Below are positions 1 through 64,000 of a DNA stretch of 64,000 bases, piece by piece. How positions within the stretch are numbered: the stretch's first letter is position 1; the number at the start of each line of letters is the position of its first letter. Source of the stretch: Tetradesmus obliquus (taxonomy: Eukaryota; Chlorophyta; Chlorophyceae; Sphaeropleales; Scenedesmaceae); assembly GCA_030272155.1 (NCBI GenBank), contig CP126192.1:2204501-2268500 (forward strand). The letters run 5' to 3'. The translations under genes were made by a program, and so were the position numbers. The notes under the pieces are model-generated. The model had not been told where the DNA came from. It made no database searches and worked only from the letters and a program-made list of their open reading frames with translations.

Positions 1-712
1 TACATTAGTGTTGGTGGTGCCACTGCTGTGCTTGTTTTGGCTTGTTCCCTGTGTGCATTCAGCTCGCACTATAAGTGTTCACTGCATGCTGGGGGTCAAC
101 TGCCAAGCTTTGTACTGTGTGCTGAGCTCCGCTTGGGTGCTGCACTGTGCTGCCATCGACTGCTGCCAACCTGGCAGGTTGCACTTGCGGCAATTGCGTA
201 CTGTGTGCGTACTGTGTGCATACTATGCAGCTTGCAAGCTGCATTGTAAGCATGGTATGCGAGTGCTGGCTGCTAGCCAAGGGCATCAAGTACAATCTGG
301 TGCAGCAACTCTTCACGCACCATCCAGGTGCAGTTCTGGCGCAGCCTGATGCGTATGTGTCTTTGGAGCTGCACTGGCACTTCATCTGTTGGCACGGGCA
401 TGTGCATGGTGGGCAATGCATGCACAAGTCGCTGCATCAGCTTGTGGCGGTTGCGTGCTTGACTCAAGCTGGCTGCCAGTGGTGTTTGTAACTTCAACAA
501 GGAATACGTGCATAGGCGCATCTGGCAGCAGATCCTGCCCGGATTTTGTATCGCTAAGGTAACAGCAGTCGCGCAGTGCCTGGCTAGCACTATAGTGCAG
601 AAGCGGCATGCTGACACAGATGTGGGCGCAAGTCATGTGGCACAGCAGGTCTCAACATACAATCATTGCAGGAATTGCTGTTGCAACCAGTGCTCCTGCA
701 GTGTGCACCCAC

Positions 713-780
713 CTGACGGCCATCATAGACAGCAGCCCTGTGCCAGCGCCAATGTCCAGCACGTGCACTTCACCATCATA

Positions 781-824
<44 letters not shown>

Positions 825-2543
825 TAGTGTGCTGCACGGCCCGCTGCTGGCGCTGCGCTGCTACTGCCCGCCTGCAAAACACACAGCAGCAAAGCAGCAT
901 AGCCAACTCAGTTGATGGTACGTGTCGTGCATGCAGCGAGCTGTTGATTCAAGGTTGACAGCAGCAACAAGCAAAGCCGAGCCAGCGCTGGCAGCACTGG
1001 TATGCCGATCCACCCTACTACTCAGCCAGCACCAGCAGTACACATGGATTCAACCGCACCTGATGGCTGCATCGTAAGCGCTGTTGCGCGCCTCATCTCC
1101 CAGCATGTCAAAGTGCCAGCGAGGCAGCATTGCATGACGAGGCACACCATGCGGCGACCATGTGTAGCCACGCAATGCATCGCTGCTGCTGCTGCTGCTG
1201 CTGCCAGTGCTGCTGCTGCCACTTGGGGACGGTGCTTGGCTGTCAAGCCTGGCAGGTGGCTGCGCAGCTGGTGTGCAAGCAGCGGCAGCGAAGTGCAGGC
1301 GCAGCTGCTGCACCACGCTTGTGTGCACGGTCACCTGTGAGGCGGGAGGCTTGCTGCTGGGGCGCTGCTTTTCCTTCCGCTGCTGATGCCGCTGCTGCTG
1401 CTGAGGGAAGAGGTCTAAAGCTAATGCATTGTCCAGGTAGTACAGACCTAGCCCGAAGCTGTTGCTGACCGCTGCCGGCGCAGCCTCAGTGCTGCCACTG
1501 CTGCTGTTGCTGCCACCGCAATCGCTAGCTTTCCTCAGACTCGCACTGCCGGCAGTATGCTCTTGGCAGGGACTGCTTGGCAGGGTGTGTGGGCCTGTGC
1601 TGACTGATGCGCCTCCCTGAGCATGCAGCTCAAACCACACCAGCAGCGCATCACAATCACCGTGAAGCTTTGTGCTGCTGCTGCTGCTGCTGTTGCTGTT
1701 GCTGCTGCTGCTGGTGCTGCAGTGGGCTGCGGGAGGGGCGCCAGCAGCAGCTGTGTACTGCCTGAGGTCAAAGGAAAGCAACTCAAATGGAGCGGACGCC
1801 GATTGGAAGCAGCGTGGCCTGCAGAATGCAATGCAAGGCGCAGCAAACGTGTCAGTATCAGGCTAGTGCTCACGATCGGCGCTGCTTCACGTGACAGCTG
1901 CAGTGCAGCGTACAGCTATGCTAGGGGCGCAAAACAGCATGCCGGCCCACCTGTCATGCTCAATGCGCTCGATGGTCGGGTGCCACTTGTACTTGCTGAC
2001 AGGCGACAGGTCAAAGCCTGACACCTGCTGAGTCAACGCAGTGTTGACCAGCCGCCCCTGCAGCCTGACGCTACTGGGCACTGCCAGCGCATCAGGTGTG
2101 ATCAGGCCCTGGGCTGCAGCAGCCTGCAGGGTGGGCAGCAGGCCCTGGCCCAGCACGCTGCACGCAGCAGGGTTTGTCAGCACACAACCTCGGGTTAGTG
2201 CCAAGGGTACGATTGCAGTGCACATGGCCATGGCGTCAAAGCAGAGTGATGTGTCAGGTAGTAATGGTGGCATGTTTGCAGCGCATGAGCATGACCAGCT
2301 GGCAAGCGTGCGACTCGCTGTATTCTATCATAGTGTGCAATCTGCTAATGATAGCACCACGCACGCACAGCCACCGTCCTCATCAATGCTCTGTGGCCGA
2401 ATGTGAGGACAATTAGGCTGCTGCTTCACCTGTAATCCAGCAGGTCAGTCACCACAATGTCTGCTTTGTGGTCCAGGAAGAAGCAGCCAGCAGCAGCAGC
2501 TGTGCCTGGTGATGTGTGCAAGCCAGCACGATCAGCCTGCCCT

Positions 2544-2612
<69 letters not shown>

Positions 2613-4619
2613 GGGCCCAACACATGCACCACTGCATCAATTTCTGCTGTGCTCTGTGCCTCGCCTTGCGTCACTGCTGCTGCTGCTTCCCCTGCGCTGC
2701 GCGCACTGTTACCAACAGCAGCGCTGCTGCTGCCCTCGCTGTACCAGCACCTGCTCAGTGGCACCGGCACCAGTTGCACCTTACTCACAAGGCCCGGCTG
2801 CTGCTGCTTGTTGCCCTCCAGCAACTGCTGTGCGGCCCGAAAGCCCCACCTGCCCTTCTCAACCACCACCACACTGCCTGCACCAGCAGCAGCAGCCAGC
2901 AGCGCCAGCACACCACCTCCTCCATTTGACAGCACCAGCACGCGTGCAGCCGGCCCTTTCTGCTGCACTGCAGCTTGCAGGGCGTGCTTGTAGAATTGCA
3001 GCAGCGGCTCATCTGCTGATAGAGCCAGGCCCCGCTTAGGGCTCTCCAGCTCAGCTAGCTGCACTGTGATGGCTGCAAGCAGCTGCTGGTACTGCTGCTG
3101 CTGCTGTTTGCTGTCAAATGCTGAGTCTGCAATACAGCTGAGCAGGCACTCTGAAGCAGCAACCGCAGCTGGTGCCGCCTGTTGCAAGCGTGGCGCAGTA
3201 GCCCCAGCTAGGTGAGCTGCTGCGGCTGCACCCTGTGCACCCTTTGTGCAGCTATCAACTGCCCCTGCTAACAGCAACTTCTCTTCATCTTCTGCTTCAC
3301 AGGCAGGCTTGCTCCTGCTGCTGCTGTTGTTGCCACCAATATTGTTTTTGCCAACATCAGCATCAGCGCCCCTCATGCTGGTTGTCCAGGTGGGCCGCCA
3401 CTCCCAGTCCTGCGGCTCCCAGGCATAACCCGCCATGCCCTGCTGCAACTGCTCAAGCAGCGCCTGGCGGCCAGCAGCCTGAACACAAAACAAGAGACAA
3501 CAGCATGTTACTAACAGCCAATGGACTACGTAGCTCTACGGTGTAGTGCAGCAGCGCCTGGCGGCCAGCAGCCTGCACACAACGTGTGTGACACCGCACA
3601 TATTCAGGGAATTGGTGATGGAATGAGGCAGTACCTGCAGCGCCGTTGTGCACTGCAACACTGGATCTATAGACGTTCTCCGCTGACGACAGCTGATGGG
3701 CGAGCTGTGCAGTGCACCGCCACGCTTGCAGCAGCGTGCCTTGCTCAGCTGTGTGCTGGCTGACTGGATGCAGCCACGCTACCACAATACATGTACACAG
3801 GCATACTGCATTACACACCTCGCTTGCTCTGGTGGCTGCCCAGGCAGCTTGCTCGGCCCTGAGCCCAGCCTGCACTGCCAGGTGCTGCTGCTGGGCTGCT
3901 GCTGCAGCCTGCGCCTGACGGAGCTTGGCAGCAACTGAGGCAGCCTGCGAGGAAGACGACAGAAGATTTGGAATGAAACAGCAGCTGACACAGTATGCAT
4001 GTTACATGTCATTGGCATTGGCAAGTGGCCACGATTGTCATTGTGTGTATTGGGGACAAGCAGCAGTCGTTCTTCTGTAGTGATACGTGTTCGCTAGCAG
4101 GACGCCTTGCTTGAGCAAGTTCGGACGAAAATCAATAATACTGGTGGTCAGGAACGGCGACATCCACGTAAACAGCATGGCAAGAAGAGTCAAACCCAAC
4201 AATTACCTCTGGTGCATCAAGTGGCAGCAGGTGCTGTAGGTGCTGCAGCAGCTGTACTGCCATGCTGTGCTGCTGCAGGGCTGTCAATGCTGCCGCTTGG
4301 CGATACAGAGGCTTGGGCCAGGTGGGTGCAGCCTGCAGGAAACAACACAGAAAGCGCAAAGAAACGTAACTCAAGCAGTAGTTGGATCAGCTGCAAACTA
4401 GCGCCTGGGGCACACCGTCTGAGACTGTGTTGGTGCTTGGAAAGCATCAAAGGTGAGTGTTCGTGTTGGTTCGTGTGGCTGTTGCTGCTGCTGCAAATCG
4501 CCATGCACACCTGGGCCGCTGCTGTCGCATACTCCAGCGCCTCTTCTGGCCTGTCCAGCTTCAGCAGCACGATGGCTATGTTGCTGGCCAGGACAGCCCA
4601 CTCTGGAGGATCTGAGCAT

Positions 4620-4653
<34 letters not shown>

Positions 4654-4859
4654 GCTGCTGCTGCTGCTGCTGCTGCTGTGAGGGTGGGTCTGCCAACTTC
4701 AACGCTTCAAGGTACAGTTGAAGCGCATCTGCAAGCGGCAGCACGCATGTTCGTCAAGGATGCTTTCTGTATGCTGTTGGAATGCAGCAGAGCGCGCAAC
4801 ACCATCTCACCTGCGAAGTTTCGCGCCTCGAAGGCTCGGCGGGCTAGCTCCTTCAACAT
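713..4859 (-). CDS. TPR and tandem protein arginine methyltransferase (PRMT9-like), 3' end beyond window
   Basis: Probable arginine N-methyltransferase using S-adenosylmethionine. Exons read 4859-4811, 4728-4511, 4332-4207, 3944-3819, 3478-2430, 2157-1951, 1818-1060 and 871-713, with phases agreeing at every junction (about 897 residues so far); the next exon was not found. Residues 1-130 look like TPR helices (FADALQLYLEALKLA; PEEALEYATAAAQ) interrupted by poly-Gln. From about 345 comes a degenerate methyltransferase fold (VLVLSNGGGGVLALLAAA, then DIVVTDLLDY and SVLGQGLLPTLQAAAAQGL), ending in a PRMT barrel segment (LLVWFELHAQGG). A second domain begins near 820 with WHFDMLGDEARNSAYDAAI and reaches the canonical SAM motif VLDIGAGTGLLSMMAVR. 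Human PRMT9 also has TPRs and two methyltransferase modules, but there the canonical one comes first. The start at 4859 is the first ATG before the TPR exon; an upstream exon is possible. Confidence 0.75.
2545..2610. repeat. (GCT/AGC)22 trinucleotide tract coding poly-Gln
   Basis: Twenty-two uninterrupted units lie inside the long PRMT-like exon. On the minus (sense) strand they read CAG and add a poly-Gln run between the degenerate motif I and the DIVVTDLLDY segment. Another coding CAG tract is at 4621-4680 in the TPR exon. Confidence 0.95.
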
Positions 4860-6723
4860 CCTGACCGCTTGCTGATTGGTATGGAGATACACGGGGAAAA
4901 CAACCCAGACAGAAATAGTATCGGGTTGCGTTGTGTTCGGATGTGGAAGTCATGACATCTGGCTTTGCATCGTGAATGTCAAACCGACCTTGGGGGCACG
5001 AACATTGCAGCACGACAAGCAGGATTGCGTGTGAGCCTGAATGTCCTACTTACGTGAAAGTAGGACTTGCGACAGGAAGTTCCTGTGCTGACTGCATGCT
5101 TGAGCAATGCGGAGTTGGGTGACTTCTGATGTCAGCCTACCTGTGCTGCTGTCCAGCCCAGTGCGCGCTGTTGAAGGCCACACCCAAATTTCACTACACC
5201 GGTGTTGTACTGCACCTGTCAAGCTCCTGTGTTACATCAAACAGGTCAGTCAAAACTAGGCATGCAAGCAGCAGTGCCGTCGCACACCGTGCCTCCTGAA
5301 CAGCAATACAGCTCTGCTAACGCAACCAGGGGTAGTGTTCAGGCAGAACAAACCACCACTGCAGCGCTCAATCAGAATCTCAGTGAAACGCATTGTGCAA
5401 TTGTAAAATTGGCACCGAGAGCAAGATGTAACATCCAGCAAGGACTGCATGCGAAACAGTTTGGTGTTGACACCACCAGCATGCACCAGCTGCCGCTGAC
5501 CAGCTAGTCCTGCCTCACTGGGCAACTCCACTCACCCTTCATCCAGCCTGCCAAGCATTGGCAGTACCATTCAACTGTTGTGCAGCAAGTTCAAAGCAAG
5601 TAACTGTGCGCTGCCAGCAATGCCATGTGCCAATATACCTGCCATACAAGGGAGATAAGGAAGCCAGTGTGCATGGCTGGTTGATGTCTGCCTGCAGTGG
5701 GACACCTCAGCTGAACAAGAGAGCACGAATCACGACGGAAACACAGCCCGTTTCTGAGCCACTGACAGGCTCATTGGGCCCTGGATTCGGCCAGTGACTC
5801 TAGCACACTCAATCACCCTTACATCAGCATGTGCATGCTGCAAGAGTCAGTTTGTGTCGCTGTTCACCACAATCATCGCTGTATGAACCACGCACGTCTC
5901 GCACCCAGTGCCCCTCAGAGGGGCCCTCCATATGGAAGGGCCGTCCAAAACTGAAGTGATCACATGCATGCAACAAGCTCAACATGATCAAAAGGTGTGG
6001 AAACATCATACACACATGCTGGCAGATCACAAACCAAGTTGCGGCACACTGATGCAGCAAGCACCGGATTCTATTCCATGCAACAGTGATGAGTGCTGCA
6101 ACTTGCCACCAACCACGGTGTTAACTGTGTATGCGCCTTCTCTAGAAAGGGTGCTCAGTTCTGCACTGGATGCACGTGTGCACTGCGCACACGTAATGGC
6201 ATTGCCAACAAGTCAATGTGTCCGGATGGGCTGGGTGATGATGAGCACAATGGGCAAAACAGCAACTTCTAGCAAAAAAAAGGCAAGTTAGCTATGCACT
6301 GTACGCAACAAAGCTCGTGAGGCACAGGTGCACCATCGAAGCAAATCAGTTTCTGGACCCTGAATGCAAGTGATGTGCTACAAGCTGGTGGGATAAGCAT
6401 CTGTGGCTGCAGTCTGTGAGAAGAACAGTCACAGCAGCCAGCCAGTACTATGCAATGCATGCAGACATGGTGCCACAACCTGACAGACTGTGCGCGTCAT
6501 TTGTGTCCCCTCAAGACTCGATGTCATCTTTCAATGCAAGCCTTCAGCAAGTGCATGATGTAATGCAATTAACCAGTGCCTTGCCAGCAAGGCGTTTGCA
6601 CATGCCGCCACGCTGCATGACCCAACATCGGCACAAGCACAAATCATGCAGTATCTTCAAGGTGCTTGCCTGCTGCACAGCAGCAACACCAGCAAGCACC
6701 GCAGCTGTTTTTGCTGCGATGCA
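4860..6723. other. Intergenic region between PRMT-like gene and cysteine-rich gene
   Basis: No conserved protein or RNA gene is visible. It should hold the PRMT-like promoter (and perhaps an unrecognised 5' exon) and the 3' flank of the cysteine-rich gene. Open frames here are short and resemble no family. Confidence 0.5.
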
Positions 6724-6923
6724 TCACGCAACACATTTGGCACTGGCAGCGTCCCAGTTGGGGAAAGCAGGGTCCGGGCACGAGCAAATGCCATCAGTGG
6801 GGTTCCAGGTGCCACCATTGGGACAGCCAGTGCACACACCGGAGGCATCCCATGTCAGAATGCCAGCGGGGCCCGGGCACGTGCACGTCTTTGCATCATC
6901 ATTCCTGCGGGAGCACACCGCGT

Positions 6924-6973
<50 letters not shown>

Positions 6974-9563
6974 CAACGGCAGCAGCTGTCAGAGGCATAT
7001 CATGGCGGGCGGTCCTCAAGATGTGCTGCGGGCTTGTGCTGCTACAGAGTAAAGACAAAGGATGCAACCAACACGCAAAAGGGCAAGGTACTGCTGGCCA
7101 GGAGGATAGCTGGTGGACACCACAGACAGATTTGCACTGCAGTTGTGAGACATTGGTGGCGCGGAACATGTCGTGTTGGCAGTTGGAGCCAGGCCTATAA
7201 AGTTATGTAACGTGCTGTAGTGTGCTTGAAGGCATTTCCAACCGCACTCGTAAACTCACCACGACACGTTCACACCGCAGTCGCAGACAGAGCCTTGCAG
7301 GGAAGCACCGTCAGCGCATGTGCATGAATACACGTTCCCGGCATTTGCGCCTGGCGTGTAGTCAGCGCCGCCGGGGCAGGTGCATGTGTTTGTGGTGTTG
7401 CTCCACTCAGCACCATCGTAGCATGAGCAGGTGCCGTCGGAACCGTAGTTGGCAATTGCCTGTCCCCCTGGGCAGACGCACGCCCCGTCGACCAGTGTGG
7501 CGCCGTCGTAGCAGACGGTGATTGTGCACTTCTTAGCAAGGCGGTCATATGTCTGGCCTGCCTCGCAGCAGACTGGCCATGTGTTCAGCAGGTTGTTCTG
7601 GGTGGGTGAAGTGCTGCAGGCATGCAGGAACAGCAGCGCGCAGCACCTTGAGAGCCGGTCACAGTAAATGCAGCAGGTTGTGAACACAACAGCGTAGCTC
7701 ACAGGACCGCATCTTAACATGCACCAGTGCATTCGCTGTTGGCGCCCAGCCCATGCAAAGTTACATGGGCGCGGCCTGGCACCAGCGCTGAGCAGCAGCA
7801 GCTGTGCGGCTACCAACAGCAGCTGCGCCCACTCACCACTGCACGCAGGAGGGTGCCTTGTAATCATCGTCAGCAGGAGACACAGATGCAGCCACAGCCT
7901 GTGCCAGCCTCCTGCCGCTGGTCCTTCCCCTGCCCCTGCCCTTGCTCTCCTGCCTGACATAGTAGTTTGCATTGCACAGGCAGGATGTGGCATCTTCGCT
8001 GGCAGTGGAGTTGGCCTTGCACACTGTGCAGGCCCTGCTGCCAGACTTGGCGGCCACAGAGGCTGCTGGGCAGGCCTGGCAGGCATTAGTTGCGGAGGTG
8101 ACTGCAGGGTTAAATTTGCCGGCGGGGCACTTGGTGCAGCCTGGCAGCAGGAGGGGACGGCGCGGGGGCAGTAGCAGATGAGCGTGAGGTCGCTGGTGTG
8201 ATGGTGGTGATGATGTGGCGGTGAGAGTGACATGATGGTTATGTGTGCAGCAGCTGAGACTAGCATAGGCAGGCCTTGAGGATGCAGCCTGGGTGGTGCT
8301 GTAAGCAGCACTTTTTCACCAAACCGCGCAAGCCCCACTGGTTAGGCGACAGCCACAGCATACCGGCGAATTGCAGCCAGGGCAGGTCTGACATCAGCTG
8401 CATGCAAGCCCAGCATGCAGTTGTGCAGTTGTGGGTGGGTTACCATGTGTGGGTCCATACCACACGGCTCACACCTGTTACGCCAGTCACGGACGACACG
8501 TCAGTGGCCTGGTAGCCAGCTGAGCACATGCAGGTTGAAGCCGGCAGGCCGGGGGTGGGGCTGGGGCGCGGGAAGATGGTCGACTTCTCAGGGCACCTGC
8601 AGAGTGTCAGCAGCGCAGCGAGGTACAGCTTGAGAGCTCGCTAGCAGCTGTGCACTGCAGGCTTGGCAAGCTTGGAAGAATATTGACAAGCCTCAGAGGA
8701 ATGTGTTAGGAAAGTAGGGCACCTTGCAAGTGGGGTTGATATGACGCACGGTGCGGGTGGAAGGTAACCAACAGGTGCAGTACCAGATGAGTATGTGCTA
8801 CCACGCTGTCCACACCATGTAGTGCTGTCTTGTTGCGGACAAGGATAGCCTACTGCTGCAGTGTGCATCACATACATGCTCTGCTTTGCGCTACGATCAT
8901 TCAGCTTACTTGGTGCAAGTTGTAGCGTTGGTGGCTGGGTCAGTGGAGATGATGCCATCGCAGCGCTTGCAGCATAAACCCTGCACGGCAGCAAGCAAGG
9001 ACATCATGTGTGACACATCGCGCACGTACATAACCCTGGCACATGTCTGCCGCGTTCTTGCTACACACCAGGCAGAGGAACGTATGCGTGCAACCCAGGC
9101 ACAAGCTGCTGCTCTGTTCTGGCATCATGGCGCTGCTGCAACTGGACAATCCTTATGCTTGTTGCAGGCGCATCTGCTTGTGCAGCTGGGGAGCCCAACT
9201 GCAGTAAGCCGTGTGCAAATTCAGCAGACATCAGTTGCTCGCCTGCGCTAGGTAATCTGGTGGCTTTGACTGAGTCCAATGAGCCCATCATAGGCTACAT
9301 GCATTGCAGCAGTTGTGCATGCCCACACAAGCTGCGTCCAGTGTAACGCCACGTACCTGCTTTGGGGTGTACTGCCCTGCTGCGCACGCCACGCAGGAAC
9401 CTGTCTTGGTCCTGCCCCTGCCGTTCGTTCTGTACTCGAAGTTGGGATCGCAGGCTTGGGTGCCAGTGGGCGGTTTGCAGTTGTCGCCGTCAGCCCTGGC
9501 CAGCGCAGCAACAGCCAGCAGGCAGGCAACTGCCAGCAGGTTGGCCTTGGTCGAGGTCGTCAT
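6724..9563 (-). CDS. Secreted cysteine-rich (EGF/growth-factor-receptor-like) protein
   Basis: Six exons with matching phases: 9563-9357, 8980-8910, 8596-8475, 8140-7837, 7613-7260 and 6904-6724 (412 residues, TGA stop at 6726-6724). The N-terminus is a clear signal peptide (LLAVACLLAVAALARADG, cleavage probably near residue 21-25). The mature protein is a chain of short Cys modules such as CPAGKFNPAVTSATNACQAC, CTITVCYDGATLVDGACVCP and GTCSCYDGAEWSNTTNTCTC, like the repeats of growth-factor-receptor or ephrin-receptor-like cysteine-rich domains that are common in algal extracellular proteins. No transmembrane helix or catalytic domain is visible. It is inferred to be a cell-wall, matrix or adhesion protein; the exact role is unknown. 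A CAG tract (sense CTG) sits directly upstream of the last exon. Confidence 0.75.
6925..6972. repeat. (CAG)16 tract next to a 3' splice site
   Basis: Sixteen perfect units lie in the last intron of the cysteine-rich gene. On the sense (minus) strand this is (CTG)16, ending about 20 bases before the acceptor of the exon starting at 6904, where a polypyrimidine tract is expected. Confidence 0.9.
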
Positions 9564-11420
9564 GGTTGATCTGCAGAGCAGCCAGCAGGTCCAGCGGGTG
9601 AGGAAAACACGTGTATGGTTACATCTCTGTTCATTGTCCGAAAATCGCTTCACACCGCGCAGCATGCTGGCTGAGGTGCACACAACACCAGCAGCTGTAC
9701 GCTGATCAAACTCCGCGACGCTACCAGCACTAGAGGCCGCACGCCGCTCGTTCAAATCATATGTTTGATCTGAGCTGCTACATGGCAATGGCGCACAGCA
9801 GTGCAATTGCAAATGTTTGCCGGGATTATCATTCAGCACCCAGGGGCGAAGATGCGGTGGCTGTGGAGAGCACGCTTACAGCTGTAATTCGTTTTAACAT
9901 TGTGTTCTTACCTTCCAGCCGGCACTATGCGTCAAAAGGACGATCAGCTGGATGCTGCAAGCTGCCCTGCTGATTTTATGCGTCAATGAAAATACGCCTA
10001 CCTCGGTTAGCAGAGAGTCATGTGATAGCGCAACCAAAGTGAGCGAGTTGGGATGTGGCAGTTGGCTTTATGGTGCTGGCTGCCCTGCACCGAGCGTCAG
10101 TGTTATTTCCAGTATAAACGTTGCCGGCGGCACATTGTGCCATGGTGAAACAAACACTGTTAAAACCAGCAAGAGCACCTGAAATGTGAAATTCGGCAGC
10201 TGATCGACGCTGCTAAGCCTAGGTAGTGAGCTCACTCCGAACATCGTCGGAATCGGACCCAACCTACCTTGCTCTGGATGCTAGATGATCCTGGATTTCA
10301 GTGCGCCCATTGATAACATAGGTTCAACTATTATATGTAACACTAACAGGCTCGTGCTTCGGCGACTCAGATGGTACGTGCAGCCGACGTCACAGCTTCC
10401 GGGGTCGACTGCTCACACCTACGAAGCCTGGCAGCTCCGTCAGCTGCTAGACGTACATAAGTTGTGGAGAAACCGTTTATTCATGTACGCGGACCCTGAG
10501 GATGCGCCCAAAGCACGCGCCCGGTCGAGTAATCCAGCTTCCTCAGCTCTGAGGCAGTTGACACTATCTCAGCCGAGACAGTTCATGCTGTATCAGGTGT
10601 GAAGAGTTGCATGTAACACACGCTGCAGTCGCACATTGCAACATAGTGCGTAACGGTTTACTGGCACTCACTGGCGGGTTCAGTGTGATGATTTCTCAAA
10701 AGACGCAGTTGGTTGTTCACAGGGTGAGGTGCTGCTTGCGCTGTCACAGACTACAGCGACTCCCAACGGTACGCTGCTGGCAGCAGCTGCTGCGCAACAA
10801 TCAAAAGCAGCAGCAGATGGCGATGATAATTCACATGCTGCTGAAGTCGAAAGCTGTGTTTTGCAAATCTAGGCCTGCAATGCTGCAGCAGCCAAGATTC
10901 TCGAAACGGCGTCCTACTGCATGAACGTGCGCAGCTAGGTGCAGCTGCCAAACTAAGCAAAGACTCTTATCGGATATGCTGTGAAGCCATCATCTGCCTG
11001 GCATAGGTGGCAACCAGAGATGCGTGGCATAGGCAAGACACTTCAAATGTGTATCTCAAAGACAACGGTGTACAACGGCAACCCAACACAGTCGCCCCAG
11101 CACAGCTCTGCACCCCTGCACTGCTGCACCACGTCCTACACTGCAATGCTAGTTGGACAGCAAGCTTTCCATGCTGGCCTGCTTCCCGCCGCTGCTGCTG
11201 CTGCTGCTGCCCTCTTCTGAATCGTCTGCCGACTCCTGCAGGCACCAGCAGGCGGCCAGGGCAGGCAACCAAAGGGGCGTCAAGTGGTGGCAGCATCCAC
11301 GCACCCACCAGCGTCAGCCGCCATGCAGCGCGTGCTGCACCTCCAATCCCGCAGCTGCAGCAAGCGACACCAACGCACGCAGAGGCCTGCCCAGCTGACG
11401 CTGCTGCTGCTGCTGCTGCT
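9564..11420. other. Intergenic region, no recognisable gene
   Basis: Upstream flank of the cysteine-rich gene and 3' flank of the NFU gene. A 105-codon open frame at 10285-10602 resembles nothing known. No RNA gene or transposon was recognised. Confidence 0.5.
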
Positions 11421-12813
11421 CTACCGCTGCTGCTGCTGCTGCTGCTGCTGCTGCGGCTCGCCCAGCTGCTGCTCCAGCTGCTCAAAGACCTTCAGTGCCT
11501 CCTCCTCGCCCTCATCAGGAGGCGCCTGGCAGCAGCACCAGGCGCAGCAGCACGGGCTTGGTGCCACGCCTCAGCTCTGCTATGTGCTCATCTATGCTAT
11601 GCTGCTGTTGCTGCTGCTGCGACACTGCTAGAGGCCGCATGTTGCTAATGGCTCTGCAGCAGCATGCTATGGGCGTGCCCTACACTGCCGCAGTGCAGCA
11701 AGTGCCTTGTTATGCATCAATGCGCGCCTCAGCAAGCACACAACACAGCGCTGGCTGCACCCTGACTTGACTCAACATGCACAGCCATCTACATGGAATG
11801 CATGCGCCCACCTTCCCACAGCACCCCTAGTGCTGCATAAAAAAATGCTGCTGCATGGCCGCTCAGCGCTGAAAAATGCCGCTGTGTATGCTGGCTCACC
11901 TCCACGACCTGCTTCACCTCCGGGATGTAGTGCATGAGCATGTTCTCGATGCCGCTCTTCAGCGTGACGCTGCTGGAGGGGCAGCCGCTGCACGCGCCCT
12001 GCAGCCAGGCAGCAGCAGCACACACAATTCTGTCATATTACACACACACGAGCCACAAAGCCAGGCCAGTCCAGGGGTCAGCGCCACGGACCGCAACGAG
12101 GCTCAGGCATGCCGCGCACCGCAGTGCATACACATTGATGTGATGACAGTCTTGGGATGTTGCACTGTTCACTGGGCCCGCTGCTACGACTACAGCTGTG
12201 CGTGCTGGGCTTGTGCATAAATGCGGCCCCTTGCGCAGGCAGCGCCCCAACGCACCATCATCTTGAGGCTAACGGTGCCGCTGTCTGCGTCGAAGCCGCG
12301 GAACACGATGTCGCCGCCGTCCTCCTGCACTGCGGGCCGGATGCGCGTCTCCAGCAGCTCCTTGATCATGGCCACCACCTGGGCGGGAAGAAGAACACAA
12401 GGCATGAGGCATGAGTCACAAGGCATAAGGCATGAGGCACCCAGATGTGCATGCAGGCAGCTCCTTGATCATGGCCACCACCTGAGCAGCAGGCAGCATG
12501 CAGGCAGCCAGGCAGGCACGAAGTGTGAGGCATGAGGCGCAGTGAGATGGCAGTATGGTGCAGGCAGCTCCTTGATCATGGCCACCACCTGCTTGAAGGT
12601 GGCATGCGGGCATGAGCCGCAAGGCATGCGTCACGAGGCGTGAGGCACAAGGCATAACCATGTGCATGCAAACACCTCCTTCATCATGGCCACCACCCGA
12701 TGCACAGCACACAGCAGGCACGAAGCATATGGCACGAGGCACAGGGCAACTGCTGTGTATGTAAGTATTGCGCTGCACGCAGGCATGTGAGTGCAGGGCT
12801 GCATCCTCCTCCG

Positions 12814-12869
<56 letters not shown>

Positions 12870-13063
12870 GCCAGCCGCGCACCTCATCATCGTCCTCGTG
12901 GATGGCTGTGTCGCTGGCTGCCAGGCTGTCCTTGTCAGTGAAGAGCGGCTCGCCGCTGCTGAAGTGGTCCATGAGCGCGGCAAACACGTCCGGCTTGAGC
13001 ACAGGCCAGTTGTAGTCGTCGTTCTTGGTGATGGTAACAAAGTCGCTGCCAAAGAACACGCCT

Positions 13064-13095
<32 letters not shown>

Positions 13096-14491
13096 TGTAG
13101 AGAGCGGAGACCTGCTGACCCACATCCTGCCACTGCCTGACACGCCACATTCTGCCTACTTGCAGTTGGTACCACAGCAGCATGCACGGCCTAATCCAGG
13201 ACGCACACCAGTTGGTTCGCTGGTGCCACTGAAGCTGCCAAACAGCTGCTGTTGAGCCCACGCACCAAACGTCAACCACATGCCAGATTCAACGCTCAAC
13301 ATGGCAACCGCAGTACCTGTGTCACCCACCTGTCACACCATCGATCATGAAGAGCTTCTTGGCCAGTGGTGACACCATGGCTGCACGCGCACTGGAGAAC
13401 TCAAAGCTGCCGCTCTGCAGACACACACCACAAGAACACAGCAGGGGGTGAGGCAGTACACAGACGAGGCTGATGCAAGGGCCGTGAAGGCGACGCATGG
13501 CGTGTGCTAAGCAGAACCGCGCATCCAAAAAAGCAGTGCATTGCACTGTTCGCCAGCAAAGCAGCTGCTGTGCCTGGGTTGAACCAATTGCTGGGAGAAA
13601 TGCGCGTGCCAGAAGCATGCTGCACTGCACTGCAGCAGCACACTTTGCTGCTGTGATAGCATGCTACTGCCACCGCTGCCTGGCAGAGGCGCATCAAAAG
13701 GCCCGGCAACATGCTCTGGGCACAGAGCGCTGCGGCAATGGCCTGCACTGTTGCGCAACTGCAGTCTTAAGCTGTCTGCATCAGCCCCTGATGCATACTC
13801 TTACAACGACTAAGAGAGTATGCATCAGTTGTTGCTGCTGCCGTTGCTGCTGCTGCTGCTGCTGCCGCCGCCGCACCTCCATGACCTCCCTGCCAGGCAG
13901 GAACATGAGGCTCTGCGGGTTGGGCGTGGGCTGCGTCTGGATGAACATGCCGCGCAGCTGGCCCCCTGCAGCAGGCCGACAGTGCAGCAACAGATAGCAG
14001 AGTGTCCCAGCAGCATATGTGAATGGGGACGACTGCATGCTGGATGTAGTGTCACTTAAACCAGAGCGGGCGTATACGACGCTCTCAGCCAGCCCAGTAA
14101 AGGTCTGTACCGGCCTGCTGCAGGCAGCTGCTGCATCAAGGTTACATTGGCTTGCCACAGCCACCATGCACATACCTTGTTGCCATGGCTGCATTGCGAA
14201 TGGAAGTTGATGTGGCTGGTGTAGCTGTGCTGGGCTGCTGCTGGGCTGTAACTGGCTGCGCCAATGACCACTGCTGTGGCTGTTGAGTGGGTGTTGCCAG
14301 GCCATGCATGTCACCTGCACAAGAATAAGTGCTTCTACAGTAAGCCAAACCTTCCCTGACAGCGATGCTGCAGCTGTCATGTTATGGATTATGAAGCTTA
14401 CTGTTGCCATGCAGCGTGCCTCAGCCAGCATGCTGCTGCTGCTGCTGCACGCGCGCGGCGCCAGACATGTCAACAATCGCCTGAGGGCCAT
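11421..14491 (-). CDS. NFU: NFU-type iron-sulfur cluster scaffold, mitochondrial
   Basis: Delivers or assembles Fe-S clusters, probably in mitochondria. Eight phase-consistent exons: 14491-14402, 14314-14176, 13965-13877, 13414-13330, 13061-12883, 12378-12256, 11998-11900 and 11525-11421 (302 residues, TAG stop). The N-terminus is Arg/Ser/Leu-rich and free of acidic residues at first ([20 protein letters not shown]), like a mitochondrial presequence. Then comes the Nfu_N domain: [39 protein letters not shown] and [19 protein letters not shown]. The NifU C-terminal domain follows ([20 protein letters not shown]) with the cluster-binding CxxC at residues 238-241 ([20 protein letters not shown]). 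The last exon adds an acidic tail and a poly-Gln end not usual in the family. Copies of the start of exon 6 lie in the preceding intron. Confidence 0.93.
12355..12699. repeat. Four copies of an exon start with its splice acceptor
   Basis: A 27-base segment covering the acceptor and first codons of NFU exon 6 occurs at 12355-12381 (the real exon), 12458-12484, 12565-12591 and, diverged, 12673-12699. Spacings are 103, 107 and 108 bases. The spacers share AGGCATGAGGCA-like short repeats. On the sense strand each copy reads acceptor CAG or its variant followed by codons for VVAMIKEL or VVAMMKEV. Confidence 0.95.
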
Positions 14492-14878
14492 ACTTTGAGT
14501 TGTGTGCTGTGCTGAGCCTGGCGAAAGCAAGCAGATCAATGTTAGCTGAGCAGCTGCTGCTTGGTACAAAGCAGATCAATGGCAAGTAACGACAGCACGC
14601 ACGCTTAAGCAAATCAGTGCAACAGGAGTGACATCAAATGCATCCGGCACCGGCATCATGACAAGGACACAGAAAGACCTAGACCGACCGAGGTTGACAC
14701 GGTGGCTTATGTCCCTCTGTCCCGGTGCTGGTCGGCTTACAACTGGTTCTTAATAGTCGATTATATCGTCTTATATTCAAGTTTGAAGCAGCCCTCCTGC
14801 AAGGGCAGACCTTCTTGCAGGCTTCATTGCTGGCCTGGGCAGCTTGTCGGCAGTCAGTACTTATAAACAGAACATATA
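14492..14878. promoter_or_regulatory. Divergent promoter region NFU / HERPUD-like
   Basis: 387 bases separate the two start codons, which face away from each other. A+T-rich stretches with TTATA sequences lie at about 14757-14780 and 14860-14879. No specific factor site could be assigned. Confidence 0.45.
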
Positions 14879-15444
14879 ATGGAGGATCAAAGCGCTGGAG
14901 AGGTCACTTTCGTCATCAGAAACCCATCAAAGCACGACAGCGAGTCCTTCCGGCTCAGCGTGCCAGCGGGGGCATCTGTAGCTGACATACAGAACCTAAT
15001 TCACGAGACATATGACGGCAAACCCAGCCCCAGCACTCAAACGGTGAGTTCGAGGCAGCAAGTGGCAACGACTGGCACACCTTCTTAGTGCAGCAGGGCC
15101 ATCAAGCTGATCCCGTGGTTTGCCTGCAGCTCATTTATGCCGGCAAGGTTCTTAAGGACACCACTCTTCTGGTCACGGACCTCGTGAAGGTGAGCAACAC
15201 AGCTGCTGCTGTCTTCCAGGTGCACATTTCTGCTGCTGCTGGTGCTGCTCTTGGCGCTGCTTGTGTCCCTCTTTGTTTGTACACTCTTATAGGAGGGTTG
15301 CGCTGGCTCGTTTGCTGAGCATTAGACCTGAAGGGGTGTTGCCTGCTGGCATATGTTTGTCCTGCAGCCTATGGACTGTGGCGCTCCGCACAGCCTGCAC
15401 CTGGTGGTGCGCGCCCCGAGCAAGCCTGGCTCAGCACCAGGCTA

Positions 15445-15475
<31 letters not shown>

Positions 15476-17338
15476 CGCGCGCCAGCACCAGCAGCAGCAG
15501 CACCCGCCCCGTCAGCATCGCCCAGTGCTGCAGCAGCCCCGCAGCCGAGCACACCTAACCCATCCACGCAGCCATTCCCTGCTGCTGTCTTTGCAGCAAG
15601 CAACAGCTCAACTGGTGGCAGCAGTGGCGCAGCCACGGGCGCTGCACTTCAACCGGAAGCCACTCGTGCAGCATTTGGCGCCACCAGCAGTGGCGCTGCT
15701 GCAAGCTCAAGCAGCGCACCTGCAGCAGCTGCTACTGCACCTCCCAGCGCATCCCCAGCAGCAGCAGCAACAGCAGTGCCGGCAGCTTCCTCAGCTCCAG
15801 AGTTTGCTGCACCCAGCAACAGCAGCAGCAGCAGTGGTGTTGGCGCAGCAAGCAGCAGCAGCGGGGCAGCACCAGGGGTCAGCGCATTTGCGAATGGCGT
15901 GTATGCGCCGCCCTTGCCCTCAGCTCCCTCTGCGCCTGGCTTCTCTTACCCATACATGTACTGCAACCCAATGCACATGGGCATGAACCCTGTGATGAAC
16001 AACGCAGTGATGGCAGCAGCATACCAGGCCGCATACGCGGCTGCACTGCAGAGCATGCGGCACCAGATGCAGCTGCAGGCAGGCACGGCAGGGGCCGGTA
16101 GCAGCAGTGCATCATCATCAGCAGCACCGGCAATGCTGCCAATGCCTACACCACTGACTCCTGCACTGCTGTACTACCCAGCTGCATTCCAGCAGGCAGC
16201 AGCAGCGGCAGCGGCAGCAGCTGCAGCAGCACACCACGGCCAGCACATGCAGCCAGGCGCTGCAATGGCAGCCCCTGCTGCCTTCGCCATCCCTGCGCAG
16301 TTTGCTGTGCCGCTGCTGGGCATGCCCGCCCAGCTGGCAGCACACCCAGCAGCAGCAGCAGCAGCAGCGCAGCAAGCAGCACAGCAGGCCCAAGCAGCAG
16401 CAGCAGCAGCAGCAGCAGCGCCGGCTGCTCCTGCAGGCCGCATTGGCCTGCGGCAGCGCTTCCCTCACGGGCTCTACATGGCAGCCCGGGGCGGCCCAGC
16501 AGCAGCAGCACAGCGCGCAGATCAGGCAGCAGCAGCAGCAGCAGCAGCAGCAGCGGGCCCGGGCCAGCAGGCGGCAGCCGGCGCGCCGCACGCGCATGGT
16601 CACGGGCACCGGCGCTACCGCACGCGCACGATCACGTTCCGCATCAGCATGCGCACGCTGCTGCAGATGCTGGTGTTTGGCATGGTGCTGTACCAGCACT
16701 GCACTTGGCCGCGGCTGTGCATCCTGCTGGCGGGCTCGGTGATCCTGTACGCCACTGCGCTGTGGGCGCCCTTCAGGCAGTTCATCCTGTCGCTGGCAAT
16801 GCCTCCTAGGCCGGAACAGCTGGCAGAGATGCAGCTGCGCAGGCAGCAGGCGGCCCAGCAGCACCGGCAGCAGCAGCAGCAGCAGCAAGGGCCGGCTGCG
16901 GCGCCAGCTGAAGAAGCAGCAGCAGGCGGCCAGCAGCAGCAGCAGCAGGTGGGTGGTGCAGGCGCGCCGGCAGCAGCAGCAGCAGCAGCTCCAGCTGGCG
17001 AAGCGGATGCAGCTGCTGCTGCGGGTGCGCCTGTTCCTGCTGCACCTGGTGCGGCTGTGGGTGCGCACGGCGTGCCGCTGCAGCCTGGCCTGCCTGCGTG
17101 GCTGCAGCAAGGCATTGTGCGCGAGGTGCTTGCAGTGCTGCTGAGCTTTGTGACATCGCTGCTGCCCGGCTGGAACTACAACGCGGAGGATGCAGCGGTG
17201 TTTGCGGCGGCGCAGGAGCTGGTGGCGCGTGAGCAGCAGCAGCAGCAGCAGCAGGGCGGCGGCAATGCAGGCGCTGCTGCAGGGGGTGCTGCTGCAGGTG
17301 GTGCGCCGGCTGGCGATGTCGTGAATGCGGCTGCTTGA
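14879..17338 (+). CDS. HERPUD-like ER membrane protein with N-terminal ubiquitin-like domain
   Basis: Three exons, 14879-15043, 15130-15189 and 15368-17338, in continuous phase (731 residues). Residues 1-90 are a ubiquitin-like domain of the Herp type: VTFVIRNPSKHDSESFRLSV, LIYAGKVLKDTTLLVTDLVK, then SLHLVVRAPSKP. The middle is a very long Ala/Gln/Ser/Pro low-complexity region. Near residues 495-560 the sequence TLLQMLVFGMVLYQHCTWPR and LCILLAGSVILYATALWAPF forms a hydrophobic hairpin matching the membrane anchor of animal Herp. A further hydrophobic stretch (EVLAVLLSFVTSLLPGW) lies near 660. In animals Herp recruits ubiquitin ligase components for ER-associated degradation and is induced by ER stress; that role here is inferred. 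It is much longer than human HERPUD1 because of the repeats. A TGTAA lies at 17352-17356. Confidence 0.82.
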
Positions 17339-19388
17339 TTGCAGAGCGTGCTGTAACAAGGGGGTCGGGGCCAAGCAGGTGTGCATTGAGACATAGCTTC
17401 AAGCAGGCGGCAGGTGTCTTTGGACAGGTTAAAAAGGGTGTGTAGCAAGATGGAGTTGAGCTGAGCAGGGAATTGGGAGATTGTGGCCTGCTGATTGGCG
17501 TCGAGTTGCCTTGACAGGATGGTGGGACAGCAATGCGCGTTGCAAGCAGGGGTGTGTGTGCAGACCACGAGATGGGGGCTGGTTTGGGCGACTCGGGAGG
17601 CCTCAATTGCCTGTGCTCTCTTGGCGAGCAGGTGTTGAGTTGTTTGCAACTTGCAGTGACCTACTGATTCCTTGCTGACTAGTGGGGGAAGTGCATCCAA
17701 TTCAATTAATGCAACACATTGCCTGCATTGCAGCTGTGTCCACAGCCAAAACAGTGTTGGTCTGCGGTGTATGCGGTGTGCGTGTGTCTGTCACGGCGCG
17801 CGGCACCAAGGCAGCCGACAGCAAGGCATCTTGGCAGCTGCACATCACTGAGGAGGTGTACCGCACACCAGGTGTACTCAGTACAAGGCACGGTGCCCTG
17901 CCAGCTCAAGTGTGGTGCAGCGTCATCAGGATAACTGCGGCTTTGCCTAGTGCTAGTTGTGTGGGCTCCAGGGGCTCTGCACGGTGCACAGCCATGGTGC
18001 TGCTGTAGTGTCCATGGTGATCAATGCCCGTTGGGATGGTTAGTGCTAACTGTGCAGGTGCCTTGTGTTCTTTGATATGCGGCATGCCGCACTGTACATG
18101 TGCACACACTCTGAATGCACGAACGCCAGCGCCATGTGGTGGCTTACAATCTGGAGTTGGTGCTCTCGCTTTCTTGTGCAGAAGTTGGTTCAAGTGGTTG
18201 CATCAGGATGCGGTTTGCCAGCATGTCTTGCAAAAGTGGGTTTGTGTTGACGGTCAGTATAGTTGCATCAAGATGCGGTCTGTCAGCATGTTATGCGCTG
18301 CTGCAGCCAGTGCTGACATGGCTGCCAGCCTGACACCTGTGCCAGGCAAGCAGGCGGTGCTGAGCCAGGGCAGCCAAGCAGTCGTTGACGACTCAAGAAC
18401 GATGTCATGCAGACAAAGTCTTTGTCTTTGAAGGGTTGCTGCGCATGCCAGGCGGTGCGTACAGTAGACTAACCGTTGAACTTGCTTGAAAGACTGATGT
18501 AGCTTAGTTGGTAACACGGCGATGTTGCTGATGTGTGTTACCTGCAATTCTTTATACTGATGCTGACTATTTGATATCTCAGCTTGATCCTGAGCATCGC
18601 TGGACCTTCATAGAGCACGACCTAAACTGAAGATGCTCAGCCAACCGCTTGATGCATAGCAGCAGGACTGGACTGAGTGTGCAGTGTAACCTTGCAGCAG
18701 CGCATGGCAAACCAGTGTCAGGCAGAGGCAGGTTCGTCCTCCTGCCCTGCCTGGATGAGAAAACTAGGATAGCAGCAGCTGCTGCTGCTGTAGACCAACT
18801 GGTAAATTGGTCACAGGCTGGCTGATGCGACTGGCTGCGCCCCTAGACATGCAAGCGCTGCATGGCAAGGGATTTATGCAAGGCAAATTGTCGAGAGTTC
18901 TGCATTTCTTCCTAGACGGCGGCGATATTGCTCCAAGCAACCATTCAGGGGGTGCAAGAGCCTGGCACCAGCAGCTGGCAGCAGCAGTACTGCAGCAACA
19001 AGCTTCAAGAACAGCTCCCTCCACAGCAGCGCGCTGACCTAACCTGACGTGCCTAAATCTCCAATAACCGAACCTCCGTGCCTTTTCCTACACCAGCCAG
19101 TGGTCAGGAGTGGTAGCTACAGCATTGAGATGGCAGTGGCAGTCAAGGTGAGACAGGCTCAGCGCAGAAACCACCTTGCAGTAAACGGAACAAACACTTT
19201 CTGTTATGTTCCAGTTGGGAGATCGTCAGTTCTGTCAACGAACACGCAGTAATCGTCCTGGTGCGCCCCACAGTGACACGCCCACCAGCCAAGGGTTTAG
19301 CTCTCTCTCCTCGCTCTTCAGTCTGCAGCCTGCTGAGGACCGTCCTTTTTCCTGGACCTGCTCCTGTGAGTCCAACAAAGCAGACAAG
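17339..19388. other. Intergenic region between HERPUD-like and RPS23 genes
   Basis: No gene recognised. It contains a two-copy imperfect repeat of about 36 bases (around 18197-18232 and 18262-18296, core TTGCATCA-GATGCGGT). The RPS23 promoter and 5' leader should lie in its right part. Confidence 0.5.
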
Positions 19389-21993
<2,605 letters not shown>

Positions 21994-22138
21994 GCTGCAA
22001 CGGCAGACCGCGGCAGCAGCGCTGCAGACGCAGCGCACAGCTGCACGCGACTGCAGCAGCAGCAGCATGTCAGCAGCATGTCGGGCTAGCAGTTGGTGGC
22101 TGTGCTGGCGCACATGCCTTTTGTAGCATGGCAGCTGC

Positions 22139-22143
22139 TGTAA
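22139..22143 (+). terminator. Probable poly(A) signal TGTAA of RPS23
   Basis: TGTAA is the usual near-upstream polyadenylation element in chlorophycean algae. It lies about 145 bases after the RPS23 stop codon. The site is short, so this is an inference from position. Confidence 0.5.
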
Positions 22144-22504
22144 CACATATCTTCTGCTGTAGTACCACACTCATACTAGTGTGGGTCGACATGATTCTGA
22201 TCATGATGCTGCAAGTGAAGATACAGATTGACATGAGATACCGGCAGTTGAAAGGTGGCAGGCTGCGATTGGCAGCGGCTCCATCTGCACAACGGATGCG
22301 CGGTGTGCTGAAGTGCAGCACTGCAGCAGCTAGCTGGACTCTGATACAGGCTTGTAGGCAAGTTGTGTTTCTTATTATATACTGCAGTGCGATCACAACG
22401 CGTCAGCCGCTAGTTTGGTCGCCGTACATGCAGTGGCCCTTGCAACTTCAGCTTCACGTGTTACCTCGAGGACATTGCCTGGCCTAACTTGCTTTAGAAC
22501 TCAT

Positions 22505-22509
22505 TTACA
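22505..22509 (-). terminator. Probable poly(A) signal TGTAA of the COMT-type methyltransferase
   Basis: TGTAA on the minus strand about 166 bases beyond the stop codon at 22675. It is inferred from position and from the algal consensus. Confidence 0.45.
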
Positions 22510-22674
22510 GCCGTCTTCATCCGCTGCCGCATGTGTGATTCACACCAGCAGGCAGGTATCCACTGAACACCACGCGTGTAATCAGGTCACCACAACATCA
22601 CTATCGTCTGTCTCACTGGCCCCACAAACTAACTAATACAACTGGCAGCCAACGGCAACAAACAGTAGCTGCTG

Positions 22675-25600
22675 TCACTGCGCCTTCCAGACCATCAGGT
22701 TCATGTTGCAGCCCACGCTGGTGTTGCCAGCCAGGCGCAGCCCCGCAGCGCTGAACAGCGCCTGCCATTCGCTCAGCGTGCGCCACGCGCCGCCAGGGCA
22801 CTGCGCCAGGATCTCAATGGCAAACAGGCCTGCACAGCAGCATACAGACGCGGTGTGTGACGGGCCGCTTGCAAACATGTGACGCTGCGTGTCAGCCAGC
22901 ACCGTAAGCTGCTTTCTACTCAACAGAGATGACACCTCAGTGTGTCAAGAAGGCGTTGTAGTTTTAGTTGTTTATGTATCGGTCAGCGAAGCTAGCCTAA
23001 TTTAAGAAACACTATCCTGATTTTAGCGCCCGTCGACCATCCAGCCGCAGCTGAACATGCGATTGGTGCATCACTATGGAAAGGTTATAGCACCTGGACA
23101 GCAGCCTCAGAAAAATTTGGCCAGCTGTACATGCATGCCATACTGCAGTCTCAGCTTCTGCACTCACCTGGGGCCACGCCATCCTCGCGGGTGTTGTGCT
23201 GCCTGTCGCCAGCCTCAGGCACCAGCGTCTGCAGCAGCAGGATGGAGCCGCCGGGCGCCAGCACCTCCCTGCAGGGCGGCAGCACGCCAGTACTCAGAGT
23301 CAGCAGCATTGGGAGCGTGTCGGGGCATGCCGCAGGTGCTTGAACTCGTGCAAATGATAAGGTTATATGACTCTTGTATTCTGGGGAACGTAGGGGTTTG
23401 TGTGTGGTGGCGAGGCATGGCGAGCCCCATGCATTGTACAGCTGCCAGCTGCCAACCTTGACAACGCGCAGTTCAATGTGAGTTGGTCAACTTGCTGCAT
23501 GCATGCGCTGCAAGGGCACGTGTGCAGCATGCAGGGTGCACAAGCCGGCGGCCCAGCGCAGCTGGCGCACATTTGGCAACTGTGACACCGCTGCTGTGCT
23601 GCACCGAGCACTTGCCTGCAGTGCTTCAGAATGAGGGCACAGTCCTCATCTGAGAAGGCTGACAGGAAGTGCTTCATCAGCAGCGCGTCAACCTGCGGCA
23701 GCAGCAGCAGCAGTATGACAAGAACGAAGGATACAGCATACAGTTGGCAACCAGATAGAGTACGCGCACTACTGGATAGCTTGGACGTGGCACAGCTGTG
23801 CTGCTAGCATTTCAAACGTGATTGCCAAGCTCTCAAGCAGATCTGCCTGTCAACAGCCACGCTGTGTGGCACATGCTGCCAACGTGCAACAGCAGCCGCC
23901 ACCATCACCGCACCACACTGCACCATACCACCCGCCACGCCCGCACCTGTGCCTGCTGCGCCTGTTGCGGGAAGGGCTGCCGCACGTCACCCGACATGAG
24001 CGTGAGCCGGCCCGCTGCACCCGCCACACCCTTCGCCTCAAACATGCCGGGAATGTCGATGCTGCAGCAGCAAGGCAGGCGAAAGCCGTGCGCAGCAGCA
24101 CCGCACGAGTCAGGCGTAGGCAAGCATGTGGAGCCGATGCACAGCCATTGGCACATCTGACCGGCTTCTGCAATGCACATCTAGCGCAGCTGGGCACCCC
24201 CTGGACACTGTATGTGTCTGATTTAGCAGCCAGCAAGCCCAGTGAGTGTTGCGCACCGCAGCTACTAGCCGCTAGCGGCGCTAGTAGCGCGGCCACATCA
24301 GGCTGCAACCAGTTGGGGCATGCCCTCAATACAACTATCAACATCCCACCTGTCGATGACCATCTGCCTGTCCAGCAGCAGCCCCTTGGCCTGCGGCCCT
24401 GCCCAGGACATGGCGGACGACAGCAGCTCGCCACGCCCGCCACCCACGTCCAGGATCACACGCGCACCAGCCCAGTCGTACGCATCCTGCAATGCACAGG
24501 CAAAAAGGGGGGCCGGCAATAAGGTGACTGCAAAATGACGAATGCTAGACAAAGCCAGGATCCCAAACGACGCTGTTAATGCACAGCTGCGTACCTTCAA
24601 GCAGTGCTGACTGTGCATTGCAGCATGCTGCAAGGCAGACGGCCTCTCTCTGCTGCTGCACATGCTGCACTCAGCACGGCATCCTATGTATGTTTTAGAG
24701 TTCTGCCGAGAACGCCTGAAGCAGCATAAGTACCAACTGCAGATCAGTTGAGAGCCACAGTAGTTGCCCTCCGGTGATGCAAATGTATTGTATATATGTG
24801 GTATTACAGTATGCTATTGGCTGCTGGGCGCGCCTGCGCAGCCGCAGCCGGCTCACCTTAAGGTTGGTGGCACCCCCTGCCAGGCTGTGGCGTGTGAAGA
24901 AGCTCATGGCCTTCATGAACTCCTCGCCATATGCGGCCTGCTCAGGCAGCTCCCCGTACTGCAGCAGGCGGGGCGGGCGTGAAGTGGGAAACAGTTGATC
25001 TATGTTGTTGTCTGCTGATGGTGGTGGCGTGGCAAGCAAGCAGGCAAGCTGCTGGAAACGGAGCAACTCAGCACGATACTTGGCAGTGCTGGTTGCAGTA
25101 GCGTTCTGCTGCTCGCCTGCAACAGATGCAGCTGCTGCAGTGATAGTAAACATAGCGCCAAATGTTGCCTGCGGCAGTGCCATGTGCTGTGTCTCTCACC
25201 TGGTACACGTCCATGCCATGGGCCAGCACAAACGCTGTCGTGCCCTGCTGCACAGCCTGGCGCCAGCAGCAGCAGCAGCAGCAGCAGCAAGCAAGCAGCG
25301 CCGTGAGAATTGACAATGCACTTGCAGCGCAGCAGCGCGGCCACACACAGCACCCAACAGGCACGCACAAGATCATGAGGCACAATGTGGTGCAAGGAAA
25401 CACAAGAGTTTCTGGCGCTGAGGGTATCGCGCTGCATGCCCACAGCAGGGCTTTAACGAAGCGCAAGAGCAGCACCAAGCCGAGGTGGTGCACACTGCAG
25501 CCAGCGGCTGGCCAGCCTGCTATGGCAGCAAGCCTGTGAATGCTTCCCAGCAAAAATATCACAGGCCAACGCGGCAAATGCAATGCATGGCAGCCAGGCA

Positions 25601-26479
25601 AAGCCAGGCCGGGAGGCTCACCTGGGGCAGCACCTTCCATGCATCCCACTTGGGTGGGTTGATGAGGTGGCTGGCCATGTGGCCCAGGCTGGGAGCTTCA
25701 CCCTGAACCAGCTGCACAGTGGCGGCGTTGGGTGTGAACTTCCTGCCGGGAAGTTCGTCCAGCATCTCGTGCTGCGCCAGCACGCGCAGCACCTTGTACA
25801 GGTGGCTGGTGGCGGTGGGGGAGGAGGCGCCGCACGCGGCAGCGATCTACGACGGCAGCAGAGACAACGCACCATAGAATCCACTATCTTTCAAAGATGT
25901 GAAAGGCCAACAGGGGTGGGAGACTGCAGCTCATGGCTAGCGCACTTGCAGGCACGCCAGCGTGGTTGCCGGCTCTCGGATGTGTTGCAGGCAGCCAGGA
26001 CCCACAACACCATGTGTGCGCATTGAAAGGCAACACAGCGCCAGGCAGCATCTACACTGGCTGACAACAGCAGCCTGCAGCATCCGGACCTCATGCCTGG
26101 GGCGCAATGTTTAGGCCTCTGCAAGCCAGACCCCCAGCCACTGCTTGCACAATACATCACCCTGGTAAGCTTGCAGGCCTTCGTGTCTGCTCGGTGCTCA
26201 ATGCTTGATTTTCAGCCTGCTGTACACACCAAAATGCACAGCCTGTAGGAAAGGGACTCACCTGCTCGATGCTCATGCCTGCGCTGTCATCGTCATCAGC
26301 AGCAGCAGCACGGCCGTTGGCAGCCCCCTTGGCTGCAGCAGGCTGCCCCGCTGGTGCATTGTCATGGCTGCTGCTGCTGGCGGCGTGGTCCACGAGTGCG
26401 TCTGCCACCTTGAGCTGCAGCATCACTCCCAGGCAGGCACTCAGCCAGTGGCCCTGGATGGCACCAAACACCTTGGCTG

Positions 26480-26517
<38 letters not shown>

Positions 26518-26825
26518 GCAGCCAGGGGAGCGCACAAGGCAGCTGTTGTTTGTGCATTGGTTGTGTATGATGTGAGCCGACAGCTTGTAGTGCGCTTCTT
26601 GGTGATGCCCTTGGCTTGGGAAGGTGCATTTGTCACATATGTCCAGTTTCAAGAGCCTGCAACAGCAACAGCCTGGGGACTAAGTGTCTTACCTGTGGCC
26701 TGCATTGAGGCATCCGAGGATTCCTTAGTGCCACTGGCATGACCTGACACAACATGGCCAACTGCTGCCTTGACAGCATTGCCGATGTTGCCAGGCTTCA
26801 AAGCCTGAGGAACCTTTACGTCCAT
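22675..26825 (-). CDS. COMT-type (Methyltransf_2) O-methyltransferase
   Basis: SAM-dependent small-molecule O-methyltransferase, 438 residues in ten phase-consistent exons: 26825-26693, 26476-26262, 25846-25622, 25256-25200, 24958-24857, 24486-24350, 24061-23947, 23692-23616, 23268-23168 and 22829-22675. The N-terminal dimerisation half has VFGAIQGHWLSACLGVMLQL, KVADALVDHA and ACGASSPTATSHLYKVLRVL. The SAM motif is ILDVGGGRGELL (residues 255-266), followed by MSGDVRQPFP and the end EVLAPGGSILLLQTLVPEAG. Where plant COMTs have the catalytic L-H-D-W, this protein has L-S-A-F (residues 338-341, within KHFLSAFSDEDC), so the usual His base is absent. Intron 8 uses a GC donor. No transit peptide is apparent. 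Its start codon lies 428 bases from that of the divergent methyltransferase-dehydrogenase fusion, suggesting co-regulation; the substrate is unknown. Confidence 0.88.
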
Positions 26826-27252
26826 TGCTTGCTTTGCTCTGTAGAGGGATTCTTACAGCAGTTCAGCAGTTGCCAGAGCAGTGCAGCACACCACGTTCCT
26901 CAATCTCAGCTATAAAACAGTCAATCACGTGCAGGCAATTCAACAAATCTGGAAGTGACTAGAATTTCAGGTAACACCCTATAAGATGTCACGCAACTGC
27001 CTGTGCGCGTGATCGTGTGGCTCCAAGTGCCTTGTGAGCTTCGCGGTGCGAGGTGTTGCGTCAGGGAATCTGTTATCTTGATCCACTGCACGCTATCCTG
27101 TGGCCAATAACACGGTACCACGTTATCCAATCATTCAATAGCGCTTTATCTGGGTTGCTGGTGAACCAGCCAGCAGTAGGTGCAACCTTGGAAACGCTCG
27201 TCGCCACAGCAGCAACTGCACCAGCTTTGTTCTGCCGACAACAGCAACAGAC
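26826..27252. promoter_or_regulatory. Divergent promoter region between COMT-type OMT and OMT-SDR fusion
   Basis: 427 bases separate two start codons facing outward. A TATAAAA on the plus strand at 26911-26917 could serve the fusion gene. No coding sequence is seen. A shared bidirectional promoter is an inference from spacing. Confidence 0.5.
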
Positions 27253-28746
27253 ATGAATGGCGGAACTCAAGCAGAAGGCATCCATGCTACGGGCCAGCCA
27301 GACACACCGATGGAGGTCCTGACTGCGCTGCTGACCAAGGCCCTGCAGCAGCAGACCCTGGAGCAGCAGCGGACATATGTGCAGCAGGCACTTGACATTG
27401 CTGCTGGCCTGGATGACTATTTGGACAAGATCAGCAGCCCACCGTCACAGGTAGGGCTTTTGACTCAATGGGGTGATGGCAATGCAGGTGCTTGCAGCGG
27501 TGCTCAGCCACACACTGCGGCAGCCGTGTGTGCCATCACCTCTGGTGCAACAGACAGGCTCAAAGCAGCTGCACCAGCAGGGTTATTCAATGCAACCACA
27601 AGCAGCAGCAGTGGGTTTGCATCTGTCAACATGTGTGCAATGCGGCTGTGAGTTTGCATGTTGTGCGCTGCTATATTGAAGACGCCACGTTCTTTGGCCT
27701 AAAAATGCACACCCCCACAGTGCTGTCACATGATGATGTGCCACACATTGTGCTGTGGGCAAGAATGCCAGAATGCACCTGCATGTTGTGCATGGCATCT
27801 GCCAGCTGCCGCACATTGTCTGCCCACAATTCCGCTCTGCCTGCTGTTTTGCCTGTCTCCTGCCCTCGCTGCGCTGCGCAGGTGGTGCGTGAGCTAGTGG
27901 CTGCCTCTGTGAGCCATGACTGGGCTGGGGCGCACGCTGCCGGCAAGACGCAGTTCCTCCAAAAAGCGGAGTGTTGCAGCGGCACGCTGGAGGGGCGGCT
28001 GCTGCGCTTCCTGGTGGCAGCCACAGGTGGGCAGGCCTGGTGCTGCTACTACTGCATAACTGGTAGCCATACCATTGCTGTGGTTGATCGAAAGCATGCT
28101 GATGGTGGAGTGGCTGCTGCGCTTCGTGCTGGCGGCCACAGGTGGGGGCGGCCTGGGCTGCTGTTGCTTCACTAATGGTATGCATCATTTATATCAGAAT
28201 GAAGGCGGTGTGGTCTGGGCATGCTGTGGATGGCATGCACAGCTTACTCTGGCTGGTGTGAGCTCACGAGCCACTGAGCTTGGTGCAAAGGCACCAGAAA
28301 AGCTGGATGTACAGCTGCATGAGTGACATGCCCTGCACTGAACTGAAGGTGCAAAATGCACCAAGTGATACATCACATACGTTGCTGCCCTGCCGTGCAT
28401 TGCTTGAATAGCAGTCGTGCTGGTATGCTCTAAGCTGCTGCTTGTTGTGCTGTACGCTGTCGATGCCCACAGGTGCCAAGCGTGTGCTTGAGATCGGCAT
28501 GTTCACTGGCACCAGCAGCCTCGCCATGGCAGAGGCACTGCCGGAGGATGGCCAGGTGAACAGCGTGCGCCAGCCGGTCTTGCCAACTGCAATGCTGAAC
28601 ATGAACTGTATGACGCCATGCATATGTGTATACTGCGAGTGCCAGGGTGTGGTGTTGCCAGATCCTTGGCCGGCACTCATGTCACAAGCTAGCAGCTGCA
28701 GCAGCCGTTCTCTATACGGCATATATCCTGACAATGGCTGCTGCTC

Positions 28747-28792
<46 letters not shown>

Positions 28793-29583
28793 AGCTGGTG
28801 GCGCTGGACATCGAGCCCTACATGGCCGAGTTTGCGGGCCCCTACTTTGCCGCCTCAGGCCTTGGCGGGCGCATTCGGCCCGTGATCGGGCCAGCACAGG
28901 ACAGCCTGGCACAGCTGGCGGCAGAGGGCGAGAGGTGCGGGAAGACTGATGCGTTCACCAGCTGATACAGAACCCACAGGGGGGTTGACTGCTGTTTGTG
29001 CAGGCTGTTTGCTTTGCGCATATGCCCAGTCATCCAATGCTGAAGTCGGCAAGTTCTGGCTCCTCTTTTGCGGCTGTAATCCATTTTCATTGGCCCTAGT
29101 ATATGATGCTGCTGGCATGCAGGCACGCACACACGCACTGCCGCTAACATGCCTCGTGCCTTCTGTCCTGCTGCAGCTTTGACCTCATCTTCCTGGATGC
29201 CAACAAGGACGGCTACTCAGCTTATTATGACGCCATCATGCAGCACAGCCTGCTGGCACACAACGGGCTGCTGGTGGTGGACAACAGCCTCATGAAGGTG
29301 AGCGGCAGCCAGACAGCTACCACACCTTGCTTCGTACCATATTCTTTGCTTCGTATCATGTACCTTGCTTCGTACCATATTCCTTGCTTCGTACATTGGT
29401 ACTGTCACATGGCACTGCACTTATATGTAGCTGGTTGTCTCCTGCATGCGTTTCTTGGTTGCATGGGAGGGGATGAAGCGGCACTGCGCCTCATACAAGC
29501 ATGTGCTGCTTGACTGGTGGCAGTTACGCTTTCAAGAGAAGGCGGTTACATGTGACCTTGTTACCAAACTGGGATGACATTGC

Positions 29584-29617
<34 letters not shown>

Positions 29618-32303
29618 GCTGCTGCCGCTGCCGCGCCGTCCGCCACTGCCAGGGCCGCACCTACGCCCCCGGCGGCGTGGCTGACGCGTCTGCTGACGCT
29701 GTGCGCGCCTTCAACCAGCAGCTGCTTGGCGATGAGCGTGTGGAGGTGGTGGCTCTGCCCTTCAGGGATGGTGTCAGCCTGGTGCGGCAGCGGTGAGTGC
29801 TGCTGTTGCCTTGAGGCCTGAATGGTGCTCTAAAAGTGCACAGTACATCCACGTGTCCTATGCTGCGGAACAGGCTGCATGGCGGCTGCTCTGTTGCAGC
29901 AGCAGCCACCGCAAAACCTTCATAGCGTGCCAAGCAGGCAGTACTAATGTAATAGTGGGAGCTCTAGGGGTGCCTAGCATGCATGCGTTGTTGGTGTAGG
30001 TTCATCCTGGCTGCAGTGCTTGCACCGCAGCACTGTGTTCTGTTGCTATGAGGACCACATACTTCAGCATGACTGTCTCAACATGCACACCCTCAATGCT
30101 GCGGATGCAGACATGTCCACCACTGCAGGTCGCCTACTTCTGCCAGCGCAACCACTTCTCCCATCCCTGCAGCAACCAACGGCCATGCGGCAGCAAATGG
30201 CAGGCCTGCCGCCAGCACAGACCTGGCGCCAGCAGCAGCACCTGCCGCTGACCCCGTGCTGTGTGGCTTCAGGGGCAACAGCCTGCTGCAGCGCTTCAAG
30301 CTGACAGGCAAGGCGGCACTGGTAACAGGTAAGAGGGCGGCGGTTGGCAGAGGCCACGAGCTGCAGCCCAAGCGACTGTAGGCTGCATTGCCTCGTTGTT
30401 GCACTGTGCAGAAGATCTATTGATGGTGTTGCTGCCCAAACCAGAACCTGTTGCATGTTTGAGATGGGGTCAAAACATGCTGCGCACTGCTTGCAGGTGC
30501 TGGCCAGGGCATCGGCCGCGCCTGGGCACATGCGCTGGGAGAGGCCGGCGCTGCAGTTGCTGTTGTTGACCTGGACCTTGCTAAAGCACAGGCTGTGGCT
30601 GGCGAGCTGCTGAGCAAGGGTGTGCGGGCGCTGGCGGTGCAGGCTGACGTGGCCAGCAAGAAGGACTGCCAGCGGTGAGGCGCCAGCACGCTTCCGGACA
30701 GCTAGTATGCGATGCAAAGCTGCCTAGGTTTCACACTGCAAGGTTTGCTCCCGTTGCCATTTGCGGACAGATGCCGGTGCACATCACTGGCCCAGCAGTG
30801 ACCCTGAGACACTGAGCTGCTGTGAGTTGCGTGCACATAACATTTAATTGCTGCACGTGGCATGGGCTCAGCTGGCCCAGCTGCAGGCAGGCAGGCAAAC
30901 TGCAGGCAAAATACACCACACTCAGGTGCAGGTACAGCTGCTGCTGGTGGCATTCATTTCATGGTTTGCTGCACGCCTGCAGGATGGTGGCTGCTGCTGT
31001 GGCTGGCTTGGGTCGGCTAGACATTGCGGTCAACAACGCAGGCATCAACCGCAACAGCGCGGCAGAGGACACCCCTGAGGGCGAGTGGGACATGACGTTT
31101 GCGGTCAACGCAAAGGGCGTGTTCCTCAGCTGCCAGGTGAGCCGGTGTAGTGGAATAGCAGCGCTTGGCTTGTAAAGTGCACAGCGCATTAGTAACCTTG
31201 CTTTCTACACACAGGGCATACCACTGAAATCAAGGCCACCTGCTGGCCCCTGGAAACCAGAAAAACACATACTGCTGTACAGTACAGACATTGTCATCCG
31301 TGTAACACCCTGTTGCACTGCTGCTGCTGCTGCTGCTGCTGCTGCCCTGCAGGCTGAGGCGTCCCACATGCTGGCTCAGGGCTACGGCAAGGTCATCAAC
31401 ACCGCCAGCATGGCCTCACTGCTGGTGCCACACCCGCAGAAGCAGGCAGCATACAACGCCTCCAAGGCAGCAGGTGCGGCATCGCTGCTGTGGGCCTGCC
31501 TCACAGCTAGGATGCAATGCGTGCGTGGCGCAAAAACTGTCTGAGAGCTGAAGCTGTCACTGGACTGCTACATGACATGGTGCTGGTGTCTGCTGCCGCC
31601 TGCCAGTGCACCTCAAGACCAGCTCGTTGGCTGGGCGGTGCACACCTGGCCAAGCAATGCTTGCAGGTGCGCAGATTTGCATTTTTATTCTAGACTGTCC
31701 ATCTTTACACCAATGGTGATGAAATGTAACTCCTGCTTCTGCTGCTGCTGCTGCTGTGGTATGACCTGCAGTGGTGAAGCTGACGCAGAGCCTTGCATGC
31801 GAGTGGGCGGACAGGGGGGTGCGCGTCAACTGCGTGTCGCCAGGCATCGTGAACACCGCGCTGATCCAGGTGCGGATGGCGCACAGCAGCTGGTGCCTCA
31901 GTGCATCTCACATTTGTTCCGAAGTTTGTGCTGAGTGGCTGCTGGTCACCTCGGCAGTGTGAAGTCATGTACAGATGCTGCATTGCTAGCAGTCTTGTCA
32001 CCCGAAAGTTTGTCACCACTGTGCATGGCCGACGGCGGTTGCAAGTATCCTCAGCAAAACTCTCGTACCTCCTGCAGACACCGCTGCTTATGTTGCTGCT
32101 TTTGTTGCTGCATTTTGCCTTTGCTCCTGCAGGAGTCGCCTGACCTGCAGCCGCTGGTCACCACCTGGCTGCAGCAGATCCCTGCAGGCAGGCTGGCTGA
32201 GGTGACCGACCTGCAGGCCGCGGTGGTGTACCTGGCAAGTGAGGCCAGTGACTACATGACCGGCCACAACCTGGTCATTGAGGGTGGGCAGAGCCTGTGG
32301 TGA
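27253..32303 (+). CDS. Bifunctional O-methyltransferase / short-chain dehydrogenase fusion (MT-Ox-like)
   Basis: Twelve exons in unbroken phase: 27253-27450, 27882-28026, 28473-28555, 28795-28934, 29177-29297, 29653-29792, 30129-30328, 30497-30674, 30983-31136, 31353-31473, 31772-31869 and 32133-32303 (582 residues). The first half is a metal-dependent CCoAOMT-type methyltransferase: [20 protein letters not shown] (from residue 118), [24 protein letters not shown] and VVDNS. A Pro/Ala-rich linker (about 276-330) leads to a classical [20 protein letters not shown], a Ser in NTASMAS, and the catalytic Tyr487/Lys491 in YNASK, ending [12 protein letters not shown]. The exon after the methyltransferase has an upstream in-frame stop and no Met before the Rossmann motif, so the SDR cannot start independently. 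Fish MT-Ox, which with NAD and SAM turns 2-epi-5-epi-valiolone into gadusol, has the same two-domain plan; homology is inferred. No targeting peptide is seen, so it is probably cytosolic. Confidence 0.88.
28750..28791. repeat. (CTG)14 tract abutting a 3' splice site
   Basis: Fourteen perfect CTG units are followed immediately by TAG and then the exon beginning at 28795. The repeat replaces a normal polypyrimidine tract in intron 3 of the fusion gene. Similar tracts precede the exons at 31353 and 31772. Confidence 0.9.
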
Positions 32304-32466
32304 CGGCAGGCGGCAGTCAGTGCTGGTTGTTTGGGTGGGAGAAGGAACTAGCAAGGGTAGTGACTACATGACATGATTGGCCACAACCTGGTCATTGATA
32401 GAGGGCAGAGCCTGTGGTGACGGCAGGCGGCATGGAGTTGGGTGGGAGAACCGTTGGGAAGGAACT
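32247..32466. repeat. Duplicated gene end (last codons, stop and 3' UTR) of the fusion gene
   Basis: The segment from AGTGACTACATGAC through the stop codon to GGAACTA (32247-32350) recurs at about 32358-32466 with small insertions and a deletion. The second copy still carries the HNLVI and GQSLW codons and the TGA but is not linked to an open frame. Confidence 0.9.
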
Positions 32467-34661
32467 ATTGAGGGTGGTGTAGCAAGCATGGCACGCTCCT
32501 GTTCTCCTTGTGCGGCAGGTGGTGACGTGCAACAGCACAGCTTGTGCTTACGGCATGTGGCACCGCACTGAGCCTTTGGGTGCAGCTGAGACACGTAGAC
32601 AAGGCAGTGGAGGTGCTTCCAGTTGAAGAAGGTTGTGCCTAGGCAGGTGGGGCAGGCACCTGCACCTGTGCTGCAATCATGCGGTGTTGGTTGTGAATCA
32701 GGTAAAGCACAAGAGTTGTTTAAAAACTAGCAGCCGAGGCCCTTGTGTTGACTGGTGAGGCATGGTATCTGCTGTTTATATAGCATGATATTGTGACAGG
32801 CGTAAGCCGTCAAGTCCAAAGAAAAGCAATGACGGTACTTTAGGAATAAGCACCGGCTAACTCTGGTGAGCTGTGTCTGTCTAAGATATTGGGCAGTGTC
32901 TGCAGTGATGTAACATATACATATGGAACCAACAGTACGCATTGCAACAACCCTGAAGTGGAAGTGAGGAGGTGATGTGGACTTCTTAACACTTCTGCCA
33001 ACTTGACGTGGCCATATTGCTAGACGCTACCCATCACAGGGCACATTGCGCTGCTCCAACCTGATTGCATGCCAGAGCAGCTTGCAGCAGCTCAAAGTTG
33101 CAGCAACGCCCGAACTTGCTGGCTGATGGCGCTGTTGACGTGTTCATATAGAATATAACACCATGCTGCTTGCAGTTGCGAGGGAGAGGAGATGGCGGTG
33201 GCGTGGATAATCATCCTGCAGTACAATACAGCACTGCAATACTTGCTCTCGTCTGCATGTCTACTGCAGATGCCACTTTCTCTGAATATATGGTAGTAAG
33301 CAGCGTCACTGGTTACCGTATTTTCCACCTGCCCTTGCACTTCTACACTGTCAGAAAGCTGCACGCCCTACTGCTGCAACTGCTGCGTGTCAGGCAGATG
33401 AACGTGTATGCCCAATCTCCCACATAGATCAGCCACCGTCCTGTCTGCTTGCCATACCCATTATGCCAAACATATCTTACCTACGACCACAAGATAACCT
33501 GTCTAGCAAAACCAACTGCAACTGCAGCAGAGGCTGCAATACACTGTCACAACCTGCCTCCTGACGTTATTGTAACGTAGCTGAGGAACAACCCAGCCTC
33601 CTATGGTACAATGTTCCTCAACTACGCACAGTTTGAGCAAGACTGCAGGCTACAGCCGCCGCGCGTGCGCTAACAGTACATAAGCCATGCTCAACGTTCG
33701 CCCGATGGTTGGCCGCGAAAATTCAATGGCAACACCATGAACCATGCCACAGCCGCTGCTCTCAGCTCATATCACCTCCAGTAGCAATTGCTCAATTTGG
33801 TTTGCCCAGATGTTGCAGAGCACCAGTGCAGCTCCAAGAATGCAGCAATCCACGCCAACTGCTCGCCAACACAAGCACAACGATTACAGTGCCCCTTCCT
33901 AAACCAGCATGGCATGCTGCCACACAGGACAAATGTCACCATAGCTCTCCCGCACAAATGGTCGAGCTGTTGTGCCAGCCACCTGATCCTGCAATCCTAC
34001 TTGCTACGGCGCTGTGCACTGCTGCACATTGACTGGCCACATAGAACATCAACAATGCAGCTGCATTGCTCCACCAACTGCAACAACTAGAACTTGCAAG
34101 TTCCAGGCAGCACATCACATTCAGCGCACAGCCATGCACAGCCAAGAACCCCCAGTCAATCAATGCAGCAAGTGCAGGAGCAACCTGCCACATCCAATGG
34201 CTGGCAGCTGGTGCAGAACCGGACGCCCAACGGCTACTGGCAGCAGCGCTGCTGTGGACTAGAGCGTGCACAAAAACCAACAAAGAATCGGAAACCATCT
34301 AACCAAAAACCCACATCAATCGCTTGATGGCATGAGTGCACATGCATGCATGCACGAGTCAAATACCCAAGGATGCTGCGTGACAACAGCCCACGGCAAT
34401 GCGCGCGTGGTACACAGCACAATGGTTGCCCTGCTCCTGTGAAAACCAGGGCAAGTACTACTAGTATCACCTCTTCAGCCATCTTCACTGGAGTTTCAGC
34501 GAGTTTGCGCTAGCTTCATTTGTCACCCTTCAACTGGCAACACCCTCAATTCAACTGACCAATGCTATTTCACATTGGTGTATATATGAGTCAGCGAGCT
34601 CATAGCCACCAAGCAATAGCGATGATCACATAGCACCTACAGTTGCGTCACAACAAGCCCT
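32304..34661. other. Convergent intergenic region between OMT-SDR fusion and sugar-phosphate cyclase
   Basis: 3' flanks of two convergent genes. After the duplicated gene end (to 32466) no gene, RNA or transposon is recognised. A TGTAA occurs at about 32909, possibly the fusion gene's distal poly(A) signal. Open frames around 33709-34327 are Gln/His-rich and resemble nothing. Confidence 0.5.
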
Positions 34662-37600
34662 TTAGCGTGCTGCCACGGCACCCTTCAAAGCCAGGCTGCT
34701 CTTCATCTTTGCCACAGCCTCAGCAGCTGCTACACAGCCGTGCTCAGCAGCATAGCCAGCCAGGCGTGTTGCCGCAGCCGCCATCTCTTGCTCGCTGATG
34801 TCGTCCACAAATACGGCAGCCCCGATGCCGTTCATGAGCGGCGTGCGCTGCAGGCCGTCACGCGTGCGGGTCATGTCCTCCAGGCCCTGCAGACAAAGAG
34901 GCGCAATGCACAACAAGCAGCAGACAACTCGGCATAACCAGATGTAAATTAATCGAGTACAATGCGCATGACAGTGCAATTATCAGGTACAATGGCGTGT
35001 CATTCATTGCATCACCCGCCCAGTGCCCTGGTGGCGAAAGCGGCGCATAACAGGCAATGGCAGTGTGCACTCCTACCATCTTCAGACCAACACATGATAG
35101 CCTGCCGCCAGCATGCCGCCCCACCTTCATGAACAGCTTCACGCTGCACGCCTCGTGCCACAGCGGCAGTCGCAGGCAGCGCAGCAGGCCCAGCACGCGC
35201 CCCCGCTGCTCATCACTCAGCAGCCCGCGGCCCCAGGCCAGCTCCGTGGTCAGAGCCATGTCAATGGCCACTGCCTCGCCGTGCAGCAGCATGGAGGGAG
35301 ACCTGCAGCGGCAGCACATGTGGCGGTGGCACATCAGTATCAAACAGCTGGCAAGTACCTGTGGCGACAGTGGTGCTGGTTGCCACAGCCTCGCCGTGCA
35401 GCAGCATGGAGGCGACATGCAGGCGGTCACACATCAATGATGCATTCACAATGCATTGTGCAGCTCCCAGATGCTGCTGGTGCCTGATCACAAGGGTTGG
35501 ACACCAGTATTGATGTGCACTGCGTGTCATGCAGCAGGCAAACAGCAGCAGCCCCAGCAGCAGCGCAGCGCAGCGCAGCGCAAGTGCAGAACACTGCACT
35601 CTTGCCCCCACGCACCGCAGCGCCGCCATCTCCAGCTCTGGGCTTATCGTGTGTCCGTAGTCCACCAGCCGCGCCAGGTGCGCCTCCCACAGGTTGTACT
35701 CCAGCTCCTCAAGCATGCCCTGGATGCTGCGGCGGATGGCGGCAGCGCCAGCGGGGCTCTGCAGGGACGAGAGGAAAGCAGCAGAAGCAGCAGTTGTTGG
35801 CACATGCTTCAAAACTGGCAGCGGCAGTTGACTGTGCACGATTCAGCTGCTGCCGCTGCTGAACATGATACATGAATAGCACAGCATAAGTCACGCCCAG
35901 CACCTGCAGATCATCATCTTCTCATGCAGAAAAACACCAACCCATGCAGCAATGCACTCCCCGCCCCAGCTCACCTGGAACTTGCTGGCCACCAGCTGCT
36001 CTGCATTGCCCTCCAGCAGCTCAAATAGCGGCGCGTCCTTGATGCAGGCCATCTTGAGCATTTCAGCCGCCCCGTTGCTGATGTGGCGCGCATCCAAGGT
36101 TGTCAGCAGCGACACGTCACACAGCACGCCCAGGGGTGGGCAGTAGGTGCCTAGCTTATTCTTCTTGTCGCCAAAGTTGACAGCTGTCTTGATGCCAACA
36201 GAGGCATCCACCACAGCCATCACAGTGGTGGGCACCTGCGGGGGAGGGGTGGGTACGAGGGAGGAACACAGGAAGCATGCAAGAGAGGGTGATGCAACAG
36301 CGGAGTAAGGCCATTTTGCAGGATGGTATGTCGTGCAACACCTGCGCACGTGCTGCCTCTAGCAAGCAGCTCTTTTGAAAACTGATGCAGCAGTGTCAAT
36401 TCCAAAGCATATTTAAGGCATATAAAATCTGTCACCGTCATTGCAGGTCGCACGTTCAGCAGCAGGTGCAGAAATGACTCCACGGCTGCGCGGTGCATTG
36501 CAGCAGGTGGTGTTTCTACGCGCACCGCCCCACCTTGATTATGGCTGTGTTGCGCCGGTACAGGTTGGCGGCCAGCCCCGCCACGTCCAGGCACACGCCG
36601 CCGCCAATGGCGATGATGGGGTCGGAGCGCCTGGGGAAGCAGGTGCAGCAGCAGATTCACAGTTGCAGCCGCCCTGTCGGTTCTCTTGTGAGAAGTATCC
36701 AAAAAGCATGACCTGCTGGACAAACCATGAGATGCCTGAAAGATGTGAAGCTTGTACATCAGTTCTGTGCACGCTGTGCTGCACAAGCGTGGCACAGCAC
36801 ACATCACAGCTGCGCAAATCCGCGCAAATCCAACTGTTCAACGCAGTGACAGGCACGGACTATTGTGTGCCCTCCCCGCCTCAGCCCTCTCCCCACCTGT
36901 TGATCTTGAAGCCCTCGATGGCCTCCGCAATCTGCTCCACCAGCCCAAAGTGCTTGTTCTCCTCGCAGGTGGGCAGCGGCAGCAGCTGCGCCTCCACGCC
37001 GTGGTGCGCAAAGTACTGCGGGGCATTAGCGGCGGCAGCAGCAGCAGAACTTGGTGCCCGAAGCAACAGTTGATACATTGTAGTATAGGCAAGCACACGA
37101 ATCTGCTTGCACTAGCACCACAGCTCCTGGGGCATTACAGTGGTTGATGCTTAATTGCTTCTGCTCTTCTACCCACCATATGCTGCTGTGGCATGCAGCA
37201 ACATGTCAACCCAGCCACTGGTGTACAGCAGCTGCTCACCGCCCTGATCTGTTGCCCGTAGATACGCCCCACATTAGAGTCGATAACCACCAGCCGCCGC
37301 AGCCCCGTGGTCACAGCAGGCTCAGGGCCCAGCGCAAAGGGGAAGGAGCCAGGCACCACACCGCGCAGCAGTGCCTGCGGGGGCGGGTACAGCAGTACAG
37401 CAACAGGTGGTGCATTGCTGAGTGTTCTGTGGCAGCGCCTGCGGCTGCTGATCAGTCCATGTTGCTGACTAACACAGGAGGCTCGCACACTACGTTGCTG
37501 GATTGGGGAGGCCGGTGAGGCTACTACTCTGTCGTAGCATTGCTGCAGGTTATGCTACGTGCGCTGCTGTGGCTGCAAAGTGCCGCACCTTGTTGTGTGG

Positions 37601-38044
37601 CTCAAAGATGCCCGACACCTCCTGCACCGTGTAGTGCACCGGCATCGTAGCAGACACGCTGAAGCAGCCCTGCAGCAGCAGCAGCAGCAGCAGCAGCAGG
37701 TTGAATGATAGGGTCAGCAGGTTGAATGATAGGGTCAGGCTGAGCACGAAGGCTGGTGCTGTGGCTTTGCTGAAACAGGCTGGTGGCATCTGTGCATTTG
37801 CATATGTATATGTGAACTTGTGGTTTCAAAAGTGCCGCGCCTAATTAGCAGTTGCAGTGCTCTATTAGTGTGGCCGAGCTGACCAAAGAGAGCCTCAATC
37901 AGCTGCTGACACAACAGTTGACTCTACCTCTTGTCTCTGCCACAGGAATATTCCAACTCTTGCCACACTCACCGTTGCCAGGCCTGAGGTGCCGCCCACA
38001 GTCAGGCCGTTCAGTCCTGGCCTGTTGTGCAGCGATGTGTCACC

Positions 38045-38081
<37 letters not shown>

Positions 38082-38527
38082 CTGCCATGGCCTGGCAGCG
38101 GCTGTGCTGGCGCGCTGCTGTGGTTGAAGTGGTGCTGCTGGTGTGTCAGCGGGTGCAGCAGCGCCGACAGGTCCTCTGTAGGCCCTGGCAGCGATGATAG
38201 CTCCTGAAAGCTGTCGGGAAAGGCCTCCATCAGCTGGGTGTTGGCTGCTGCTGCATCTGCCACAAATGCGGCATCTATGGCATCGGCCAAGCATGGCTCA
38301 GCCGCCCAGGGTGCAGGCTGGCAGGCAACTAGGCAGGGCCTTGCGTTGCACTGCTTCTTCAGGGTAGCTGCGTGCAGGGAGCTGTTTGTTGGATGGATTG
38401 ATGCCCCTTTGTTGAAGTTGGCAGCTGGGCTCTGCACTGCGCTGAAGCGTGCAGGCATGCTGCGGCTGCTGTGGCAGATCTTGCCAGCAGGCATGCCCGA
38501 AACCGGGGCTGCAGGTCGCAGATGCAT
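34662..38527 (-). CDS. Sedoheptulose-7-phosphate cyclase (EEVS/DDGS family, dehydroquinate synthase-like)
   Basis: NAD- and metal-dependent sugar-phosphate cyclase, expected to cyclise sedoheptulose 7-phosphate to 2-epi-5-epi-valiolone or desmethyl-4-deoxygadusol. Nine phase-consistent exons: 38527-37973, 37669-37589, 37374-37240, 37015-36897, 36630-36534, 36235-35975, 35758-35616, 35302-35125 and 34886-34662 (597 residues). Conserved blocks: RLVVIDSNVGRIYG, PIIAIGGGVCLDVAG, VPTTVMAVVDASVGIKTAVN, KNKLGTYCPP, RHISNGAAEMLKMACIKD, DYGHTISPELE, LLHGEAVAIDMA and RDGLQRTPLMNGIG. Probable metal ligands are Glu387, His452 and His471. The KNKLGTYCPP/HISNG pattern is that of the S7P cyclases rather than dehydroquinate synthase. 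The first 185 residues are an extension: Ser/Ala/Arg-rich start like a plastid transit peptide, then low complexity with poly-Ala. Plastid location would place it beside the Calvin-cycle S7P pool (inference). It is divergent from the ATP-grasp gene. Confidence 0.9.
35267..35438. repeat. Partial duplication of the cyclase exon 8 start in the preceding intron
   Basis: The stretch 35267-35337, containing the acceptor and first codons of exon 8 (SMLLHGEAVA), recurs in diverged form at about 35382-35438 within the intron. The copy still encodes SMLLHGEAVAT on the minus strand. Confidence 0.88.
37673..37699. repeat. (CAG)9 tract before cyclase exon 2
   Basis: On the sense minus strand this is (CTG)9 ending essentially at the 3' splice site of the exon that starts at 37669. 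A second CAG run at about 38047-38082 lies in exon 1 and codes poly-Ala. Confidence 0.85.
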
Positions 38528-39206
38528 TGCTGTAGATTGCGTTTTTTTTGTTGCGCGGAAGGCTTGGCTTGATCACGGAAAAGCCAGGTGCAGCAAGCGA
38601 TTCCAAGAGTTTGATCAGGGCCGTCCAGAGCAATACAGTGCAATTGCGACAAGACACGAAACAATTTCCGGCAAGCAGTAAGAAGTTAAGAACTGTCTAG
38701 TTATTGTGACCTACTGGTTTTGAGGTCAGAGGCGGTTTGGGTCGATTGCGAATCTCAGCGTGTGGCTGAGCACCTGTCCAACATTCGGCAGTTTGCCGAG
38801 GTGACGTATGTGCAGCCGTGTGGCTACGCCATTCGCAGGGAATCTTCAGCCACGCTTATGCTGAGCACATTGAATGCACGAAATAGGGTTGCTGATTACT
38901 GTTTCTGTGGATCGTACATTGTGCTGACTGCGAAGCAGTACTGCTTTGAGCGCCCAACGCAGCTATGGGAGCAAGCGATGCCTTCGGCACAAACAGTGCA
39001 TTGGCGCAAATATGCCCCTCTGCAGCACTTCCTGTGAGTGCAGCAACTTCTGTCACACAGAAACTTACTCTGTACTCGCCAGCAGCATGCTGACGTTTGC
39101 ACAGCACAACTTTGATCAAACACAATACATGTGGCAGCACTCAGCTCCATGGATGCATTGCAACAAAGCAATATCAGCAAGTATTGCTTTGTTACCGTAT
39201 GTATGC
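38528..39206. promoter_or_regulatory. Divergent promoter region between cyclase and ATP-grasp genes
   Basis: About 680 bases separate the cyclase start and the earliest supported ATP-grasp exon, genes facing outward. A stretch at about 38740-38801 ending in a GTGACG donor could be a 5' exon of the ATP-grasp gene, but no in-frame ATG was found for it. No other gene is visible. Confidence 0.45.
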
Positions 39207-40096
39207 ATGTGTGCGCTATTGCAGGAGGTTCAAGCAGCGGTGTCAGCAGATGCTGCCAACAAGCGTGTTGGTAAGCAGCTGCTGCAGCAGCTGCCTTGGT
39301 GGGAGAAGCTGCAGGCTAGGTTGAGAAGCTATGCCTTGCTGCTGGTGATATACACCACATTCTGGGTGAGTGTCTTCACTCCGTGTAGCGGGTTTGGCAG
39401 GCTGTGCAGTTGGAAAGGCAAATGCACTGGGCAAGAAGCTGTGCCCTGTGATGCGCAATGCAGCATGCATTCAAGCGGCAAACAAGCAGCCTGTCTGATG
39501 CGCAGCAGCGCAGCACTCACACCACCAACCCCACGCTCATGGCTGTACAGCTACAGGACGCATAGCCGATGCAGCCGGTTAGATCAGTGACAGCCCTCCA
39601 TTTTAAACATACATGGCATATGCCGCTGCTGCTGTGCCCTGCTTGCAGCCCACATTGGCTGCCACCCTGCTTCTGTCATGGTGGCTGCAACCAACCACAC
39701 TGCTAGTGCCAAAGCACAACAGCAGCAGCCGCAGCACAGGCCCCACGCGCACAGCAGCCATCAGCAATGGCACCAGCCAGCATAGCACAGCTCAGATGGG
39801 CAGCAGCAGCAAGCCTGGCACAGTGATGGTGACAGGTGAGCCGCATGCAATGCAGCAGCTGTTTTGCACGACCATTGCGGCAGAATGAAGCTACTGGACA
39901 GGATGGAAGTCTGCAGCAAGCATATACACACATGCTTCATAATCAGCTGTGCAATGTGCAGGTGGTGACAGAATGTGCGTCAAGGTGTAGCGCTACTCAA
40001 TGCAGGAGCTGTGATGCTTAGGATTGCCCGACAGCAACACAGCAGCTCTCCCAACATCCCGCAACTTACGACTAGATGTCAACGTGCTGTGCGCCC

Positions 40097-40134
<38 letters not shown>

Positions 40135-43100
40135 TGCCGCCGCGCTGTTCACTGCCAGGCGGTAAGATGACCAAGGCGCTGCACGTGTGCAGGCACCTGG
40201 CTGCTGCTGGCTGGCGCGTGGTGCTCGTCGAGACACACAAGTACTGGCACGTGGGGTCGCGTTTCAGCAGCAGCGTGGCATCGTTTCACACTGTGCCAGT
40301 GCCTGAGGACCACCCAGAGGCCTACGTGCAGGCACTGCTGGGTGAGCAGTGGTTGTATGTGTTTTGAGAGAGGTGGTTACGTGTGGGTCCTGGCACCATC
40401 TTGGATAGTATAAGCCACAACAGGTTGAACACAGGTCTGAGACCAGAGAAGGAGAGTGAGCACCATAAAACACACTGCACAGCCTTGAGCACCAAATCTC
40501 TCATGTTATATCCAGAGACGTCTTACTGCGGTGCGCAACAGCACCCCACCTCACCGGCAGCGTGCTCTAAGTGTTTTGCTTCCTGGAATACACATACCCT
40601 GTTTGCAGGAAACGCAGAATGGCTGCAGCAGTGATTGCAGTCTGCATGTTTGGGCACACACAAGCTGCCTTTGAAGCCAGTGCTAGCGCACCGCAGCCAC
40701 TGTCCAAGAATGCATGGGCATCATCCTGCTCGTTGCTGCCTCTGCTGCTGCCCTGCAGGCATTGCGGCGGCTGAGGGAGTGACCATGTTCATACCCGTGT
40801 CCTCACCCATAGCCAGCCTGTACGATGCCCTGGCAGGGGAGGCGCTGGCAGCGCAGGCACAGGCGCAGGGCCGGCAATGCAGGTGGGGCACAAGTGTGCC
40901 TGGGTAGCTGGCCCCACAGCAGAGTTGCCGAACTAGGAGTAATCCCCATCGTACTGCAGGTCATCCTACTTGAACTCATCCCTAGCGCACTGCCTGTCAT
41001 ATGTTTGCGTCAACACTAGAATGTTGCTGTAAAACCTGTCCTTTGCAGGTCCTGGAGCCTGCCTGCTGCCACCACAGCGCTGCTTGATCACAAGGGCAGC
41101 TTTTCAGCCCATGCTGCAGCACTGGAGCTGCTGGTGCCGCAGCACCATGTGGTGACCTCCCCGCAGCAGCTGCAGCAGCTCAACTCGGAAAAGGTGGGGA
41201 GGGCGTTTGCCTGCTTGTATGTACTTGAAGAGCTGGTCCTATCAGCTGTCCTGTTATGCTGGTTTGCGAACATAGTTGTAAACAGTTGCGAACATAGTTG
41301 TATTGCTGCTTGCTGCCTGCTCAAGCCACCACCGCTGCAGCCTAGCATGGGCTATTTTATTAATTGTTTGGTGACACGATGTGTGACTGAGCAAAATGGC
41401 ATCCAGCATCCTCCAAATGTTACAAAACTGGCCAACCAAACCAGCATCATGCATATGATACGTGTGCCACGTGTGATTGTCTGCTTTTTGCCGCTCTTGT
41501 TTTCCCAACCGCAGGCCCTGGGCGCGGGGCGGCGCTTTGTGCTGAAGAGCATCGCCTACGACTCTTTGCACAGAGCCGACCTGATGCTGCTGCCCTGCTC
41601 GGCAGCCAAACTGGCAGCATACCTGGCGCGGCCTGACATCAGCATCACACAGCAGTGCCCCTGGATCCTGCAGGAGTACATACAGGTGGGGGCTGCTGCT
41701 GCTGCTATTGCATGCTTTGCACTTGCTCATCAAGCAGCACTGCTGCAGCACTGGCAGTGCAGGCCGGCTTTGGCAGTGGCGCAGCTGCACTGCTATGTTG
41801 GGTTGATGCTGCTCACAGTAGCATCACGTGGATATCAGAAGCATGAAGAGAGGTGCAGCAGGCCCTCTACACGATCTGCTGACGTCTCCCCTGTGCTTGT
41901 TTTGGCTTGCTGCTGCTGCTGCTGCTGCTGCTGCTTCTGCGTTGCCTGCGTGCAGGGCCGCGAGTATTCCTGCTACAGCCTGGCACACCTAGGCCGCTTG
42001 GTGGCGCACGCCGACACAGCAGCTGCACTGTCCAACCTCAACTACAAGTATGAGGGTGAGCCTCAACCAGAAGCACAGTAGGACGTCCCTGTGCTTGCAC
42101 TGCAGACTGGCGATTGCATGTGTTTGTTCAAGTTGGTGTGGCTTTCAAAGCTGCCTTCGCATAGTGACATCCTGCAGCCCACAGCGCGCAAAACCTGGGA
42201 GGCTTCCAACACAGCAAGTCACCTTCCAGCAGTGCCAACACTGACATTGTGGGTGGGTTGGGCGTTTGTGCAGTTGTTTGTATTGCCAGCTAGACGCCTT
42301 GAACACATGCAGCACTGCACCTGTGATGCATGCTTTGAGTCACTCCCTTTGGCACCCACTCACCCGTGCAGGGCACCCGGCCATCCGCCAGTGGGTGGAG
42401 GCCTTCGTGCAGCGCACCAACGCATCCGGGCAGGTGAGCAGGCTCGGCGCAGGCGGAGCTGCACATGCAAACACAGGACCAGCCTGGCCTGCACCCACAC
42501 TGTGCTGGTTGTGCTGCTCCAGCAGCTGGCGCGACAACAGCAAGTCACAGCGTCCCTGAGCGGGTAGAGGGTGTGGAGCCCAGGGTTGCCGCCCCTGGCC
42601 ACACACACCCTTTTAGCCTTAACTTACCCAGGAGCTGCAGAGCTGCCTGGGTAGTCACTCAGTCACTCACTCACGTCCCTGCTGTGCTGTGCATTGCCTC
42701 AACACAAGCGGCGTCCTGCAGCTGAGTGTAAGTGCCATGCAGCAGCCTTCAAGGCTGGCAGGAGCAGCACCATGCCTGTGGCACAACTGCCACAGTCATG
42801 CTCTTGTATACTGCCCTTTTCTAAAGGGGCCAGTGGTTTTACCACGCGTTTGCGCTCTCACAGCAGCGAGTGTGTGGCTAGCAGCAACAACAACGGCTCC
42901 GCCTTGCTGTCTGCCTGCAGCTGTGCTTTGACTTCATTGAGTCGGCAAAGGATGGCCGGCTGTACTGCATCGAGTGCAACCCGCGCACCAGCAGCGTCAT
43001 CACTGAGTTCCATGACAGCAGCCAGCTGGCAGCAGGTGAGCAGCCACGGCTGCATGCAACAGCACAGTCCATGCAACAGCACAGTCCATGCAACAGCACA

Positions 43101-44431
43101 GTCCATGCAACAGCACAGTCCATGCAACAGCACAGTCCATGCAACAGCACAGTCCATGCAACAGCACAGTCCATGCAACAGCACAGTCCATGCAACAGCA
43201 CAGTCCATGCAACAGCACAGTCCATGCAACAGCACAGTCCATGCAACAGCACAGTCCATGCAACAGCACAGTCCAGAGTTCTGTTAGACAACCCTGCGCT
43301 GTGCAGAGTGCTTTGAGTTGAGGGCCTCAAGAACATCACCGACTGGCAGCCATAGCGGCTGGTAGCAGATGTGCTGCCTGATTTCAGCCAGATCATTCTG
43401 CAGCCAGGGATTGCTGCCACCAGCCTGCATGTGAGCGACGTGTGTCAATGGTTGAAGTTGTACAATTAGCACAGCAGCTAATCATATACGGTTCTAATCG
43501 TATACGGTTACAATTGTATACGGTTCTAATCAAAACAAATGTATCTGCTTCAGTGGCGTCGCCACACGCACGTGTGTTGCCTTGCCTGCCTTGCCCGCCT
43601 GCGCTCCGCTCAATGTGTGCCGCACTCCTTTTCTGTGCATGCGCAGCATTTGCCAGCCCTGCAGATGTGCACCAGACCATCAACCCGCTACCACACAGCT
43701 GCCCCATCTACTGGTGGTGGAACGAGGTGGCGCGCCTCGCAGCCAGCCCCTGTGAGTAAACAGCGTTTGAAACGTGCACAGGCTGACTTGTGTGCCTACC
43801 GCCTGTGACGAGGGGGCCTGCTGCCAACAGCCCCAGCACATCATGGCTGTCATGTGTTCCTCGATTTGTAACGCATGTGCAGGGTGGGTGCAGAAGTATT
43901 GTTACTGCATGGACAGACTGCCGGGTACACCACCGTGCAGATGCTAAGTGAGGCTGTGTCTGCTGCTGCACACCACTCCATCGCTGCTGCAGGGTGGTAT
44001 GCACCCACTTTCCTCTCGGTGATCGGCGCGGGCGTGGATGGTGTGTTCACACCTGCCGACCCATGGCCCTTCATCGCACTGCACTACCTGCAGGTACGCA
44101 GTGGTAGTTAGCAATGTTATATGTAACTGTCATATAACAGCTATGCATGCACACCGTGCTAGGGATGTACACATGACCGTCCACTGCAAGCCTCTTTCAG
44201 CTGGTGCTGACACCCATACACTAACAGTCAGCGACTAGCAACACTGCATCACCTGCTAGTAGAACACTCAGGTGCTGCTGGTTGATGTCGTCTACGCACC
44301 GCTGCCGACATGTTGCTGTGTTGATGGTTGCGCAGGTGCCGCCGCTGCTGGTGGGCAACATGCTGCGCGGCAACCCCTGGAAGAAGGTGGACCTGTGCAT
44401 TGGCAAGGTGGCGGAGCTCTACGGCGATTGA
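39207..44431 (+). CDS. MysC-like ATP-grasp ligase, membrane-anchored
   Basis: Twelve phase-consistent exons: 39207-39365, 39649-39835, 40159-40341, 40759-40882, 41049-41193, 41515-41685, 41956-42055, 42372-42433, 42921-43035, 43647-43751, 43993-44093 and 44336-44431 (515 residues). The core matches, as I recall that family, the ATP-grasp that makes mycosporine-glycine in cyanobacteria: ALHVCRHLAAAGWRVVLVET, KYWHVGSRFSSSVASFHTVP, FIPVSSPIASLYDALA, FVLKSIAYDSLHRADLMLLP, WILQEYIQGREYSCYS and QLCFDFIESAKDGRLYCIEC followed by NPRTSSVITEF (metal-binding Glu395 and Asn397 in ECNPR). Known MysC joins glycine to 4-deoxygadusol using ATP. Residues about 41-75 (SYALLLVIYTTFW, then TLAATLLLSWWLQPTTLLV) form a hydrophobic anchor not expected in bacterial MysC. 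The start is uncertain: an in-frame ATG at 39207 was chosen, but 39225 also looks like a splice acceptor. Confidence 0.85.
43053..43273. repeat. Tandem repeat, 13 perfect copies of a 17-bp unit
   Basis: Unit CATGCAACAGCACAGTC, repeated 13 times without spacers inside an intron of the ATP-grasp gene, 17 bases after the donor of the exon ending at 43035. Because 17 is not a multiple of three, all frames cycle and give spurious long open frames. Confidence 0.97.
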
Positions 44432-47400
44432 CCTCTGCTGTTTGGGTCCGGGTACTAGGCACCTCCTGGGATTCCAGGATCGTAATTGGACAGGAACGTA
44501 TGTTTAGACGCATATCACTGGCGATGGAGGCAGTGCCTATGGGTCAGGACAGTTGGGTTCGCTGACTGTCGCTGTGTGATCAGCCAGTGAGATTACGCTG
44601 AGCGTGCCTAGGTAGCTTGCGGGCCACCAGGCGGCTGCTGCTCTGTAGCAATCATTGATGATCAACGTACCTGGGTGTTGTGATTGTGTTTAAGGGAGCG
44701 TGCCGATGGCATACCAGGTCTTGCCAAGCAGTGCATCATGTGATGTTACAGCAAAGACAGAGAATTCAAAAACCAACGTCAACTGATACTGAAGCTGTGT
44801 ATTGACGGCAACCTGTCTGCGACACAAACGGATATAGACACTGGGGGCGCAATACTAACAACCAATAGACACGAAGGGGGGGGGGTGCAAGCAGATCACA
44901 GGGCTGCACGATCAGCGCTCTTCCACACAGCATCAACGGTGGAACCCGCCTCGCCAGCGCCTGGCAGGCTCTAGCTAACAGGTTGGTTGAGAAATCACAG
45001 TCCAAGGTTGAAGTCCAATAGCTGGCATGCATATGCTGACTCTGCCATCCATGCTGGCACAGAAAGATACACAGCAGCAGGCAGCAGCCCTGGCCACAGA
45101 CCTGTACACAGCGGCGATTAGCCTAGTGGCACAGAGACAGACGGCAAGATACAGTGCGCTTGAAAACAAGCCAGCTGGACAGGCCTGCAGGCCTGGGGTG
45201 CACGACGCTGCAGACACCGCGCTGCAGGCCTGGAATGCACAACAAGCAGTTGTACATAGTGCACATAGCAACAGCACCAATCCACATGCGTTGTGACCTC
45301 AGCCCTAAGGAGAATGATACCAGACGGATCCATGCATTTTGGTTCAAGCCTAAGCAAGCCTGCAGAAGCTGCAGGCTTGTGACAATGCTGTACCAAGCAG
45401 CATACCATGACAAGCAGCAGAGGTCTGCAGCAGCTGCCCTGCCCAGTTAGCGCTACAGCAAGGATGAAGTTGCAGCCAAAAACCAGACTGTTTGTTGAGC
45501 CAGGTTTGCCTACTAGAGGATGCTCTACATGTGCTGGATGAGGAGAGTTGTCTGCTTCAGCAGCCTCCTGCAGTAACAGCACAGTGGTTGCTTGTTGCTT
45601 GACCGTGCGTTCAACACGGCAGCAGCAGCACTGGAGTCCCCAATGTCTACCCAAATTCCAACAGCCATGCCCACACGCAACCTTCCACCATTCCCCTGCT
45701 GCCGGCTGCAATGCAAGCGACTGCCAAGGAAAAGAAGCTGGTATCAAAGAGAAGACTCTGCAAGCGTCACACAAGCAAGTAACCACTCTTCCAAAGCAGT
45801 GCAAACAATGACTGCCTCTGACGCTGTCTGAAGCCTGCTGTCAACCCCGCCAGGCCGCTTGCAGCTCCAGCCGCAGCTGCAGCAGAGCAGCCCTACCCTC
45901 GCACACTGTCAAGTCCTCTGAGGCATTGACTGCAACTGAACAAACACATCCGGGCCCCATCAATGCAAGCGTGCAACCTTTGGCTCCTCAGGCCCCAGTT
46001 GCTGTCCGAAAGTCAATCGACGGCAGGTGCATGTTGAAGTTGCTGAGTTCCAAACTCGTTCCAGCAGTTGCGTTTGGCGCAGGCAGTGGCAAGTGCCATG
46101 CTGCGTTGCGCATAATAAGTCTGACGTCCCAAAACCTGATGCAATGCATAGAACACAGCACGAAGTTGTGCATTCCCAGACACAGGAGCCGCCCAGCCGC
46201 CCCATGCAATGGAGTTCCACGTTGCCCGCAACACACTGCCTACTTGTGCACCATCCACCCATCAAGACCGTCTTCATTTAGTGCTGTGCAACATGCGGCA
46301 GCTTGCAGGTGGAGCGCTATTCGCGCACCACCTGCCCGTCAAGTGTCTCTGCAGTGCCACCAACGCATCAAGCGTGCAGCATCTGCAGGCAAACAACAAC
46401 CCTCCCATACCCCCACCCATCCATCCAAGCTCGTCCATCCATTCACACACTGCTACGGCACACATATGCAGCTAGACAACCACGACACAAGGCGCAAAAA
46501 AGGGAGACACTCGTTGCCGCAAGATGAGGCACACACCAAGGGCACACGCCAAGTTGCTGTCCCACAGCATGCCCCCATCATTCGGCCCCTGCATGCATGC
46601 ATGCTCCACACATTGCTCCAGCACTTCCATGCACCACTAAACATCCACGCACACGCATGAGCACCACAGCACGCGTTCCTGTCACACACCTGCAGGGTCT
46701 GAGGGTTTCGAGTTCCTCGTGTCACCCCCTGCTGCCTCCTGTTTCCTGTTCTCTCTCATCCAACACATTGCACGCAGCACCCCCTGACCGCCCAAGGTAC
46801 TTGCCGCCATAGCCCCATTGGTGCGAGCTAGATTGCCACCTGCCCACACATGACACCCAACCGCAAGAATAATGCAGAGCGTCTGTAACACCCCAGAGCG
46901 TAGAACATGGCATCACACCCAAAGCAAACTACTGCGCTTTGCTGCTGGCCGTACTCAGCAGCAGAGCACACCCACGCACACCCATTGCATGATGCACATC
47001 AACATGTCCTGGATTATGTGTGCTAAATTACTCGACCGCATCTGTTGGGCTGTGTTAGCGGAAAAACAACTTGTCATCTGTGCCGCCAGCAGCGCATGGC
47101 AGCTCTCTGCTGTTGCTGCGGCGGCTGCTGAGCTGCTGCTGCGCATTTGAGCTGCCAGAGCAATCGAAGCATGCCAAACCACAGCATACAGCTCATACTC
47201 CTCCTTCTGCTGATGACGCCACACTGAAGTTCACACGCTGCTGTCGCCATCCCTTGAGGCAACGACTGAGCACTTCATTGAAACATGCTAGTAAATGTTG
47301 CATGCAGATGCAAACCACCTGGCTGCTAGCCCAAGGAAGAGCTGATTACAGCCTCACATGATGCAACAAGTAAGCAGTCAGCCCCTGAGTCAACCCACCA

Positions 47401-47448
47401 ACACAACCTGACACAACCCATGCACATTCAATAACCGGAGTCGCAACT
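44432..47448. other. Intergenic region right of the cluster
   Basis: No gene recognised in 3 kb. It has a run of G (44877-44885) and short imperfect direct repeats, including a GCAGGCCTGG-rich pair near 45180-45235. Open frames such as 45926-46660 lack family resemblance or splice support. Confidence 0.5.
47346..47350 (-). terminator. Candidate poly(A) signal TGTAA of the MYB gene
   Basis: TGTAA on the minus strand about 100 bases beyond the stop at 47449. Its position favours a MYB transcript that includes the 47449-48972 open frame. Confidence 0.4.
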
Positions 47449-50400
47449 TCACAGTGCCGCCTGCCCCCTCCAAGGTGGTGGGTTGTGCAGCACTCGCTTT
47501 GCAGCAGCAACAGCAGCAGATAGCGCCTCCTCCGGCAGCACTGCACTGATGGGACGCTTGCTGCCAGAATGATACGCGTCCGCCCGCCTTGCAGCATCAG
47601 CATCAGCATCAGCAGCTGTCCGACGCTGCTGCAAGCCTGCATCTGTTGCCGGAGCAGCCTCTACTATCTGCACATCTGGCTCTGGCGTGGCTGCTGCAGC
47701 GGCCAAGCTATCGCTGCCTTGCTTTGCAATGTTCTGCTGCTCTTTGGCTCCGCCAGCCTGCGCTGCCCCTACTGCATTCACTGCCGGATCTTTGCTCCTG
47801 CTGCTGCAGTTACTGCCGCCCGGGCTCACAGGCCCAACTGCCACAGCCATGCCATCGGCAGCAGCAGCAGCAGCAGGAGGGTTGGGCTCAGCACTGCTCG
47901 ACGCGCCAGGGGCCGCTGCTGCAGCCGCCGCATCAGCGGCTGCTGCTTCTGCAGCGCCTGCCGGCGGCTGGACGACTAGCTGCAGCGTGACTTGTGCTCC
48001 TGGCGGCAGCTCGGCTGGCAGCAGCTGCAGGGCCTTGAGGTTTTCAAGAAGTGCCCTGCCCTCAGCAGTAGATGCCAGCTTCAGCAAGGCCACCTGCTGC
48101 GCAGAGGCGCCTGCAGCAGCAGCAGCCTCAGCAGCAGCAGCCACAGACGGCTCGGCGGCCGCAGCTACAGCTGCTGCAGCCAGTGTGTTGGCTTGCTGCA
48201 GGGCTGCTGCTGTCGCTGCTGCTGCTGCTGCTGTCGCTGCTGCTGCTGCTGCTGCCGCTGGCTGCTCCAGAGCAGCAGGATCAGCAGCGTCTGCTGTTTG
48301 TACTGCCACTGCAGGAGGAACATTGTCATCAGCATTGTCATCAGCAGGAGGCGGCTCCGCCTGCTGCTGCTGCTGGCTACTTGGCCAGTGCTGCTGGCTA
48401 CTTGGCCAGTGCTGCATCTGCTGCAACTGCTGCATCTGCTGCGTCTCCTGCATCTGCTGCGGCTGCAGCGCCCCACCCTCAAGGGCTGGCTCTGCTGCTG
48501 GGATCTGCTGCTGTGGCGGCGGCAGCAGCGGCACATGCAGCGCAAGGTACTGCTCCAGCGCCCGCTGCCTGTCTTGGCGCGCAGCCAGCAGCCGCTTGCT
48601 GATGCAGGGCGCAGGCGGTGCGCAAGACAGCGCGCCAGCAGCAAGGCCGCACATCCGCGCCTGGTGTGGGTGCTGCTGGTAGCTCATGCTATCAAGCAGC
48701 AGCCCTGCCAGGCCTGACCTGCTGCTGCCAGCAGCTGCAGCAGCTGAGGGATGCAGCAGCTCTGGAAGCGCCTCGAAAGGCTCTGCTGCTGCTGCTGCTG
48801 CTGCTGTGGCAGCAGCATTGCTGCGGGCGTGCTTGCCTTTGCCCTTGCGCCCTTTTGGGGGCAGCTTCTGGGGGCCGGCAATGCCTGGCAGGTCTAGCTG
48901 CGGCTGTGTGTCAGCGCCTGCTTCAAAGCCAGCTGCCGCGCGGTGGCTTCTGACAGTAGCGCCGCGCACCATGCTTGTCGCTGCACCACGGCAGCTGCTG
49001 CCGCCCGTGCATCCCCTGAAGCTGTGGCAGCAGTAGCAGCCGACAGCACCTGCTGCAAGGCTGGTCCAACTGTGTACACAGCAGCACTCTGAGGAGCCTC
49101 CAGCCCACCTGCTGCCATATGCTGCTCTGCTGGCATGCTGTCAAGCTGCATGTCATACATCTGCTGCTGCTGCTGCTGCTGCTGGTGATGCAGAGGAAGT
49201 GCGTCGGGCTGCTGCTGCCACCCTAATGCTGGCTGGTGTGGATGCAAAGGCTGCTCGTCATGCGTCGTGTGCCTAGCACCGCTGTGGTGTTTCCTGCCAT
49301 GGGTCTGCTGCTCTGCCTTGCCTTGAGTAACAGGTTCACACCACGGCTGCTGCTGCTGCTGCTGCTGCACAGCAGTAGCTGCCGCTGGCTGCACCGCTGT
49401 CCACTGAGGAGCCAGCAGCGCAGCTTGCTGTGCCGGGTCTAGCTGCCGAGGCTGAACCTCAGGTGCTGCTGCCAGGTGGCTACCGTCCTGCTGCTGCTGC
49501 ATGCAGCTCTGCAGCACACCAGGCAGCTGCCCTGCTGGCAAGTCTGCTAGGGCCTGCGCCAGCGCAGCAGGCGATATGGCAGGCAGCTGCGCGCGCGCAC
49601 TACTGGCAGCAGCAGCGCATTGAACCACCGGCTCGGCCTTGATGGGTTCCAGTGCTACTGCTGCTGCAGCTGCTGCAGGTGCCGCTGCAGCAGGGCTGCC
49701 CGGCTGCTGAGGCACTGCCTGTTTCCCTTCTTGGTTAGCAACGGCACGCGCGACAGCAGCTGCTGCTACTGCAAGCGCATCTGCTGCTGGCTTGGGGATG
49801 CTGCCACCTGCTGCTGCCAGCTGGCTGGCTGCAGCCTGCAGCACCATGGCAGCTGCCATAGCCAGGGAGTCGTCTTTGCCGCTGCCTTGCGCATGCTCGC
49901 CAGCAGCAGCCTGCTGCTGCTGCTGCTGTTGCAGCGGCGGCGGCAGCAGCGCGGCTGGGTGCACATCCTCTGCCTGAGCCACTGCCGCTGCTTCTGCCGC
50001 ATTTGCCAACCCATCCACATCAGCAGCAACAGCAGCACCGTTGGCACCAGCAGCTGCCCGCAGGTGCCGGCGGTCTGCTGCAGGCAGCGCCGCCAGTGCT
50101 GATGCCAGCGCGTCAGCTGGCGCCCGGCCCCTCTGCAGCCGCTGGCTGTAGCCCCACAGCAGGCTGCTGCTGCCCTTGGCCTGGCCCTGGCTGCGGGAGC
50201 GCTGCACTGCGTTCCACCGGTTCTTCACGCAGTTGTCGGAGCGTCCCGGCATCTGCCGGGCGATGGCTGTCCACTTGTTGCCCAGCTGGCTGTGCAGCTG
50301 CGCCAGCAGCAGGTCCTCCTGAGGCGTCCAGTTGCCCTGCAGGGGACACATATAGCCGCAGGTGAGAAGCCAGGCAGGGAACTGAAGGACTGCAGATGAC

Positions 50401-51533
50401 ACACAGGATGCTGCCACGTGCAGTACCACAACGACAATACCAGTATCTGTGCTGTAAACCGTGGCACTACTGGACAGCTGCCCCATGCTTGATCAGGCTC
50501 CACCTGCCAGCAGCGTCCGCCCGGCCTGCTCAGCTGTCCAGGAATCGGCACATCCGCAGACTTGCGCAAGTACTGTGCAACTTGTGCGCGGTGTGAACAC
50601 CAGCAGCAGGCTGGAAGAACAGGCCTCGCGCACCTTCTTCAGCTCTGGTGTGTTGTTGATGTAGCGCTCCCTGCACTGCTTGCCTGTGCGGCCAGTCATG
50701 CGGGACGCAATGCTGCTCCAGTTCCTGGTGCCGTACTGCGCCACCAGCGCCTCCAGGCTGGCCTGCTCAGCATCAGTCCACTGCTGCGGCTTGCCGCTGC
50801 CGCCGCTGCTGCTGTGCGGCCCTGCAGGGGAGTAATCGCTGTCATCCTCTTCTATCCCGCCAGGGTGCTGCACAGGGCTGCTGCGTGAGCTGCGCGGCAG
50901 CCGGGCAGCGGGCAAAGCGCCTGAGCCTTCGTCTGTAAAGCCGGTGTCAAGGCCAGCTGCTTGTGCAAAGCCTGCGCGAGACAGCGCCGCCTGCAGCACT
51001 GCGTTGCTGCTGTGGTCGGCTGCTGCAGCAGCCTGCACTGCTGCAACGTCTTCTGCAGGTTGCCTTGCGCGCTGAAGGTGCTGCTGCTGCTGCTGCTGCT
51101 GGAGCCCTGCAGGCTGTCCTGCAAGCGGAGCAGGTTGCGGCTGGGCTGTGCCTTGCAGTAAAAGCAGCTGCTGCAGCAGAGCAGCAGCTATGTGAGATGA
51201 AAGACTGCCGTCTGCATGTTCCTGCAGTGGCGGGGGCTGCGGAGCTGCATCCAGCTGCTGGTGTGCTTGCTGCCAATGCTGGGGCAGCGCCGCTGCAGGG
51301 GCTTCACGTGCTGGTGCATTGGCTGCCATGAGCTGTGTTGCCAGGGCCTGGCTGAAAGCAGACACTGAAGCATTGATGTGCTGAGCAAGGACGCGCCCTC
51401 TTCCTGGGGCCGCCCCAGCGGCTGCCGCAGGCGCATCTAAGGAGGCAGCCACCTCTGCCAGGTGCAGCAAGCCATCAGGGCCCTGCGAGACGTTGTGCTG
51501 GTGACTGCCTTGGTCGTGTTGACTGAAAGTCAT
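47449..51533 (-). CDS. R2R3-MYB transcription factor with long Gln/Ala-rich C-terminus
   Basis: DNA-binding regulator. Exon 1 is 51533-50634 (300 residues), exon 2 starts at 50336. The first MYB repeat is WTDAEQASLEALVAQYGTRN with WSSIASRMTGRTGKQCRERY; the second is NWTPQEDLLLAQLHSQLGNK with WTAIARQMPGRSDNCVKNRW. The intron falls exactly between the repeats. Flanking regions are Gln/Ala-rich and likely activation domains. In exon 2 the frame closes with TAG at 48896-48894 (780 residues in all). A second long frame, offset by one base, continues to 47449 with ordered-looking segments (RLLAARQDRQRALEQYLALH; SAVLPEEALSAAVAAAKRVL). Either there is an unrecognised intron, a sequence error or true frameshift near 48900-49000, or the gene ends at 48894. 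The target genes are unknown. Confidence 0.75.
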
Positions 51534-54500
51534 GGTGCTCCTGCCCGTTGTGCACCCGGGCCTGAGGAGTAGTAAGGCAGGTGGCAGAGCAGCACTATAA
51601 GGTTGACACTGCGTGACCACGCCCAGGCGATCTCCAACGCAGACAACAAACTAAAACTAACAGCAACATAGACAGTATTGCACGACGGGGGGCGGGGTTT
51701 GACCCAGAGCGTCGGCAGCAGAGCAAGCATTAGGTTGTGGGCTCACCTGAGCCAGCCCCGGCGCGCGACCAAAGGCTTCCTTTACGTCATTAAAAACCTT
51801 TGCCTAAGGCAGAGAGGCCGTTCCAGGCCCATCGTGGCCTTGCTAAACTTGGTGTCTTACGATCAAGTCCACAAAGCGTTACATTCACCCACGCATGATG
51901 GCTCTGATGCGATCAACAAACCAGTTTGGCTACAAAAAAACCGAGCTAGCACAGGGTTAGACGGTCTAACGGGGTTGAACACTGCTTTGGCCCTTCCTCG
52001 CATAATAGCACGCACAGTTCTCCAGTCAACAGCCATCCTTGCAATTCAACTTGAGTACGACAAAATTTCAAGCAGAGAGGCGCAGGCTTGATTGTAACGC
52101 GCCTTGCTGCCTTACACTGCGTTAACGTATAACCAACAACCATTTCTTTGTTTATCCTGTGGAGTATTCACAAGTGTTCACACGTAGATCTCGGTCATCT
52201 TGACATAAATTGCAACCGTAATGTTTGTTACTGGGGGCTTGCGTCGTACGGTGGATCGCATGACACTCGGGGCTCACGTGCAGCGCGCCACGTCGTGAGC
52301 AACCTCAGCCCTGCACCTTGTCAATAGGCAGGGTTGTTGCTGTATTGCACATCAAACCGCAGCACATTAGGGCAGATCAATGAAGTTTGTCCTGCTATTG
52401 TGCCTGGCAGGCACATGTGCAGTACAGCTCAGCTCAGCAGTGCTGCAGCCTAGGCTCAGGTCAACATCAGGCCTGAGCAGGTGTACACCTGCAGATGTGG
52501 CTGCCATGTAGCACCATGCATACATATGTGGCGCCGTGCACGGTCGATGCATGCAACACGCTGCACGCACTCTGGCAGCACTGCATGCGCGCCGCCGCAT
52601 GCAGTGTCACATGCAGCATGCACCTCCTCCCTTCCCTTTGTCCAGGACTTTCGACAATATGCATGGTGGCCAGCTCCAGTTCAATGTGGCTGGGTAAATG
52701 TATTCTAGGCTGTGTTGGTATGTAACGGGTGGTCACTCACACAAGGCGTGCCCAGGCAGCAGTGAGCGGTCAAGCAGCACAACTGCAAGCAACTACGTCT
52801 AAATGTTCCCTCTGTGACACCCTTAGTGTGTGCGGGCCGCAGGGATGTAGTGCTGAGTTGTGTGCTGAGCTTTCAAGGCTGTGGGTTTGCCAGTAACTGG
52901 TTCACGTGTTGGCTGGAAGCTTTAGCAGCACAATGTGACCAGCGCGTGAGTGCGTGCACCTCGTTAGCCGCTAGAAGGGGGATCGAAGTGGTGCTATGGG
53001 GTCGCTATGGGCTGTAGCTGTCAGGCTGGTGCTTGCCTAGCCTGCAAACTGCAGCAAAGAGCTGCTTGTGACAGCTGCTCTTGACTATGGGCTGCTGGCC
53101 GTGCGCGTGGCACCGTACGTGGCAGGCGAAACCGGACGCAGCAGGAGAGAGACCGGGACAGGGCAACAGTGAGTTACCTTTTTTAGTAAACGTACCACGA
53201 CACAAGATACGTCGCCCGTCTGTGGGAACTTCTGTGTTGAAAAAGAAAGTGGAAGGCACCCTATATTTAGGGGCCGTGAGCGAGCCCTCAAAGTGCTACT
53301 ATACTACTAACAATCCACGCATTATTATTTCTAGCCGCATGGGCACTCGCAGGGCGAAGCGCCAGGGGGGTAAATCAGGTAACCGCTGGTCAACATATGT
53401 CAGGTCTCGCCAGGCTGGGAGAGGCCCTGGCTGCAAAGTGCTACTATACAATGGCCTGGCGGGCAGACCTCTAAACCCAACTCCGCAGCCGGCACGCATG
53501 CAGCAGGGGTGCGTAATACTAGTCAATGGGGCAGAAAGTCTCCGCAAACAGGAGGCTGCTGGTGGTTGCTGCTGTGGGCCTGGGGCCCCAAAACAGTGCC
53601 TTCCAAGACCTACAACGTGCTCATATCAACATGCAAAGGCCAGTCAGAAGATGGTGGCCTGGTATATGGTACATTTGCCTAGTCAAACCTTCATTCAGGC
53701 AGTAGCACTGCCAGGCATGGTGGTGGGCTGTAGCCAGCCACAGCAGGGCAGATGTCGACAACAAAGGCAGCCAAGGTTGGGCATGCCGAGGCAACGCGAA
53801 CTCTGTACATACAATGGTAATATGTGAGGTAACTTTCAAGCCAGTTATGCATGGCCTGGTGACGTAAACGAACAACCGCTGTCGTCGATACAACGCTCAG
53901 CTCACGCATTGGCGCAGTTACCGGCTGTAATCTACTATTCAACATGCCATAAACATTAATATACACTCAGCTCAGGGCAGACGGCTGGTCTGGGCTTGCA
54001 GCTGACACGCAGCAGTACGATGCCTGGCATGGCACTGTTACTTCACTGCGCGCAGTGCTCACTCGCCTGCAGGGCAGTTGGCAGTTGCCATACTGCTTAA
54101 TCATGCGCCGGGCGAGGGTTTTGGTTTTGTGTGTCAAGCTGGCAGCAGTTGAGCTGGAAACTTGACAGGATTGAATGCCCAGGTAGCAAGCGTGACTGCT
54201 GCTGTCGGCATTACTGCATTCCAGGCCAGCTTGGTGCTTACAGCAGCTGGCACACAATATGCATGGTCACAACATTCAACGCAACACTGTTCATATAGAG
54301 CCCATGGGATCCTGCAAGTAATCGATCGATGCCGCGCTGTTTACAGTAACAGTGTGGTGCTGCATGCCGTGTAACAGAACCGCAGCTGTTCTGATCTGCC
54401 ATTGACATGATTATACGGAACACAGAGCAATGCTCATCACGTAGTCATATGTAGGTTGGTGTATAAGCTGAGCACCACCAGTCCCACTGGTACTTGTCAG

Positions 54501-54634
54501 CGATTGCTTCATGCTGCGGGAGAAGAATTTCCATTTGACCACGGCACAGACAGGCATCGATGCAAGCCTTACACATGTGTACCCCACAAAACACATAATC
54601 GCAACATTTATATTCGTTTTAAATTTTGGTAAAG
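51534..54634. other. Intergenic region with an organelle- or transposon-like segment
   Basis: The MYB promoter lies at the left. The stretch 53080-53830 differs in style: few CAG repeats, a 248-codon open frame, GGGCGAAGCGCC-like motifs and the repeat AAAGTGCTACTATAC at about 53290 and 53437. No known protein was recognised in it, and the rest shows no gene. Confidence 0.45.
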
Positions 54635-56565
54635 ATGCAGAAGCTAAAGTACAGAGCCAAGCCTTTGGACGCAAAGGTTACCAAGGAATTGGCGCAAGAG
54701 GCAGCAACGATGGAAGCCCGCCTTGCAGATTTAAAGACAACTATGATTCAAGAGCGAGCGCGACGAGAAGCAGCCATGTGAGCTCTCACAAGCAGCAGCA
54801 ACTACTAGCCAGGCCACCTGGGCAAGAGCCCCTTCTGTACATCTGCTGAACTTCTCACACCTGAATGCCTGCTTGGCATGCCACTGCAGCGCAGCAGTAA
54901 CTGCAGTTGGATCAATTTGGGGCAATGCAGCCAACGGGCTGACCAAGCCAAGAGGTAATTGGCTACTGACTGTACTGCAGCTGCAATGCTAGTCTAGCCC
55001 TGCACACATTCCAGCAACACGTTTTGCACACATGAGTTGAGGTGCCTTTTGGTGGTGTCTTTCATACTCTATAAAAATGGATGAGGATAACCTTACTAAC
55101 TTTCATTTTGCGTCACCTGTTGCAGGCGGACCAACCAAACCTGGCCTTGGTCAAACTGCTGTAATGACCAAAGCAAACCCCTCCTCACAGCAGCCTGTGC
55201 TGGGCAGACAACCAGAGCCGCCAGGAGGCAGTGGGGGCACAGAAAGGCCAAAATCTGGCAACCTCGCCCGCTGCAGCAGCAGCACCACTGGCAGAGCAGT
55301 GTTGAACCCACCAGTCAATGCCCCACCAAGCACAGGCACCAGCAGGCAACAGCCAGCTGTAAGCAGCAGTAGCAGCAGCAGCAGGGGGGACAGCACAGGC
55401 AGCATGAGAGACAGTAGATCCAAAGTTCTCTCAGTGCAAGGCGATGTGATGGCTGAGCCACTTTGTGGTTCCTGCAGCTGTGATGACCCGCGGCTCGGCA
55501 GCTGCCAGAGCGGCAGTTCTGGCAGCAACAGCAGCAACAGCTTGCTGCAGGGTGCATATGACGAGGCTGCTGCGGGTCAGTCCTTCCAGGAGGCGCTCAG
55601 GGAGTGGAGGAATGCAGGTGCAAGCAACAGCACAAGCAACAGCCTGAACAGCAGCAGCATGAATGCCAGGCACCGATCAAACTCGCAAGGTGCGCCAGCC
55701 ACATAAAGTTGCAAGCAGATGGCTGTACTCTGAGCGCAACTTTGCAAGCTGGAACCAGCAGCACAGACTCGAGTAAGGTCGCATTCCTGGTTCGGCGCAT
55801 CACCTGCTGTTTGTATTCCTGTCGATGTACACGCCTCGTAACAACAGTTCCTCCAGCTGAGTATCTGTTTGTCCTGTTCCAACGCTGACAGGGAACCCGG
55901 CTGAGGTGGCTGCCATGACAGTTCAGACAGACCGTGGAGCAGAGCAGAGCCGCTCAGCTGGCAGCGCTGCCGGCAGCATCAGCGGCGTCAGCAGCAGTGG
56001 CACCAGCACCTACTTTCTGCGCATGCTTGCAGGCAGCAGGAGCAACAGCAGCAGGGGCAGGATCAAACCCAGCACCGATGATTCACCACATGCAGCCTGC
56101 CATGACAGCTTTAGTACCACTGTGGATGGTGGTGCGTCTACACAGGGATTGCCTGTGACTGAGGCAGCAAATGGATGTTGCGCCAGCCCAGATATCACAG
56201 GCAGCACCTGTGCAGGCAGCTGCGCAGAGGCAGCAGAGGGGCCAGTGCCAGAAGCATCAGGGGATACGCCACAGCCTGGACTGCAGGGTGGCGACTGGCT
56301 CACAAGCATGCAAGGTCAGCTGCAGGACACAGAGGCGGCAGCTGCAGCCCTGGCTGTTGCAGCCATCATGCCAGCAGCAGCCACACCAGGCAACCGAAGC
56401 TCCCAAGCATGCATAGAAATACCAGCAGTATGCCCGGCGCCAGCCACGAGTGAAGCCATTGCAGCGTACCAGCAGCAGCTGCGGATGCTGGATGAGTTGG
56501 AGCTGCTGGAGCAGCAGGTGCAGTGCACTGCAGCAGTGCTTGCAGCCGATTCCACAGCAGGATGA
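54635..56565 (+). CDS. ZBBX-like (zinc finger B-box domain family) low-complexity protein
   Basis: Four exons in continuous phase: 54635-54777, 54890-54954, 55126-55689 and 55892-56565 (481 residues). The N-terminus is a basic start and charged helix, MQKLKYRAKPLDAKVTKELA then EAATMEARLADLKTTMIQER, resembling, as I recall it, the VKLKYRNAQELRMEK-type start of animal ZBBX proteins. Other landmarks are SIWGNAANGLTKPR, an FQEALREWRNAG motif near residue 245, and a C-terminal helix QQLRMLDELELLEQQVQCTA. The remainder is Ser/Gly/Ala-rich and looks disordered. No Cys/His B-box is obvious, so the family call rests on the N-terminal block and the FQEALREW motif. ZBBX genes are associated with cilia in animals; function here is not established. 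Confidence 0.5.
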
Positions 56566-58225
56566 TGTACACACGTGTGGTTGCTGTTACATGGTCTGTC
56601 CTGTAGGCCTGCACAGGCATGCACATGTTCTGCGTGTAGATCCTGCTACATCTCTTGCAGGGTAACTTTGTGACGTAACGTAAGGCTTGCCGTATATGAT
56701 CAGTGCCACTTGAGTCACTCATCCCAGTGCTGCCTGACCATGAAGTAGGTGCTAGGCTGGCTGAGGGTTACTTGACATACTCTCAACGTCGCGGAAAATG
56801 GGGGCGTGTGGAGGTGTGCTGCGGTACGGCACAGTCTGGGGAAGGTGTATACACTCGTAGAGTTACATTCGGCAGGCGGTTCTCTGAAATTGGAAGCTTG
56901 TTTCATGCATGTCGCGGGTTCTGCTTCCTTCTTGTTGTCTGTGGCTTTCCTCCTAACGGTCGCATACTGCAGTGTGGTATAAATTTGGTACAGTGCAGTG
57001 GATGCGAGGGAAGACCTGAACACGAAGTGGGCGTTACATATGTCAAAGCCAACCCTCTATGCCGTTGCATACAACATGCCGTATGTACGCATATATGCTG
57101 GGCCAGAGGCAACGCTGATCTTGGTAACATGCATAGCCCTTTCTACATGCGGCTCAGTACGCCGATTGTGCAATCAACAAGAGCCACACCTTGAGCGCCA
57201 TGGCTGTACACAGCAAGATGTTCCAAGGTCAACGCTCGGCCAAAATCCAATTCCTTGGCATTTGTCACCAAACGGACACAGTGCTGAGCATTGCAGCACC
57301 AGATGCATGTGATCTCACCAGTGGGCCTGGTGACAGCTTTGGCGTCTGAGTAACACATACAGCAGATGAAAAATGCCTTCACATGCTATGGCTGCTTGAA
57401 GGTTGTCACGCACAGTGCGTACTTAATGCAAGTACTACTGGCGCATACGCAGTCAGTAAATGTCAAGGCCCTGAAGCACACACCAGATGCATCCTGCGTT
57501 GAAACTGCAACCCAGTCCAGACAAATTCCCAGCGCAGCACCTGCCATGCACACATGCTGGTTTCATCATCAGGTGGGTGGTTTCCAGCCTGCGGATCTCT
57601 GCAGCGCATGAGATACCCCAGAAAAAAAGAGTGCTGTACTACTGCAAGGGGGCAGACAGACTGCACAACATAGATTCGCGGCACTCCCACATAGGAAGAC
57701 CGTTGCAGCACTGCCGCTGCTGTGCTGCTGCTGCTGCTGCTGCAAAGTAAGAAGCAAGCCTGTTGGCCTGCCAGCTCCACAGGGAAGCGCGCGCTACAGC
57801 GCGGCGGGTCAGGCACCCGCCTGCTGCATACCTCCCAGAACGCTCAGCTGGTGCTCTGGGCAATTATGCTGCTGCTAACTGCTTCTTCTCAACTGCTGCA
57901 AGGGTCTCTGGGCGCCTGCAAGCAGCACAGAACACAGACGGAGCATGTTAGACTCCAAGCGTCATGACAACGCAGACTAGTCCACAGCATGCAGTGGATC
58001 TGCACTTTCCAGCACACCTAGCGCAATGTGTTGGCAATCAAGAAGATGGTAGAACCAATCCTTGAAGATAACCTGGCAGCACAGACGTCCACTAGGGCAG
58101 CAACCCCTCCCCCTTGAATTGCAACTAGGCGTCGTACACCCCAGCAGCCCATACCCCAGCACAGGCAGCTGTCAATGTGCGCTGTGTGCATTCAACCGCA
58201 TTCAACCAATCCCTTACGCCGTCAC
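56566..58225. other. Intergenic region between ZBBX-like gene and PDS
   Basis: 3' flanks of two convergent genes. No protein family, RNA or mobile element was recognised. A short CTG tract occurs at 57719-57743. Confidence 0.5.

Positions 58226-64000
<5,775 letters not shown>

Follow-up and report, generated by a model that had tools for sequence, protein, structure and literature searches.

A four-gene cluster for a predicted gadusol-core sunscreen in the green alga Tetradesmus obliquus

Results

Four intact genes in two head-to-head pairs

We analyzed a 64,000-bp window of DNA from Tetradesmus obliquus, a green alga common in fresh water (contig CP126192.1, assembly GCA_030272155.1), by exon-by-exon modeling. 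Positions 22675-44431 of the window are filled exactly by four intact genes arranged as two head-to-head pairs; these are, to the base, the outer limits given in a preliminary description, and the RPS23 gene that it placed to the left of the cluster was identified by a PF00164 match. The first gene encodes a PF00891-fold methyltransferase of 438 aa (OMT; 22675-26825, minus strand) in 10 exons (26693-26825, 26262-26476, 25622-25846, 25200-25256, 24857-24958, 24350-24486, 23947-24061, 23616-23692, 23168-23268 and 22675-22829). A 427-bp intergenic region (26826-27252), a candidate shared promoter, separates it from an MT-Ox-type fusion of 582 aa on the plus strand (27253-32303), which has 12 exons (27253-27450, 27882-28026, 28473-28555, 28795-28934, 29177-29297, 29653-29792, 30129-30328, 30497-30674, 30983-31136, 31353-31473, 31772-31869 and 32133-32303). 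The second pair begins with an EEVS-like sedoheptulose-7-phosphate cyclase of 597 aa (34662-38527, minus strand; 9 exons, 37973-38527, 37589-37669, 37240-37374, 36897-37015, 36534-36630, 35975-36235, 35616-35758, 35125-35302 and 34662-34886). Beyond another candidate shared promoter of 437 bp (38528-38964) lies a MysC-like ATP-grasp ligase of 532 aa with a hydrophobic N-terminal segment (38965-44431, plus strand; 13 exons, 38965-39033, 39225-39365, 39649-39835, 40159-40341, 40759-40882, 41049-41193, 41515-41685, 41956-42055, 42372-42433, 42921-43035, 43647-43751, 43993-44093 and 44336-44431). Its tenth intron contains a non-coding 17-bp minisatellite of 13.1 copies with 100% matches (43053-43275, plus strand).

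All four models gave proteins without interruption, and the introns are GT-AG throughout, with the sole exception of a GC-AG intron after exon 8 of the OMT. Among public predicted proteins, the cyclase model matched T. obliquus A0A383V683 (P0001) at 98%, the OMT model matched T. obliquus OEZ85_010289 (P0241) at 94%, and the ligase model matched a metagenomic protein (P0121) at 99% over 463 residues. Two proteins of Scenedesmus sp. NREL 46B-D3 (P0242 and P0122) confirmed the GC-AG junction of the OMT and the N terminus of the ligase. Support for the MT-Ox model comes from its splice sites, its Pfam domains and the similarity of its methyltransferase domain to MysB. Given four full frames, consensus splice sites and near-identical public proteins for three of the genes, and with no point found in its favor, degeneracy or mis-assembly is exceedingly improbable.

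Each of the four families had one locus in the genome by a search in which only the best candidates were scored. Within that scope, no second locus was found for the OMT or the ligase and no second fusion for MT-Ox, with separate methyltransferase and SDR matches only elsewhere in the genome. A further PF01761 locus, the only one besides the cyclase, lies on contig C15 and is presumably the shikimate DHQS.

The 427-bp and 437-bp gaps have one 10-mer, and no longer word, in common. We rejected a G-box (CACGTG) at 26926, in the gap between OMT and MT-Ox, as a shared promoter signal; it means little, as there are 23 G-boxes across the window.

The cyclase is EEVS-like

The cyclase has DHQ_synthase and DHQS_C domains by Pfam. 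Among solved structures its best match was the EEVS ValA (4p53, E 1e-97), followed by DDGS (5tpr, 9e-69) and DHQS (1e-37). The tree placed an algal-plus-chytrid cyclase clade (support 100/99) apart from the DDGS clade (100/100) and from DHQS, and left the position of bacterial EEVS relative to the algal clade unresolved.

The metal ligands, which we take to be Glu213, His284 and His300 in ValA numbering, are kept in 16/16 eukaryotic cyclases. As sites presumed to discriminate EEVS from DDGS we chose Asp281 and His360 of ValA, where DDGS has Ala and Thr. Both residues were present in ValA and in all six other bacterial relatives, whereas the 16 eukaryotic sequences all kept Asp at position 281 and had no His at 360 (Thr in T. 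obliquus). We use the name EEVS-like because Asp281 is kept but His360 is absent, and the loss of the latter makes the cyclase product less certain. The 185-aa N-terminal extension of the protein is possibly a plastid transit peptide.

A conventional mycosporine with a 4-deoxygadusol core, such as mycosporine-serine or the mycosporine-glycine that the preliminary description had listed as a possible product, is improbable. The Thr at position 360 is like that of DDGS, and the authors of a 2026 study of a related alga, Asterarcys sp. SCSIO-46548 (Scenedesmaceae), chose mycosporine-serine as the identity of a 275-Da mycosporine-like amino acid (MAA), measured at 320-323 nm and quantified at 323 nm, and named its cyclase DDGS (PMC13208308). 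However, the T. obliquus cyclase falls outside the DDGS clade and has Asp at position 281 where DDGS has Ala, and the oxidoreductase domain of MT-Ox would be superfluous for 4-deoxygadusol synthesis. The wavelength at which the Asterarcys compound was measured also differs from the 310 nm of mycosporine-glycine. Mycosporine-serine likewise absorbs at about 310 nm. A gadusol-core conjugate is to be expected instead, because of the position of the cyclase and because EEVS and MT-Ox give gadusol in fish.

An animal-type fusion combined with a MysC-like ligase

In the MT-Ox protein a SAM methyltransferase is fused N-terminal to an NAD-dependent oxidoreductase. Its Pfam layout is Methyltransf_3 (residues 99-275), an Ala/Pro-rich linker and a short-chain dehydrogenase (adh_short_C2; 337-579). 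Of 80 cyanobacterial MysC loci, 75 have in the MysB position a gene with 37-45% identity to the methyltransferase domain. For other green algae, MT-Ox has been reported to group with vertebrate MT-Ox (PMC7826186), and the MT-Ox domain architecture makes gadusol in zebrafish (PMC4426668). The Saccharomyces cerevisiae strain that carries the fish genes has a transaldolase-deficient background.

The ligase had no Pfam match at E 0.001, and one cyanobacterial MysC that we scanned likewise had none at E 1e-5. Among the best 120 of 809 matches, it was 58-67% identical to proteins from Scenedesmus and Chromochloris and to two EukProt proteins, and 39-47% to other green-algal and cyanobacterial or unnamed proteins; an ECNPR motif is conserved. 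Since searches against PDB sequences, single or profile, gave chance matches only, we used a structure model of the metagenomic protein P0121 (pLDDT 85.6), for which the PDB yielded ATP-grasp enzymes with E values around 1e-13. Judged by homology and this model, the gene in fourth position encodes a MysC homologue with a predicted ATP-grasp fold. Gene models, Pfam, homology and the ligase fold together bore out the four families originally named, as well as the proposed combination of an animal-type fusion with a cyanobacterial-type ligase.

Fish need only EEVS and MT-Ox for gadusol, and gadusol itself could be the end product here, with the ligase and OMT serving another purpose. We consider this very unlikely, as both genes are clustered with the other two here and in other green algae, and they co-occur in cyanobacteria.

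The PF00891 protein has lost the classical catalytic residues

The OMT belongs to the PF00891 fold family (Methyltransf_2 in Pfam) and has the SAM-binding motif DVGGG. It had been called a COMT-type O-methyltransferase, but at the two positions where classical PF00891 O-methyltransferases have a catalytic His and an acidic residue, it has Ser and Gln. The same replacement was found in 18/18 algal sequences readable at these positions (2 more of the 20 were unreadable there) and in 14/14 cyanobacterial sequences, whereas His and the acid were present in 4/4 aligned PDB controls. From its sequence, the label "O-methyltransferase" looks wrong. Loss of the catalytic His may also serve other chemistry, for example in RdmB.

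The OMT was found in 8 of 386 cyanobacterial genomes, all 8 of which also carry MysC, itself present in 41 of the 386. The hypergeometric probability of this co-occurrence, ignoring kinship, is 8e-9; leaving out the centre genome, picked for carrying both genes, raises it to 8e-8. MysC-linked sequences served as seeds for the cyanobacterial OMT profile. The two genes lie within 0.4 kb of each other in 4 of the 8 genomes and are distant or on separate contigs in 2.

Because of the Ser/Gln replacement, the co-occurrence with MysC and the N-methyl groups of several green-algal sunscreens, we lean toward the view that the enzyme acts on the conjugated amino acid as an N-methyltransferase. Klebsormidin B, established by NMR (PMC7118736), and algasporine-glycine (PMC13312787) are N-methyl gadusol conjugates of green algae; prasiolin, a gadusol-glutamate MAA, lacks the N-methyl, so N-methylation is not universal. 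The route to a gadusol-amino acid would be unchanged if the OMT were a second O-methyltransferase, another SAM-linked enzyme or a protein outside the pathway, and its Methyltransf_2 annotation, its naming as an o-methyltransferase in PMC7826186 and the fact that prasiolin requires no second methylation are in line with such a role. We nevertheless regard that role as rather unlikely, since Ser and Gln replace His and the acid in every readable member of the clade, prasiolin and the klebsormidins have one O-methyl, which MT-Ox supplies, and MysC accompanies the OMT in every cyanobacterial genome that has it.

Apatococcus, the source genus of algasporine, has an EEVS-like protein, as do Ulva, Cymbomonas and Symbiochloris, and in all four the OMT and ATP-grasp were absent among the matches listed (the best 120 of 618 for the cyclase and 120 of 809 for the ligase). 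These absences count against our best explanation.

Discussion

We propose, with a probability of roughly 0.6, that this four-gene nuclear cluster makes a gadusol-core MAA that is N-methylated by the OMT. The EEVS-like cyclase would convert sedoheptulose 7-phosphate to 2-epi-5-epi-valiolone, which MT-Ox would oxidize and O-methylate to gadusol. The MysC-like ligase would then join ATP-activated gadusol to a single amino acid, which is probably either glycine or serine. The resulting oxo-type MAA would absorb at ~324 nm, and N-methylation of its amino acid by the OMT would yield a product of the algasporine-glycine or klebsormidin-B type. The glycine version would be C11H17NO7, 275 Da. That the product is a gadusol-core amino-acid conjugate of some kind is very likely, and the cluster probably joins an animal-type core route to bacterial-type amino-acid attachment to give a UV sunscreen.

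The NRPS condensation domain PF00668 had no match in the genome, and PF07478 had one weak match, on a different contig, that spanned 42 positions and scored 24.6 bits (cut-off 24; E 9e-4); this fits a single amino acid on the product. The preliminary description had seen no enzyme for a second amino acid in the window, and none is clear in the genome. Its suggested absorption range of 296-310 nm is not the only one to consider, since gadusol-core amino-acid conjugates such as prasiolin and the klebsormidins absorb near 324 nm.

Coelastrins A and B of Coelastrella were set aside as products. A dihexose (343.12) and a trihexose (505.18) account for their reported ions at 343.1 and 505.1 about as well as the MAA structures proposed (343.15 for coelastrin A), and the Coelastrella authors themselves call for NMR.

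The T. obliquus locus is a further member of a published cluster type and not a new kind. Foflonker and Blaby-Haas (2020; PMC7826186) described adjoining EEVS, MT-Ox, ATP-grasp and O-methyltransferase genes in Klebsormidium nitens, Chromochloris zofingiensis and Coccomyxa subellipsoidea, proposed a gadusol-core sunscreen and stated its mosaic nature; the same four families adjoin in T. obliquus, and our proposal of a gadusol core is the same. Their main text contains no occurrence of Tetradesmus or Scenedesmus, and its available portion makes no mention of the Ser/Gln change or the incomplete EEVS fingerprint. Osborn (2015; PMC4426668) had already noted that EEVS and MT-Ox genes lie side by side in Coccomyxa. 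The vertebrate gadusol pathway shares the EEVS-like cyclase and the methyltransferase-oxidoreductase fusion with our cluster, which has in addition a ligase and a second methyltransferase. Cyanobacterial mysABC(D/E) clusters share the MysC-like ligase and, in some cases, the PF00891 enzyme, and their MysB is a relative of our methyltransferase domain; in contrast, by residues and tree the T. obliquus cluster has no MysA/DDGS-type cyclase, there is no clear MysD or NRPS condensation domain, and the methyltransferase is fused to an SDR. In a fungal mycosporine paper (PMC10057719), a term search found no mention of green algae, gadusol or EEVS.

The Asterarcys study proposed a DDGS/NRPS route to mycosporine-serine from a transcriptome, without a cluster, and we liken its genes to ours by their published description. 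A figure legend lists Methyltransf_3 and Adh_short among the domains of its "O-MT" DN2842, which we read as MT-Ox, and DN4455 and DN4456 are its cyclase and ligase candidates (PMC13208308). The 275-Da "mycosporine-serine" fits gadusol-N-methylglycine. Mycosporine-serine, gadusol-alanine and gadusol-N-methylglycine share the formula C11H17NO7 ([M+H]+ 276.1078). We suggest, tentatively and at slightly less than even odds, that a new class of MAA N-methyltransferase, marked by Ser/Gln, is represented by the PF00891 protein found in green-algal sunscreen clusters and in some cyanobacterial ones, that this protein is the source of the N-methyl of klebsormidins and algasporine-glycine, and that the Scenedesmaceae compound is gadusol-N-methylglycine made by this cluster.

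What we add to the published pathway is the Ser/Gln change of the OMT, its co-occurrence with MysC, the N-methyl reading, the split EEVS/DDGS fingerprint and the reinterpretation of the 275-Da compound. This green-algal MAA pathway, for which we found no biochemical test in the literature, now has a locus in an alga that grows fast, is cultivated widely and has been assembled into 17 contigs. If our proposal is true, an enzyme would be named for the N-methyl of several green-algal sunscreens, the likely identity of a compound from the same algal family would be corrected, and a small set of four genes would be testable in yeast, a host in which gadusol is already produced from the fish genes.

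Gene models and surroundings of the cluster

The interval 22675-44431 of the window, in a genome of 104.7 Mb and 17 contigs, is filled by four genes: a PF00891 methyltransferase (OMT, 22675-26825, minus strand), a methyltransferase-SDR fusion (MT-Ox, 27253-32303, plus), an EEVS-like cyclase (34662-38527, minus) and an ATP-grasp ligase (38965-44431, plus). Exon-by-exon modeling, guided by splice sites and homology, gave complete open frames for all four. OMT and MT-Ox are divergent, with start codons 427 bp apart, as are the cyclase and ligase genes (gap of 437 bp), while MT-Ox and the cyclase gene converge. The four genes of the preliminary description were thereby recovered, and its left flank, RPS23, has a PF00164 match. 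Within 20 kb to the right lie two Myb-domain frames (48897-51650, minus), together perhaps one gene, and an amino-oxidase-type FAD-domain frame (~61440-62054, minus) that we take to resemble phytoene desaturase.

Introns are GT-AG throughout, save one of the GC-AG type in OMT; the Scenedesmus sp. NREL 46B-D3 protein P0242 confirms its junction. The public T. obliquus model P0241 (OEZ85_010289), 94% identical to our OMT, retains 15 residues of this intron as coding. The cyclase model is 98% identical to T. obliquus A0A383V683 over 586 columns; its core region is given as 100% in the search, yet two residues differ. By these protein identities the genome is that of Tetradesmus obliquus or a very close relative. 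The intron directly before cyclase exon 8 repeats, at 35388-35409 (minus), at least 22 bases of that exon (35273-35294), a partial exon duplication. A ligase-gene intron holds a 17-bp minisatellite of 13.1 copies (100% matches; 43053-43275), recent by its look.

The cyclase is EEVS-like but departs from the strict fingerprint

The cyclase carries the DHQ_synthase and DHQS_C domains. Against solved structures, the EEVS ValA (4p53, 1e-97) outranked DDGS (5tpr, 9e-69) and DHQS (1e-37) in the comparison with characterized EEVS and DDGS proposed earlier. Among the matches listed (best 120 of 618), the closest relatives were green algae (Chromochloris, Elliptochloris, Trebouxia, Myrmecia, Coccomyxa, Klebsormidium, Symbiochloris, Ulva, Cymbomonas and Apatococcus), followed by chytrid fungi and bacteria. 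A 33-row tree, in which the bootstrap had not settled and bacterial EEVS were placed without resolution, joined algae and chytrids in one clade (100/99) and set DDGS in another (100/100). The Apatococcus cyclase groups with the chytrids on a long branch.

We compared three metal ligands and two further sites, an Asp and a His that we take to distinguish EEVS from DDGS, in 16 eukaryotic sequences: 13 algal, the window's own included, and 3 chytrid (P0036 is incomplete, yet has the relevant columns). In 16/16 the metal ligands were kept, as was the Asp, which is Ala in DDGS. The ValA-type His was found in none (8 Ala, 3 Gly, 2 Thr, 2 Gln, 1 Cys; the window's cyclase has Thr), while ValA and 6/6 other bacterial relatives have it. 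Because the enzyme departs from the strict fingerprint at this one site, we call it "EEVS-like". The chytrid proteins P0032, P0033 and P0053, in the green-algal clade, likewise lack the His. According to Osborn et al. 2015 (PMC4426668), animal EEVS match ValA at 14/14 fingerprint residues. A second PF01761 locus (G000:C15:4114950-4116074), presumably the shikimate DHQS, has three successive matches to the same profile part within ~560 bases, perhaps repeated exons.

The fusion and the ligase

The MT-Ox fusion combines Methyltransf_3 and adh_short_C2. For the ligase, the Pfam scan gave no family. Among the matches listed (best 120 of 809), it was closest to proteins of Scenedesmus (65%), EukProt (two, 67% and 61%) and Chromochloris (58%), with 41-47% identity to other green algae and 39-44% to cyanobacterial or unnamed MysC-like proteins; PF02655 was present on some of these relatives and on many there was none. 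P0121, a metagenomic homologue that shares 99% identity with the window's ligase, was modeled (pLDDT 85.6, pTM 0.85), and the model matches ATP-grasp enzymes in the PDB (E ~1e-13 to 1e-12), including biotin carboxylase, carbamoyl phosphate synthetase, PylC, PurK and the L-amino-acid ligase RizA. Homology and modeled fold together uphold the MysC-like ATP-grasp assignment. The Asterarcys authors (PMC13208308) took the missing ATP-grasp domain of their ligase as a functional difference. Since the one cyanobacterial MysC that we scanned also had no Pfam family, a library gap is the more likely reading.

The fourth gene has a changed active site and is linked to MysC

Classical PF00891 (Methyltransf_2) enzymes use a His base with an acidic partner (COMT His269, Glu297). 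OMT belongs to this family and preserves the glycine-rich SAM motif, so that part of its earlier description as a COMT-type O-methyltransferase stands; the catalytic pair is not kept. Ser and Gln occupy these columns in 18/18 readable algal sequences (sample of 20; P0243 and P0258 are incomplete or misaligned there) and in 14/14 cyanobacterial relatives, L093 among them. PDB relatives have His with Glu or Asp (4/4), and five distant proteins have His and Glu (four) or Cys and Glu (one). Ordinary O-methylation by such a base-less enzyme appears unlikely. Amine N-methylation can do without the His base.

The protein search gave 25 matches at or below E 0.001. Twenty of them reach E <= 2e-114 and are green-algal wherever named; the remaining five lie at 2e-19 or worse. 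Among the best 80 of 433 cyanobacterial MysC loci, eight held an OMT homologue (E 1e-45 to 2e-63), directly downstream of mysC in five (L011, L012, L066, L070 and L079). Six of the eight also had DDGS-type cyclase and MysB genes, which were not found within the stretch covered in L039 and L085; some had EamA, TauD-type oxygenase or NRPS genes. In L066 and L070, glycoside-hydrolase-like genes (GH32/43/68) directly follow OMT, possibly serving sugar-bearing mycosporine-like amino acids (MAAs).

Across 386 genomes sampled from the cyanobacterial phylum, OMT (E <= 1e-100, with a profile seeded with MysC-linked sequences) occurred in 8 and MysC in 41. All 8 OMT-bearing genomes had MysC, against 0.85 expected (hypergeometric 8e-9, kinship ignored); without the center genome G001, picked for carrying both, the count was 7/7 against 40/385 (8e-8, kinship again ignored). 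The two genes were <=0.4 kb apart in four of the eight, and 6.1 kb and 14.4 kb apart in one each; in G128 and G174 they were separated by 2.4 Mb or lay on different contigs, with a related NRPS near OMT. PMC7826186 already reports on such cyanobacterial proteins; our observations agree with it and extend it by counts.

A proposed route to N-methylated gadusol-amino acids

By analogy with characterized homologues, the EEVS-like cyclase would convert sedoheptulose 7-phosphate to epi-valiolone, MT-Ox would convert this to gadusol, and the ligase would join gadusol to an amino acid. Its active site, its genomic association with MysC and the products already known suggest that OMT then N-methylates the gadusol-amino acid. 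The preliminary description saw no NRPS-like or D-Ala-ligase-like gene further along the window; the genome had no match to the NRPS condensation domain and one weak match to the D-Ala-ligase family, which fits a predicted product with one amino acid.

Gadusol-core green-algal MAAs absorb at 324 nm (PMC4698291, PMC7118736). Klebsormidin B has the structure gadusol-N-methylserine (305 Da), of which klebsormidin A is the hexoside (PMC7118736), and some deoxygadusol-type MAAs are annotated in K. subtile (PMC13312787). Prasiolin, however, is gadusol-glutamate (333 Da) without N-methyl (PMC4698291). Also against N-methylation, among the matches listed, Apatococcus, Ulva, Cymbomonas and Symbiochloris show an EEVS-like protein and neither OMT nor ligase, and Trebouxia and Myrmecia show OMT and no ligase. 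The residue change could instead serve some other chemistry.

Klebsormidium has a further MAA of 275 Da (322 nm; PMC7118736), and Asterarcys (Scenedesmaceae) one of m/z 276.1069, collected as a 320-nm peak, quantified at 323 nm and named mycosporine-serine from fragments (PMC13208308). The formula C11H17NO7 (computed 276.1078) is common to mycosporine-serine, gadusol-alanine and gadusol-N-methylglycine. Our own re-reading favors a gadusol core, since the absorption is long-wave and a figure legend on the Asterarcys candidates names Methyltransf_3/Adh_short domains (PMC13208308). Separately, the ions reported for coelastrin A and B (343.1 and 505.1, accompanied by clusters of NH4, Na and K adducts; PMC8704241) also fit di- and trihexose.

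The cluster in other green algae

The four-gene neighborhood, its animal-like and cyanobacterial-like mosaic and the gadusol-core proposal are already in PMC7826186; the same genes do stand together in other green algae, and the kind of cluster is therefore not new. Among the matches listed, contig sharing is inferred from contigs of equal length for EEVS, ligase and OMT in Klebsormidium and for ligase and OMT in Scenedesmus sp. NREL 46B-D3, and neighboring gene numbers suggest it for EEVS and ligase in Chromochloris; in Elliptochloris each of the three is on a different contig, and in Coccomyxa viridis OMT lies apart. The main text of PMC7826186 has no mention of Tetradesmus or Scenedesmus, and the green-algal EEVS, MT-Ox, gadusol and MAA literature covered, mostly outside subscription journals, yielded neither a report of this T. 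obliquus cluster nor enzymology for the algal genes. The T. obliquus locus adds one more cluster to the published kind, together with a testable correction of the role of its fourth enzyme.
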